A DNA stretch of 64,000 nucleotides, from the NCBI GenBank assembly GCA_027577595.1, contig JANBRJ010000011.1:209842-273841 (forward strand), in the 5' to 3' direction. This DNA is from Coemansia sp. RSA 487. Its lineage: Eukaryota; Kickxellomycota; Kickxellomycetes; Kickxellales; Kickxellaceae. Both the position numbers and the translations under genes were made by a program. The notes under the pieces were generated by a model. That model ran no database searches. It was given only the letters and a program-made list of their open reading frames with translations, and was not told the origin of the DNA. This document shows positions 1 through 64,000 of this stretch, one piece after another; the stretch's first letter is position 1, and each line of letters starts with the position of its first letter.

Positions 1-610
1 ATCAGGTCGGGCCATTGCTCAGGGAAGTCGTTGTCGGCGATGATGGACACAGCCTCACCGATCTGTAGCTGGAGCTTCTTTGGAGTGGTCAGCATAAGCG
101 ATACGATCTCCTCCTTGACAGTCCTGCGGTCGTCAGCAGAGAGCAGGTCCTCGGTACATTCGTCCTGCGGCCAGCAGCGTTTGACAAAGTTTTTAAAGTA
201 CAGCGCGGCCGCAAACCTGATGTTGCCGTCGGTGGCATCGTTGTTGACCAGCTGCAGCAAGGGCACGACAAAGTGCGGCGTCTGCTCGATCGCCTTCAAA
301 AAACTCTCGGCTATTGTTAAAGGAAGTAAGGAGGGGGAGGGCAAAAGACACGGCAAAAATAGCAACAACAGCAACAAGGCGGGTATGTTGAGAAATAGTG
401 TGTGCAATAGCGACAGTGTTATTGTTTAGTAGCAATAGTCTCTTAGCAGAGAGGAGGGAGGGGGAGAGAATGCATAAATAGTTGTCGAATTTCTAAAGGG
501 AGGAAAGCTTGCTTACCTTGTTTGCGCGTCTGTGCAGTGGGGCTGAGGGTCTGCTGTAGGCTCTGTGCTAGTGACTCTTGCGAGACATTGGTGCCGTTGC
601 TTGCTGACAT
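1..610 (-). CDS. CSE1: CSE1/exportin-2 (importin-alpha re-exporter), 5' part
   Basis: N-terminal part of a CSE1/CAS exportin, the karyopherin that returns importin-alpha to the cytoplasm with RanGTP. Two exons: 517-610 (start codon at 608-610) and 310 down to the window edge. The intron at 311-516 has a GTAAGC donor and an AATAG acceptor. The joined frame gives a continuous importin-beta N-terminal domain: RKQAESFLKAIEQ, then IRFAAALYFKNFVKR, then ADNDFPEQWPDL. These correspond to the family's 'RRPAEKFL', 'ASVTFKNYIKRNW' and 'REDFPQKWPDL' blocks. The 3' end lies outside the window. Assignment to CSE1 rather than another karyopherin rests on that order of blocks and the very short N-terminus. 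Confidence 0.85.
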
Positions 611-1297
611 TGTCTTTAACACGGTATCACTTTATGATTCAAGCGAGGACGGAGGCCGAATTTACCACAAACTGAAAAAAAATAACAAAACGTGTGCTCT
701 GCTGTGAATTCAAGAAAAATATAATAAATAGGAAAATTGTGAGCCAAGCCGCGTAAACAATGTCAAAAAGGTCTTGGATTCGGTTGCCTTCTTCAGCAGA
801 CGCGTAAATGAATAAATTGTAGAATATCTGTAGATAACTGGTTGGAAAGAAAGAAAAAAAGAGAGAAAGAGAAGGAAATGTTTGCTACAACCAGACAAAT
901 AGGAGGCTGTTTACGAGACTTTGGGTGGTGTTAAAGCGTCTGCAAAATGAGAAATGTGCGAAGAAAATACACTTAGTTGTGTTTTTTGCTTTCTGATTTC
1001 ATAGAAATAAAAAGGATGCCCAGACTTCTACAGAATTCCAAAATGCAAATGCAAATGCAAAATTCTGAAAACAGCTTTGTCCTCTGGCACTTTATGCTGA
1101 ATTTTGCCGCCTCCACGGGGTATTCCGTCTTATGGCCATAACCCGAGCCACCAAAAATGCAGCTATTTATTATGAGGTCCAAGGAGGTGTGTCTTTTAAT
1201 CGATAAAATGAAAGCCAGCTGATACTTTGACTGACTGATACGTGTGTGCTCTTTAGATCTTTATTTATTTCCCCTGCTTCGACATCCGAATAAAGCA
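611..1297. other. Gene-free spacer between CSE1 and ARV1
   Basis: About 690 bases between the divergent starts of CSE1 and ARV1, presumably holding both promoters. I see AT-rich sequence with A-runs and GA-rich tracts (around 841-880) but no coding frame, RNA gene or clear TATA element that I would defend. Confidence 0.4.
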
Positions 1298-2308
1298 ATG
1301 GCATCATTGCACACATCGATGCTTTTGGCACCGATCTACTATCTGCACACGCTAATATGCACGCTCAGCGCAACATCGGTAAAAACGCTTGGGTCGACAG
1401 ATACAATAACGTGCAACCGGATGGGATGCGAGTGCCATGTGCTCGGCGACGTCCAGTACCGCGTGCTTGTTGCGCTAGTAACCGTTGCGGCACTGGCTGC
1501 TGTGGTGCTGACGTTTGGGCCACAGACGCCGCAATCGCCACTGATGGCAGAGCTTACGCCGTCACAGCAGGTAGAAACGGTAGCAGCAGGCCAAGTGTGC
1601 ATCGAGTGCGGGCGGCCGGTGGCCAGTCTGTACACCGAATACGGAGTGGGGCACATCCGACTGACACAGTGCGAAAACTGTAAAAGCTTTGCCGACAAGT
1701 ACGTGGAGCACGACGTGGTGATAGTGTTCATTGACATGCTGCTGCACAAGCCGCAAGTGTACCGCCACTTGCTGGTCAACAAGCTCGAGTTTCGGCAGCC
1801 AAAGATGGAGCGCAACGTCAGCAAGCTGTGTATTCTGTTGGTTCTCTTTAGCGTGTATATCGACTGGTTCCGGCTCGAGGAGGGTGGGCGGATGCGCAGG
1901 CAGAGCGAGCTGCTTTTCGGCCAGCAGCTGTCATTTGCTGCACAGTATTTGTTTATCCTCGTGCTGTCGGCCATTGACGCAGTGGCGCTGCTTGCTGGCG
2001 TGCTGCTGGCGTCGATCGTCCAGCAGCGCAGCTCTAGGCAGACCAAACGCTGGGCAACTATGGCCACCGCGCTGACCATCTCCAGCTTTGGCAAGGTGCT
2101 GATGATCATGCTAGTGATCTGGGAGTACAACGAGCCGTACTACCCGTGGCTCCTGGACACTCTTATCTTTACGTCGTATTCAACCGCAATGTCTGTGCTC
2201 TTCGACATCAACTCGCTATGGGCCAGTCTGATGGTCGTGTTTGGTATGGCCACCAAGCAGCTGTTCCATTTGGCGGCCCTGGTCGCCTCTTCGGCGCTGC
2301 TTTCGTAG
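1298..2308 (+). CDS. ARV1: ARV1 homolog (ER sterol/GPI homeostasis)
   Basis: ARV1 family ER membrane protein, involved in sterol trafficking and GPI-anchor synthesis in yeast. The ARV1 homology domain is clear: a zinc-binding pair of CxxC motifs (CIEC, then CENC 21 residues later), followed by KYVEHD and the block FIDMLLHKPQVYRHLLVN. The C-terminal half has several hydrophobic membrane segments. The first in-frame ATG is at 1298, giving a roughly 100-residue N-terminal extension with its own hydrophobic stretch before the zinc motif. Other ARV1 proteins begin almost at the zinc motif, so the ATG at 1544 (MAELTPSQQ) is a strong alternative start. The extension has coding-like third positions, which is why I kept the longer form. 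Convergent with the TBC gene. Confidence 0.85.
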   Translation: MASLHTSMLLAPIYYLHTLICTLSATSVKTLGSTDTITCNRMGCECHVLGDVQYRVLVALVTVAALAAVVLTFGPQTPQSPLMAELTPSQQVETVAAGQVCIECGRPVASLYTEYGVGHIRLTQCENCKSFADKYVEHDVVIVFIDMLLHKPQVYRHLLVNKLEFRQPKMERNVSKLCILLVLFSVYIDWFRLEEGGRMRRQSELLFGQQLSFAAQYLFILVLSAIDAVALLAGVLLASIVQQRSSRQTKRWATMATALTISSFGKVLMIMLVIWEYNEPYYPWLLDTLIFTSYSTAMSVLFDINSLWASLMVVFGMATKQLFHLAALVASSALLS

Positions 2309-2391
2309 CGCCAAGCCTCCCTTTCCTTGTACCACTTTTGTCCGCTAGATTGCATTTGCACCTGTTTTATATTCACATCTTTATTTCAATG

Positions 2392-2431
2392 GTAGGAGGG
2401 GAGAGGGGAGGAGGGGAGAGGAGAGGAGATA
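2392..2431 (+). repeat. Purine (GA-rich) tract
   Basis: An almost pure G/A run lying between the convergent 3' ends of ARV1 and the TBC gene. Low-complexity sequence; no function is inferred. Confidence 0.6.
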
Positions 2432-2473
2432 TTATGATTAGAGAATAGAGCGAGCAAACCCGCCGCTATGCGT

Positions 2474-3802
2474 TTAGGGATGCATTTGGAACTGCTGGAC
2501 CAAAAGCCATGCGTACATCACCATGGTTGCAGAGGCCACGGTGGCAAAGAGAATAGGCCAGCGATGCTGCAGCGCCAGGTCGCGGGCCTTTTGCGCGGTG
2601 CTAGTGAGATCAATGACTCTTGCCATGCGATTCACAACAGCACGCCCATTACTGCCGCCACCACTGCTACCACTGGCCGCCGAAGCGGACTCTGAGACCA
2701 GCGGGTGGCACCCATTCAGGATGGGCACCAAGCCAACGAACGCCCTAGGCTGCGCCGGGTCCAAGCGTCTCCACGTAGCCTCGAACGAATTGACTGCCGA
2801 TAGCTTCGGCAGATGGCTGTTGCCCATGTGCTGCAGCTTTGTCGCCGGATAATCGCGCTCCAAGCAATACGAGTCGGCGATGATGTGACGCCACTCGCCG
2901 TCGCCAACGGTCTGCGGCAGCTGTGCCAGCGTCGTGTGGACGATGGCGAAATCGCGATCGCAAGCAAGGATCGCGTGTTCGTTGCGCTTGACAAGCGCCG
3001 CGGCCATGTAGACGATTTGCAGCGGCGGGCTGACTATCAGGAAGTCGTAGATGCGGCAGATGTCCTCGAACCCGTCGATGTCGTGCGCAAACCACGTCAG
3101 CACCCAGCTGATAGCAAAGAACGGCGGAACGTCGAGCTCCGCCAGCAGCGCGTGCACATCGGGGCTGACAGTCCGGAGAAGCACATAAAGGAGCTGCAAT
3201 TGCACCAGCACGTTATCTAGATTGCTTGACATTGCGTCACGCACAAAGAACAGCGCCACCATTTTGGAAGCCTCTGCGGCTGGCCGCTCGCTGCCAAATA
3301 CGCACAGAAACGTTAGCGCCAATTCATGGAATCCTTGGTAGTATCCGAGCCACGGGTACTTGCGAAGCACCGCGCACACAACGTTGCCCAGTTGCTCCTG
3401 CCGCTTCTTTGTGGCTGCCTCGTCCTTCCTGTACTCGGTTGATTTGGGCAAGCTGGTACGTACAATATCTAGCGCCACTTGCGGCTCGTCCGGGTGCGCC
3501 GATTCCCCGGGTTTCTCCTCATCGCTAGGCTCGGGCTCTGTCAGCGACCGAAAGTTGAGTAGCAGGGGCCATGCGCGCCGCCGGTTGCGCATTGTTTGCA
3601 GCCCACCGCCTGTCCGCGCCAGCTGCTTGAGCTCGGTCAGGTCGACGCTGGCGATTGCCTGTGCGATGCGTTTGGCCCGTGGCTCTGCTGCTGACCCGGA
3701 GGACTCTGTGCTGCTTGCTCGGCTGCGGCTGTGTGTGGGGTTTGAGCCTGTGGCTACTGCGTGTTTCCGTCGTCTGGGCCGGGGTTTCTCATTCATCGTC
3801 AT
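2474..3802 (-). CDS. TBC1D20/Gyp8-like Rab GTPase-activating protein
   Basis: TBC-domain Rab GAP of 442 residues. The TBC dual-finger residues are visible: the arginine finger in VALDIVRTSLPKS (Arg115) and the glutamine finger in LGYYQGFHELA (Gln156). A helical TBC body follows (FAISWVLTWFAHDI; YDFLIVSPPLQIVYMAAAL). A single hydrophobic segment at about 415-437 near the C-terminus resembles the tail anchor of yeast Gyp8 and animal TBC1D20, which act on Ypt1/Rab1 at the ER-Golgi. The first ~50 residues are basic and Ser-rich. The start is ATGACGATG at 3802. Divergent from the SPT2-like gene, 436 bases away. Subfamily assignment is by domain order plus tail anchor. Confidence 0.8.
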   Translation of the reverse strand: MTMNEKPRPRRRKHAVATGSNPTHSRSRASSTESSGSAAEPRAKRIAQAIASVDLTELKQLARTGGGLQTMRNRRRAWPLLLNFRSLTEPEPSDEEKPGESAHPDEPQVALDIVRTSLPKSTEYRKDEAATKKRQEQLGNVVCAVLRKYPWLGYYQGFHELALTFLCVFGSERPAAEASKMVALFFVRDAMSSNLDNVLVQLQLLYVLLRTVSPDVHALLAELDVPPFFAISWVLTWFAHDIDGFEDICRIYDFLIVSPPLQIVYMAAALVKRNEHAILACDRDFAIVHTTLAQLPQTVGDGEWRHIIADSYCLERDYPATKLQHMGNSHLPKLSAVNSFEATWRRLDPAQPRAFVGLVPILNGCHPLVSESASAASGSSGGGSNGRAVVNRMARVIDLTSTAQKARDLALQHRWPILFATVASATMVMYAWLLVQQFQMHP

Positions 3803-4238
3803 TGCGGGTTATTAAAGAATAGGCTGATGAAAAAAAGGGCGTATCGAAGGTAGGAAAGAGGAGGGAATGCAAATGATGAAAGCAGAGGCAGGTGACAAAG
3901 CGCAGAAAAAGCTGCTTTATTTCTACGCTGTCGGCTATTTTTTTCCAGTTCTGGGTTTACTGGACTTGAACAACTGTTGGAATGTGGCTATTGGCACAAA
4001 GCCCCTGCAAGCTCTGCTCTGGCTTTGGCTGACTAGCAGGAAAGCGCCACGGTATCAGGTTTTGGCATCTAAAGCTCAATCGAAAAAACCACATTTTTGT
4101 CTTTTTTTTGGAACCAAGGGTTCATTTGCTCTTTTTATTTAGAATTTTCCATTACTTTAGTTTCCTCTTCTTTCTGGGTACACTGTGAATTGCTTTGTTG
4201 CGCAGGCAAGAAAGTGCCTTTTGCATTTGCATACGATT
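3803..4238. other. Divergent promoter region, TBC GAP / SPT2-like
   Basis: Roughly 435 bases separating two divergent start codons. I found no convincing coding frame or RNA gene. T-rich runs occur near 3945 and 4100-4140. It presumably contains both promoters and 5' leaders. Confidence 0.4.
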
Positions 4239-5801
4239 ATGACAATGGATACCGAGGTAAGAGCAATTCCTTTTTCTTCTGTTTCATTGCATAGCTGCTA
4301 CGCACCAATTTGCCATTGCCTTTGACTAACCTTTGTTCCTCTCACCCTTTACGGCTTGTAGTTTGAAAAGCTTATGCGCTTGGCTGAAAAGACCACCATT
4401 GATATCCAGCGCAACTCGTTGGAGCGGAAAAGGGCTACAGGCTCCATCGGACGGCAGGTCGTGTCCGGGAGCCGTGAGGAGCAAGAGAAACGGCGCAGAC
4501 AGGAGTTAGAGCGGCGGGTTCGGCAGCGCGAGGAGGATGAGCGGCAGCGGCAGATACGCGCAAAGGAGAGTCTGGAGAGAAAGCGACAGGAGCGGATAGA
4601 GGCAGAGAGGGCCGAAGCAGCGATGTGCCAGAAACGCAATCACTCGCAAAAGACACAGCAGAAACAACCGCAACAGGGGCAGAAGACACGCCAGCAGACA
4701 TCACACAATGGGGTGGCGGTACGAACGGCACGGAATGCTGTCCCTGACAAGGCCGTGCCTGCCCAACCAAGGCGCGCCACGAGCACGGTGCCGCTGTCGT
4801 ACGAAGAGCTCATGAGCATTGCGTCGGGGAAACAGACTCGCTCGCCTTCACTGCAAAAGAAAATAGCATCGAAGCAGCGCGATCTTCCGCAGACGCACAG
4901 ATCTGGCCAGCGCTTACCGTCGGAGCCCAAACACCAGCACCGAGCCGCTGTTCCAATTAAAGCTTCATCGTCAGCACCGTCTTTGTCGCGGCCATGCCAG
5001 CAGGCAGACACTGGTATTTCCACACGCCGTCCTGCTCCTTCCCCTCCAACACAGCCATTTGTGCGCGCAGCATCAGCATCGCGTAAAGGTGGGTCGAAGG
5101 CGCCCAACTCCCAAAAGACCGCTACTGTACCTGTCCAACTAGAGCGTTCACCACGCAGACAGCCTCCTGAACGCGGAGTCGACCGTTTTGGCGTCATCCC
5201 GAAATTTACAGCCAAGCAAGGCAATCCTGTGCGCGCCACTCCCTACCCGCTGCCTGGATCGTCGGATGCACGGCGGCGAAACATGCGCGATGGCCCAGCC
5301 ACCACACCCATCCGCACAGACCCACGGGCTCGCGCATCAGCCAGCGATCGCAGGGCCCCTACATCTGCTTCAATCACACCTCACACTCGCCGCAGCAATA
5401 TCTCATCACACCCTCCTCTACGTGACAGCCGCCAGAGGGCGCCAGTCTCCAGGCCTATGAAACCGTCTGAACCAAAACGGCCCCGCGCCTCCAAATACGA
5501 TGATTATGACGATGACAGCGAATACGACTCAATGGACGACTTTATCGTCGACGACGAGGGCGGCGACAGTGGTGGCGGCTACCGTGTCGGCTCGATACGC
5601 GAGATGTTTGGCGTACGGTACCATGACGTCAACGATGAGGATGACGATGATATGGAAGTATCGGCGATGCAACAGATGCGCGAGGACAAACGTAGTGCTA
5701 GAATCGGCCGCCTTGAGGATGACGAGGAGGAGCGTCGCCTAGCTGAAGAGGAACGCGAACGCGAACGCCGCCGCCGCCGCCGAATCCGTGAACAGCAATA
5801 A
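4239..5801 (+). CDS. SPT2: SPT2-like chromatin (histone chaperone) protein
   Basis: SPT2 family histone chaperone acting on H3-H4 during transcription. Two exons, 4239-4256 and 4362-5801. The first encodes only MTMDTE (a second in-frame ATG at 4245 is possible), then a 105-base intron with GTAAGA donor and TTGTAG acceptor. The protein has an Arg/Glu/Lys-rich coiled region (about residues 35-95), a long Ser/Pro/Gln-rich disordered middle, and an acidic C-terminal SPT2 domain. Diagnostic blocks are DDFIVDDEG, IREMFGVRYHDV, the acidic run DEDDDDMEVS and DKRSARIGRLEDDEEE. The domain position and the FGxRY-like block fit the family well. The very end is a basic/acidic helix. Divergent from the TBC gene. 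Confidence 0.82.
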
Positions 5802-6034
5802 TGATTGTAAAGCTTTTTCTCGCTGAACTGGCATCGGCTCACGTGCATACCCCCCTTAAATCAATATTCCTTGGTATAGGTTTTATTATCATTTTTCAAA
5901 ACTTTGTGCTTTTTTCCATTTCTGTTCATCCAAATCATTCTCTTCTGTCCTTGTATAAAAAAACGCTCTTTATGTTACTTTCCTAGTGGACTGCTTTTAT
6001 TTATATATTTTGGTTTCCACTATATACCACAAAA

Positions 6035-6973
6035 ATGTCGGAGCAATCTCGAAACGCTGGGCCTGGGGGCAGCAACAACAGCAACAACAATGGCGGAAGT
6101 GGGTCTGCATCGGCAAAGAAGCGCCAGCGCCAGACAGCGCTTACGCCTGCAGGGCTACTCCGGCAACGGAAACGACGTGGCGGCAGTACCAGCAGCAGAA
6201 CACCTAGCGGATCGCGGTCAGGCACGCCAACACCCACAAAGCTCCGGATGTCAATGAGCCAGGGCTCGCTTGCACTGCCCGACGCTGGTTCTGTAGCGGA
6301 TAGGCGGGGCGGCGGGGGAAGACGTGGGAGTATGCTGGGGCTATCGCCCTCTGCGGCGGATTATGTGTCCACACACGTGTCAGCCGACAAAGGGACTAGT
6401 TTGCCAAATAGTGGTGCTAATGAAGGCGCCCGGCACGGCAATTCACAGCGGCGTGGCAGCAAACAACGCGCTGCTTCAATAAGCGGCGGCGGCGGCGGCG
6501 GCGGCGGCGGACAGTTGGCCGCTAGTTCTGGTGAAGTGGCGGACCACGAATACGACGACGACGACGACGATATGCATGGCGCCGGCGATTCAAATATCGA
6601 TGATAGCGAGCTGACACTAATCCGCCAAAGCCAGGAGGAAGTCAAGGAGCTGTGGGACCAGATGAGCGATGAGCAAAGCCAGCGCTACGGTGTCTACCGC
6701 CGAACCGCGCTCAACAAGGGGTCGATGAAAAAACTCGTCTCCAGTATCCTGAACCAGCAAGTGTCGTCGACGCTGACCTTCGTGGTGGCTGGCTTTTCCA
6801 AGGTGTTTGTTGGCGAGATCGTCGAGCGCGCTATTCAGATCCAGCACGAAAAAGGCGAGGACGATGGCAGCCCGCTTACCCCGGAACATCTGAGAGAGGC
6901 GTACCGTTTGTACAAGAAGGAGTCGCAGATACCTTTGTCCAGTGGAAGTGGCTTTGCTAAACGGCTCTTTTGA
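6035..6973 (+). CDS. TAF11: TFIID subunit 11 (TAF11)
   Basis: TAF11 (human TAFII28), a histone-fold subunit of TFIID that pairs with TAF13. The protein has 312 residues. The first ~185 are low complexity: Asn/Ser/Gly-rich, with a nine-Gly run encoded by a (GGC)n tract and an Asp run. The last ~110 residues hold the conserved domain: YGVYRRTALNKGSMKKLVS, ILNQQVS, then VVAGFSKVFVGEIVERAIQIQ and LTPEHLREAYRLYKKE. These match the TAFII28 fold, including the AGxxKVFVGEIVE helix. The ATG at 6035 follows an A-rich context. Convergent with the desaturase gene. The long disordered leader is unusual only in length. Confidence 0.92.
   Translation: MSEQSRNAGPGGSNNSNNNGGSGSASAKKRQRQTALTPAGLLRQRKRRGGSTSSRTPSGSRSGTPTPTKLRMSMSQGSLALPDAGSVADRRGGGGRRGSMLGLSPSAADYVSTHVSADKGTSLPNSGANEGARHGNSQRRGSKQRAASISGGGGGGGGGQLAASSGEVADHEYDDDDDDMHGAGDSNIDDSELTLIRQSQEEVKELWDQMSDEQSQRYGVYRRTALNKGSMKKLVSSILNQQVSSTLTFVVAGFSKVFVGEIVERAIQIQHEKGEDDGSPLTPEHLREAYRLYKKESQIPLSSGSGFAKRLF
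6484..6510 (+). repeat. (GGC)9 trinucleotide repeat inside TAF11
   Basis: A perfect GGC trinucleotide run coding for the polyglycine stretch in the disordered N-terminal half of TAF11. A GAC run coding for polyaspartate follows about 45 bases later. Likely length-variable between strains. Confidence 0.8.
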
Positions 6974-7216
6974 TCTTGATGTCAATAGTAGAGCTCGCGA
7001 TATCCTTACTGACTTGCTCATTTTTTGTATTGTAAGCCTGGAAAATTAAAAAAAATTTGACAGCATAGCGGATGACAGGACAAAATGTAATAGCCAATAT
7101 GTGTGTGTTTGCAATACAGGGGAGTTATAAGAATATGTAGTAAAGAAAAAAGAGCACTCCCTTGCGTACGGCTGATAAAGAGAGAGGACTCCCATCCCAA
7201 CGGTTGTTGTCTCTGT

Positions 7217-8905
7217 TTAGTACGTAACTCCGGACTTTGGAACTGACGTGTTTCTGTAGAACAGAATGGATCCGGTGTCCTCGACAAAGTGGCAATGCTT
7301 GTAGTTGTGGTACAGGGACACCAGGACGTTTGTATCGTCATAATGGTAGTACTTTCCAAGCTTCTTCTTGATGTGCTTGGTGGCTTCAACAGCGTGGTAG
7401 TGTGGCATTTGCGAGAACAGGTGATGGGCGACGTGGGTGTCCTGGATGTGGTGCAAGCAGGTGTTGAGGATCCATCCGTAGTCACGGTCAATGGTGCACA
7501 GGGCGCCGCGGATAAAGTCCCACTGGTCATCAGCGTAGTGCGGTACCGCGGCATCCGTGTGCTGCAGATAGGTGATGGTGACCAACCAGAAGTTGACCAT
7601 CAAGTAGGGCATGCCGTAGTAGAAGAAAACGGTGGCCGCCGAGAAGCACCAGGTGGCGTAGGCGAGCACGCTGGCCGTCAGCAGAAGCCCAATGTCGCTC
7701 ATCACGATCTGCCAGAACTGGTCGGGCCGGAACAGAACGGATTGCGGGTTGAAATGCGATGCTCCGCGCGAGTACTTGGGACCGGATGAGTTCTGGTACA
7801 GGTACAGGGGCCATCCAAGCACCGACTGCCCGATGAGCTTGCCCAGATGGTAGAGCGGCGAGTCTTCAAACACCGACTCGGTTTCCCATGCTGGCGTCGA
7901 CGGCTTTCCTTGCATCCCGCGGTACGACTTTGTGCGCGGAACAAACACCTCGTCACGGTTCATGTTGTTTGTGTTCTTATGGTGCTGCGAGTGGGTGTGG
8001 CGCCACGAGTAGTACGGAACCATCAGCGCCGAGTGCAGAACCCATCCAGTCACGTTGTTGATCGTCTTGTTTGCCGAGAATCCGCCGTGCCCACTACAGA
8101 ATTCCAATAAAGACAAGATGCATGGCATTGCAAAATATTCATATTTTTGTTTTGAGCATGGCCGACGGCGATCGCTTTTTTTGCATGCAGGATTTGCCGT
8201 TTGCTGACTTGTTCTGCTTTTGGCAACAAACCAAAAGATTGAAAAGCTGGGCTTTTTCAGGTGCTCGCAGCCAAAAAACGGACAAGATGGTTGAATTCCA
8301 TTCTAACATGCTCCATTGGTAGACCGAGGGCGACTTTAGGATAGAGAGAGGCGGCGCAAGCCATTTTCTTTACGTGAATGCATTGTTACCTCTTTTGTCC
8401 GGTAAAAAAAGGGATTGTTTTAGGGAACCCAAGCACAAGCCAAACCACGGAAACACAAGAAAACCTCCACGCATGCAAACAAAGCAAACAAATAAGAAAT
8501 GCTTGTGTCCTGCAGTCTGTCCAAGAGAAAATACCTTCTGCATAGAAGATCAAAAAACTAAAGGCTCTTGAAAAATTTTTCATGTGATTGGGACAGGGGA
8601 CAACAGGGGGGATATGTAACAACTTACCATTCGTGTGCAATGACCCAGATACCCGTGCAAACGACGCCCTGGGCAATCCAGTAGAAGACCCAAGCTGGCA
8701 CACGCAGGAGCGGCGGCAGCATGTTGATATGGTTTGCGCATAGAGCCAGGAACGCCACACCACATAGATCATACGCTACATAGCTGAACGAGCGCAAGGT
8801 GTCGCGCTGGAAGCAGTGCTTGGGAACACAGTCGCGAAGCTCCTTTATGGTGAAGGACGGAGGAACAAAGTCCTTTTCAGGGTTGACGATTTTCTTTGCT
8901 CCCAT
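7217..8905 (-). CDS. FAD2: Delta-12 fatty acid desaturase (oleate desaturase)
   Basis: Membrane di-iron desaturase converting oleate to linoleate in the ER. Two exons, 8905-8628 and 8093-7217, give 384 residues. The 534-base intron has donor GTAAGT and acceptor TGTAG. It splits the first histidine box exactly: exon 1 ends in CAC GAA TG and exon 2 starts T GGG CAC, restoring HECGH at 91-95. The second box is HSQHH (127-131) and the third HVAHH (313-317). This spacing, plus QDTHVAHHLFSQMPHYHA, is diagnostic for the Delta-12/omega-3 family. I choose Delta-12 from overall resemblance, so an omega-3 activity cannot be excluded. The only in-frame ATG for the first exon is at 8905 (MGAKKIVNPEKDF). 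Convergent with TAF11. Confidence 0.9.
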
Positions 8906-9701
8906 TCTCTCGAGCGCGTTACGAAAAATCGGCAGATGAAGAGGAGAGAAAAAGGAAAGAACCAAGGACGGCAAAGGCAAGGTGTTGGTGTAAGCAGCAG
9001 GTGACAACGAGTCCAATACAAATGCTTCCTTTCCGATATGCTGGTACTAAAGCAACAGCGTTAACGTGTAGGTGATAAAGAGTGTAAAATAAAAAAGATA
9101 AAGGAAGTGACAGGAAGCTTGTCAGGATCTCCTCGCCACTGCCGACTTTATCGGTTTATATAGAGCAAGAATCTCCCAGATCTATCCTCCCCAAACGCCT
9201 CCAACAACAACAGCCACTGCTAGATGGGCAGGGAAGAAAAACCTGCACTACACTTTTACACCGCACCCCAACCACAAAAACCAGTCTGCAGATAACATGA
9301 AATGCAGTGTTGGTTGACTTTCGCTGGTGCATGTGGGCTGATTTGTTACTTTTTTTTCTAAAAAAAGTCTACTGCATTTTGATCGAATCAGAGGCTGTGT
9401 AAGATTATTCCTTTTCAATTTTTTTAATACGTCAAAAAAGAAGCCAATCGTCCTGCTGCCAACGCAGACCGTTTTTGTGCTTCAGAAGAGATGTGAACAT
9501 TGAAGCATTCAGCTAAATTAATTGTCTCATGTTATTGGTGAACATCGCCAAACATCACTCTTTGCAGTGGGTTCCGTCCTCCACACATAGTGCACAAGCA
9601 AATAAGCTGATAAATGTCAGAAGCAAGAAATAAAACTAATACAAGCAAATCGTAAAAGGTTGGTCCATTACAGGTGGGACAAATGAAAAAGGGGGAGGGA
9701 G
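8906..9701. other. Gene-free spacer upstream of the desaturase
   Basis: About 800 bases between the desaturase start and the bleomycin hydrolase stop, both on the minus strand, so it should hold the desaturase promoter. I see pyrimidine/purine tracts and AT-rich sequence but no gene. Confidence 0.4.
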
Positions 9702-11186
9702 CTACTTGGCCAAGGCGCCCATAGGATCCCAGGGTGGCAGCACAACAGCCTCCTGGTCCAGCACATCAAGAACCTCCTTGGGCAGATCGCTCTTCTCAAG
9801 AACAATCTGGTAGACAAACTCGTCAAACCACTTGTCTGTCATGGTCAGGTACCCCTTGTTGCCATACGAGTCGCCCCAAGAGTTTTCGATTCTCCAGCGG
9901 ACAGTCTTGTCATCCTCGATGTGGACGCCCGTCAGAACCATTGCGTGCGTCATCATGCTCTCGCCATACTGCAGGCGCTCCGCCTTGGTCATGCCAAAGT
10001 CGAAATCAAACGCTGCCTTGTAGTCAATGAGCTCTGGATCCATCATCCCCTTGTTGCGCGAATGGAACTTGCCCACGTCACAGCCAAACCACACGGGGCG
10101 GCCCGACTTTATGACGCTAGCTGCGTACTCCTTGATGTGGTCCACAGACAGATTGATGTAGTGAACCTGCTCGGCGCCATGGACATTGCCTAGATACTTC
10201 ACGGTGTACTTTTTCATGTATCCGTTGCGCGGGTCGTTGATCAGGGATACCAGGTTCTTGCAGTCCTGCTTGACGTGGTCCTTGTAGAACTGGAGCGGCG
10301 TAATGTCCCTGAACTCGTGGAACTTTTTGTCCTTGTTGTAGAACGCCCAGTTAAGCTTCTTGGGCGGCTGGCCTAGAGACACCGACATAATCCGGTGGAT
10401 CTCTTTCAGCATCTGGCCCTTTAGGCCGCGCACCTCCTCGACACTCTTTCCCTTCGCATGCGCTGCGCGCATGGTCTTAGCATACTCACGCAGCTTGGTG
10501 GTAACTAACCCATCCATTTGCCCTGAGCTCGACGTGTGGTGCGTTTCGGGATATGCCTCCTTTGGCACCACGCCGTACTTTTCAATCAACGCAACAAACA
10601 TGTCCCACTGTCCGCCGTCGCCAACAGGGTCCTTCAGCAAGTACTGCACAACGCGCCCGTCGAGATCCTCGTCGAGAGTATTGAGCACATTTTCCAGGAA
10701 CCAGTTGGACTTTTCCAGCTTGTCGTAGAAGAAGATAAACGGCTGCGAAAGCTCCAGGTCCTCGAGGTTGTACTCCTTCATCATGCGCTGGCGCAGCATA
10801 TTGAGCCCCGCAAAGATCCAGCACCTGCCGCTGCTCTTTTGGTCGGTAATCGGCGCATCAATTTCCAGCTTGTTTGAGAACACTGGCGGATGCTTCAGGT
10901 ACACCTCGCGGTTCTCGAGAGCATTGCTGTACGCTTCGCGCGAGATTGTAAGCGTTGCTAGCTTGTTTTTGATATCGGCATCAAACTCTCCGCAGTAGTC
11001 CTTGAGCTGGGGAATGGTGATTCCCTGACTAATCTTGGGACAGTCGTTACTGCCATCCTTTGCTGTCTTGGCCACTGAGGAACATGGTGCAGCTCCCTGG
11101 GCCTGCTGCTCTTGGGGATTGGCCAAGAGGTGACGAGCATACGAGGAGGATACAATGGTGCTCTTGGTTAGATGGACAACAGTCAT
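9702..11186 (-). CDS. Bleomycin hydrolase (cysteine peptidase C1B, Gal6/Lap3 type)
   Basis: Bleomycin hydrolase, a hexameric self-compartmentalised papain-like aminopeptidase. Catalytic residues are all visible: Cys122 in QKSSGRCWIFAGLN, His414 in MMTHAMVLTG, and Asn435 in WRIENSWGDSYGNKGY. The protein is 494 residues, about the family length plus a ~55-residue Ser/Ala-rich leader that could be an organelle-targeting extension. The C-terminus is PPWDPMGALAK. The closing ALAK resembles yeast Gal6, whose final Lys is trimmed to let the tail enter the active site. No intron is needed. The ATG is at 11186. Confidence 0.95.
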   Translation of the reverse strand: MTVVHLTKSTIVSSSYARHLLANPQEQQAQGAAPCSSVAKTAKDGSNDCPKISQGITIPQLKDYCGEFDADIKNKLATLTISREAYSNALENREVYLKHPPVFSNKLEIDAPITDQKSSGRCWIFAGLNMLRQRMMKEYNLEDLELSQPFIFFYDKLEKSNWFLENVLNTLDEDLDGRVVQYLLKDPVGDGGQWDMFVALIEKYGVVPKEAYPETHHTSSSGQMDGLVTTKLREYAKTMRAAHAKGKSVEEVRGLKGQMLKEIHRIMSVSLGQPPKKLNWAFYNKDKKFHEFRDITPLQFYKDHVKQDCKNLVSLINDPRNGYMKKYTVKYLGNVHGAEQVHYINLSVDHIKEYAASVIKSGRPVWFGCDVGKFHSRNKGMMDPELIDYKAAFDFDFGMTKAERLQYGESMMTHAMVLTGVHIEDDKTVRWRIENSWGDSYGNKGYLTMTDKWFDEFVYQIVLEKSDLPKEVLDVLDQEAVVLPPWDPMGALAK

Positions 11187-11671
11187 TGCTGGGTAATACT
11201 ACGCTGGCTAAAAATAAAATAATACGGCTACGGAAATGAAAAGAAAAGAAAAGAAAAAAGTAAACGCGTAAGGAACAGTTTGAAGAGGATAGAATAACTC
11301 CAGTCAGTATCCACAATTAAAGATAGAAAGGAACGAAACAGAAAGAGAAAAATGACATTGGCACAACACAATGGCCTTTTTGACAGAGACGTCAGCAGCT
11401 GGGGATTTCAACAGCATCATTCTCACCCCCTTTTTTCTCACACTCCTGTTTACTGTGTATGAGAGCTCATTTAAATCCAACACGTGCCTCATGCATCGCA
11501 AAGATACAAACAGTGCCACGCCTTGCATCTTTTGTTCTGCACTGACTCCCCCTCTCACATGACTTTTCAATTGTGGGCTTTGACATCCAGAAGGTCTTTG
11601 AATGCGCAGTTGGCTTTACCGCCTTTTTAAAAAGAGCAACAAATCTAAAAAGGAAATGTAGAAATTGTCTC
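11187..11671. other. Gene-free spacer
   Basis: About 485 bases between the bleomycin hydrolase start and the stop of the CDK10-like gene, both minus-strand. AT-rich with A-runs near 11240-11260; no gene recognised. Confidence 0.4.
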
Positions 11672-12667
11672 TTATCTGAAAGTCAATCCAGTTGCCGCTG
11701 GCATTTCAAAAAAGTACGGATGGTCGAGCGCTGCCTGCACAGTGATACGCTTCCGTGGATCATATGTGATAAATGAGTTCAGCAGCAGAATGGTTTGATC
11801 GCTGACATCGCGAACCACACGCTTCAGGTTGTTGTACTTGTTTTCAGGAAGCCGCATATCCGGGGCCAATGGTAGCTGCCGGTACCCTGGCCATATTCTT
11901 CCATTTGGCGCTCCGATCATATCGACAATCAGTTCCATCTGCTCTTGTTCATTCCTGCCAGGCATAAATGGCTTGTGGATCAAAAGCTCACCAAATATAC
12001 ATCCCACCGACCAGAGGTCTATTGCCTTTGTGTACTCGGAAGATCCGAGGATAAGCTCAGGTGCACGATACCATAGCGTGGCGACCTGCGGCGTCATTGG
12101 CCGCCGAGGCTCGTGGAACAGCCGAGCAAGCCCAAAGTCTGCGATTTTAAGCTCGCCAGACCGAGTCAAAAGGGCATTAGGAGGTTTTAGATCTCTGTGA
12201 ATAATATAGTTGTTGTGGCAATATTCCAACCCTCGTAGGAGCTGGTGGAGCAGCCCCTTTACCTCTGACTCGGTGAACGGCGTTTTCATATTGTCAAGCA
12301 GAGATCCAAGATCGTAATCACAATATTCCATGACCATAAATATGCTGTCAATGCTGTGGCCAACAGCTATCTCTATCACATTAACAATGTTTTGATGTTT
12401 CAGCCCCTTCAAAAGGGCAATTTCGCGAAAGCTTGACAGAGGCAACCCTTGCGAACTGTCACTTACATTCACACGCATGCGTTTCAATGCCACCAGCCGC
12501 TTTGTCGTCTTGTGTCGTGCTTGGTAGACGATCCCGTATGTGCCTTCACCAATTCGGCTAATCTTTTCGTATTCATCCACATCTGCGCATGCGCCAATAA
12601 ACCCGCTCTCTGGGACAGCCATTATATTTCCAGAAAAATCAACAAAGACATCATCACTACTAGACAT
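11672..12667 (-). CDS. CDK10-like cyclin-dependent kinase
   Basis: Serine/threonine kinase of 331 residues with a complete catalytic domain: glycine loop IGEGTYGIV (39-47), VALK lysine at residue 62, IIHRDLKPPNALL catalytic loop, ADFGLAR and LWYRAPELILG. The C-helix carries PLSSFRE (76-82) where CDK10 has PISSLRE. MTPQVATLWYRAPE in the activation segment and FITYDPRKR near the end also match CDK10. CDK10 acts with cyclin M in animals; the fungal role is not clear. I start at the ATG at 12667 (MSSSDDVFVDF). An upstream in-frame ATG at 12757 would add 30 residues unlike any kinase. Catalytic residues appear intact. Confidence 0.85.
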   Translation of the reverse strand: MSSSDDVFVDFSGNIMAVPESGFIGACADVDEYEKISRIGEGTYGIVYQARHKTTKRLVALKRMRVNVSDSSQGLPLSSFREIALLKGLKHQNIVNVIEIAVGHSIDSIFMVMEYCDYDLGSLLDNMKTPFTESEVKGLLHQLLRGLEYCHNNYIIHRDLKPPNALLTRSGELKIADFGLARLFHEPRRPMTPQVATLWYRAPELILGSSEYTKAIDLWSVGCIFGELLIHKPFMPGRNEQEQMELIVDMIGAPNGRIWPGYRQLPLAPDMRLPENKYNNLKRVVRDVSDQTILLLNSFITYDPRKRITVQAALDHPYFFEMPAATGLTFR

Positions 12668-12849
12668 TATGAATATTAGAATAGAAGCGTTATATGATGC
12701 ATGCGTAGTTTGTAAACAAGAAAAGCAGAAACGGCATTCAAGATAAACGAAGTGCATGGCGTGGAGTGGGCTGTATCAGCTGTTGGGCTAGCCCTCGCAC
12801 AATGGGCATTGCAAAGTTTGGGATAAAAAAGAACAAAAAAAGAAAAAAT

Positions 12850-12920
12850 GCTGTCACCTGGAATCGAACCAGGGTCGCCACGGCCACAACGTGGAGTACT
12901 AACCACTATACTATGACAGC
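12850..12920 (-). tRNA. tRNA-His (GTG), copy A
   Basis: A 71-base cloverleaf on the minus strand. The seven-pair acceptor is GCTGTCA/TGACAGC, the D arm contains AGTGGTTA, and the anticodon stem CCACG/CGTGG closes loop TTGTGGC (anticodon GTG). The T arm is CCTGG-TTCGATT-CCAGG. No intron and no encoded CCA. The usual extra 5' G of tRNA-His would be added after transcription. A T-run follows the 3' end. Identical to the copy at 32492-32562. Confidence 0.95.
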
Positions 12921-13180
12921 TTCGCTACTTTGGCTTGGGCTTTTAACCCAAATCATAACTCTAGATTCGGAAGAAAATGTTAATATAAAGCTCTCTTTGC
13001 ACAGTCGCTATTATTGTGTTCTCCAAACTTGAGCAGTAGCCGTTTTGCCTTTGCTTTGTCTTTGTTTCAGATGCCTATTTTTAAAATTAACCGTGTTTGG
13101 TTGACGTGTCTATCGTATACCTATCTAAATGTATTTCTTATTTTGTATACAGTGGAATTACTAAAAAGAATAGAGAGATG

Positions 13181-13846
13181 CTACCATTGATCCTGCTGTG
13201 GAGAAAGAGGCACAATTGCTGACCCTCTTCTGCCATGTCCTTTCTTGCGTCTGGTAATTTGAGATGCAGAGTAAGCATCTCCTAGTTTCATTAGCGGATG
13301 CGAAACCACCACCCACTGCTTGCCGAGTATTTTTGCTCTTCCAGTGCGACGACCATCGGTATGTCTCACAAAGCCATAGTCTGCGATTCCCTTGGCAATA
13401 ATGCTGTCGCTTCTAGCCGTGTGCCCGTGTGCCTGCATAGCCGCAAGAAGCTTCTGCGGGTCAGAGTACCGGATAGCGTTTCCTTCGCGGTTCCACATGA
13501 CCCAATCGCTGTTTGCCGGATCGCTTGCAATGCGGTGAAGGCTAAATGGAAATACTGCCTTTTTATCCATTCCACTCGGCTCCGACAACCCCCTTCCAAA
13601 GAGTGCTTTGTCGCTGGTGTTACTACCTGCCAGGAACAAATCCGACTGAGCAACTGACGGAACCATGTCAGACATTCCGAGAAGAGGCAGCTGCGATTTC
13701 GGCTGGAGCTGAGTAGACGATGAGAGAGAAGGAAGCGATTCCAAAAGGGTTTTAGGCGCTTCGTTAAAGCATTGCTGGTTCTGGTTCATGTCTGGCGACT
13801 GCAGCAAAAGGCTTAGAAAATCAAAGTCAACAGAAAAAGTGGACAT
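13181..13846 (-). CDS. Divergent HSF-type DNA-binding protein, copy A
   Basis: A 221-residue protein whose residues 98-190 fit the heat-shock-factor winged-helix pattern. FPFSLHRIASDP takes the place of helix 1, WVMWNREGNAIRYSDPQKL the strand and wing-proximal part, and an ADYGFVRHTDGRR segment the end of the recognition helix. A KQWVVVSHPLMKLG segment corresponds to the closing 'W.F.H..F.RG' block. The usual SFVRQLN signature is replaced by DSIIAKGIADYG, so this is a distant family member. No coiled-coil trimerisation region follows, only a short basic tail (RRKKGHGRR). The first 95 residues are Ser/Gln/Leu-rich and may be an activation region. Asn76 here is Asp in copy B. The HSF call is by pattern, not search. 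Confidence 0.6.
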   Translation of the reverse strand: MSTFSVDFDFLSLLLQSPDMNQNQQCFNEAPKTLLESLPSLSSSTQLQPKSQLPLLGMSDMVPSVAQSDLFLAGSNTSDKALFGRGLSEPSGMDKKAVFPFSLHRIASDPANSDWVMWNREGNAIRYSDPQKLLAAMQAHGHTARSDSIIAKGIADYGFVRHTDGRRTGRAKILGKQWVVVSHPLMKLGDAYSASQITRRKKGHGRRGSAIVPLSPQQDQW

Positions 13847-15458
13847 TGTCGCGAGAATTCCAAAGGCAAGAATAAGAATGCTGGCTGGTATTTTGACAGA
13901 CGAGCGTGGATTGAGAAAGAAATACAGTCATGTTTTATACGTGAGCCATTCACCAGACCGTTTTATTCTGGCGCTTGAATGAGCATCTCTGGGCACCGTG
14001 TAAGGGGTACCATTCAGGAACAAGCTCTTATTTTGTTCAAGAAAGCGGTTGATCTTGGCGCTAGTCTTGAACAAAGCGTTTGATTTGCAGTGGCCCCGAT
14101 CCTTCCAAGTCTGGCGTATTCCGAGCTCTGGGTGCAAAAGCGCGTCGCTTGCTACATACCGCGAACCCGCCAGGCATGCTGGCCGGCTCTTAAAGAGCGT
14201 AGCTGATTCGTTTTTGGACCCTTTAATTTACGCATGCTGTTCCATTGTTAGAATCGTTTCTGAGGCTGGACCATTGTCCCTGTATAAAAGCAAGTGGCCC
14301 AGAAACCTGAAAACCTGTTTATCGTCGTCCTCCTGAGCCGTGGAACAAACAGTTTTCTTGAAACAAGGAACAATGTGTTTTGTGACCCATGGAAAGCGCG
14401 TCGTTTTGCTTTAGACGCACATGCTTGTCGCTCCTTGTTTTGCAAAGTACCGAAAACACATGTGGTGCTGTGTTCTAGGCGGAAAACATTGGAAAGCTAC
14501 TACTTTTTCACATGGACACTGCAAACATGCATCACTCATTTTCTGCTTAGAGCCTTCTGTGGGCTTGTAATGTATTCTCCAACTTTTTTATCTTTGCCTG
14601 AAAGATACGCGTTATTTGATATAGTATCAATTCCAAAAACCTTGGTACATGTTGGATAAGAGACATAAAATATTGAAACGCTTACTCGCCAACATTCGTC
14701 ATTTATGGAAAGCGTCATTTACCTGATCCGGAAGATAGTTGTTGGGTGGTATATCTAACAGATCTCTTGCAAACATAAAATCCAGTAAATTAGGCTTCTT
14801 GTTTATCTAGAGCTGTGTTTTTGCGCATGGTCGTATCGGATATATGTCGTTGTTGGGACGATAAACAATAAACCAGCAACATTCTATAGTCCACTCAACA
14901 CAAAGTGTTTGTCTATTGAGGCTATCCATACTACAGACCCACACCTTATTCTTCGTCACAGCAAGCATATTATTGTGCTGAGAAATAAATTGGCTTGCGG
15001 GAAATATAAAGTGGATGAATGTCCTGTGATTATATTCAATTATAGTTGCGGCTCTTTATACCAGAGTACAAAACAATAAATAATTTACCAGACGCGCACA
15101 TTTAAAAAGTGCAATTGTGCTCCTGTGTGTGGGGAAAAGGATGACCAACAATAGATTGTGTCTTATTCTCCAGTGGGAACAGCAAAAAATCATGTAAATG
15201 AGGCTTCTGTTCCTGCGTGACATAAGGACATGTTTTGTTGTTAAAAATATCTGCAGGACAAGCCGCTTGTGACAATTTCGGCACCAATTTTAAAATTTTT
15301 TGCGACTTTGATGTATAAAACAAAACGAGTCTGGCGTGCTCTGTAGTACAAAAGAATAGGGCAATTTCTGCTGCTGCTTTTCACAACGACCACTTTAACA
15401 TTTGCTCTTTATCAATTTGTATATTCCCTTTTATTTTGCATTGATAAGCTTATTCAGA
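13847..15458. other. Spacer upstream of HSF-like copy A
   Basis: The first ~940 bases belong to the duplicated cassette and hold the probable HSF-like promoter. A plus-facing TATAAAAG lies at 14283-14290 with no long ATG-initiated frame behind it. A 69-codon minus-strand open frame (13928-14137) is preserved in both copies but not recognisable. From about 14790 the sequence is unique, AT-rich, and without a gene until 15459. Confidence 0.4.
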
Positions 15459-16304
15459 ATGGGATGCTGGTCAAACAGACAAAACTCTGCGCAGAATACG
15501 GCTACCAAGTATGACAACTACAGGAACTGGCATATTAAATGTAGATTGCACTTGTTTGACGCCCGTCGTGTTGGTACGGCCCGAATATTTGGTACTGGGA
15601 CGCTTCTTACCATTAGGGCACTCCTTTTCGCATATACACTTGGTGTGTGGATTTTCACAATTGTTTATGACGCAGAGCATGGGAATATGAAAGGTCATTT
15701 TGTTTATTTCACTTATCTCAGCTACACCGGCGTTCTTGCCTATCTGGCCTCCTCTTTGGTACATACAGTGCAGCACTGGCGACATGGTGCACCTTCATCT
15801 TTTACATTGATGCCAAAGACCCTGCAGCTGCTACACTGGTTCCTGTACGAGTCGGTTGTTTTGTATGCGGTAGTTGTGACAGCTATGTTCTGGTCCTTAA
15901 TATACAGCTCAGCCGACTACTCAACAACAGAGCTACGATGGTCAACAGCATCTGTCCACGCAACAAACACTATCTGTGTTGTTGTTGACACAGTAATTGG
16001 CTCCATGGTCCTTTCTCCACACTGGTCGCATCCGCTGTTACTTTGCATTATTTTTGCACTGTACCTGGCGTTGACATACATAAACTATGCGGTAAACGGC
16101 TGGTTCGTTTATACCTTTCTTGACTACAAAAAGCACAAATCAATGGAGGCAGCGATTATTTTTGGTCTTTTAGCCATATTTATCGTTGTATATTACGTTA
16201 TCTTTGCTCTTCAGCTACTCTTGGATCGATTGCTTCCGCCAAAGTTTGAAGCCAAACTTGCTTCAGCGGATGATGAAAATATGCTTTTTTCAGACAAGAA
16301 TTAA
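15459..16304 (+). CDS. Six-TM membrane protein, FAR-17a/AIG1 or rolling-stone-like
   Basis: A 281-residue integral membrane protein. Six hydrophobic spans are readable, beginning with LLTIRALLFAYTLGVWIF and ending with IIFGLLAIFIVVYYVIFALQ. The spacing and the segment SVHATNTICVVVDTVIGS ... HPLLLCIIFALYLALTYI ... NGWFVYTFLDY resemble the 'HxxN...D...H...Y...G.W.YPFLD' layout of FAR-17a/AIG1 hydrolases and rolling-stone proteins. AIG1-type enzymes hydrolyse fatty-acid esters of hydroxy fatty acids, and their catalytic Thr and His are membrane-embedded. I did not establish which residues are equivalent here. The start is the ATG at 15459; the frame upstream has no other ATG. Confidence 0.55.
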   Translation: MGCWSNRQNSAQNTATKYDNYRNWHIKCRLHLFDARRVGTARIFGTGTLLTIRALLFAYTLGVWIFTIVYDAEHGNMKGHFVYFTYLSYTGVLAYLASSLVHTVQHWRHGAPSSFTLMPKTLQLLHWFLYESVVLYAVVVTAMFWSLIYSSADYSTTELRWSTASVHATNTICVVVDTVIGSMVLSPHWSHPLLLCIIFALYLALTYINYAVNGWFVYTFLDYKKHKSMEAAIIFGLLAIFIVVYYVIFALQLLLDRLLPPKFEAKLASADDENMLFSDKN

Positions 16305-16387
16305 AGAGCCACAACGGTAACGATGTTTCTTTGCATACTACATTTCCATATAATCACAATAAAGCAAAGTCTTTTTATTAATACAAA

Positions 16388-17032
16388 CTACGCAGAAACA
16401 CCAACAGGTAGAGCCAGAAATGCGGTGTTACGCCCTTCCTCTGAAAGGGCATTGAATGTGCTGCTGGCGTATCGGGTATTCGCAAGCTCCACGTTCAAAC
16501 CGATTGATGTCAAGTACTTTTTCGCATTCGTAGAAAGCGGCGAGATCTGTGCACCGCCTCCAACGACAATAATCTCGGGCTTTGGCGTGACAATATCAAG
16601 AACAGCCAGAGCCTTTGGATCAAGTAAAAGCAGCGGGTTCACAGTTTTGCCACTTGAATCTGGTGTGGGTGGCGGTATCTTTAACGTAAACGCTTCGTTG
16701 TTCACAATTAGCAAGGGTCCATATGCCGTCTTTCCGTTACTCAAACGAAACCCAGTTGGCAGGACCTTGGTTATGTGGACCATGTTTTGGTCGACTTGGA
16801 ACATGTTTGCTATACCTGCATCCAGCAGGGGTTCCTTCATATCGTATTTAAGTCTGTCGCCTCTCTTTTCTGGCGTTTTGTCGCTGGTATAAAGCCGGAC
16901 AGGCGTCCTTCTGTAGTGCTCCGTTTGTGGAAGCAGACTACCGACTGTTGTGGCAGCTCTGGCAGTTGTTGAGCGTGCAGATGCGTTACACAGCACCCTT
17001 CCGCAGACCAATGTTCTTGTAATTCCAATCAT
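16388..17032 (-). CDS. NDUFAF3-like mitochondrial complex I assembly factor
   Basis: DUF498/NDUFAF3 family protein (214 residues), in animals a factor for early assembly of respiratory complex I. The N-terminus (MIGITRTLVCGRVLCNASARS) is Arg-rich without acidic residues, as in a mitochondrial presequence. The diagnostic C-terminal fold reads KPEIIVVGGGAQISPLS ... YLTSIGLNVELANTRYA ... STFNALSEEGRNTAFLALP. This matches the family's 'PEILVIGTG', 'GI.VE...T..A..T.N.L..EGR.V..AL.P' pattern. The start at 17032 is the only ATG giving the presequence. Its divergent neighbour LCP5 starts 327 bases away, suggesting a shared promoter. Presence of the factor implies this fungus keeps a proton-pumping complex I. 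Confidence 0.82.
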   Translation of the reverse strand: MIGITRTLVCGRVLCNASARSTTARAATTVGSLLPQTEHYRRTPVRLYTSDKTPEKRGDRLKYDMKEPLLDAGIANMFQVDQNMVHITKVLPTGFRLSNGKTAYGPLLIVNNEAFTLKIPPPTPDSSGKTVNPLLLLDPKALAVLDIVTPKPEIIVVGGGAQISPLSTNAKKYLTSIGLNVELANTRYASSTFNALSEEGRNTAFLALPVGVSA

Positions 17033-17358
17033 TCGCAGGACAATTTTTACAATAGTATAAACATAAATAAAAGCTGGTAAAGAAAAAAACGATTTCAGGG
17101 AGTGTGTGAGTGAAAAAAGCACGATGACCACCGAACCTTGAGCAAGTGATATAAATATGATCTTTCATCGGCCGTGATCCTAAAATCACCATTGTTTAAT
17201 TAACCATTTTTTGATGCTCTAAAATTTTCGTCATTTTTTTCTTGATCCGCTTTTGTTTCTTTTCCCTTGCGTTTGCTCAGTAAAACACTTTTATACAGGA
17301 ATACGCTGTCTCTATTTTTAATTATTGTAGCACCTTTTCAGAAAGAGAGAGGAACGAT
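17033..17358. other. Divergent promoter region, NDUFAF3 / LCP5
   Basis: About 326 bases between two divergent ATGs. AT-rich with T-runs near 17230-17260; no separate gene seen. Confidence 0.4.
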
Positions 17359-18498
17359 ATGGTTAGCAGCGAACTCGCCACAGCAGTCGATAAAAGGCTG
17401 AAAACAATTACCACACAGGCAAACCAAATTCGCGATATCGTGGAAAAACTACGGGAGCGTGTCGAGGATGGGGAACTAGCCACGGGAAGCGGGATCAGCT
17501 TTCTCGAGGTGAAGCACCACACAATGCTGTCCTACATAACGCATCTTGCGTATCTGACGCTTCTAAAACTCCACGGCAAGCAGATCGAGGACCATCCAGC
17601 CATTATGAACCTGATTGAAGATAGGACAGTTCTGGAGCGAATGCGGCCACTGGAGCAGCGACTCAAGTATCAGATTGATAAGATGCTACGCAACACGATT
17701 ATTTCGACAGACGAAGAAGCCCAACAGAGGCAGAGACGGCAAGAGGGCACAGAGCAGCTGGCAACAACCGACGACCCAGAGAAAGCTACCATTGCCGATA
17801 CCAGCGCGAAACTTGCTGCAGTTATGCTTGGCGAGGACACGCTGGCCGATCCAACAGCATTCAAACCGAATCCTGGGAGCCTTGCTACAGATATCCGCGA
17901 GGAGGACGAGATGGCTATCGAGAGCGGGCTGTACAGGGCGCCGAGACAAATGCCTGTTCATTACGAGGAGGATGGCAACAGTGCTGCAAAGAAGGAAAAG
18001 GAAGAGCAGCGGATGATGCAGCGTGCAGCACGCTCACGGCTGGTTCGCGATCTCATGACAGAATACGACGACCGCCCAGAGATGACCACTGCTTCAGGGA
18101 ACCCGTCTGTGGGCCTTGTGGACGGAAAACTCGAGCGGCTGGCAGAAGACAGGGCACGTTATGAGGAGGAGAACTTTAAACGCATATCGGTTGGCAAGAA
18201 GGAGCGCAAGGGCCTACGTTCCAAATTTATGGAGCTCGAGGACGAGTTTGGCCATCTGAATGACTTTGCCGGTCTGGCAGGCTTGCAAAAATCAACTGTC
18301 ACATCCAACGGGAAGACCGAGATCCTCGATCGCCTGAAAAAGAAGCGCGACAACGAGAGCATGGCAGACAAGGTCAATCGTAGGAGAAAGGGAGGCAATC
18401 GCGACAGCGATGATGAGGTCTTTGGATTTCACTCGATGCACAGTAGCAAGAAAGGCAAGTTCGACGTGGCCAAGAAACACGTAAAGAAAAGGCGTTAG
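17359..18498 (+). CDS. LCP5: Neuroguidin/Lcp5 (Sas10/Utp3/C1D family)
   Basis: A 379-residue member of the Sas10/Utp3/C1D family, most like yeast Lcp5 and animal neuroguidin, a component of the small-subunit processome in pre-18S rRNA processing. The N-terminal helical domain (about 1-120) includes GISFLEVKHHTMLSYITHLAYL and RPLEQRLKYQIDKMLR. The latter is the family's 'LR.IEKKLKYQIDKL' block. The middle is acidic and disordered. The C-terminus has VGKKERKGLRSKFMELEDEF, GHLNDFAGL and a Lys/Arg-rich tail typical of nucleolar proteins. The ATG is at 17359. Convergent with the NSUN gene, stops 17 bases apart. Confidence 0.85.
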   Translation: MVSSELATAVDKRLKTITTQANQIRDIVEKLRERVEDGELATGSGISFLEVKHHTMLSYITHLAYLTLLKLHGKQIEDHPAIMNLIEDRTVLERMRPLEQRLKYQIDKMLRNTIISTDEEAQQRQRRQEGTEQLATTDDPEKATIADTSAKLAAVMLGEDTLADPTAFKPNPGSLATDIREEDEMAIESGLYRAPRQMPVHYEEDGNSAAKKEKEEQRMMQRAARSRLVRDLMTEYDDRPEMTTASGNPSVGLVDGKLERLAEDRARYEEENFKRISVGKKERKGLRSKFMELEDEFGHLNDFAGLAGLQKSTVTSNGKTEILDRLKKKRDNESMADKVNRRRKGGNRDSDDEVFGFHSMHSSKKGKFDVAKKHVKKRR

Positions 18499-18515
18499 TT
18501 TTTGATCCATTTCTT

Positions 18516-19838
18516 TTATTGTTCAATACACGGATATCCAAGTGGAACCAGATGCTCGATGCGATTAGACAAGTCGGAACCATGCTTTAACTTTCTGATG
18601 CGTGCAACAAACATCCCTGATGAGTTTGAGACCGTTGGATCAAGCCTGAATGCATGTGCCATTCGACCAAACAAGTGCTTTTCATTCACTAGGTTATGAC
18701 TGGTCCATTCTGAATCGTTTTTGGGCATCCATATAGGCGACATGGTGACTGAAGAGCCCTCAAGCAAAGGCGATGGCTCGACACAAGCTTCATTTTCGGA
18801 ATGTCTGCTCAGAAAACCGCCAAGCACATATTCGTTCTGGTATCGAGAGAGACTGCATGTGCTGTACACCAGGATCCCGCCAGGTTTAAGAAGGCGCCAT
18901 CCATTTTCCAGCAGTTTTGTCTGCAAGATAGGCACAGATGTCGATCTGTTGTCATTGATAACACAGGTATCCAGTTGCTCCCATCCCCAGCGCTCATATT
19001 TGTGTACATGAGCCAGTGATCCGTCATGTGTGCACTCTGCGTCTACCAGAACACGATCGTACAGATCAGTTCCATTGCATGCGTACGCGCTGCTTAGTAG
19101 CTTGGTTGCAAACCATGGCTGCCCTTTGCTTTCGCGCTGCTTCCGCCAGGCCTTACCTTGCAGCTCACCGCTGGCGCCAGCAGAGTTTTTGATACTCTTG
19201 GGATCCCACCAGCGGTCTTGCGGTGCTTTACGATCAAAGGCGGTTCCATCGTCCAGAAACAGTCGAATGAAGGCTTTGTCGCTTCCAGCATGCTTTTTTA
19301 CCAGACTACGGCAGGTAGCTGCACGATGAGCCGAGATGTCAACGCCAGTCACAGAGCCCTTGACACTTGGCTCGGATTCATTTGTACCGCATGCGTCGTT
19401 GTTTAGCATATCCGCTAACAAAAGAAGCTTGGCCCCTGGTGCGCAGCACAGATCGAGAACATTGTCGCCAGGAGCTACAGAAAGAGCAAATACTGCAATT
19501 CCAGAGCTCACATCCATGCCAACAATATCTCCTGAATTATACGCGCGCAGCTGCGAAAGCTTGACTGTCGAATCGGCAATCTCCAGAAACCCAGGAATGC
19601 CAGCAACAGGATGGACCTTGCACCCAGCATCGGCGCTGATATTCCGGACAATAACCTCTAGCTCCTCGCTGCAACGTTGTCTGTTCCGTATAATGCGCAC
19701 ATAGCGTGGTAGCTTATCGAACACATCGTATACCTGAGGATCAATGTGGTTATCTTGCAAGAACGCAAGAAATGAGTCTGATAATTTTGATGAAAGCCTC
19801 GGAGCTTCTAAAGCTTCGTTGCTCTCCTGAACAGCCAT
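18516..19838 (-). CDS. NSUN/RsmB-type RNA (cytosine-5) methyltransferase
   Basis: A 440-residue SAM-dependent RNA m5C methyltransferase. Motif I VLDLCCAPGAKLLLLADML, motif II VTGVDISAHR, motif III LFLDDGTAF, motif IV YDRVLVDAECTHDGS and motif VI GGILVYSTCSLSRYQNE are all visible. The motif VI Cys (TCS) is the usual nucleophile and the motif IV Cys the usual release residue. Here motif IV reads DAECT rather than DAPCS, keeping the Cys. Which NSUN subgroup it belongs to, and whether the target is tRNA or rRNA, I cannot say. The start is the ATG at 19838 (MAVQESNEALEAPR). Codons further upstream run through a (TA)n repeat and lack a plausible ATG. Confidence 0.8.
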   Translation of the reverse strand: MAVQESNEALEAPRLSSKLSDSFLAFLQDNHIDPQVYDVFDKLPRYVRIIRNRQRCSEELEVIVRNISADAGCKVHPVAGIPGFLEIADSTVKLSQLRAYNSGDIVGMDVSSGIAVFALSVAPGDNVLDLCCAPGAKLLLLADMLNNDACGTNESEPSVKGSVTGVDISAHRAATCRSLVKKHAGSDKAFIRLFLDDGTAFDRKAPQDRWWDPKSIKNSAGASGELQGKAWRKQRESKGQPWFATKLLSSAYACNGTDLYDRVLVDAECTHDGSLAHVHKYERWGWEQLDTCVINDNRSTSVPILQTKLLENGWRLLKPGGILVYSTCSLSRYQNEYVLGGFLSRHSENEACVEPSPLLEGSSVTMSPIWMPKNDSEWTSHNLVNEKHLFGRMAHAFRLDPTVSNSSGMFVARIRKLKHGSDLSNRIEHLVPLGYPCIEQ

Positions 19839-20158
19839 CTGCAGGGAACAGCCGTCCTTAAATATCCTCTGTATATATATATATATATATGCACAACAGA
19901 TAACTAGATGCGTATGGAGAAATGTGTAAGGGTCAACAATCGCAGCCCCAAATTGGTCTATAACTTGTGCTGATTTGATCGGGCTACATATCCAACTGAT
20001 TATGGTCAAAGGGCATCGTTTCTCTCAAGCAACAGCAAAAAAATATTATCTGTGAATGAAAATGGAAGCAGAAAAAAGTAGATGTGCCTTTGCTTTTCCA
20101 ATTTACGTTCCTAATTCACATATCTTTTTGTTGTTTTGTTTCTATCGTGCTTTTAGAA
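19839..20158. other. Divergent promoter region, NSUN / Sel1 protein
   Basis: About 320 bases between two divergent starts, containing the (TA)n tract at 19872-19890. No gene is visible. The T-rich stretch ending in TTTTAG just before the 20159 ATG could be a 5'-UTR intron acceptor. Confidence 0.4.
19872..19890. repeat. (TA)n microsatellite
   Basis: An uninterrupted TA dinucleotide run just upstream of the NSUN start codon, in the short divergent promoter. Likely length-variable. Confidence 0.85.
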
Positions 20159-21427
20159 ATGTATTTACAGCCGACAAAGAACGGAGCCAAAGGAGTTCGA
20201 CTTCATAGTGTGCCACAGAAGGCAACGGCCTGTAAACGGCTGAACGTAACAAAGCAATGTTTTGTGTATGCGTCCATTCATTCGAGTGCTGTAGCAAATG
20301 GACAACCTGCCACTGCGGAGCTAAAGAGCAAGTTGCTAGAGATCGAACGGCTGCCGTTTCCAAAGTTCACAATAACCAATTCTGGCATGGCTGATCTTAT
20401 ACCCAACCCCAAACAGTTTGACAAGGACGTGCTGGGCTCGCGGCTCAGCATCACACCAATAGAGCTACGCAAGCTGGTCAACCAATTTGTCGAGACGAAC
20501 AGAGGGAGCTCCAGTATTGCAGAGAATATGGAGATCTGGCGCCGAGACGTACTGGTTGCTTTTCGTGGCAATTTCTCAGAAATCACACTTGCAGCAAGCA
20601 TGTTTGCAAAAACATCGCGGAACAAGACGCTGACTTGTGCATTATACAAGGTTGCCGCAGAGGAAGGGTATCAGAATGCGGCTTACAACTATGCGCTTCT
20701 TGTTGGCACCAAAGAACTCAAGGTCACCGGTGGCAACGCGCTTAGTAAAAAGATTATCGAAGAGCTGGCTCAGCTGGACCACATTCCTAGCATGCTCGCG
20801 CTGTCAGATATAAAGATCAGAAGCAAGAATTCCAACGATATGAAGGAAGCCGTAAGGATCTTGGAGAAGGCCGCGGAGCTCAAGAATGGACATGCGTACT
20901 ACAGACTGGGACACATCTACTCCAATGGGCTCCTTGTAAAGCATGACTATAAAAAAGCCATAGAGTGGTATGGTAAGCTGGAAGAACTCGGCTCACCTGA
21001 CGGTTATTACTTGATAGGGTGTATGCTTTTGGAAGGCAAGGGGTCGGCGGATGGTAAGCCCGATCTAAAGGCAGCATTCGAGAGTTTTGAAAAGGCGGCA
21101 GCAAAGGGAAGTGTAATTTCGCAGTACGAGCTCGGTATGCGATATACTGATGGGATAGATGTAGCAAAGGACACGGATCTCGGGCTAGAGTATCTGATAC
21201 TTGCAGCAGAGGGGGAAATGGTTATGGCGATGATCAAGTTGAGCATTCTTTATATGGAAGGAACTGACATACCAAAGAACTACAAGCAAGCACGCGAGTA
21301 TCTAGATAAAGCAACCAAATGCGCGGGTACGCACAAAGAGGTAAATGCTACTATTCAGAAAGTGCGAACAGAACTCGATAAGTTGGACAACGAGCCTAAA
21401 GATGAGTCACGGTGCATTGTCATGTAG
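20159..21427 (+). CDS. Sel1-repeat protein with C-terminal CaaX box
   Basis: A 422-residue protein with at least four to five Sel1-like (SLR) repeats from about residue 160 onward, e.g. GHAYYRLGHIYSNGLLVKHD, DGYYLIGCMLLEGKG and SQYELGMRYTDGIDVAKD. SLR proteins are scaffolds. The last four residues are CIVM, a CaaX prenylation signal; Met at X predicts farnesylation. Sel1 repeats plus a CaaX box are known from the Chs4/Skt5 chitin-synthase regulators, but those are usually longer, so the link is only suggestive. The N-terminus (first ~45 residues) is basic and hydroxylated, which also looks like a mitochondrial presequence, so localisation is ambiguous. The ATG is at 20159. Confidence 0.7.
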   Translation: MYLQPTKNGAKGVRLHSVPQKATACKRLNVTKQCFVYASIHSSAVANGQPATAELKSKLLEIERLPFPKFTITNSGMADLIPNPKQFDKDVLGSRLSITPIELRKLVNQFVETNRGSSSIAENMEIWRRDVLVAFRGNFSEITLAASMFAKTSRNKTLTCALYKVAAEEGYQNAAYNYALLVGTKELKVTGGNALSKKIIEELAQLDHIPSMLALSDIKIRSKNSNDMKEAVRILEKAAELKNGHAYYRLGHIYSNGLLVKHDYKKAIEWYGKLEELGSPDGYYLIGCMLLEGKGSADGKPDLKAAFESFEKAAAKGSVISQYELGMRYTDGIDVAKDTDLGLEYLILAAEGEMVMAMIKLSILYMEGTDIPKNYKQAREYLDKATKCAGTHKEVNATIQKVRTELDKLDNEPKDESRCIVM

Positions 21428-21615
21428 GTCTGTATGGCGGTGGGGCTAGAAAGTAGGTATTTCTCTTGTAGCAACTGCTGCCCATGTGGCATATTTGATA
21501 TTTAAATATATAAAATACTTGATTAGCTGAATATTAAAATAGTCAAATGTTTATCCAGCTAAAGCAAAACTGCTATAGCATGAATCTTTTACTTTTGTAA
21601 CTTTTCTTTTTGGAA

Positions 21616-23208
21616 ATGGTATCTATTACATTGTCAGCTGCTAGATTTCTAGTAGTGCTGGTGCTGGCATTCAGCCGCTTTCATTGTTTTGCGGAGATTG
21701 AAAAACAAACTTTTGTACAACCATTGGATCATTTCGGAAACAGTAGCGCATCAACAGAGTTTCAGCAGACATACTTTGTGCAAAATAAACACTACCGCAA
21801 TGGAGGACCAGTGCTGCTCTATGGAGTTGGAGAGCGGATGGCTACTATCTCGGATATTGAGAACGGATGGATTGATACGCTGGCACGCGAAACGCATGGC
21901 TTGATTGTGCTTATCGAACTTCGATTTTACGGGAACTCTGTGCCAAAGATGGCAGATGGCGACAATAATAATGACAATGGCAATAGCACAGCCGATATTT
22001 TGCAGTTTTTGACTGTCAAACAGATGATGGCTGATACGAGGCGATTTATAAAGCACGTACAGCTTCCAGATGTTCTACAGCACAAAGAGTATACAAGAGC
22101 CAGGAATGGAGATACTCCTTGGGTGCTTGTGGGCGGGTCGTTCGCAGGAAGCCTCATGGCATGGACAAAGCAGCAGTACTCGGACATTAACGCCTTTGTG
22201 GTCGCGTCCAGCGCACCGATGGTAGTCAAGGACGGGTACTGGGAGTTTGACCAGATGGCTTCCTGGCGATTACCATGTGCACACAACCTTTCTCTTGCAG
22301 TACAACAGCTGGACGACGAGCTAGATAAGGGAGACAACAAGACATTTGCCACAATAAAAAGGCGATTTGGGCTAGAGAATATTCCAAGCATCAATCTTTT
22401 TGTTTCTGCATTGGCGATCCAGGTATCGCTACTTATCCAGGCGCCCGCTAGACAGCAAACGCTGGACCAGATCAACGGGTTTTGCGACCATCTCGCTGCC
22501 AACTCGCTAGTTCATGTAACACGATCATTTTCCCAAAGACATAGAATCCTGCCTCAAACAGGATGCCCCAAAGGCGACGACCGCTCATGGTTTTGGCAGC
22601 AATGCCTGGAGCTGGGGATGTGGCAAACCGCACCACTCCCTGCAGATCGTGTCCATTTCAACAGTCGCTTGCGCTCTCGAAGACTAACGACAGAGTACTT
22701 CCATACACAATGTGCAGAATGCTTTCCAATGAGTCGGAACAGATGGGCAGCGGCGCAAAAGCAGGCGTTTCGTGCATTTGCACAACATGCACTCGAATCG
22801 TTCGCTGGAAATATCAATGCCAGCGACATGCTATTTACTGTGGGCGAGCTTGATCCATGGCGCTTTTTGACACTTGATACACAGTTACCTATATCGGGCA
22901 CACCACACGTTATTGTAATTCCAGGTGCCTCACACGTAGAGGATTTGCTTGGCCCCCTTGACAATGACGATGTTGATGGCATTGGTTCTGGCGAGCGCCC
23001 AGAAATCCAGAGCGCGCGATCGATTATTGTAAGAGAAGTGAGTAACTGGTCACAGAGCTTTCAGCATCGTTTGCAGAACAACCAAACAGTAATTGTACAT
23101 TCCAACATTTTTTATAAAATCAAAAGAAGCGTTACACGAGCGAAAGAAGTGCTGTGTTTCATGTTTCTGTTTGTAGGTTTTGTTTTGGTGGTACTGCATA
23201 AAATATGA
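21616..23208 (+). CDS. Serine carboxypeptidase S28 family, membrane-anchored
   Basis: Secretory S28 peptidase (lysosomal Pro-X carboxypeptidase/thymus-specific serine protease family), 530 residues. A hydrophobic signal sequence spans about residues 4-25. It is followed by the family opener TFVQPLDHFGN. The catalytic triad is readable: Ser175 in VGGSFAGSLMAW, Asp413 in VGELDPWRFL and His440 in IPGASHVEDL. Several N-glycosylation sequons are present. Unlike most family members, the chain ends in a strongly hydrophobic segment (VLCFMFLFVGFVLVVL) after a basic KIKR patch, predicting a C-terminal membrane anchor. The start is the ATG at 21616. Confidence 0.9.
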   Translation: MVSITLSAARFLVVLVLAFSRFHCFAEIEKQTFVQPLDHFGNSSASTEFQQTYFVQNKHYRNGGPVLLYGVGERMATISDIENGWIDTLARETHGLIVLIELRFYGNSVPKMADGDNNNDNGNSTADILQFLTVKQMMADTRRFIKHVQLPDVLQHKEYTRARNGDTPWVLVGGSFAGSLMAWTKQQYSDINAFVVASSAPMVVKDGYWEFDQMASWRLPCAHNLSLAVQQLDDELDKGDNKTFATIKRRFGLENIPSINLFVSALAIQVSLLIQAPARQQTLDQINGFCDHLAANSLVHVTRSFSQRHRILPQTGCPKGDDRSWFWQQCLELGMWQTAPLPADRVHFNSRLRSRRLTTEYFHTQCAECFPMSRNRWAAAQKQAFRAFAQHALESFAGNINASDMLFTVGELDPWRFLTLDTQLPISGTPHVIVIPGASHVEDLLGPLDNDDVDGIGSGERPEIQSARSIIVREVSNWSQSFQHRLQNNQTVIVHSNIFYKIKRSVTRAKEVLCFMFLFVGFVLVVLHKI

Positions 23209-23534
23209 GTTGACGAAAAGCCAAAGTCCGCATTATAGAATTCCAAACTTGCTGCGGAAGATGCAACGAAAATTCCAAGCTTTCTTACTTCAAAGCCATT
23301 GTGGTGGAATAGAGAAATGCAGGATGAGGGCGTTATTACTATTTTTTGAAAAATAAACTCTGATTTTTTTGTGGTGCAACAAATGGTTGCATGAATGAAA
23401 ACCACCAAAGAACTATCACATTGTGTACTTTTTTCTTCTCCACTCTTCGTTTTTTTGCTATTTTTATTTATATTTCTATAACCGAACAATTTCAGCAATT
23501 CCAACGCTCCTGGAAGAAATACACTAAATTGACA
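23209..23534. other. Spacer upstream of DM9 protein 1
   Basis: About 326 bases between the S28 peptidase stop and the DM9 ATG on the same strand. AT-rich with T-runs; presumably terminator plus promoter. Confidence 0.4.
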
Positions 23535-24248
23535 ATGTTTGGAAGCAGCGACGACATCCAAAGACACAGCGGTCAGGCACCACCACCTCCAGGATACACC
23601 CCACAGCAGCAGCAACAGCAACAGCAACATGGCGGACAGGCTCCACCTCCGCCCCCATGCGGCTTCAATACCGAAAACCAACAGCCGCCTAACCAACATG
23701 GCCCATCGCCGCCACAAGCAGGAAACTCAAACAGCGGCCCGGGCTACGGAATTAACTATACTGGGCGGTCCGGCGCTGACGGCGGAAATAAGGCAGGGCT
23801 GCAATGGGTAAGCGCATCAAACGGACATATCCCACCAAACGCAGTGCAGGGAGGAATTGAGAAAGACGGCACGCCGCTTTTCGTGGCACGAGCAATATAC
23901 AAGGGCGGTCTGCATCCAGGCAAAGCAGGACAGCATCTGGAGAATGGCGGATGCAACATTGGGTTTGGACACAAGGAGATCGCAGTGTCGGAATACCAGA
24001 TCCTGTGCGGCGATGCCAGCAAACTCCGATGGGTGCGGCAAGAAGGCCCGCTTATCATCCAAGGGTTTGTGCCATACCCAGCGGGACACGAGGAGAGTGG
24101 CGAGCCGCTTTATATCGCCAAGACGCTTTACGACGGTTCGCAGCAGCTCGGCAAGTGCGCGCCGCATATCAAGAAAGGCATGTCGTTTCCATATGGCCAT
24201 AAGGAAAAGACAACAGACAACTACATGGTTCTTGCTCAAGCAGACTAA
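23535..24248 (+). CDS. DM9-repeat (DUF3421) protein 1
   Basis: A 237-residue protein with a Pro/Gln-rich N-terminal third (polyQ from a CAG/CAA run) and two DM9 units covering about residues 95-237. Landmarks are WVSASNGHIPPNAVQGG, PLFVARAIYKGGLHPGKAG, IGFGHKEIAVSEYQILCG, then PLYIAKTLYDGSQQLGKC and FPYGHKE. DM9 domains occur in insects, molluscs and some fungi; a mollusc DM9 protein binds mannose. There is no signal peptide, so it is probably cytosolic or unconventionally exported. Strongly similar to the protein at 34487-35257 over the whole DM9 part; the N-terminal parts differ. Start at 23535. Confidence 0.85.
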   Translation: MFGSSDDIQRHSGQAPPPPGYTPQQQQQQQQHGGQAPPPPPCGFNTENQQPPNQHGPSPPQAGNSNSGPGYGINYTGRSGADGGNKAGLQWVSASNGHIPPNAVQGGIEKDGTPLFVARAIYKGGLHPGKAGQHLENGGCNIGFGHKEIAVSEYQILCGDASKLRWVRQEGPLIIQGFVPYPAGHEESGEPLYIAKTLYDGSQQLGKCAPHIKKGMSFPYGHKEKTTDNYMVLAQAD

Positions 24249-26237
24249 CATACCGCAATTCTGCGTTTCCTTTTTAGCAACTTCTCACATCCGTTTTCCA
24301 CATTGACCTTTGAATATACCGATATTATCGGAATACCAGAAACACAGGTGCGCATTCGGCAATGCAGGTGAACTAATCAATTTGCTTTGTATATTTTGTT
24401 TTTCCATGATGCTACACTGGAGCAGCTGGCAAAAATGCATGTAGATCTAACTTTGTGTCTTGCTTGAAGAAACTACAAAGCCCGCTGTAGAATCCGCATT
24501 TAACCATACACGAGTTTCTACATCCGAAAACACCATCGCTATTGGCTGCTGAATATCAGCAAGTTTCGGCCGATAAAGATCTATAAAGACAGTCCCAACA
24601 CGAATTGCCGCCACAAAGGCAATCTAATTGATAATCCATGTGAAATGAGGTAATGAGATATGGACGTTTTTCGCACGGTCTTTCACCTGCACACCCAACC
24701 GCCCCTGCCCCAACACAAAGGACCTCTAAAACGGCCTTTCTTTTTCTACGGATGTAACACGGCCGCATTCCAGAAACCATCGCTGATACGGTAAGCTGAT
24801 ATCAGTTCGTTGCAAAAAGCTGACGGAAATCTAGCATCAGATGAATCCATTTGTTAAATGCTTCTTGTTCATTAAATATGGTGATATGGAGCAAGAGGGA
24901 CTTCAAAAATTAGCAATATCTTTGCATAAAGGCTTTATGTTGCTGATTGTTTGAAGAAATCAAATGTCAAGACAAGGGAGGTTTGGGTGGGGGCCACTTG
25001 ACCTGGACAGAACAAGTATACGGCCACTTTTCTGAGAGAAAAATAGCCGATCAATGCGTATGCATCCAGCCCTGCCGCACAGCAGACACGACGATGGTGT
25101 GTGCTGCACTTGCTGGGTGGATGGGATCCATTTGAGGCGCGGCGCTCAGATCCATGCTGTTTTTTGGAAGACAAAAGCGCTGGCTGGACAGGCAAATAAA
25201 CCCTTTTTGGTGGTTGGGGCAGCAGCCAATCACATGAGCTCTGCGTATTTTTAGATTGTCGCACAGGAATAGCAGGAATAATTTTTGTGCCTGGAAAAAC
25301 GGGGTGCGGCGGAGCATCTTGCCTCAGCCGCACGAACACTGCAGCACAATTACAGCAGGCGTCGCACATCTTCATCACCACATCCCATCCTCTTTTGCTG
25401 CCTTGTCCATCCTTCTCCAAGTATAGTGTTCTTTTTTCGTCCACTACTTGGTTTATTTTTACACCCTCTGCAGTTCTATTTTTCTCTTCTATTTTTTTCT
25501 TAGCTTGTGCCCGTCAGAAAAAAAGGTCTGCATCCATTGGCACCAAGTTTTTTTCCAATAGAGCCAGGGCGTAATCCCAGACAACACGTTTTCGCGTTTT
25601 TCTTTTCTCTTTAGCGCTTTCAAGCCCTTTTTTCCACTTGTTCGTTTTGCTTATTTGCACTTGTTTAAAAATAAACGGGTTATTTATAGAGGAAGCTCTT
25701 CTTGGAAACAATCATACCCGTCCCCTTTTCTCTAGCTGCTTCGCTATTGACCTTAGCAGTATTAACTTGTTTCCAGTTTCTGTTGTATAAAGACTATCTG
25801 TTAAAAGGACGAGTATCCGGAACTGCTGTCTTGCTCCTGCCCTGCGCTACTTTGTTCTTCATCCAAAAAGAGCAAACAAGCCCCTTTGTGCTAACATCGC
25901 CAGTTTAGCATCCGGTTTGTCTTGGTTGAGGACCCTTGCTGCTCATATAGCGGCTGTGTTCATTTGGTTGTTGTCCATATATAAACCAAGCAGTCTCATC
26001 GGGCTCGGAGCTCCCGCCGTTGCTAATAATATAATTCTCATCTCCTTCCACGACCTGGTCGCTAATATTAAACTTATTTTTTTTATATTCTCTTGACTTT
26101 ATTAATCCCTCCTTTACTTCCTACTCGGTCGCTACTAGTCGCTGTATTCTTGCGTTTGATACCGGAATACTACTGCATCTCTGTTATATCTCCTCTCACA
26201 CATACACCAGAAAAAAACAACAGCAGCAGTCTAGACA
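24249..26237. other. Long upstream region of the MEF2-type MADS gene
   Basis: About 2 kb with no recognisable gene. It becomes strongly pyrimidine-rich between about 25370 and 25500 and again at 26080-26200, as in long fungal leaders of regulatory genes. A TATA-like CATATATAAAC lies at 25976-25985, about 250 bases before the start codon. Open frames here lack homology and codon character. Confidence 0.4.
25976..25985 (+). promoter_or_regulatory. TATA/CArG-like element upstream of the MADS gene
   Basis: CCATATATAAACC reads both as a TATA box and as a near-match to the A/T core bound by MADS proteins. Its position about 250 bases upstream of the MEF2-type start fits a promoter element; autoregulation would be speculation. 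Confidence 0.3.
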
Positions 26238-28223
26238 ATGGGCAGAAAGAAGATCAAGATCCAGACGATCAAGGATGAGCGCAACCGCCAGGTGACTTTT
26301 CTGAAGCGCAAGGCGGGCCTGCTCAAAAAGGCGTACGAGCTCAGCGTTCTGTGCGATTGTGAGATAGCAGTCATCATCTTCAGCTCACAGAACAAACTCG
26401 TACAGTATGCGTCGACCAACATGGACAAGGTGCTGATGCGCTACACCGACTACGGCGAGCCCAACGAGAGCCTGACAAACGTCCAATGCTCGGCCATGTA
26501 CGGCGACGGCGAGAATGACGACGACGACATGTACCGGGGTGCCCCTGCCGCCATCGACAGGCATATGCAGGTTGCCGATGCCGGCTACGACTTCACGTCG
26601 CCGCTGAACCCCGGCGCCGCCATCCATTCGCCGCCCGACCTCCACTACAGGCAGGCGTACGCCGATGCCGCAAACAACTCCGCCGCTGCCGCCGCCGCCG
26701 CCGCAGTCGCTGCCGCCTCATCTGTTCCCCTTGTCGGTGCTTCTCCTATGTCTGTGGCCTCGCAGTCGTATATGCACCATGACCAGCAGCAGAGCCACTT
26801 GGGCGCTGGGTACTCTCCCAGCATTGATGGTATCGATTCGGCCGTAAACGCCTCGTACTACCCTGCCTCCATGTCCTATGCAAACCAAGCGTCTGGCAGC
26901 TCCATTTATGGCCACCAGCAACGGGCCATTCCCCAGTCATCACTTGCTCAGTCCATATCTGCATATCCGTACGGCTTGGCACAACCGAAAGCTTCATCGC
27001 CACTGGGCTTGTCGCAATCGCAGATCCAGCAACAGCAGTCGCAGCAGCAGCTTGCTTATACCCAGCCGCTGATGCGCACATACCCGTACCAGTCGCTTGG
27101 CAACTATTCGACGTCGCAGCAACAACAATCTCAACAAGCTCAGAGCGGCGTTGTCCTTCCTGGGTCTGATAGCCTTTCGCAAACAGGCTCCGTAATGTAC
27201 CAGGTCGGCCAGCCGTACCAGCCTGGTCAGGTTCTTGGTCGCTCTATGGATTCTTATCGCTCTCGGATATCTACCCCAACCTCTGCTTCAGGAACTTCAT
27301 CTGCCACCCCTCAGTACATGGTCTATCGTATGCCAGACGGCACCACTCAAACAATCGACCCCAACCAGCAGCTCCAGTTGCCACAAAATAGCCAACAGCA
27401 GCTCCAGACGATTGCCGAGGACGAAGACCAGAACCAAGACCAAGAGCAGAGCCAGAATAATGCAGACCAGGACGACCAGCAACAGCAGCAACCTAGTGCC
27501 AGCAATTCTGCGCGGAAAGAGGATAGTGCTGACAACGAAGATCTCTTCAACAGTTCGCCCAGCAGACAGCAATCGAACGACCCGCCGGATCTACGGGTTG
27601 AGATCCCAAACCAGCAGAGCAAGAGCAACAAGGGCTCAAGCTCCTCTTCTGATCCACGGCGATCTGCAACCAGCTCCAGCAGACACGATTCAACACCCGA
27701 ATCGAGTGCTGCATCAGCAAGCAGATCCGCATCGGGGGCACATGCTCGTGGTCGAAGGTTCCCGCTTGCTGTCAACACCACTGCGCGTGCAGCGGCGGCA
27801 GCTGGCGGCGGTGTTGCTGCCGCAGGCAACGAGCCCGGTCCGCAGACGGCCATGCTTATCGAGTACGTTCAGAGTCTACCGTCGCCATCGACGTTCCAGC
27901 CTATAATGTACCAGCAGAACGAAGGCTTCAGCCCCATGGAGTTTGGAACAACGCCTATTGTTGGGCCACAAAGCACTAGCGCCTTCCAATGGCCAATTCC
28001 TACGGCTCCTTCATCCGGCGCATCGACACCATCTGTAACAGCACACTCGAACCAGCATGGCGCTACAAGTAACGGGGGCAGCGCTGTAGCAAGCGTACCT
28101 TCGCGGGCTCCGCACCAACCTTCGCCGTTAAAACGCAACATCGCAAAGACAACAGCACCGTTGACTCCATCTGAGCCTTTGCCTCAACACAACGGGTCGC
28201 CAAAGAAGCGCACACGAACGTAG
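26238..28223 (+). CDS. MEF2-type MADS-box transcription factor (Rlm1-like)
   Basis: A 661-residue transcription factor. Residues 1-60 are a complete MADS box ([40 protein letters not shown]). It continues directly into a MEF2 extension, [19 protein letters not shown], which distinguishes MEF2/Rlm1 from SRF/Mcm1 types. The remainder is disordered: polyAla, long Gln-rich stretches, an acidic [11 protein letters not shown] segment and Ser-rich C-terminal regions. Yeast Rlm1 is the target of the cell-wall-integrity MAP kinase. SP/TP sites are present here, but a docking motif was not verified. The ATG at 26238 is the standard MADS start. The gene sits isolated between two large spacers, as regulators often do. 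Confidence 0.93.
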
Positions 28224-29389
28224 ATGGAGGAACTTATCTGCAGAGAAAATTGCAAGTTGTTAGGCTGGTCCCTTGACCTGTCTTTTTTTCTCAGTGAACT
28301 TTTTCAAAGCTTCTACGTTAGCCTATCTTTTTGACAGTATAGCCTTGCGATGCCGTGTATTAATATCCGTTTATTTATTTACTTATACGTTTGTTCTGAA
28401 ATGCTGTTCAACTGGTCTTTAGTTTTTTTCGTTTAATATACTCGAAACAATTTATTTTTAAATCACTAGTTGTTGATTGTATGTACAGTTTGCTTATAGT
28501 TTATAAATGGAAGGTGGCACTAGCGGAATATAGTACAATTAAGGTTGGATCTTGAGAAATTCCTTGATTTATATAATTACCTAATAGTAGCGTACAGCAA
28601 GATAAACAAGTCATTTATAACGAATTAGCAAAACCAAGTTATTTGCAACCACATGTGTACTTTGCATATTTTCTCTTCGCGCAATAGTTATAAATACTCA
28701 GAATGTATGGTATGGTTTAATGGTGTTATCCACATAAACTTACCCAAGAGAGGAAACCCCTCCAAAAAAAGGAGAAAGCTTCCCTGCTCCTTGAAGTTTT
28801 TCAGAGTGGTGCATGAAAGTTGTCATCATAGCATTTATTATTGCCGGTTATTCCAGCATTATGGATTGTACATACCTTGACATTTCACGTAATGAGAGAC
28901 GAATTCGGTGCTAAATACAAATTACTCTGTTACAGCAACAAGCAAATAGAAACGAATCACTAGGTGTACCAAACTGCATCTATACCTTTAAAAATATTTA
29001 CAACAAAAAAATCATAAAGAAAAGAAAAAAGCAGCAGACATCGCGTTTCAACAGATGGCAATAAAAGGGTGCTCTTTTCCTGCTTTTTCTAGAGAAAAAT
29101 TTTCAAGCGCGTGATTATAATAATCCCAATCAAGAGCCACTTTTATCTACACTTTTTGTGACTGCTTGTGGCTTTGGTTCTGAGCTTTAGAAAACAACAC
29201 ATTTACAGCGTAAGCCAAGCAATTGAAAGACCTGCCATTTTATAATCGTGTTTTATATTGTCTGCGGGACAATACACAAAAACTATAGAAAAAGAGGGGG
29301 TGTGAGAATCCAGAATAGAAAAAAAGAAACAGAAAAGAGAGGTTTATAGGGCAAGACACGCTTGTCCATAGCAAGCAAAACATCTATGC
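28224..29389. other. Gene-free AT-rich spacer
   Basis: About 1.17 kb between the convergent 3' ends of the MADS and ATP1 genes. AT-rich; no coding frame or RNA gene that I can support. Confidence 0.4.
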
Positions 29390-31340
29390 TTAGATGAAGG
29401 ACTTGGTAAAGTCAGCAGTGATTTCACGGAGCTTCTTCTCGGTGGCCTCGTCGATCTGACCCTTGGAGCTGATGGACTGGAGGATGTCGCTGTGGTTGGA
29501 GCGGACGAAGGGAAGGAACTTTTGCTCGAACTCGACGATGCGCGCGGTTGGCACCTTGTCAAGGAAGCCGTTGACACCGGCAAAGATGATGACGACCTGG
29601 TCCTCGACGGCCAGAGGCGAGTACTGAGGCTGTTTAAGCATCTCAGTGAGACGGGCACCACGGTTCAGCAGGAACTGGGTCGAGGCATCGAGATCGGAAC
29701 CGAACTGGGCAAAGGCAGCAACTTCACGGTACTGGGCAAGGAAGAGCTTGAGCGAACCAGCAACCTGCTTCATGGCCTTGGTCTGGGCAGCCGAACCGAC
29801 ACGGGACACAGAGATACCGACGTTAATGGCAGGGCGCACACCCTTGAAGAACAGCTCGGCCTCAAGGAACACCTGTCCGTCAGTAATCGAAATGACGTTT
29901 GTAGGAATGTAGGCAGACACATCACCACCCTGGGTTTCAATGATGGGCAGGGCAGTCAGCGAGCCAGAGCCAAAGTCCTTGTTCATCTTGGCAGCGCGCT
30001 CGAGCAGACGTGAGTGAAGGTAGAAGACATCACCAGGGTATGCCTCACGACCAGGGGGACGACGCAGCAGAAGCGACATCTGACGGTAGGCAACGGCCTG
30101 CTTGGACAGATCGTCGTAGATGATCAGGGCGTGCTTGCCGTTGTCACGGAAGTACTCACCCATGGCGCAGCCAGAGTAAGGAGCCAGGTACTGCAGAGGA
30201 GCAGCCTCAGATGCGGTGGCAGCAACAACAACAGAGTACTTCAGGGCGTCGTTCTCCTCGAGGGTCTGGACGAACTGAGCAACAGTAGAGCGCTTCTGAC
30301 CGATGGCGACGTAGACACAGTAGAGCTTCTTGGTCTCATCGTTGCCATCATTCCAGCGCTTCTGGTTGAGGATGGTGTCAAGCGTGACCGAGGTCTTACC
30401 GGTCTGACGATCACCAATGATCAGCTCACGCTGGCCACGACCAATAGGAAGCATAGAGTCGATCGACTTGGTTCCGGTCTGCATGGGCTCGTGAACGGAC
30501 TGACGGGGGATGATGCCGGGCGCCTTGACCATAGCACGGGAGCGCTGGCTGGTCTTGATGGGGCCCTTGCCATCGATGGGGTTTCCAAGAGCATCGACAA
30601 CACGACCGAGCAGAGCCTGGCCGACGGGGACGTCGACAATGGAGCCGGTACGCTTGACAGTGTCGCCCTCCTTGATCAGACGATCGTTACCAAAGACGAC
30701 AATACCGACGTTGTCAGCCTCGAGGTTAAGAGCCATACCCTGGACACCGCTCGAGAACTCCACCATCTCCTCGGCCTGGACGTTCTTCAGACCATAGACG
30801 CGAGCAATACCGTCACCGACAGACAGCACGCGGCCGGTCTCCTGGAGGTCGACCTTGTTGGTAGCGCCGAGGATGCGCTCCTCGAGGATCGAGGTAACCT
30901 CGGACGCGGCGGGCTTGGCGCCGGCCTTGGCGGGAACGGAGGTCGAGAGAGCACGGACTGCGGCAGGAGCAGCAGCACGGGTCTACATGGAGTTTGAACA
31001 ACACAACAAGACAAGTGTTCCGAAAGGAAAAAAGTTTAATCAAAATAGCTTTTACTAGATAAGCACAGGCGAGCCTCAGCTGAATTTGCGTTGCTTTTTT
31101 CTTATCAATCACTAGCAGATTTGCTTCGCGCAACAAGTTCAATCAGCATCGACTGCCGTTAGATTCAGCTTCAGAGAGCGCAAAATAAAACGCAGGCAAT
31201 CCACACGGGGAAATGTAAACAAGGGCTGGTCCAAATCAAGTGTAGAATCTCTCGACAGCCAACACAAATTGAATACGTACCATGGCGCGGGCAACAGGCA
31301 CGCGGGTCGCAGAGGCGAGACGAGACACGTTCTTCAACAT
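29390..31340 (-). CDS. ATP1: Mitochondrial F1 ATP synthase subunit alpha
   Basis: F1-ATPase alpha subunit of oxidative phosphorylation, 550 residues from two exons: 31340-31281 and 30982-29390. Exon 1 codes just 20 residues ([20 protein letters not shown]), a mitochondrial presequence. The 298-base intron (GTACGT donor, ATGTAG acceptor) falls between codons. The mature part shows [25 protein letters not shown], Walker [11 protein letters not shown], the [11 protein letters not shown] region and [18 protein letters not shown], ending KSFI. This is the standard length and motif set. Codon use is strongly biased toward C-ending codons, which explains long antisense open frames here and fits high expression. 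Confidence 0.96.
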
Positions 31341-31872
31341 TGTGATAAATTGGCAAACTATAATATGTGCCTATAAAAATACTAGTCCAAAAACTGTGAA
31401 GAAAAGGGAAGGAGCAAAGTGAAGAAAAGAGCAAAAACGATAGATACAGCAGAGCGGAATGGTTTCAAGAAGAGTGCTTTCCTTGCTGCGATAACGAAAA
31501 CCGCCTGCATTGAGCCGCTGTTTTCCAGCTTTTTCCTTAAGCTCTGACCAATTTTCTTTATCAGCAAAAGCAGTCAAATTTTTTGAGAAAAAAAAGCCGC
31601 ATGGAAAACTGCACACATTCCAGCCAACAGAATCAAGGCATCAGACCCACGAGCTGCGAGCTGCGAACCGCAAACAAAGCAAAATGGCTTGATTATATGC
31701 TGATTTGACTTGATTGTAGATAGAGATGATCAAGAATGAGTTGGATAATCAGCCTGCTGCTTTTTTGCAAAGCCATCTTTTTCTGGATTTGTTTTTTATC
31801 TGTTTTGCAAATTTCAACTGCAATTTGCTTCACTCGATTGACTTGGTATCTTTTAGTATATTATTAACGGAA
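31341..31872. other. Divergent promoter region, ATP1 / bL21m
   Basis: About 530 bases between the ATP1 and bL21m starts. An in-frame ATG at 31726 precedes bL21m, but its leader does not resemble a presequence, so I treat the region as spacer and 5' UTR. Confidence 0.4.
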
Positions 31873-32373
31873 ATGTCGTTTACAGCAATCTCACGCTCAC
31901 TCCTTGGGTGCAGGACCAAATCTCTCAGTGTCACAGAAGGACGTCGATTCATGTCACAAATGCAGACCCCCGCGACAAGCACGCCAATCAAGTGGTCTGC
32001 AAGCACTACAGAACTTGTTTCTCGGCTGCGCGACCAGCAAAAGTACTACGCAACAGTGGTTGTCAAAGGGCGCCCGTTCACTGTGACGCAAAACGACATT
32101 ATCATCATGGACCGCATCAAAGATCTCGAGCTAGGCGACTTGCTATCGCTGACGCAGATCACTGAGCTTGGATCGCGCGACTACACAATCAAGGGCCAGC
32201 CTTTTGTCGACCCGAGCCTTTTCAATATTAAAGCAACTGTCATTGAGCATCCAGACGGCAAACTTTTCACTGTTACGAAAAAGAAGCGGCGCACAGCGCA
32301 TCAAAAGGTGACCTACCACCGGAACCATTACACGATGCTACGGGTTTCTTCGATAAATGTCACAAAGATCTGA
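31873..32373 (+). CDS. Mitochondrial large-subunit ribosomal protein bL21m
   Basis: A 166-residue bL21 family protein of the mitochondrial 54S subunit (yeast Mrpl49). The first ~35 residues (MSFTAISRSLLGCRTKSLSV, then GRRFMS) form a basic presequence. The L21 fold follows: YYATVVVKGRPFTVTQNDIII, then RDYTIKGQPFVDPSLFNIKATVIEH. The closing KKKRRTAHQKVTYHRNHYTML matches the C-terminal L21 signature 'KRRK....K..GHRQ..T...I'. The ATG at 31873 gives the presequence; an earlier in-frame ATG at 31726 is less likely. Its neighbours on the right are the duplicated tRNA-His cassette. Confidence 0.87.
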   Translation: MSFTAISRSLLGCRTKSLSVTEGRRFMSQMQTPATSTPIKWSASTTELVSRLRDQQKYYATVVVKGRPFTVTQNDIIIMDRIKDLELGDLLSLTQITELGSRDYTIKGQPFVDPSLFNIKATVIEHPDGKLFTVTKKKRRTAHQKVTYHRNHYTMLRVSSINVTKI

Positions 32374-32491
32374 GTAGTAATATCAGTTAGCTATTCAAAT
32401 TTCAAAATAAAAATACAGTCTAATGAAGGAGCTTGCCACTCGCCATTGACAAATAAAAACATCGGTAAAGTACAAAAAATAAGGAAAAAGT

Positions 32492-32562
32492 GCTGTCACC
32501 TGGAATCGAACCAGGGTCGCCACGGCCACAACGTGGAGTACTAACCACTATACTATGACAGC
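32492..32562 (-). tRNA. tRNA-His (GTG), copy B
   Basis: Identical 71-base cloverleaf to the copy at 12850-12920: acceptor GCTGTCA/TGACAGC, anticodon loop TTGTGGC, T loop TTCGATT, no intron, no CCA. Flanked by the same downstream T-run. Confidence 0.95.
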
Positions 32563-32822
32563 TTCGCTATTCTGGCTTGGGCTTTTAACCCAAATCATAA
32601 CTCTAGATTCGGGAGAAAATGTTAATATAAAGCTCTCTTTGCACAGTCGCTATTATTGTGTTCTCCAAACTTGAGCAGTAGCCGTTTTGCCTTTGCTTTG
32701 TCTTTGTTTCAGATGCCTATTTTTAAAATTAACCGTGTTTGGTTGACGTGTCTATCGTATACCTATCTAAATGTATTTCTTATTTTGTATACAGTGGAAT
32801 TACTAAAAAGAATAGAGAGGTG

Positions 32823-33488
32823 CTACCATTGATCCTGCTGTGGAGAAAGAGGCACAATTGCTGACCCTCTTCTGCCATGTCCTTTCTTGCGTCTGGTAAT
32901 TTGAGATGCAGAGTAAGCATCTCCTAGTTTCATTAGCGGATGCGAAACCACCACCCACTGCTTGCCGAGTATTTTTGCTCTTCCAGTGCGACGACCATCG
33001 GTATGTCTCACAAAGCCATAGTCTGCGATTCCCTTGGCAATAATGCTGTCGCTTCTAGCCGTGTGCCCGTGTGCCTGCATAGCCGCAAGAAGCTTCTGCG
33101 GGTCAGAGTACCGGATAGCGTTTCCTTCGCGGTTCCACATGACCCAATCGCTGTTTGCCGGATCGCTTGCAATGCGGTGAAGGCTAAATGGAAATACTGC
33201 CTTTTTATCCATTCCACTCGGCTCCGACAACCCCCTTCCAAAGAGTGCTTTGTCGCTGGTGTCACTACCTGCCAGGAACAAATCCGACTGAGCAACTGAC
33301 GGAACCATGTCAGACATTCCGAGAAGAGGCAGCTGCGATTTCGGCTGGAGCTGAGTAGACGATGAGAGAGAAGGAAGCGATTCCAAAAGGGTTTTAGGCG
33401 CTTCGTTAAAGCATTGCTGGTTCTGGTTCATGTCTGGCGACTGCAGCAAAAGGCTTAGAAAATCAAAGTCAACAGAAAAAGTGGACAT
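32823..33488 (-). CDS. Divergent HSF-type DNA-binding protein, copy B
   Basis: A 221-residue near-identical copy of the protein at 13181-13846, differing at residue 76 (Asp instead of Asn). The HSF-like winged helix is at 98-190. It again lacks the SFVRQLN recognition signature and any oligomerisation region, and has the same basic tail. Both copies are intact open frames, and the single coding change in 666 bases suggests recent duplication or gene conversion. Upstream sequence is also duplicated for about 930 bases, so promoter control is probably shared. Confidence 0.6.
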   Translation of the reverse strand: MSTFSVDFDFLSLLLQSPDMNQNQQCFNEAPKTLLESLPSLSSSTQLQPKSQLPLLGMSDMVPSVAQSDLFLAGSDTSDKALFGRGLSEPSGMDKKAVFPFSLHRIASDPANSDWVMWNREGNAIRYSDPQKLLAAMQAHGHTARSDSIIAKGIADYGFVRHTDGRRTGRAKILGKQWVVVSHPLMKLGDAYSASQITRRKKGHGRRGSAIVPLSPQQDQW

Positions 33489-34486
33489 TGTCGCGAGAAT
33501 TCCAAAGGCAAGAATAAGAATGCTGGCTGGTATTTTGACAGACGAGCGTGGATTGAGAAAGAAATACAGTCATGTTTTATACGTGAGCCATTCACCAGAC
33601 CGTTTTATTCTGGCGCTTGAATGAGCATCTCTGGGCACCGTGTAAGGAGTACCATTCAGGAACAAGCTCTTATTTTGTTCAAGAAAGCGGTTGATCTTGG
33701 CGCTGGTCTTGAACAAAGCGTTTGATTTGCAGTGGCCCCGATCCTTCCAAGTCTGGCGTATTCCGAGCTCTGGGTGCAAAAGCGCGTCGCTTGCTACATA
33801 CCGCGAACCCGCCAGGCATGCTGGCCGGCTCTTAAAGAGCGTAGCTGATTCGTTTTTGGACCCTTTAATTTACGCATGCTGTTCCATTGTTAGAATCGTT
33901 TCTGAGGCTGGACCATTGTCCCTGTATAAAAGCAAGTGGCCCAGAAACCTGAAAACCTGTTTATCGTCGTCCTCCTGAGCCGTGGAACAAACAGTTTTCT
34001 TGAAACAAGGAACAATGTGTTTTGTGACCCATGGAAAGCGCGTCGTTTTGCTTTAGACGCACATGCTTGTCGCTCCTTGTTTTGCAAAGTACCGAAAACA
34101 CATGTAGTGCTGTGTTCTAGGCGGAAAATATTGGAAAGCTACTACTTTTTCACATGGACACTGCAAACATGCATCGCTCATCTTCTGCTTAGAGCCTTCT
34201 GTGGGCTTGTAATGTATTCTCCAACTTTTTTATCTTTGCCTGAAAGATACGCGTTATTTGATATAGTATCAATTCCAAAAACCTTGGTACATGTTGGATA
34301 AGAGACATAAAATATTGAAACGCTTACTCGCCAACATTTGCCATTTATGGAAAGCGTCATTTACCTGATCCGGAAGATAGTTATTGGGTGGTGTATCCAA
34401 CAGACCTCTTGCAAATATAAAGTTCAGAAAAATATATAATTTGGCAAATATGGAATAAAAAAATTGGATAAAAATAAAGGAAAGGC
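33489..34486. other. Spacer upstream of HSF-like copy B
   Basis: About 1 kb, nearly all inside the duplicated cassette. It preserves the plus-facing TATAAAAG (33925-33932) and the 69-codon minus-strand open frame seen in copy A. No recognisable gene. Confidence 0.4.
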
Positions 34487-35257
34487 CTAGTTTGTGTAAG
34501 CAAGCACCATGTACTTGTCAACAGACTTTTCTTTGTGGCCATAGGCGAACGACATTCCATGTTTGATATGTGCACCGCACTTTCCCAACTGCTGAGAACC
34601 GTCGTACAAGGTCTTTGCAATGAAGAGCGGCTCGCCGCTTTCTTCGTATCCACCCTCAACTGGGGTAAAACCTTGTACAACAAGTGAGTTCTCCTGCTCA
34701 ACCCACTTTAGATTGTTAGCGCTGCCGCAGAGAACTTGGTATTCGTTAAGATTAACTTCCTTGTGGCCAAACCCGATGCTGCATCCACCTCCTTGGATAT
34801 GCTCGCCGGCTTTGCCCGGGTGCAAACCACCCTTGTACATGGCACGGGCAACAAACAGGGGTTTTCCATCCTTCTCTACGCCGCCTTGCACAGCGTTTGG
34901 CGGTATTTGGTTGTTTTTTGTAGTAACCCATTGGAATCCACGGCTCGAGTTGGCATTTCCTCGCATGTTCTGCTGTCCATGGTTCCCACTAGAACCAGAG
35001 GGGCCATATCCTCCCGCACGGCCGCCTGGAGCACCAGCTCCGTAGCCTTGAGGGGCACCACCGGGAGCAGGGCCGCCATAGCCTTGTGGAGGGCCACCAG
35101 AAGATCCGCCATAGCCTTGAGGGCGACCCCCAGGGGCAGGGCCACCGTAGCCTTGTGGAGGGCCACCAGGAGCACCACCATGACTTCCACTCTGGCCATA
35201 GTTGGGAGGTTGTCCGCGACCCGGACCACCCGCTCCTTGAGGATTTCCAGACATCAT
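34487..35257 (-). CDS. DM9-repeat (DUF3421) protein 2 with PQGYGG repeats
   Basis: A 256-residue paralog of the DM9 protein at 23535-24248. The DM9 part, about residues 110-256, reads WVTTKNNQIPPNAVQGG, PLFVARAMYKGGLHPGKAG, IGFGHKEVNLNEYQVLCG, PLFIAKTLYDGSQQLGKCG and FAYGHKE. The N-terminal half is Gly/Pro/Gln/Tyr-rich with four imperfect 11-12-residue repeats of the form GGPPQGYGGPAP. This composition is common in annexin-like or prion-like disordered regions. No signal peptide is visible. Two consecutive ATGs (35257 and 35254) open the frame. The stop lies about 60 bases from the end of cassette copy B. Confidence 0.85.
   Translation of the reverse strand: MMSGNPQGAGGPGRGQPPNYGQSGSHGGAPGGPPQGYGGPAPGGRPQGYGGSSGGPPQGYGGPAPGGAPQGYGAGAPGGRAGGYGPSGSSGNHGQQNMRGNANSSRGFQWVTTKNNQIPPNAVQGGVEKDGKPLFVARAMYKGGLHPGKAGEHIQGGGCSIGFGHKEVNLNEYQVLCGSANNLKWVEQENSLVVQGFTPVEGGYEESGEPLFIAKTLYDGSQQLGKCGAHIKHGMSFAYGHKEKSVDKYMVLAYTN
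35030..35180 (-). repeat. Tandem repeat coding GG(P/R/A)PQGYGG
   Basis: Four imperfect tandem units of 33-36 bases within the N-terminal half of DM9 protein 2, each coding an 11-12-residue Gly/Pro block centred on PQGYG. The DNA units differ at third positions, so the repeat is not brand new. Confidence 0.75.
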
Positions 35258-35698
35258 GATTGAAGTATTTGTAAAGATCAGCGAGAAAAATAAAACAAAA
35301 GCCAAATAAAGCTAATTGATAAGAACGTAAAGAGGTTTGCTTTTGCAACATTTCTCTCACCACACTTATATACTCTGCCTCATGCTTTCCTCAAGATATA
35401 TTTTTCTGTTGGCTCTTGCTCTCCTTGGCCCTCGCCCTAGTCCCGTCAACGGCTTAAAAGACAAAGGGACATTCAAGTATGATGGAAACAATGACAGATT
35501 TTGACCAAATCGAAGCGAATCCTTTATATGTACGTCACACTGACATTTTATTATGCTCGTTTGTGGTGAATAATCAAAATTTTGGAATAATGCTCACACG
35601 CGGAAAACAACAGTGCTGGATGAAAGAGAGAAAGTCACCTTGGTACACTTGTTCTAGAGATAGAAAGCTAGAGACAAGCAATGCCAAGAAATAGCAAA
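35258..35698. other. Spacer upstream of DM9 protein 2
   Basis: About 440 bases between the DM9 protein 2 start and the bL27m stop, both minus-strand. No gene recognised. Confidence 0.4.
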
Positions 35699-36160
35699 TC
35701 ACTCGTTTGCTGCACGGTACGCTCTCCACTTCTCCTCCTGTTCCCTGGAAACCCTGTTTATGTCGACCATAAAGAAACCTCTCACACGCTTCTCGTAGGG
35801 GCTTCTTGGGAACGCATTATCCTCCTTTTCCAGCGCCACCGCAATGTGCCGCCTCCCTTCCTTGATCCGTGAATCTGTATACACCTTAACGTACCCCGGC
35901 TGCAGCGCAAAGAGCGTGTGATCTTTCCCCATGCCCACGTTCTCTCCTGGGTGGAATTTGGTTCCTCGTTGCCGCACAATAATATTTCCAGGAACCACAA
36001 ACTCGTTTTGCTGCTTCTTTATTCCAAGTCGCCGACCAATCGAATCACGACCATTTCGCGAAGAGCCTCCACTCTTTTTTGTTGCAAAACGCAGTTGCTG
36101 GTATACAAGCGAGTTTTGGCTTTGGAAACCAGGGGTCTGAGTAAAGATATTACGGAACAT
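35699..36160 (-). CDS. Mitochondrial large-subunit ribosomal protein bL27m
   Basis: A 153-residue bL27 family protein of the mitochondrial ribosome. After a short presequence ([15 protein letters not shown]) it shows the conserved L27 core [49 protein letters not shown] and [16 protein letters not shown]. In bacteria the residues just after the L27 N-terminus reach the peptidyl-transferase centre. Here ATKKSGGSS plays that part after presequence removal. The C-terminal ~60 residues are a mitochondrial extension. The start at 36160 is the ATG next to the presequence. Divergent from RAD1, 381 bases away. Confidence 0.93.
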
Positions 36161-36541
36161 TTTGGTTTCCTCCAAATCAGCGCCGGCACAATGCGAATAA
36201 AAACTGCAACCCTGCTCTATAAAAAATATTGTAAGAATATAAAAATTAACCAGGTAATTGAGCCAAAAAAGAAAAGCTTGAAAATTGACAGTTGGATTCC
36301 AGTTAAGGCTGATAAAAGAATGCTCTATCATATCGTCTTGATCCTGATCAGCAGATTTCATTAGTCTAACATTGTCTTTTTTATTGGTTCTCCATTGATG
36401 CTGCGCAATAATTATCTGCTGTTGCTTTCTTTCTTTCGTTTACTTTGTCATATTTTTCACTACTATTGTACTAATTGCTTTTCTGTATTATCGACCAAAC
36501 CACATTGCTGATTTTTTTACATTCAGAACAAGACACACGAT
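36161..36541. other. Divergent promoter region, bL27m / RAD1
   Basis: About 380 bases, AT- and T-rich, between two divergent ATGs. No gene seen. Confidence 0.4.
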
Positions 36542-37576
36542 ATGGATCTAAGAGAAGACACCAACACTGCCGAAGCAGCGGAACAGAGCGTGTTCACTGC
36601 AAAGTTAATCAACGTTCGTCCGCTAGTAAACATGCTAAAGACGATTGGGTTTCGACCGCGTGCAATTTGTACTATTAGTACAAGTGGCATTGTATTCACT
36701 GTCGAAGACGCACAGTGCATCGTTGCTCAAGCATATCTACGCCCTACGTTGTTTTCGATATTTGACTATAACACACAGCTAGCCAAAGAATTAAACATGG
36801 CACGGCTTGCCGAAATCGATTCTGAAGCGCATGGCGAGGAAGTTGAAGCAGCTAGCGAGATAACGCAGATATCCCTTCCTTTAGACAATCTGATCGAATG
36901 TCTATCGCTGTTCTACGGACCTTCGGGATCAAGTTCCTTGCCAGGGTTGAGTGGCAGCAATCAGGGTGGGATACAATCAACCACTGCCGCACTTGGGAAT
37001 CAAAACCCGCTTGATCTGCGAGGAGCCACAACCGCACATATAGCATTCAATGGCCCTGGGTCGGACTTTGAACTCGTGCTGGAAGAGCGTGGCACAATTT
37101 CCATGTGTCGTCTTGCGACATTTATCCCAGAGGTCCCTGTCGATCTTGAATTTTCTAAATTTCCAACCATCCAGCAGCTTATTATTCGTTCAGAGTGGCT
37201 GCGTGATGCATTCAATGAGCTTGATCCGACAAGCGATGCTGTTACGTTATCCATATCTTCCACAGCTCCCTACTTCCGCATATCGACAATAGGAAACAAC
37301 GGCAGCACAGACATGACGTACTCAAAGGATGAACAGATACTAGAGTCATTTTATTGCTACGAGGAACAAGAGAACAGGTACAAGCTCTCTCAGATCCTCA
37401 AGTGCAGACAGGCACTGGCAATGTCCGATAAAACGAAAATCAGAGTCAACCAGCGTGGTTTTCTTTCCTTCCAATTCATGATACCCACCGACGTGGATGT
37501 CTCGTTTGTAAACTTTGTATACGCACCGCTACTTCATGCGGATGAGCTGGGTGATGACACCATGCGTTATGCCTGA
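36542..37576 (+). CDS. Rad1-like subunit of the 9-1-1 checkpoint clamp
   Basis: A 344-residue Rad1/Rec1/Rad17 family protein. It is a PCNA-like member of the Rad9-Rad1-Hus1 clamp loaded at damaged DNA to activate the ATR pathway. Typical blocks are FTAKLINVRPLVNMLKTIGF, a GIVFTVEDAQCIVAQAYL segment and LFSIFDYN at the N-terminus. In the second half are FELVLEERGTISMCRLAT and FPTIQQLIIRSEWLRDAFNELD. The C-terminal QRGFLSFQFMIP followed by VSFVNFVYAPL matches the family. A Ser/Gly-rich insert of about 35 residues interrupts the domain near residue 130. The ATG is at 36542. Named by S. pombe/human usage, not the budding yeast RAD1 nuclease. Confidence 0.9.
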   Translation: MDLREDTNTAEAAEQSVFTAKLINVRPLVNMLKTIGFRPRAICTISTSGIVFTVEDAQCIVAQAYLRPTLFSIFDYNTQLAKELNMARLAEIDSEAHGEEVEAASEITQISLPLDNLIECLSLFYGPSGSSSLPGLSGSNQGGIQSTTAALGNQNPLDLRGATTAHIAFNGPGSDFELVLEERGTISMCRLATFIPEVPVDLEFSKFPTIQQLIIRSEWLRDAFNELDPTSDAVTLSISSTAPYFRISTIGNNGSTDMTYSKDEQILESFYCYEEQENRYKLSQILKCRQALAMSDKTKIRVNQRGFLSFQFMIPTDVDVSFVNFVYAPLLHADELGDDTMRYA

Positions 37577-37758
37577 ACAGCTTTTCAAAGGATATGTGTC
37601 ACGTGGAATGGTATAATGACAAAAGATTGAGAAAAGAAGCCAATTTATCCTTCATTTCTCGTATTTTTCACTCAATTCGTTAAAATATTATTTATTCTTA
37701 GTATGACTTTTTTTTAATCAAGCTATTTACTTTTTCTAATTTGCATTAGCTACAAGCG

Positions 37759-39192
37759 ATGGGCTATTCTCGTGTTGAGACTAACAAATTATCATTGACC
37801 GATTTGGATGCACTGCTAAAAAACTGTCGGCTTTCACTTCATATACCCGACAAACCTCCCGAGAATGCCTTGTTGTCAGCAGAAGACATATTATGGAATA
37901 TTCCGCTAAGACAGTTCCTATACCAGGGTGAACATGTCCAGGCGTTTGTAGTTGCTATAATTTCAAACACCGACCAGATTCGTTGGTCTTTGGCAGCAGA
38001 CATGAAGAGAAAAGACAGCCCTGTGCTCTCCAAAAGCGAGCTGGCTGTTGATGCTGGCGAAATCGAACAATTTTTTAACGGACTTGACCTTTGCGTCACT
38101 GCCCACCCAGCAAAAACGATCATCACAGCTGTAGACAGTAGTCAGGTGCAACGAAAGTTGCCTGGGCGTGATGCACCGACACAGCGGATTTCCAATGTTG
38201 CTTGTGATGCAGAATTTACGGCAAACATACGGCCTAGTCAGAAGAGCCAGAAATCGCTTTCGCTTATTAACAAAACAGACAACGGTTCATGGTGCAGCGC
38301 ATACCAATTCACGATCAATATGCCGTCTTTGCAGGATTACCAGGACCCGTCATTTGAAAATGCAATGCTATTTGAGATTCATGCCGTATGCGGAGAGCTT
38401 GGTGCTTCTTTGCAAGACAACGAGAGCAACGATGCCACCAAAGAGGTGGAGTATGGAGGTCGTCTGAGTGATAGATCTTCACATTTGGAGGAACTTTCTA
38501 TACGAGTATCATCCTGGATGTCTGCTAATTATGACGGCCCAAAAAATCCTGGCCAGTTCGAACAGCAAAAACGACGGAATAGCCTTGGATTGATAAATAC
38601 ATTGGCACTATCAAGACCCTATAAAATGATACAGGCGCTAGTACCCACACGACCAGTGCTAAATACCAGTGCGCGGGTCGTCTCTCTGCCTCCTAACTTT
38701 GGTACGGATGCAGCGCTTATTGAGGTGCGTGTTCAAAGCAACTCGACAGCTACACAGCCTCTTTCTCTACAAGCTGTGGAATTTATAACGTCGCATTGGC
38801 ATATACAGCGGATTGGACCACAACCAGAGAATTTGCCATTTATGTTGAGCGCTTATAGTTGCTACCAGATGGTGTTTCGTGCCAGCCCTCTGACGGATCC
38901 AGTCAAATCCGAGGCTCTTCATGGCCTCAATCTATTTAATATCGGAGGTTTGCACACCGATACCAATACAAAGAGCACCTCGTTAGCATCAGCGGCATTA
39001 AACAATGAATCAACATCGGTATCGGCAGAGAAATATGTGGAGAGATCACTGGATATCCGCTTCAGTGCTACAATAACGGATGAGAATGGGGAAAGTAGTG
39101 GTGAAGGCTTTGAAGTTGTTCATCGGGTATTTCCTCTACATACGCTCAGCAGAGACCAGTCACATGGGCATGAGAATGTGGCTGTGAAATGA
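37759..39192 (+). CDS. TRAPP-II subunit Trs65-like protein
   Basis: A 477-residue protein with beta-rich, Ig-like character in the second half. The part LSRPYKMIQALVPTRPVLNTSARVVSLPP ... ALIEVRVQSNSTA resembles the C-terminal domain of fungal Trs65, which contacts Trs120 and is needed for the TRAPP-II Golgi Rab GEF. No catalytic motif is expected or seen. The N-terminal ~200 residues contain no domain I can name. No signal peptide or membrane segment. TRAPPC13-like proteins have a similar Ig-like architecture and are the main alternative. Start ATG at 37759. Confidence 0.45.
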   Translation: MGYSRVETNKLSLTDLDALLKNCRLSLHIPDKPPENALLSAEDILWNIPLRQFLYQGEHVQAFVVAIISNTDQIRWSLAADMKRKDSPVLSKSELAVDAGEIEQFFNGLDLCVTAHPAKTIITAVDSSQVQRKLPGRDAPTQRISNVACDAEFTANIRPSQKSQKSLSLINKTDNGSWCSAYQFTINMPSLQDYQDPSFENAMLFEIHAVCGELGASLQDNESNDATKEVEYGGRLSDRSSHLEELSIRVSSWMSANYDGPKNPGQFEQQKRRNSLGLINTLALSRPYKMIQALVPTRPVLNTSARVVSLPPNFGTDAALIEVRVQSNSTATQPLSLQAVEFITSHWHIQRIGPQPENLPFMLSAYSCYQMVFRASPLTDPVKSEALHGLNLFNIGGLHTDTNTKSTSLASAALNNESTSVSAEKYVERSLDIRFSATITDENGESSGEGFEVVHRVFPLHTLSRDQSHGHENVAVK

Positions 39193-40598
39193 TGGTTCAT
39201 CTCGCAACCACACTAACCCAGAGAATAGATGTCGTAGCATCCATGCTTTTGCTTACAGAAAAGTCTGCTTCTATTTGAAAGGAGCATCATTCTAGTTGTT
39301 TCAAGATATTTGTGTTCATTTTCTTTAATTTTTCTAGTTTAAGAGTACAAAAGGGAAATGCCGAACTTGGTGGCACTTAAGGTGCCTGAGTATATATGAA
39401 GCAACATTTTTCACTATTCCTGCTCTTCCGTTGTGGGACAAATAGTAAAGATTAATCATTGTTATTACTCTTATAAAATTTATTAAAGATGCCAATATCA
39501 AAGTTTTGACAGTTGGTAGAAAAGGGATTGCCAAAGCTAGATAACGGTTTTTTTTAGCGTGCACAGTGGTGAATATAGAGCGCATGAAGAATTGGAAAAA
39601 TAACGAAGGTTATAACCAAATTAACAGATCAAGCACTAAGTCCATTGTGGACGGATGATGGATGCGTGATATGCGAATGCCTGGTGTCTCGGGTACTAGC
39701 ACCGTTTGGCTAATACGTGAATTTTAAATGATCAAAGTGACAGTCCATGGCGAAAGGTGTAAAAGTGAAGGATAGTCTTCCGTTCTGGTCTTCTCCACCT
39801 GGATTGAACTGAAGGGAAGCATTTAACATGAATGGGCGAAAAGAGTCTCAAGTTATCGGGACTCAGATCAGGAAGCCAAGTCACATCAATTAAGCTTATA
39901 AATGGTCTATCCTAGCTTATAAGCTATCAAGCTACCAATAATGAATTTCGCACACAATGCTTTAAAAGAAAAGCATCAGATAATTTCGTTTAAAATACTT
40001 GGATTTTTATTTTTATTTCCAATCAGAATCATCTGGGCTACAACTTGAGCTCTGACTATCTACTAACTAGAGTCGGAAGCCAAATTAAATGTTTAAGAAG
40101 ATTTAGCGCAATGGTGGGAGCGTGAGCTGCCTGCGTTGAAAGTTTATTCTCAGAGAGAATAAAGAGTAGCGGACTAAAAGAGGGAGAGAATGATTGCTAG
40201 CTTTCCCGGCTGTGCCGCTCCACATGGTTTAAACGTAAATCAGGAAGTGTTAGCATCGAGCCAGCACTCCTGAGAGGTGCTACTAGAATGGCTATAAGCC
40301 ACATAAAAGGCGTGAATAATCCGTTTCATGGCTACTAGTCGTCATCGGGCGAACATTGCCTGAGGCGTCAGGATCTTGTTATCCATAGATGCGTCGGCCA
40401 TCTTTTTATATTGTTACATTGGTATAGTTTAAGTCGTGAATCGGAGCACTGCATTAAATAACCTATTAGATCCTGATTCTGTGGCAACATACATAATTCA
40501 CATATCATTTTTGACAACTTTGGATTTGACAACTTCCATGTGTGCTCTCTTGCTTCTTTGCTTTTGTTGTTCCTCTTTATTTAAGTATACTTTTCAAA
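39193..40598. other. Gene-free, possibly decayed region
   Basis: About 1.4 kb between the Trs65-like gene and the F-box-like gene. The part 39600-40400 is less AT-rich and more complex than ordinary spacers. It holds a 50-codon minus-strand open stretch (about 39735-39887) that looks coding-like but matches nothing I know. It may be remnant gene or repeat sequence. A tRNA A-box-like string occurs near 40104 but no cloverleaf forms. Confidence 0.35.
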
Positions 40599-40614
40599 AT
40601 GGTACATATCAACA

Positions 40615-42276
40615 ATGTATGCGATTCAGATCTCTTGTATCCTCCGTCTCGTTTTAAGAGAACCAGCCAAAAACATTGAAGAATGGAGGAAACAACTCCC
40701 TTTACTTCAGGTGTGTCGCCAATGGTATGAAATGCTTCGCAGCTTTGTGTTTTCTCCGGGATTTGTTATCATTGAATATTTGCATGGGTCCAATAGTGCT
40801 AAAGACAATGATACAGAGAGCTGTGTCAGACACCTTAAGGTCAATACAACGAGGTGCGTTTATTATGCCAGCGATGATTTTGTTTGTAGGTCCAACCTTG
40901 GCATAATCACTGGTCGGGATGAGCACAACTGTAACTACGTGACAAATTTGGATGTGTTTATATCCTCAAAACTAGATATTTGTCGGTACAGTCCAGTGTT
41001 GAAGGAGCTTTTAACTCTCGGGGTTGGATATTGGCTAAGTCTGACTTCGTTGAAGCTTACGGCTTTCACGAGAAATAATTATAATCCAAAACTCAATGAA
41101 GGAGAGTTGAAAGAGCTTGCACTAGCCGTTTCGAAACACATCTTTGACTTTAAACGCAATGCACCGAATATTACGCGACTACACTTGGATTGTGGCAATG
41201 ATAAAGCACTCTCATCGGCGTTGCCCATCCTTATCGACGAGTATACTGGTCATTTACAGTATTTACGTTGCTATTTCGCAATTAAACACATTCCGTCATT
41301 ATTCACAGATGCGTTGACACATCTTTTGCTGAATTTACACAAGGCTACTACCCGAATTCCCTATATATACGCAAAGTCACTCCAAAGCTTGGAGCTATAT
41401 CGTATACCCGGCACCTTTTCGTGGTGGAGATTCCATGACCATCTTACTCCTGGGTACATCGAGTTTACAAATATGGAAACCCTCAAGTTGAACTATCGTT
41501 CGCAAACGGACGAGGAGAAAAAGCTTTCGATAAAGTATTCAAAACAGAACAGACCGTACGGATGCCATATGCTTCGCTTTCCAAAGCTTAGCAGATTGTC
41601 TCTCATGGAGTGCCCAGTGGACTGCGATGTGCTGTTTACGGACATGATACCTACACATATAAAACGTTTATATATCTATGGCACTTCCGATTCAATTGCT
41701 AGTGTTAGCAGGCTACAGTTCTCGAAGATCGATGAATTAAGTATTCATGTTCATGACCATACATCCAGCGACGACTTTTACGATGCAGCAGACTACTATT
41801 TCAGAAAGGTTGGAATTGTTAGCAGATGTGAGCTTTATATTAGTTCAGCTCCCAACATTCAACGAGCATCAACTTGGGTAAACCTTACGAGTCTAAATTT
41901 ATCAAATATTGGGCTTGAAGTGCTATTAAGACTTATTCCAAATCTCTACAATCTCAAGATACTCGAAACCAGGTGTATATCTCTAGGCGACGAGACTTTA
42001 TCGATTATAATGCGTGGATTAGAGGAGGAACAACAAGAGAGGATCGATCATTTATATACCGGAATCACAGAGCTCCGTGTTCGTGGCGTTGAACCCAACA
42101 GCCCACGCAATTTCCTGGTTTGTATAAATCACTTACTTGTACGAATGCCAACCATAAACATGTTTCAAACGACTACAGACCAGCGCTCCACAGTTAGCCA
42201 AAGCTTCCTACCAGAAAAGTTCCAAAATATTGTTTTCGATTATGTTTTCGATTATCGTTATTTTTTTAATAACTAG
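40615..42276 (+). CDS. F-box-like protein with leucine-rich-type C-terminal region
   Basis: A 553-residue intracellular protein. The N-terminal segment ILRLVLREPAKNIEEWRKQLPLLQVCRQWYEM resembles the second half of an F-box, the SCF-ligase adaptor motif. The remainder has scattered leucine-rich-like segments (TRLHLDC, SLQSLELYRI, METLKLNY, LSRLSLMECP, LTSLNLSNIGLEVLLRLIPNL), as in F-box/LRR substrate receptors. Codon use is AT-rich compared with neighbours, typical of expanded, fast-evolving families. The frame opens at the ATG at 40615. An overlapping ATG at 40599 in another frame encodes VHINNVCDSDLLY, which looks like the missing first part of the F-box (see findings), so the start may be frameshifted. 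Its stop overlaps the end of the FIG4 pseudogene. Confidence 0.55.
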   Translation: MYAIQISCILRLVLREPAKNIEEWRKQLPLLQVCRQWYEMLRSFVFSPGFVIIEYLHGSNSAKDNDTESCVRHLKVNTTRCVYYASDDFVCRSNLGIITGRDEHNCNYVTNLDVFISSKLDICRYSPVLKELLTLGVGYWLSLTSLKLTAFTRNNYNPKLNEGELKELALAVSKHIFDFKRNAPNITRLHLDCGNDKALSSALPILIDEYTGHLQYLRCYFAIKHIPSLFTDALTHLLLNLHKATTRIPYIYAKSLQSLELYRIPGTFSWWRFHDHLTPGYIEFTNMETLKLNYRSQTDEEKKLSIKYSKQNRPYGCHMLRFPKLSRLSLMECPVDCDVLFTDMIPTHIKRLYIYGTSDSIASVSRLQFSKIDELSIHVHDHTSSDDFYDAADYYFRKVGIVSRCELYISSAPNIQRASTWVNLTSLNLSNIGLEVLLRLIPNLYNLKILETRCISLGDETLSIIMRGLEEEQQERIDHLYTGITELRVRGVEPNSPRNFLVCINHLLVRMPTINMFQTTTDQRSTVSQSFLPEKFQNIVFDYVFDYRYFFNN

Positions 42277-45115
42277 CCACCGAATAATTGGCGCATCTTA
42301 AAGTTCTCGTATATCTTTAGATCTGCGGCGGTTACACGCGGCTCTGGAACCAGTGTACCCTTACTAGAGCCAAGCCCACTAACTGTGGCAATAGAAGATC
42401 GGGAAACATTAAGGTTGTTGAGATCCAAAGACCGACTCCTGTCATGGCACCTTATGCGATTCAAGTTACTGGGGCTGTGGTTCTGCAGAGAGTCAATTAT
42501 GCTTCTACAGCCTAAAAAGCCTTTGCTGCCATCAGGTGGGCAGAAGAGCGGTTACCAAGCGTGTATCTGCTCCCAAACGAGCCCGATGCACCGTTCTGCG
42601 ACCATAATCTCCAAAGAGAGCCGCGTTCGTTGGATGACATGCTTGACCGGTTGCGGGAGTATTGCTGTTGGCTGCCGCTGCTGTCACCGCTGCCGCCGCT
42701 GTTTGGCAGCATTGAATCAAACGATGCAAACAAACGGTTCGAATAGCTACGCGAGGTGGTTGCAAAAAATGGAACTTGGGGCATCTGTGATGCTTTTCTT
42801 CTAGGTACCAGTGTATTCAGTCTCCGCTCTGCGTCGCCGTGAAGCAGGTAACCGGAATCCAAGGCAGTTTTTACCTTGAGCGATCCAGCGACAGCGCTGG
42901 CTTGCCTCTTGCTGCTGATGGGCGAGTTGCCGCCTGGATATACGCTGTTTTGCATCGCCCATCTGGAAAGATGGCCGGATAAAGTACTGTCTTGCTTGTT
43001 CTTCGCATATTCACTGTAAAGCATGTCCGACGATGGCACGATCCACCGCTTCAAATCGTCAAACTGGTGCACGTACCTTTCATACTCATCCAGCTCCGGC
43101 TGGCTGACGCTAGGCTCCTGCAGCGCTGACGTTATGCCATCGGTCGTCCAGCCGCCAATCTTTAATGGCTGGAACACCTGTGGGGTTTCCTCCTTTTCGC
43201 ACGCTCTGTTGTATATCTCTTCTCTAGACACCTACGTTGGATCCAAGTATCCATAAAACTCGTATTTGAGCCTTTTGGGCTTTTGCTGGCCATGCCGGCA
43301 CACTCTAGAACAGGCTGCTCTGCGTTCCCTGGCTCCCCGATCGGAAAACGGGCTCGGCATGTTTTGGATATTGGTACTGGGATGCAGCGACACGGATCTG
43401 TTGAGGGCTCCCATGAACATATTGTCAAATGATGTGTACTCGCGCGGCCGATAGTACTCATTTCAGTAGCTACCGATCTCATTATTCACCGTAACTTTAC
43501 AAGTCACATCAGCATTGCACTCCCCGTCTTTGGGAAAGGTATCACCATAGCCGCTATTGTGCTTACCACTATAGTCGCTAACATGGCCGCTATCCTTCTC
43601 GCTATCCTCAAAATCGCTGCCTAGGGTCGTCCACGATCTTCTAAACACGGGCTTGCCTACTTGGTTTAGCCGGCTTGCTGCCGCCTCTAAACCATCTTCA
43701 TCAATGTCTTGAATACCATCAATACCATCGCTGTTGTCAAAATTCGTGTCAACACCGTCACCTATCAGTTGTTTATCATCGCTTCTGCATTCTGGGAGTA
43801 AGTACTTTTCGACGAAGTGAGTAATCGCTTCCTGCTGCTCCATATCCAGCAGCGAATTCGAATAGTATCTACGCAGGGACTCAACAATATCGCGAGAGTG
43901 GCTACGCCAGTTTGTATTCCACCGATACACTTGCACGGTGTTGACCAGATGAGAGCCGCCGTACTGAAGGGCAATTGTGTTGCCCAGGTCGTGGTACATT
44001 TCCTCGATAATCATCGCAGCGTCGGTGTTAAATGAAAGCAAGGGCTCATTGATCTGACCAAGCTCAAACAGCTGGTGAGCCAATGCGGCCCTGCCAATGA
44101 TGTGCTGCGCAGCATTGGTACGATCCAAACAATCGATGCAGTTGCTATGGACCACACCTGTCTGCCTACGCATCTGTGTGCCTAGAGGATGTGTGTCGCC
44201 AGCGCTGCGTCGTTTGAGGTAGTTTGAGTACAGCTCGCCCCCGTTGTGGAAGAACTCTGCCAGCGTCAGTGTTTCCTCTGCAATGACCTCCAGGATGGCC
44301 AGCAGGCCCTCTTGGCGATTCTTCTCGGCTCTCGATATGTCTTAGGCCAAATAGTGGACCTTTTGCCTCATGGCAAAAACTGATTAAGGTAGTGGAGACC
44401 TTTTGAAAACTCCTTGCCCAGCGCCGATTCGCGCTTGGTACATCCTTCGGTCTTTATCAGATTAAGCACGATGATCGGCATACCATAGCAATGAAACAGG
44501 TTGTCAAATTGCCGTCCAGCCTCCACAAAGTACGGGTCATGTACATTAATATTGATTGGTGATTTCGGAGCAATTCCCGATGTATCCTGCGACCAGAACA
44601 AGGGAATCGATCCACGGTGCTGCACATACACTGTGTAGCTGGGGTTGGAGAACGGGCGTCTGAAGGGCATATTGAACGAGATCACCTCCATCATATTGAC
44701 AGTTTGCTCGGTCTCCACGTTGTTGGTCACGTAGCCAGCATGGTTGCCTCCGTGCTTCAAGTATCGCACACCAGCAAATATACACGAACGGCGGGCAATC
44801 AGCGTTGTGTAGACGTCACGGCCAAATATGGACAGCCTCGACTGGTCAACGTAGCCGTGGATAAGCGCCACTGTCCAGGCAGAAGCAACACCAACGCCCT
44901 GCGTGGCATTGCATATTATCTAGTAGTTTCACATAAACATCGAGTGGTAGTTCCACACGCAGGCTGTCCTTTCGCAGTTGTTGTTGTCTTGCTTTGGACA
45001 AGCACCAGAATGCGATGCTTTGCTCATCTGGACGTTTCTTTGCAGCGTGTACGTGGTGTTGTATGTGTGGCTGTGGTAAAAGTTATTTGTCAAGTCGACA
45101 TTCTTGAAGCGAGAT
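42273..45115 (-). pseudogene. FIG4-like phosphoinositide phosphatase pseudogene, 5'-truncated
   Basis: Remains of a Sac-domain polyphosphoinositide phosphatase of the FIG4 type. From upstream to downstream: SRFKNVDLTNNFYHSHTYN, HGYVDQSRLSIFGRDVY, FAGVRYLKHGGNHAGYV, the CX5R active site SNCIDCLDRTN, and FIG4-like C-terminal segments EFYGYLDP and EEIYNRA. It is broken. In-frame stops lie near 44935 and 44342 and at 43463-43465 and about 43232. Frame changes lie near 44370 and about 42545. The N-terminal ~160 residues expected of the family are absent; a retrotransposon fragment abuts the truncation. At least three stops sit where Trp is expected. The stop codon overlaps that of the convergent F-box-like gene. 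Whether an intact FIG4 exists elsewhere is unknown. Confidence 0.88.
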
Positions 45116-45900
45116 ATGCGCAGCGTACCACATCTTGGCCAGCAGGATGGTGTATGTAAGCATTGCACGCCCCACTTGGAATATGCGACGGTTGCTCCAT
45201 CGCTCAACTGCTGCCTGGATATCATTGTGAATTTTACTTTCCAGCTGGTCCGCTGCTACTCCGTTTATATTAATCAGGATACCAAGATATCAGATGGTCT
45301 TTTTTCCTTGCGGCGAGTTATACAGAATCGTAAATGTTGAGCTGACAATGCGCATGGCCTTGGTCTTGTCATTATTGAGCCTGGTGTTCGATGCACAGCC
45401 ATGCAGATTAACTGCCCTCCTGAAAGCTGCCATGTCAGCTTCAGAGGACGCAACTATTATTATGTCGTCCGCTAAGACCATGGCACAGAAGTTGTGCCCA
45501 GGTAGATGAAGACCATTAAAATGGAAGAGGAAGTAACATAGCAACGGCGACAGCAGACCACCTTGCCTATGGCCCTGGTAGATCTCCACTGGTTCGGTCA
45601 GCCACTGGCTGAACTAGATCCGAGCTGTACTGCCTTGATAGATGTTACGGGCCATGTTTCGGAAGCGGGAGCTCACACCACAGTGATCTAGGCTCCTATC
45701 GAGATAGCCCTAGCGTGATAATTATTAGGCTTGCGAGTTGCCGAGCGACTATTGCAACCATGAATGGTTGTCAGAGCGCATACAATAGCAGTGGTGGCAT
45801 AACCATTTGTTGTCGCAATGGCTTATGTCAATCAAGCTGGGGGCTGAAACCTGTTGTAAGCTGACATGAGCCCATCGATCCCTCCAGGTGTTGGGCCTGG
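45115..45900 (-). mobile_element. Non-LTR (LINE-type) retrotransposon fragment, reverse transcriptase
   Basis: A degenerate stretch coding part of a non-LTR reverse transcriptase on the minus strand. Recognisable pieces: LDRSLDHCGVSSRFRNMA, VEIYQGHRQGGLLSPLLCYF (the QG.RQG..LSP motif), the active-site region AMVLADDIIIVASS (LADD variant of FADD/YADD), then NTRLNNDKTKAM and a downstream AAVERWSNRRIFQVGRAM. In-frame stops (a TAG in ARI*FSQ, a TGA in KKTI*YLGI) show it is dead. No endonuclease domain, poly-A tail or 5' end is visible. It ends against the truncated FIG4 pseudogene, on the same strand. The left edge is approximate. Confidence 0.82.
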
Positions 45901-46027
45901 TTAATCGTCAGCCAATGTTCCCTTTGACTGTCACAGCAGCAGTAAATAGAGCTGGTGCTTGTGTGCTTTTCCGATACTTCTTTACTTTCGACAATTTAAT
46001 TATTCATTGCAAAGAAACTTGGAACCG

Positions 46028-47976
<1,949 letters not shown>

Positions 47977-48651
47977 ATGTTGGCAGGCGCTGGTTTCTTG
48001 ACAGTCATGCTACTCCTTCCAGGTAAGAATACCAAGTGTATTGTGTGTTGGTTTACAATCGTTTTCTAGAAATGCATAAAGTAAAAGGGAAAATCAGTTC
48101 ATTCAAAAAGCAATTGCCATTTCTGTTGTTTTGTAGCTCATGCTGTCACGTATGGAACTTCTGTTGAGCATATTGGCCTCCTGATGGGCATGGCAAATGG
48201 ATGCACAGTTTTGGGGGCTATTTTGGTTCACCATTTTATCAAGGCATATGGACCACTAAATGGAATGTTATTCATCCACATTGTTGCATGCCTCTCGACA
48301 ATATTTCTGTGGTCTTCAGCATCAAACTATAACGAGCTTAGTGTGTTTACAATTGTATTTTGCATGTCCGCTGGGTCTATTGTCCCAATGTATCCGTTGG
48401 GCCAGTTGGAGAAAAAAGACAAAGAGAGTTGGTTGCTTGGCGGAACACAGGTGGTGAAATGGGCAATACTGACAACTGCTGTTGCGATTCCTGTTCTCAA
48501 GGTCTTTTACATTGATTGGGTATCTATGTTTATTACGCAACATTGGATTAAACCTGCTATTTTCCTTGTTACAAGTGGCTACTTGTCCGCCACAGTCGGG
48601 CTATCAGTTTTGCGCTTTTCTTTGTCGCCTCATTTGAAAGCAAGATTGTGA
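47977..48651 (+). CDS. Half-size MFS transporter (monocarboxylate-permease-like C-terminal half)
   Basis: Two exons, 47977-48022 and 48137-48651, with a 114-base intron (GTAAGA donor, TTGTAG acceptor) give 186 residues. The protein resembles the C-terminal six-helix half of a fungal MCT-like MFS carrier: GLLMGMANGCTVLGAILVHH, FIKAYGPLNGMLFIHIVACLS, then AGSIVPMYPLGQL and AVAIPVLKVFY. About six hydrophobic spans are readable. A full carrier has twelve, so this is either a truncated copy or a gene fragment that still has an ATG and a spliceable intron. The first exon encodes a signal-like MLAGAGFLTVMLLLP. Function as a lone half is doubtful. Confidence 0.6.
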
Positions 48652-51600
48652 TTTAGTTTCCTGTCTTGGGTCGACACTTGTTTTTCTTTAGTTTCTTTAA
48701 CCTGGTCTTTCTTATACTTTGTCTCGTCAAGAATAAAACACTCAGTATAATATTTAGTTTGCATTGTAAACTCGTAGCAGATAGTTGTTTATTTTCAAAT
48801 TTCTTTTTTGGCTAAAAAAAAGCCAAAAAGCTATTTCCAACAAAGGTGAACAAGGACACAATCGATGGCTGAGCAAGACACGCAATATTGTTTTAGCATC
48901 TTTAAAGCTCAAAGTTTAGCAAACAACACAGGGTGCGATTATAGGTGGTAGCAACAATAGCAAGGATCCCTTGGTTTTCGGTTTTAACAAATAGCCAAAC
49001 CCTAAAAGCGCTAGGGAAAACGTTTGTGACAATGCTTAAATTATACATATCTAACAGGGCATCATTCATTGCATGTGCTATTATTGTTTATTTCATTCTG
49101 TGGCTGATATGCAATATGTGAAATAAAAGCTGAATGGATTATACGGGTTTTATTTATTCAGTCGCATTTAAACTAAAACGCCGTGTTATTGACAATCAAC
49201 AATAGCAAACAAGGAAAAGAATGGTGTTGCTTTTACTGCACAGCTTTCCACATATTCGGATACCAATTGACTATATCACAAAAATCGAGCTGCAATTGCA
49301 AGTTTGGGTTGGTAAAAGCATGCTTATCCTTCAAAATTGCACATGCACATCAATTGTCTTTCTCCGCATCCCCATAAAAAACAGGTATCCAATTTCCTGT
49401 ACAACGTAGATCATTTACCTATTCATGGCTTTTTTAAATGGCACCACTTTGAGGGTAAGTGTGTTAATCAATATTGTTATTGCTGTGGATTTGTAAGAAT
49501 CCAGCAACAGCCAAGCAATGAAGCAAAGGAGAAGAGAGAAAATGCCAACCAACAACCACAACATATGCATGCATATCTCAAGCTCACCATGCAAAGCATT
49601 CAAAAAACAATGCAAAAGATCATGTAAGCTTCTTCACAAGTCCAATGGTGTGACGGCTGATGATATGCATTATTGATCTTGTTTTCTTTGGAGTGCATGT
49701 TCAGCAATGTAGATATAGCAATGCACGACTGCACAGCCGCTGGTGTCAATAAGTATGCTATTTGCATAATAAGGAAGGTGCCATTCGGCGCCTATTTTTG
49801 GTATGTGGGGTATATGTAAATCATACGGCTTGTTACCAGACAAAAGGGTGCTACTTCCAATGCACGCTTTTTAGATGGGTGTCACTTTCTATGCCATTTG
49901 CAGATAAGGTATGTTTTTTTTAACGGAAAAGGGGTTAATCGTGATAGACTTGCAACCTCTTTTGAACTTTCAATGCCCAATAAACGAGATTATACTATTG
50001 CACAGGATAATGCAGAGTACTTTCGGATGCGCTTGTTTTTTTTGGTATTTGGACAATACAGCCGCATACACATGGATACTGTTTCGATCTACTTTTGCTT
50101 CATCCAAAGATAAACACTATTTGCAACTGGAAAGAAGATGACAGAAACACGTTTGAAAGGCGCAATGATGATGCATAGTTTATTAAAGAACAGCATCTGC
50201 ATTGGATCCGACAGCGGAATTGGCAATTGTCGGCAGGATTGGCGGTCCCACAAAAGCGAATGACGGCAGTGATCTCCAGAACGGAGGGCTAATTTGTGAT
50301 TATTGTGGATGTATGCAGTCGACGATCCGATAAGACACTTTCACCTGCACACACACATATACACAGGGTTGCATCTTGTCCAAGGCTGAGGAGGCAACTC
50401 CGCCAACAAAGAAGCCAATAAGAACATGATAATTAAGGTTGTGAGGACAGACCTGCCATATATGGAAGTGCGTGAAACTTTTTATCTTGGTGTTTGCAGG
50501 TAACACAAAGCGATCCGTCCGGCTTGCTTGCTGATGGATGGATGGTGGATATGGATGCATGTCTGTTTCCGGAGGTAAAAGCGGCGCCGTAAGCAACAAT
50601 GGACGGATGGGGTGGGCTGGAGAAGGGCTACTGGAGGCGGTAGCCAACACCAGCACCCTTTCTCCCCGAACCCACCCCCTTCCAACCTCCAGTTCACTCA
50701 TACAAACTGGACAATAATAAATAGCAGATTGACAACTCGTTAATTTGTTCTGTCCCCTTTTTTTGAGATTGGGAGAAGCAAAAAAAAAACAACAAAGGCC
50801 CTTTTTGTGCACCTGCTGTGGCTGTGCATGGCTGAGCTTACTTTCATCTGCCGCTGTCAACTGCATGTCCAGGATAAAGAATCGGACTGAAAAGAGAGAA
50901 AAAAAACTTGCTTTCTGCGTTTGCTGCATGCCATTTTCCCTATTGTCGGCCCCTTTCGGCTTCGTCCAGCATGTCTGAATAAAATGCTAGTGTTTGAAAA
51001 TCTTCTTTATCACAGAACGCTCTGCTACGAGCGACATATAAGCGTAATTGCGAGCCCGAATAGGTGGGTTTGCAAAATAAAGAAAGAGAAAAGAAAAGGA
51101 AGCAGAAGCACACTTTCCATTTTGTTTTCAACCTTCCTCTGTTGCTCTCCACTGCAGTCCATATAAAAGATGTGCGATGCTGCTTAGTAAAAAAAGATGA
51201 GGAAGATCATTACCAACATTCCTTTTTTTAGCCAACACGTCAATACTTTTCCGCTTACTAGCTTTTTTTTATTCTCTATTTTCTTCCTCAAAGGTACTAT
51301 TCGTTTATGCGTATCTGGTTCTTTTATTGCCTTTAGGACTCTATCGGCAAAGACAGCTTTTCACCCTTGTCGTTTTCTTGTTCCTCTTTGCTTTGGCTGT
51401 TTACTTGCACAATATCCATTTTCAATTATCATTACTCCGCTCTTCTGGCCACTTGCAATATATAATTGCAAAATAAAAAGGTTGCTTGAAGACAAGTTGT
51501 GCATTCTTTCTCCTTTGTCTGTATAATCGCTGTTTTAAAAAACACTCGTTTGGGGAGTGTGGCATTCACATACTTTTCTCCATTGAAGGGTCCGGTGATT

Positions 51601-51835
51601 CCTCCCCCGAGTTCTCTAGAACATTGAGATTCTGCTCGCTGCTGTCAACACTTTTCTCAACCTTAAATACACCTTCCTTTTTTCTCTCTGCACAATCCAT
51701 TCCTGTATTGCCACGCTCATATCATCCCCTACTCATACAGACATCCTTATTTCATTTGCTTCTACCAAATATAGCCCTACATCTGTCTAGCTATCCATTT
51801 CGCCGACTGATATCCACAAACAAAGGAAGCAGGCA
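48652..51835. other. 3.2-kb upstream region of the WOPR gene
   Basis: Long stretch without a supportable gene. The right half (50500-51830) is T-rich and pyrimidine-biased with repeated short low-complexity runs, resembling long 5' leaders of fungal morphogenesis regulators such as WOPR genes. A 209-codon minus-strand open frame at 50300-50929 has unnatural composition and is rejected. Confidence 0.4.
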
Positions 51836-53644
51836 ATGACCGAGACCTACCATGGATTCATCGATACTGCGCGTGACGCTCTGCTGATATTTGAGGCATG
51901 CAATGCTGGGCTGCTGCCGCGGGTGCAGCGCCGATTTAGCGACCGCGAGCGCCAAACAATCCGCTCCGGTGCCGTGTATGTGTGGGACGAGGAGGAAACA
52001 GGGATGCGGCGATGGACCGATGGCCGCACTTGGTCACCATCCCGCGTGCACGGGTGTTTTCTCATATACTACGAGCTCGAGGGTAGGCGCCATCAATTCG
52101 TCAGCAAAGCCGGAAGCGCCAACGGCGGGACCCGTGGATCGCGCGGCTCGCGTCCTGCAGGCCAAGGCAGCTCGTCGCGGCACGCCCCCTATGATCCGTC
52201 GCCGCCCAGCATCATGCAGAAGGAACAGGGCCTTATCAAAAAGGCATTGTCGCTTTGCACCAACGACAAGCATAAGCTGCACCTTGTTTGCTATTATTCG
52301 CGCGAGGATGTCGAGGCCGGCTGTCTGACGTCGCCTACAAACGACCCAATGTTCAACGGCATCGAGGTGTACGAGGAACGCTACCCAGAGATTAGCTATA
52401 GCAATGGCCGCCTTGATCGCTATGGCGGTGGCCGTGCCCGCTCGTCTGCTGGCTCGTCAATGTCGTCAGAAAAGAGATCACAGGCCTATCGCAACGAAGT
52501 GTACCGGTACCCAAGCTACGGGCCATATGCTGGGCCTATTCGCCATGTCAATGTTCCGCCCGTGTATACTCAGCAAATACAGCAGGTCCAAGCACCGTTG
52601 TCCGGTACGATGGATGCAGCATCGCCGCCGTCGTCCGGCCATTCACAAACTCAAGTAGCACCGTACCACTCATCTTCCTCCTCGTCGTCGTCGTCCTTAG
52701 GGCTGCCAGCGCAAAATGGCGCCACGCCGTCCAGCCACAGCATTGGGCCTCATTATTCGCATCATCAACCGCACATACAAGTCTCACACTACACTAACAG
52801 TGGATACTCGCCACGACACCACCACTATCCAGTGCAAGCGGCTAACCCGCCTGGCCAGAATCCTAGCACAAATTCTTCACCACAGGCGAGATATGCTAAT
52901 AATGCACACCTGTATCCTGTAGAAACCAACAGCAGCAACAATATCAACTGTCCTACGCCCATATCGACTGGCCACTCGCATGGCGATTCAGTGATGACAG
53001 CGCCTGTTTATAAACACTCGCCCCCATCAGCGTTTTTGCCATCTCCACCCGGACACACAGGAAACCGCTACCAAAAACAACCCCAGCCTCAGCTTCAGCC
53101 TCAGTCGCAACCACCTGTATGGCAGCACTGCGAGCCACCAAGAGTGTACACAGGCTCCAACAGCGCACAACAGCCTGCAGTACGGACACAGCACACGTCA
53201 CAGCAGGACCACCGTGTATGGAGCAGCGGTCGAAGTGGGTCCATGACCCACGTGAGCGACAGTAGTGCCCTGTCTGTATCCAGGAAATCCCCTCATTCTT
53301 TGCGGATCTCGGGAAGCCAGCCACCACACACGATGCCATTTACTTCGCTGGCCTCGCCTTCCTCTACGCCATATATGCATGCATTGCAACAGCAGCCGTG
53401 CCCTAGAGAAGATGCGACCTTGGTGCGGCTACCATCAATAGAGAAACTCAGTACTCTTCCCTTGCCCCCAGCAGCACCCACAAGACCTGAATCCTCAGAG
53501 CAGCACCAAACCAATGGACCAACAAAGAAACATGCAATGCCACCTGCTATTACGCCTGTAAATGGTAGCAGTGCATCGAATATGAGCAGCGAAGATATAC
53601 GGCAGCTTGCGTCGCTGCGTCTGAGCCTTCATCAATGGAGTTAA
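51836..53644 (+). CDS. WOPR-domain transcription factor (Gti1/Pac2 type)
   Basis: A 602-residue regulator of the Gti1/Pac2/Wor1/Ryp1 family, controlling sporulation, morphology or dimorphic switching in fungi. The WOPR domain covers about residues 1-190. Its first box is TYHGFIDTARDALLIFEACN, with RRFSDRERQTIRSGAVYVWDE and RRWTDGRTWSPSRVHGCFLIY. The second box is GLIKKALSLC, KLHLVCYYSREDV and NDPMFNGIEVYEE. A low-complexity linker separates the boxes. The remaining two-thirds are Ser/Pro/Gln/His-rich and disordered. ATG at 51836. The very long upstream spacer suggests complex regulation. Confidence 0.93.
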   Translation: MTETYHGFIDTARDALLIFEACNAGLLPRVQRRFSDRERQTIRSGAVYVWDEEETGMRRWTDGRTWSPSRVHGCFLIYYELEGRRHQFVSKAGSANGGTRGSRGSRPAGQGSSSRHAPYDPSPPSIMQKEQGLIKKALSLCTNDKHKLHLVCYYSREDVEAGCLTSPTNDPMFNGIEVYEERYPEISYSNGRLDRYGGGRARSSAGSSMSSEKRSQAYRNEVYRYPSYGPYAGPIRHVNVPPVYTQQIQQVQAPLSGTMDAASPPSSGHSQTQVAPYHSSSSSSSSSLGLPAQNGATPSSHSIGPHYSHHQPHIQVSHYTNSGYSPRHHHYPVQAANPPGQNPSTNSSPQARYANNAHLYPVETNSSNNINCPTPISTGHSHGDSVMTAPVYKHSPPSAFLPSPPGHTGNRYQKQPQPQLQPQSQPPVWQHCEPPRVYTGSNSAQQPAVRTQHTSQQDHRVWSSGRSGSMTHVSDSSALSVSRKSPHSLRISGSQPPHTMPFTSLASPSSTPYMHALQQQPCPREDATLVRLPSIEKLSTLPLPPAAPTRPESSEQHQTNGPTKKHAMPPAITPVNGSSASNMSSEDIRQLASLRLSLHQWS

Positions 53645-55311
53645 GAGGGAGGGGGAACATTTACAACTCAGAGAAATGCTACCTTTGTTTCTCGCTTGTC
53701 TAGTTTTTTTTTCGCTTTCTTGTTTACAGTTAATGTCTCAAATACCGCAGAGCCTTGTTCAAATCGACTTTTTGTTTTGAAGCTTTGCGGTATTATCCAT
53801 CTGTTATTTTTTTTGACAAAGCCGTTACAAAAAAGTTAATACTTTTAGCATGCAAAACAATGGATTTCGAATAATAACCTTTATGTGTGTGCTCTATTCA
53901 TCATCCTGCTCTTTTCACTGTGAGCTCTGCATTGTCATCCTATTTTAGAACCCTGTTTTCTAATTTATCCCTGCTGTAAAATGTTTCATAAAATGTTATT
54001 GTTTGTTGCGCACTAGGGGATTCAGTTGTACCCACTCTTGTGTTATATTGCGTTTAACCCGGCTAGCGAATTCATGGTAGCCTTCTTGTGGCGCTTTATG
54101 AGAGCCTGATTGCTTATCTATTGTATTTTGTAAACGCCATGCTAGAAAAGGAACATGGTTTTATTAACCAAAGGCATTTTCTTCTAAAGTTTAATAATGC
54201 GGTATGGAAAAAGCCCAATTAAAGTTTAGACAATTGTCCTTTTAAGAATAATTTAAAACTTTATTGTTCAGAATTGGGACAATAACGAGCACATGTAAGG
54301 CCAGGGGAACGCAAGAAGGAGAGTAAAACGCAACAGAGCTATAAAAAAGAAAAATTTTGTCAAACATCATTCATAGATTCATGCAAAATGAGAGATAAAG
54401 GTAGTTCACAAGCTTTTTCACATTCATGTTTAAAATGGCCATTGTTCTATTTTCCTGTTGAGTCGCATTGTTTGTGTATATCCTGTTTTGGAGTAAAAAT
54501 TGACATTATCTCAATAAAAGTATATACGAATGATTCTTTGCAAAATAGCAGTGGCATTCAAATTATAAGCTGAATATGTTGTCATTTCGGGGAGGAGGAT
54601 AATTACATCATCATTTTGCAAAAATAAAAAAACCGACAATATTATAAACTTGCCACAAACATTCCGCCTCCAATTTTTCGCCTGTCTTGCCACCAAAGCT
54701 TCCTTTCAGTGTGCTGCTTTGTTTGCAAATGCCATTTTGGAAAAGATGAAAAGCCGTTCACACTGTGTAATTTAAAACGATCTGCACTCACGTTATATAG
54801 CATTGGCATTGTGTTATTGGAGTATACATGTGTACTTTCACCAAAACGCATTGGATAGACATGTCAGTCGCAAGCTTTTCGCGGAAAGAAAAAACAACAG
54901 ATAAACCCACAGCCATGCACGTATGCAGAAAACAGCGCTGCACGTCATTCAGCGCCAACATCTTTAGCATTCTTTATTCCGCACATTTCTCTGTTTACTT
55001 TATTTCATCAGCCTCAAACACATGCTGTTGATCGCGAATCAAAATATGCACAAGTATAATCCAACGATTTGCAGCGGCGCCTCTTAGAACATTCTTTTCC
55101 CCTACTTTTGCAGAATTCGAAAAGAATAAATATCAATAATAACATTATTTCCGTGCTTTACACAACATATATAAGCTTGAATCTTTGGAAACGTGCAGGT
55201 CCACTTTTTTATAATTTATTCTCAGGTGATCTACATCGATACAAGCACTATTGCTGCCAATTCCGTGCGTTTGCATGCATTCTTTGAATATGCAAAACCC
55301 GCCACAAATAA
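53645..55311. other. Gene-free spacer downstream of the WOPR gene
   Basis: About 1.67 kb, AT-rich. A small cluster of WOPR-consensus-like 9-mers lies at 54184-54264. No coding frame supportable. Confidence 0.4.
54184..54264. promoter_or_regulatory. Cluster of WOPR-like binding sites
   Basis: An exact TTAAAGTTT (54219-54227) is flanked by two one-mismatch copies, CTAAAGTTT (54184-54192, same strand) and AAACTTTAT (54256-54264, opposite strand). TTAAAGTTT is the core recognised by Candida Wor1 and related WOPR proteins. It lies about 540 bases past the WOPR stop codon. AT-rich sequence yields such strings by chance, so treat it as a hint. Confidence 0.25.
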
Positions 55312-56247
55312 CTAAAATGGAACTATCGTTGCTCGCTTTTCTTTTTGAACGGGTTTCTTGGTTTTAATGGGCGCTGTAGTGTGCAATTCGTGTATGTTCA
55401 TTGGGTGGAGGACAGGTGTGTTGCTGCTTTCAGTGCCATTGTTATTATTGGCACCAACCCATGGAACAGTGGGAGCAGATATATTTTCCTGCGCAAACCG
55501 AATAATCCTATCGAACTCTGGTATTCCTGGTCTAATTCCAATTACCGATAGACGCCGCTGACATGTTGCAGCTGCTAGTTGCTTCTCCGAGCCCTTGGCA
55601 ACACCGACAAGCCGCAATTGATACGGTTTCTCCGTACCACTTGCATTTTTCTTTACGTTCTCAATATCAGTTCCTGGATCGTTTGATTTGGACACGCTAG
55701 CAGTGGCAGTTCGGGCAGCATGTGTCAATGCTGGTAAATGTGAAACTACATGTGATTCGATATCTAGCTTGCAGGCAACCACCAGCGCGATATTGTTTTG
55801 GCCATTGTTGTCGTCTCGCCGCGCTTGTTTCTCCAATGCGCGCGTTGTGCTGTTTATTCCCAGGACCAGATGTTTAAGCATATCCCGACCCTGCAAAGCA
55901 GTTTCGTTTCCTGCGACCTTATCTGCAATACACGGTATTCTACTTTCCATTTTAGATTCTCTGGCATTTACACCCTCGGTGGTATTGTGTTTTTTCTTGC
56001 CTTTCGTTTTGCGCTGTCTGCGGATCTTCAGCCGGCGGATCTGCTTGGATGCACGTCTTGATGCGGCAAAGTAGGCGCTTACAGGCTGCAACGCATTGCA
56101 AAGGGCATTTACTATCTCTTCTTGTGCGGCTTGTTTGGCAGAGGGCCATACTATCGTGTAAGGCTTTGCCAGAGCGTGCTTGAACACCTGGCGCTCCTTC
56201 TGACCCGCCACGCGCGCGGTAACGACCTTTTTCGAAAAAGCAGACAT
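55312..56247 (-). CDS. RNase P/MRP subunit POP3/Rpp38-like protein
   Basis: A 311-residue basic protein related to Pop3/Rpp38, L7Ae-fold subunits of RNase P and RNase MRP. A basic linker (RRLKIRRQRKTKGKKKH) follows the helical N-terminus. Then come LKHLVLGINSTTRALEKQ and NIALVVACKLDIESHVVSHLPALTHAA, matching the L7Ae-like 'LVIGINEVTRALE' and 'LVL...P..L..HLP.L' patterns. Near the C-terminus, YQLRLVGVAKGSEKQLAAA continues the fold. The C-tail is disordered and basic. The ATG is at 56247. Classification rests on those two blocks; RNA binding is inferred. Confidence 0.6.
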   Translation of the reverse strand: MSAFSKKVVTARVAGQKERQVFKHALAKPYTIVWPSAKQAAQEEIVNALCNALQPVSAYFAASRRASKQIRRLKIRRQRKTKGKKKHNTTEGVNARESKMESRIPCIADKVAGNETALQGRDMLKHLVLGINSTTRALEKQARRDDNNGQNNIALVVACKLDIESHVVSHLPALTHAARTATASVSKSNDPGTDIENVKKNASGTEKPYQLRLVGVAKGSEKQLAAATCQRRLSVIGIRPGIPEFDRIIRFAQENISAPTVPWVGANNNNGTESSNTPVLHPMNIHELHTTAPIKTKKPVQKEKRATIVPF

Positions 56248-57064
56248 TCAGAAAAATAAAGAGATTGATTTTTGGTGCTAGAAGCAGGGGATAGACAGTA
56301 CAGGTTTTACGCTTTTGAAAAAAAAAAAGGAAAGTCAATATTTCCCTTTTTGATCTTGCATGGGATTGCAAAAATAAATACAGCTGCTGTTTTTGGGTTA
56401 CTATCACATGCACAAAGCGAATGAAAGGAAGTAAAATACTTGAAGATTGAATGCACCAGAGGCACTTTAACCAAAACATGGTTTGAGAGAATTAGTGTTT
56501 TGTTGAATTGCCAATATAGCGAAGAAAAAAGCAAGGGGCAAGAATGCGCCACCGGAATTCGTTTTTTATAGCCGCTGGGCTTTTGTCCTTTCTAGTGATA
56601 ACAGGTGATCCGGAAAAGTCACTTATTAAAGGTCTTGTGGTCTCAATGCATTATACGAATAGATCGGGTGGCTGCTGTGATGTGGGAAAAAGATCGCTTG
56701 AAGAGCAGGATTTGGTGACCTTTGCGGTGAAGAGCTAGGCACATGGTTGGTGTCTGGGATTTTCCATCTTTCTGCCTACACTGTAAGATAAAAAAACAAG
56801 ATCATCAGCTTTCAAATTTTGGAGTGGGCATGTGGAGAAAGTCGTGATTCGTTTCAGATGATGTAATTGTCGAATGGTAGCTCCGCTCCGTTGCACACAA
56901 ATGCCAGATACAAGGATAAAAAAGTATTGGACAATGAAAGTCGAATTGATAAAAGCAGGAGTCAAGATAACTCTTGGTTCTTAATCCTTCTTTTGGTTAC
57001 TTTATTATTATTGTTTAGTATTTATCTGTCCGATATCAATTGTATTTTACGCCCAAAAATAATA
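56248..57064. other. Spacer between POP3 and the DASS transporter
   Basis: About 820 bases between divergent starts; no separate gene seen. Confidence 0.4.
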
Positions 57065-59060
57065 ATGAGCAACAATGGAAGCGGCCGAAGCGGTGTTGGA
57101 AGCAGTCCTCCCAGCGAGCATTCATCGCTATTGCATGCCGATACTGGCGAAAGAGAAGCCAGTGAACACATAGTTGAGTACAGCTCACTTGATCATCCGC
57201 AGGATGCTTCTTCAATAACAACCAGGTTCAGCGGCCTGCATCGCAGCAACACCACAATCAGCTGGCGTAAGTTAAAATAAGATGCCTGGACAAACAGGAA
57301 ATTAAGCCTCCAAAACGCAAGCAGATATGCGATGTGACTTTTTGCTGGCTTATGACTTTAGACATCCTTGGTTGCTTTCTGCCACCTCTTTGTTACTCTT
57401 TCCCTATTATATTTTTCTTGAATTTCCCATGAAGCAACTCTTTCCATTCAGCACCTTTTAATTTGTGTTCATTTGGCGTCTCTACTGGACTATGGACCAA
57501 CATGCGCTCAATAATATAGGAAGCTGGAAAGTATGGATACAGACGGCCAAGGAGTCGCGGTTTGTTAGCGCACTGCCAGCCATTGTGCTAGCATTTACAA
57601 TAGCGCACTTGCCGGAGCCCGTCGGATTGACGCCGACAAGCATGCGGTTGTTGGGTGTATTTGCAGGCGTAATCATGGGGTTGTTAACTGCTGACTATAA
57701 CATGTCGGTCGTCCTGGCTGTCGCGTTGCTTACGCTGACCATGACAAGGAGCTTTATGTGCACCACTGCCGACGGTCGGCATATAGAATGTGACAGATGC
57801 AATACCATGTACAAGGGCGAGTCGGGGAACTGGCACGAGTACAAATGCGACCCAATTGGCGGCAGTTTCGATGTGGCAGTGTCTGGGTTTGCAAACAAGG
57901 TCTCGTGGCTTGTGTTCACCGCATTTCATATCGGCAAAGCAGTAGAGAAAACAGGGTTTGGTCGACGCATATCCCTGGTTCTTGTCCGGAGCATGGGCCG
58001 GTCCACGGTTGGGATTGGATACGCTATATGTCTAGCGGAGCTTGTGCTTGCACCTTTCATCCCGTCAAACACTGCACGCGGTGGTGGGATCATATATCCT
58101 ATCGTTGAGTCGGTAATTGCGTCGCTTGGTGTTGAGTCGCGAATGGGTGAGGAGGACCCTGTTGGCGGATTCTTCTCGTTTGTCGCTGCCGCTGCCAATC
58201 TTTTGTCTTCGTCGTTGTTTGTCACGGGCATGGCAGGAAACCCAATTGTTGCAAGCAAAGCGACCAGCATCTTCGGTATCGAGTTCGGGTTCTCTGAGTG
58301 GTTTCTAGGCGCATGCGTACCCGGACTTCTTTTGATTTTCCTGGTCCCGCCTGTAATGTACATTATAATGCGCCCAAAGATTGACTTTGGCTTGCTGTCC
58401 GTCGACATTCGCCAGCAGTATCGTGCGCTTGGGCCCGTATCAACGGACGAAATGAAACTGTGTGCCACGTTGCTAGGGTGCCTGATTCTCTGGATAGGCA
58501 CCCCGTATTTTGGCGTCGATTCTGCAGTTGTTGCATACATGGCTATTATCGTGCTGGTACTGATAAACATTTTGACATGGGACGATATAGTCAAGAACCA
58601 CAAAGCTTGGGACACGTTTTTTTGGCTTGCATCGTTTATTGTTCTTGCCGAACAGCTCACGGCTCTGGGCATCACCGAGTGGATAGGTAACTCTTTGTCA
58701 AGGTCCTTGCAACACGCGTCGCCCATGACCAGCACACTTTCCTTATCGTTGGTTTATTTCCTATCGATGTATCTGTTCTCGTCGATATCTAGCCACGTCG
58801 TAGCCTTTGTTGGCCCCTTCTTTGCAGCAGGACATGTGCTTGGATGCCCGCCGCGGCTGCTAACGATCCTTATTGCGCTGTTTAGTTCGATGTCTGGTAT
58901 ATTGACGCCGTTTTCCACAGGATCCGTTGCGATCTATGCTGCGCAGGGCTACATATCCCAGCCGCGCTGGTTCCTCTATGGACTGACAATGTCAGCAATG
59001 ATGCTGTGTACAACTTTCTCTGTTGGCCTTATGTGGTGGAAGATCCTCGGCTGGTATTAG
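57065..59060 (+). CDS. DASS-family dicarboxylate transporter (2-oxoglutarate/malate type)
   Basis: Divalent-anion:Na+ symporter superfamily (DASS/SLC13-like) carrier closest in layout to plastid 2-oxoglutarate/malate translocators and bacterial CitT/TtdT-type proteins. Exons 57065-57266 and 57520-59060 join in phase across a 253-base intron (GTAAGT donor, ATATAG acceptor), giving 580 residues. The better-looking acceptor at 57451 would run into a stop. The ATG at 57492 within the intron is an alternative start. Family landmarks: TGFGRRISLVLVRSMG, LAPFIPSNTARGGGIIYPIV, FVTGMAGNPIVA and the closing YISQPRWFLYGLTMS ... WWKILGWY. A roughly 30-residue Cys-rich loop (CTTADGRHIECDRCN, then CDP) sits between the early helices. 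The 67-residue leader is Ser-rich and cytosolic. Confidence 0.82.
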
Positions 59061-59257
59061 TATAGAAGCGATTTTATTAACAGATTGGTTTTATTTTTTG
59101 AAAAGTGATGTAGTTGTTTAGAAACAGCGAGAAAGGCACAGTCTGTAAAAAGGTGCTGTGACTGATTGCGGTAAAGGTAATAAGTAGACACTAATACTAT
59201 CCTTAAAAAATTTTAACAAACCGTAATTTTGGGTCACTATGCCAAGAAGGCGGCTCG

Positions 59258-59339
59258 AGTCACATGGCCGAGTGGTTAAGGCGGCAGACTTAAGATCTGC
59301 TCTCTTTAGAGATCGTGGGTTCGAACCCCACTGTGACTA
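59258..59339 (+). tRNA. tRNA-Leu (TAA)
   Basis: An 82-base class II tRNA. The acceptor AGTCACA/TGTGACT is seven perfect pairs, followed by TGGCCGAGTGGTTAAGGC in the D arm. Anticodon stem GCAGA/TCTGC holds loop CTTAAGA (anticodon TAA). A long variable arm (TCTCTTTAGAGAT) and T arm GTGGG-TTCGAAC-CCCAC complete it. Discriminator A, no intron, no CCA. A T-run just after is the Pol III terminator. Confidence 0.95.
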
Positions 59340-59384
59340 ATTTTTTTATTTTATTTTATTTTTTGCATTTTCCAGCAAAAAAAC

Positions 59385-60842
59385 TTACAACGGGATGCGA
59401 CGAAGAGGGCGAAGCGTGTGGAAGAGACCAAGCGCCGATGCAAGAAGAAGGACCGAGTTTGCCTGGTGAGCTGATGCATTGGCGATGGGCACAAAGTCAA
59501 CAAGCGTGGTGATACCTAGAGCGACCTGAAGCCACGCAAGAGAATACATGAGGTGCATGGTAGCGCGAGCGGCGCGAGGCAGCGGGAGGCTGCGACCGTG
59601 CCACCAGAGGGCCGAGAGGGTAAAGAAGGTGGTCATTGCGAGGGCGCGGTGCTCAAGTTGGACGGTTGACGGGTTTTCGGTGAGGTTGCGCCACATGGCG
59701 GATGTGTTACCACGGGCGTAGAATGTGTCCCAGAGCTCCGACAGCGGCGGTGTTATGCCAAGACCCATGTTCGGGAACTCGTTGTAGATAAGGCCGGCAT
59801 CGAGCCCAGCAACCATTGCGCCTGAAAGACACGTTGCGCCGACGAGGAGCGTGGCGGCGGCGGTTTTGCGTCGGAACGAAGCAACGGTAGGCTTGAGAAG
59901 CAGCGTGCGTAGTGCCTCGGGATTGGCGATCTTATTTCTGGCAAGGCGGTTTGCGCGGATGATGTTCCAGCCGTAGAGGGAAAGCCCAGCATACAGGAGG
60001 TACGCCAGAGACAGGTGCGAAGTCAGGCGGTACTGGCTGACACGTGGGACGGCATCGGGCCGCTCGGCCAGCTCCTTTTCGAGTCCCGACGAGACCATGT
60101 ACCAGCCCATTGCGCCCTGACCAAGAAGCAGGAAGCCAAGTCCTGCTAGCTTTGCCTTGCCCGCCCGTGTCACCATTCCTTTAGATATAAAGTAGGCCAT
60201 TGGTAGCAAGTACACCACACCAAAGAGGCGGCCGACGTTGCGGTGGAACCACTCCATGAAGTAGATGCGCTTGAAATCGTCCAGAGTAATCCCAATGTGC
60301 ACCTTCTGGTACTCGGGGAACTGCTTGTATTTGGCGAACTCGGACTCCCACTCGCCGTCGCTGGTGGGCAGCTTTGCGCCGGTGATGGGTGCCCATTCGA
60401 CGATGGACAGCCCAGACTCGGTCAGCCGCGTGAGCCCGCCCCAAACAATGATCCCAAACACCATCGATGCGCAAAAGAGCGACCAGTACCCGACGATCGG
60501 AGCATCAACCGAGCGCTTTCCCGAGCCCTTTGCTGCTGCTGCTTCTTCTTCTGCAGCTGCTGCCGACGCATGTCTACGGAACGGTTGCAGCGATATGCTT
60601 TTCAAAATACTATGCCGTCCTGCGGTAGACGCTAGTTTAGAGGCTGCCAGAAAGTTGGAACGCCCGATCATGGCTGGAAAGTGCGAGGTGTATGCTGGAA
60701 GTGCATGCTTACTTGTGCTAAGGTATCGCAAATGGCCAAAGGACACCAGAGACCTATACTGCAGTGTTCTGCTGATGAGACTTCCACTGCCCATGCTGCT
60801 GACAGGCACAAAGCGTAAAAACACGCCCGCTTGAAGATGCAT
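59385..60842 (-). CDS. COX15: Heme A synthase COX15
   Basis: Mitochondrial inner-membrane heme A synthase, oxidising heme O for cytochrome c oxidase. The protein has 485 residues. The first ~100 residues are basic, Ser-rich and acidic-poor (MHLQAGVFLRFVP ... HLRYLSTSKHAL), a presequence. Conserved blocks follow: VWGGLTRLTESGLSIVEW, the heme-liganding motifs FMEWFHRNVGRLFG, SQYRLTSHLSLAYLLY, TVQLEHRALA and ANASAHQANSVL, and GAMVAGLDAGLIYNEFPNMG. Eight membrane spans fit the family. The only reasonable ATG is at 60842, just after a (CAAAA)n repeat. An intact COX15 fits an aerobic respiratory fungus. Confidence 0.95.
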   Translation of the reverse strand: MHLQAGVFLRFVPVSSMGSGSLISRTLQYRSLVSFGHLRYLSTSKHALPAYTSHFPAMIGRSNFLAASKLASTAGRHSILKSISLQPFRRHASAAAAEEEAAAAKGSGKRSVDAPIVGYWSLFCASMVFGIIVWGGLTRLTESGLSIVEWAPITGAKLPTSDGEWESEFAKYKQFPEYQKVHIGITLDDFKRIYFMEWFHRNVGRLFGVVYLLPMAYFISKGMVTRAGKAKLAGLGFLLLGQGAMGWYMVSSGLEKELAERPDAVPRVSQYRLTSHLSLAYLLYAGLSLYGWNIIRANRLARNKIANPEALRTLLLKPTVASFRRKTAAATLLVGATCLSGAMVAGLDAGLIYNEFPNMGLGITPPLSELWDTFYARGNTSAMWRNLTENPSTVQLEHRALAMTTFFTLSALWWHGRSLPLPRAARATMHLMYSLAWLQVALGITTLVDFVPIANASAHQANSVLLLASALGLFHTLRPLRRIPL

Positions 60843-60848
60843 CGATTG

Positions 60849-60880
60849 CAAAACAAAACAAAACAAAACAAAACAAAAAA
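60849..60880. repeat. (CAAAA)n pentanucleotide repeat
   Basis: About six tandem CAAAA units immediately upstream of the COX15 start codon, ending in an A-run. It is in the 5' leader, so length changes would alter the leader rather than the protein. Confidence 0.8.
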
Positions 60881-61313
60881 GAGAGCTATCTAAAAGAGTA
60901 GCAAAAATAGATCAATTGGAGCAAAGATAAACGAAAGAAAGGAACAGAAGAACCCCATTCGCATCTCCGATGGCTAGCCCTGATTATTGACAATAGAATC
61001 AGACTTTGGAAAATTAGCTTACCCTAAGAAAAACCCAGGACTCGGATCGGCTTTACTGTCATATTTCTGCTTCTAACAGAAGGATCCCAGCGTTTGGGAG
61101 CCGGGTACTTCAAAGTTGGTTTGCAGTCAAAGGAAAGTTCATGATCAACATTCTTACATGCCCTGTTGATGCGCTATCTGGTCTGTCACCTATTGATTTG
61201 GTTGCAACGTTAGTTGTTTTTATTCCAATTTTTCTTACACTTCAATGCATTCGCCATACAGCATGTAAAAAAACATACCTTGGACAAGCCAAAAATGTAT
61301 CAGAAGGAGAAGA
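60881..61313. other. Spacer between COX15 and the SANT-repeat gene
   Basis: About 430 bases upstream of COX15. The only feature I see is the pentanucleotide repeat at its left end. Confidence 0.4.
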
Positions 61314-62456
61314 CTACTTGCGTAAAATCATCTGCCTGATGCGCATGTCCCTTAGCTTCATCTTACACTGCTGCCTTGAGCGAGTTTTTACAGCATTGGC
61401 CACAGCATGCCAGTCGAAAGAACCTTTTCTGTCTTTCTGGCTCTGTAAGGCTATAACCAATCGATCCACTTCGTCAGATGTCCAATGCCTCTTACTGTGA
61501 CCTAGCAGTAACATATCGTTGTATATATTCTGGCACCGAAACTCTGTAACCCCAACTTGCTTGCTAATTTCCTTCCAATCGGCCATTTCAACACCACCGT
61601 AGTTGCTGACCATCTGCCGCAATTGGTGTTGGATTATTGGTACACGTTCACTATCTTTGCGCCATTTTGTAGACCTTTTGATGTGATTTACCTTTAGACG
61701 CACTTGGGCTTTCGGTTTGTGTGGAAACAGCTGAAATGCAGAACGTGTGTGGAATAATCTGTCATCAGATGGCGTATCCAGCAACGCTTTTATTCGTGCA
61801 AGCTCGTCTGGTGTCCAGTTGCCGATACGAGCCTTCGCAGCTGCCGTTTCTTTATTTTGGGATACCGATTCATTATTATTTCTACGCAAAAGCGCTAGCT
61901 CTTCAGCAAAGTGCATCTTTAACCACTTTAGACGGCATTGGCTATCAGTCAGCCCATTACCAACGTATTCAGCAACAATTTTCCAACTGGTATGCTTCTT
62001 GCTAGCTCCTTTAATCTCACGCAATCGGGAAATTTCCTCAGGTGTCCATCTATGTTTCGAGGATAGCTCCTTTCTGGAACCGGCAAAAACCGTGTTTGCC
62101 ATAAACATGGAATCTCTTTGTGACTTCATTTTAATGTCCATATTACGGGCAGCAAGATACTTTTGCTTGCACGCATTCGTTGAACGCTTAAAGCGACTGC
62201 CGACCTTTTCCCAGTTGGGTTTGCAGCCGCATGAAAGAAACTCGGAGCGGACATAATCGACCAACCTGCGGTGTTCAATGTCAGTCCACGCTTGCCATTG
62301 ACGTGGTGGTGGAGCTATTGAACTGTAGCGTCTAGCTATCGACTTGTTCCCAATTTGTATGCCTGGCTGTTGAGGTACTTGCGATAACTTTGTGTGAAAG
62401 GCATTTCTTGCGCATCGTTGTACGAGTGCTTTCAGCTGCTGCGCTGCAACAAACAT
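61314..62456 (-). CDS. SANT/Myb-repeat protein with mitochondrial-type leader
   Basis: A 380-residue protein with Myb/SANT-like helix-turn-helix repeats. The first is WQAWTDIEHRRLVDYVRS ... NWEKVGSRFKRSTNACKQKY. The second is HRWTPEEISRLREI ... SWKIVAEYVGNGLTDSQCRLKW. A third begins NWTPDELARIKALL. The last is HWTSDEVDRLVIALQ ... FDWHAVANAVKTRSRQQCKMK. Tryptophan spacing and the CxxKW/QCxxK helix-3 form indicate DNA or chromatin contact. Unusually, the first ~57 residues lack acids and are Arg/Ser/Ala-rich, ending RRYSS, which looks like a mitochondrial presequence. The ATG at 62456 is chosen because codons upstream are not ATG-led. Target DNA is unknown. Confidence 0.7.
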   Translation of the reverse strand: MFVAAQQLKALVQRCARNAFHTKLSQVPQQPGIQIGNKSIARRYSSIAPPPRQWQAWTDIEHRRLVDYVRSEFLSCGCKPNWEKVGSRFKRSTNACKQKYLAARNMDIKMKSQRDSMFMANTVFAGSRKELSSKHRWTPEEISRLREIKGASKKHTSWKIVAEYVGNGLTDSQCRLKWLKMHFAEELALLRRNNNESVSQNKETAAAKARIGNWTPDELARIKALLDTPSDDRLFHTRSAFQLFPHKPKAQVRLKVNHIKRSTKWRKDSERVPIIQHQLRQMVSNYGGVEMADWKEISKQVGVTEFRCQNIYNDMLLLGHSKRHWTSDEVDRLVIALQSQKDRKGSFDWHAVANAVKTRSRQQCKMKLRDMRIRQMILRK

Positions 62457-62751
62457 TTTCTTTAATTCGAATAGCACGTCAGATAAAAGAATACAGAATA
62501 TAGAATGAAAAAAGCAAGTATGATGAAGAAGATATCAAGAAGTTTGAACCCGAATGGCGTATACACTAATTTTGTTTGTGTTTGTATTTGTATTTCTTTG
62601 ATCAAATTGTTCAATCGACACAAAAAACTGGCAGGCATTTATTTCTAGTGAAATTATCATGAATGGGCCTCAAGGTTCTCCTGGAAGTTCTCCTAATGTA
62701 TTTGCCACTCTGCGTAAAAAAAAAAAGAAAGCACTAGGACTCGGACTGGCT

Positions 62752-63399
62752 TTACTCGAGGTCAACAAGCTCAACATCAAAGATCAGCGTTGCGTTCGGC
62801 GGAATCCCGGCGGCCTCGACGCCACGCTGGCCGTACGCCCAGTCTGGCTGGATTGTCAGCGTAGCTTTCTCGCCCTTGACCATCGTCATTAACGCCTCGT
62901 CCCACCCACGGATCACGCGTCCGGTTCCGACCTTGAACACAAGCGGCGTCGGCGCCTTGCGACCCTTTGCCTTGACGTTGGAGTCAAATTCGGTACCGTT
63001 CTCCAGCCGCCCCGTATAGAACACGCTGACTCGGTCGCCCTTCTTTGGCATGCGGTCACCCGAGCCCTTCTTAGACACCTTCTTTGTGTACTTTGCCTCT
63101 TCAACAACTTGCTCTTTCTCCGCCTTGTTCTCGTGAGCAACAGTCTTCTCCTTCTTGACCTCGGATGCTGGTGCTTCGTTGCTCGATCTGAACTGCTTGG
63201 TCTCAAACAGCGTCTTGTATGCCGCTACCAGCGCTGGCTTCTTTGCTGTCTTCACAACGCTGGCTAGCTTGCCGTTGAGCTTGTGCGCAACTAGAAAGTC
63301 GTTGTTGCCACTCTCTTGCAAGTACGACACAAGGTCCTTCTTGCTCACGCTATCACCGTTTACTTCTTCCACAGTCCATTTTGCTTCGATATCGCTCAT
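62752..63399 (-). CDS. FKBP25/FKBP3-like peptidyl-prolyl isomerase
   Basis: A 215-residue nuclear FKBP. Residues 1-70 match the basic tilted helix bundle of FKBP25: WTVEEVNGDSVSKKDLVSYL, FLVAHKLNGKLASVVKTAKK, YKTLFETKQF. A Lys/Glu-rich linker leads to YTKKVSKKGSG. The FKBP domain is about 115-215, with DRVSVFYTGRLENGTEFDSN, FKVGTGRVIRGWDEALMTM, KATLTIQPDWAYGQRG and IPPNATLIFDVELVDLE. FK506-contacting aromatics (Tyr, Phe-Asp, Trp of GWDEAL, and Tyr of YG) are kept. Human FKBP25 has the same two-part build. ATG at 63399. Confidence 0.93.
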   Translation of the reverse strand: MSDIEAKWTVEEVNGDSVSKKDLVSYLQESGNNDFLVAHKLNGKLASVVKTAKKPALVAAYKTLFETKQFRSSNEAPASEVKKEKTVAHENKAEKEQVVEEAKYTKKVSKKGSGDRMPKKGDRVSVFYTGRLENGTEFDSNVKAKGRKAPTPLVFKVGTGRVIRGWDEALMTMVKGEKATLTIQPDWAYGQRGVEAAGIPPNATLIFDVELVDLE

Positions 63400-63587
63400 T
63401 TCAACGGTTTAATTTTTTAAACAAAGTAACTAAATTAATTGAATAATAGAGAAGAGAAAAATGTCAAAGCCAACCTGAACTGCCTTACTCCATTCAACGC
63501 ACTCAATCTGGTACTTCCACTATTGCGTTTAGATTTCATGTACTTTTGATTTAATTTCTGACCCAATTACTGGAATCATGGGAGCTG

Positions 63588-64000
63588 TAGCTCTGGTCAT
63601 TGGGCATTATCCTGTACCAAATGTGCTATGGGCGGACGCCGTTTGCGCAGCTGGCGCTGTTTAAGAAGCTAGCATCGATTCAAGACCCGACATTCGTGAT
63701 CCCGTATCCACAGTACATGGCAGACTGTCTGCAGGTGGGCACTGAGCGTGATCCAAACGCTGACTCGCCCCACATACCCAGATGGAACGCCCAAGATCCA
63801 AGTGCCCTTTGAGTTGCTTTGCGTGATGCAAATGTGCCTCCAGCAGGACCCTGCCAAGCGCATATCCATTACAGATCTGCCTATTGATCTGCTGCTGTGC
63901 CCGGTATCGATGAAACAAGCGCTGCCCTCCTTCCCAACAGTAGATGACGCTGCTCAAGCACTCGCCAAGTATTCTCGACCAGTGGGGCGTATCGGATGCC
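63588..64000 (+). pseudogene. Broken Mps1/TTK-like kinase C-lobe fragment
   Basis: Piece of the C-terminal kinase lobe of an Mps1/TTK-type spindle checkpoint kinase: LWSLGIILYQMCYGRTPFAQ, then FKKLASIQDPTFVIPYPQYM. After a frame change near 63770 come YPDGTPKIQVPFELLCVMQM and QQDPAKRISITDLP. No N-lobe, glycine loop, catalytic loop or DFG is present. The frame just upstream of LWSLG is closed by TAG, which might instead be a splice acceptor of an exon whose partners are missing. The nearest upstream gene is FKBP25 on the other strand. The right end leaves the window. I treat it as a truncated, frameshifted pseudogene fragment. A sequencing error at the frameshift is possible. Confidence 0.6.

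Follow-up and report, generated by a model that had tools for sequence, protein, structure and literature searches.

In the genome of the fungus Coemansia sp. RSA 487, a histidine tRNA gene and a gene resembling those for heat-shock factors (HSF-like) are present twice within a short distance, and the two copies differ almost entirely by transitions. How did such a block come to be duplicated, and do its differences call for a special mutator? The answer we find probable is an ordinary dispersed segmental duplication, the middle of which has been homogenised by gene conversion, in a genome where substitutions lean towards transitions. The window, meaning the whole stretch of DNA that was analysed, covers the final 64 kb of contig C11 in an assembly of 17.8 Mb and 184 contigs.

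The duplicated block

The block is about 1.95 kb long, and its copies lie 19.6 kb apart in direct orientation. Read along the minus strand, each copy consists of about 940 bp of upstream DNA, a 221-aa frame, a spacer of about 260 bp and the tRNA-His gene, and it ends 7 bases past the tRNA. The features are the following:

12842 to 14785, minus strand: copy A of the block (upstream region, HSF-like gene, tRNA-His), separated from copy B by 21 transitions, with no indel
32484 to 34427, minus strand: copy B of the block, in the same orientation as copy A, at an offset of 19642
12849 to 12920, minus strand: tRNA-His (GTG) of copy A; 7 bases separate its 3' end from the left edge of the block
32491 to 32562, minus strand: tRNA-His (GTG) of copy B, identical to that of copy A (ARAGORN start 32490)
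13181 to 13846, minus strand: HSF-like gene of copy A, 221 aa, with Asn76
32823 to 33488, minus strand: HSF-like gene of copy B, 221 aa, with Asp76

Beyond the block, ungapped identity is 23 to 33 per 100 in four 100-base stretches. The two homologous copies thus have the sharp edges and unrelated flanks of a segmental duplication. Copy A has a protein-kinase gene on one side and, on the other, a gene whose product has a sub-threshold FAR-17a match; the neighbours of copy B are a gene for ribosomal L21 and one with DM9 repeats. A whole-genome DNA search in which the best candidates were scored (2 of 2) places the block sequence at these two sites and at no other. The DM9-repeat gene belongs to an inverted pair of paralogues in the window (23391 to 24248, plus strand, and 34487 to 35257, minus strand; 69% DNA identity over 446 bp), and one member of the pair directly adjoins copy B.

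The original prediction placed the duplicate segments at a constant offset of 19642 with no net indel, and an ungapped comparison bears this out. Between 12842–14786 and 32484–34428 there are 22 differences (21 transitions and one transversion) and no indel; from copy to copy, the transitions are A/G at 7 sites, T/C at 6, C/T at 5 and G/A at 3. A reading by eye had given 17 to 20 differences, all transitions. The full pairwise count for 12842–14785 is 21 transitions and no indel, so that the number was too low and the all-transition character holds for this interval only, as wider edges add transversions. A lone transversion had been noted past the homology edge; the one counted here, a T/A at 14786, sits outside 12842–14785, yet it is the final base of the interval as originally drawn and so falls within it. 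With edges at 12835–14792 the count becomes 22 transitions and 3 transversions, and the top-scoring BLAST alignment (12828–14792) has 25 mismatches and 1 gap. This means that "transitions only" depends on where the edge is cut, at 21:0 for the narrower interval and 22:3 for the wider, and the block edges were drawn while looking at the differences themselves.

The two genes

The tRNA-His genes are identical, as had been reported, with 0 differences in 72 bases, and a DNA search of the genome with the tRNA-His gene finds these two copies and no third. The HSF-type gene, also said to be intact, has an open 221-aa frame in both copies, with Asn76/Asp76 as the single difference. Copy against copy, its coding sequence carries 0 synonymous changes where 3.6 are expected (P about 0.027) and 1 nonsynonymous change where 7.4 are expected.

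The HSF-like protein (P0001) scores 18.2 bits against PF00447 (HSF_DNA-bind), below the curated cut-off of 22, and when compared alone with solved structures it has no match at E up to 1. Two of its paralogues (P0009 and P0010, on contigs C154 and C4) are above the Pfam HSF_DNA-bind cut-off. A profile built from the three proteins matches structure 5d5w, a "putative transcription factor," at 2.1e-6, and also HSF1, HSF2 and heat-shock-factor chains at 0.0055 to 0.078. P0001 likely carries a predicted HSF-like domain. A lasting association of the HSF-like gene with tRNA genes was considered and set aside as chance: one more case was found (L007, about 0.56 kb from a tRNA-Gly), and five of the six paralogue loci scanned are without a tRNA. 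The gene content of the genome points to a fungus; it includes, for example, a protein of the fungal Gti1/Pac2 family.

Clustering of the differences at the block edges

The differences are not spread evenly along the block, a feature that the original prediction overlooked. Three parts can be told apart:

12972 to 14463: middle of copy A, of low divergence, with 4 differences over 1492 bp (3 of these among its 826 non-coding bases)
32614 to 34105: low-divergence middle of copy B, at the offset of 19642
12842 to 12971: left margin of copy A, 4 differences in 130 bp
14464 to 14785: right margin of copy A, of high divergence, with 13 transitions over 322 bp

The margins together hold 17 differences in 452 bp, compared to the 4 of the middle, and 7 of the 13 transitions of the right margin fall within the 42 bases of 14741–14782. 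When the tRNA and the coding sequence are excluded, 3 of 20 differences lie in the middle and 17 in the 380 non-coding bases of the margins. These limits were set after seeing the data, and three tests of clustering are free of them. The 20 non-coding differences lie on average 179 bp from the nearest edge, where 410 would be expected (0 of 20000 permutations), 7 of them lie within 50 bp of an edge (p 0.0008), and the longest gap between successive ones, at 14064–14463, is 401 bases (p 0.006). That gap reaches to about 600 bp upstream of the HSF-like start codon. Divergence is therefore low in the middle and climbs towards the edges, non-coding DNA included.

It is because of these positions that we infer gene conversion. 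First, a segment of about 1.95 kb would have been duplicated to a dispersed site in direct orientation. Ectopic gene conversion would then have homogenised the middle, the HSF-like gene included, while the margins drifted, so that the middle of the block would represent the conversion core. Gene conversion shaping the copies was among the explanations first offered, and the edge clustering supports it indirectly. Part of the quietness of the middle could come from purifying selection on the HSF-like gene and the DNA upstream of it.

Selection could even do the whole work. In a simple young duplication that saw no conversion, the margins would be neutral and the middle would be kept quiet by purifying selection acting on the tRNA and on the HSF-like gene with its flanks. 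Both genes are intact and nonsynonymous change is well below expectation, as such a history would have it, and a middle this quiet could result from selection on the HSF-like gene and the flanks around it. However, the quiet zone extends into non-coding DNA (the middle has 3 differences in 826 such bases, the margins 17 in 380), the 400 bases without a difference run far upstream of the start codon, and synonymous changes, too, are absent where 3.6 are expected. We regard a history without conversion as unlikely, although it deserves to be kept in mind. Of course, duplication followed by conversion has its own loose end: 7 of 42 bases near the right edge have changed with no indel, which ordinary drift fits only loosely.

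The transition share against same-genome controls

That a duplicate of this kind normally carries some transversions, the premise of the original prediction, is right on average. At transition fractions of 0.73 to 0.83, about 3.6 to 5.7 transversions are expected among 21 differences, and 0 are observed. The comparison with other paralogous segments that it proposed finds these to be transition-rich as well, with K2P-corrected transition fractions of 0.71 to 0.90 depending on sequence class; this supports a transition-biased mutation process, the first explanation it had listed.

The first 40 loci, nearly all of them RVT_1 (LINE-like) loci, yield 412 alignments above 80% identity whose K2P transition fraction averages 0.82 (range 0.57–0.93), with the duplicated block left out, alignments shorter than 300 bases dropped, and those at or under 80% identity excluded from the mean. 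Polarised changes in 15 LINE copies, taken as five trios, include 1818 transitions out of 2189; these copies represent 15 of 30 RVT_1 loci, and the genome has 41 RVT_1 matches. In the families of the window, the LINE family stands at 533:119 transitions to transversions (K2P 0.84), low-copy non-coding paralogues at 353:146 (0.73) and the F-box-like gene family at 832:377 (0.71), and two other ORF stretches have fractions of 0.85 and 0.90. LINE pairs, here and in the other controls, are not independent of one another. For these window counts, alignments under 78% identity were dropped and 3921 doubly counted bases removed where loci overlap (L072 with L077, and L073 with L078).

Fisher tests of the block against three of these classes depend on the edges chosen:

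21:0, for 12842 to 14785: p 0.0018 against low-copy non-coding DNA, 0.036 against the window LINE family, 0.037 against the polarised LINE set
21:1, with base 14786 added: p 0.0077, 0.15 and 0.16, in the same order
22:3, for 12835 to 14792: p 0.070, 0.60 and 0.79, in the same order

The absence of transversions is low even for this genome and counts against our overall reading. It amounts to a mild excess, found in the trimmed core only, which stands out most against low-copy DNA. Among the controls, low-copy non-coding DNA arguably makes the fairest comparison, and it is also the least kind to the view that the genome is simply transition-biased. Transversion-free blocks of 21 substitutions do occur elsewhere, in 44 of 3448 overlapping blocks from hand-picked control pairs (14 named, 13 with usable alignments). 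All 44 come from LINE pairs; the small pair of tRNA-Lys flanks (28:10, 18 blocks) and the F-box pairs yield none. The three codon positions carry roughly equal shares of the differences in four LINE pairs, so the LINE transition bias is not made by selection on protein. On our reading no special mutator is needed: all differences would be transitions because substitutions in this genome mostly are and because there are only 21 of them.

One control segment of the window was followed along its length:

40534 to 45119: control segment, paired with an 88% paralogue (L071) on contig C3; 367 transitions to 130 transversions

Within this pair the transition share differs by sequence class. The LINE-side part has 135:19 and the F-box part with the non-coding flanks 198:104 (Fisher p 2e-7), a split in which the intervening 513-bp ORF (34:7) belongs to neither part and 43463–44173 is assigned to the LINE side without proof. 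The LINE-like part of the segment contains, at 44333–44494, 27 transitions in a row.

This contrast, along with the even spread of LINE changes over codon positions, favours a further idea, which is that recombination between repeats leaves or creates almost only transitions, for example via mismatch handling in heteroduplex DNA. On this view, transitions would make up a larger share of the changes in the block and in multi-copy LINE-like DNA than in low-copy DNA of comparable age. We give this idea little credence. Loss of mismatch or uracil repair was also considered as a cause of the bias and rejected, with 7 MutS_V matches (four of the 7 in open frames of 952 to 1378 aa) and 2 UDG matches present, going by predicted function.

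As it stands the block matters little, being a small, clean case of a duplicate kept alike in its middle, though it carries the only two tRNA-His genes that the DNA search found in the genome. If it is true that repeats exceed single-copy DNA in transitions with no RIP enzyme at work, this would be an undescribed mutational or mismatch-repair effect of recombination.

How the block may have been copied and altered

The duplication possibly arose by replication-based repair near a fork-stalling tRNA gene, as one of its edges lies at the tRNA-His 3' end. Yeast segmental duplications arise through replication-based repair (PMC2518615). Rearrangements and segmental duplications in yeast can be edged at tRNA genes (PMC2675101, PMC2518615), and the block resembles them in having one such edge; unlike them, it is a single case in another organism, with mechanism and breakpoint deduced from the sequence.

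A mobile element could also have carried the block, by tRNA-adjacent insertion or as a LINE-mediated retrocopy. The left edge only 7 bases from the tRNA 3' end, the abundance of LINE-like elements in the genome and the HSF paralogue about 0.56 kb from a tRNA-Gly would all suit such an origin. However, the best flank-to-flank match in one copy is an 8-base A-rich word at chance level (shuffle p 0.22), so no target-site duplication was found, and the window has no inverted repeats of at least 40 bases, both in agreement with the earlier statement that TIRs and a TSD were not seen. The HSF-like frame is the only ORF of at least 120 aa in the block, the genome search found two copies, and the tRNA is missing at five of six HSF-paralogue loci. 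With neither a target-site duplication nor an encoded enzyme nor further copies found, the mobile element is rejected as very improbable.

The weakest candidate is RIP-like, repeat-directed cytosine deamination as the source of the transitions in both copies, which the original prediction had raised and which we judge to have almost no chance of being right. It has in its favour that every difference is a transition and the sequence is duplicated, but the signature is lacking. At the 21 sites the base 3' of the pyrimidine is A in 8 cases, C in 6, T in 5 and G in 2, near the 6.6, 4.3, 6.0 and 4.1 expected for C in the same order, with no preference for CpA or CpG, and the A/T base is in copy A at 13 sites and in copy B at 8. 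The RIP index TA/AT is 0.80 and 0.81 in the copies (window 0.74) and the substrate index 1.31 and 1.32 (window 1.37), shifts that go slightly towards the RIP side of the window average but are small. Both transition types, T>C and C>T, outnumber their own transversions about fivefold in LINE copies; C-to-T is 1.66 times T-to-C per site, with a 1.5-fold CpG enrichment. A six-frame genome search ignoring introns found no intact RID/DIM-2/DNMT1-type methyltransferase, and the sole intact PF00145 protein that it found matches DNMT2, the tRNA C38 methyltransferase. A locus on contig C4 (L084) has a C5-methyltransferase C-terminal match (E 2.8e-8) with internal stops, overlapping a weak, sub-threshold BAH match. 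This broken fragment, possibly a decayed or intron-split DNMT1-class gene, speaks somewhat for RIP. The block is like RIP (reviewed in PMC13297926) in showing transitions in duplicated DNA, and unlike it in the lack of context preference, in the split of the A/T base between copies and in that no intact RID/DIM-2-type enzyme was found.

Segmental duplication followed by gene conversion also has its likenesses. Paralogues of Saccharomyces cerevisiae homogenised by gene conversion (PMC2728529) share with the block a very low synonymous divergence, and the near-identical middle and diverging margins of the block can be set beside them. The block differs in having two copies only, in that its conversion is deduced with no outgroup, and in that all of its differences are transitions. 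As for the spectrum, Zymoseptoria tritici has a Ts/Tv of 3.1 at 18 C (PMC8497519), a value bracketed by the Ts/Tv of about 2.5 to 5 among paralogues of this genome, although the latter comes from paralogues and not from mutation-accumulation lines. Schizosaccharomyces pombe, at 0.72 (PMC4704713), is a contrasting case.

Contig ends

Two further observations concern the ends of contigs. Three tRNA matches start at base 1 to 4 of a contig (C156, C87 and C85), and the assembly may break at tRNA genes. The best 30 of the 41 LINE-like (RVT_1) matches include 16 that are no more than 5 kb from a contig end, and 16 of 16 read inward. They are on contigs C51, C3, C49, C1 (both ends), C108, C152, C116, C99, C28, C92, C38, C100, C22, C81 and C32 (loci L011, L013, L015 to L018, L020 to L023, L026, L030, L031, L035, L036 and L039). 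A TTAGGG run of four was not found in the genome. These matches may belong to a chromosome-end-associated LINE family, or they may reflect assembly breaks at one side of the element. By their coordinates, those of the other 11 matches on C61, C70, C81 and C107 agree with the inward pattern, and two RVT_1 pieces on C71 (4482–5188) read outward.
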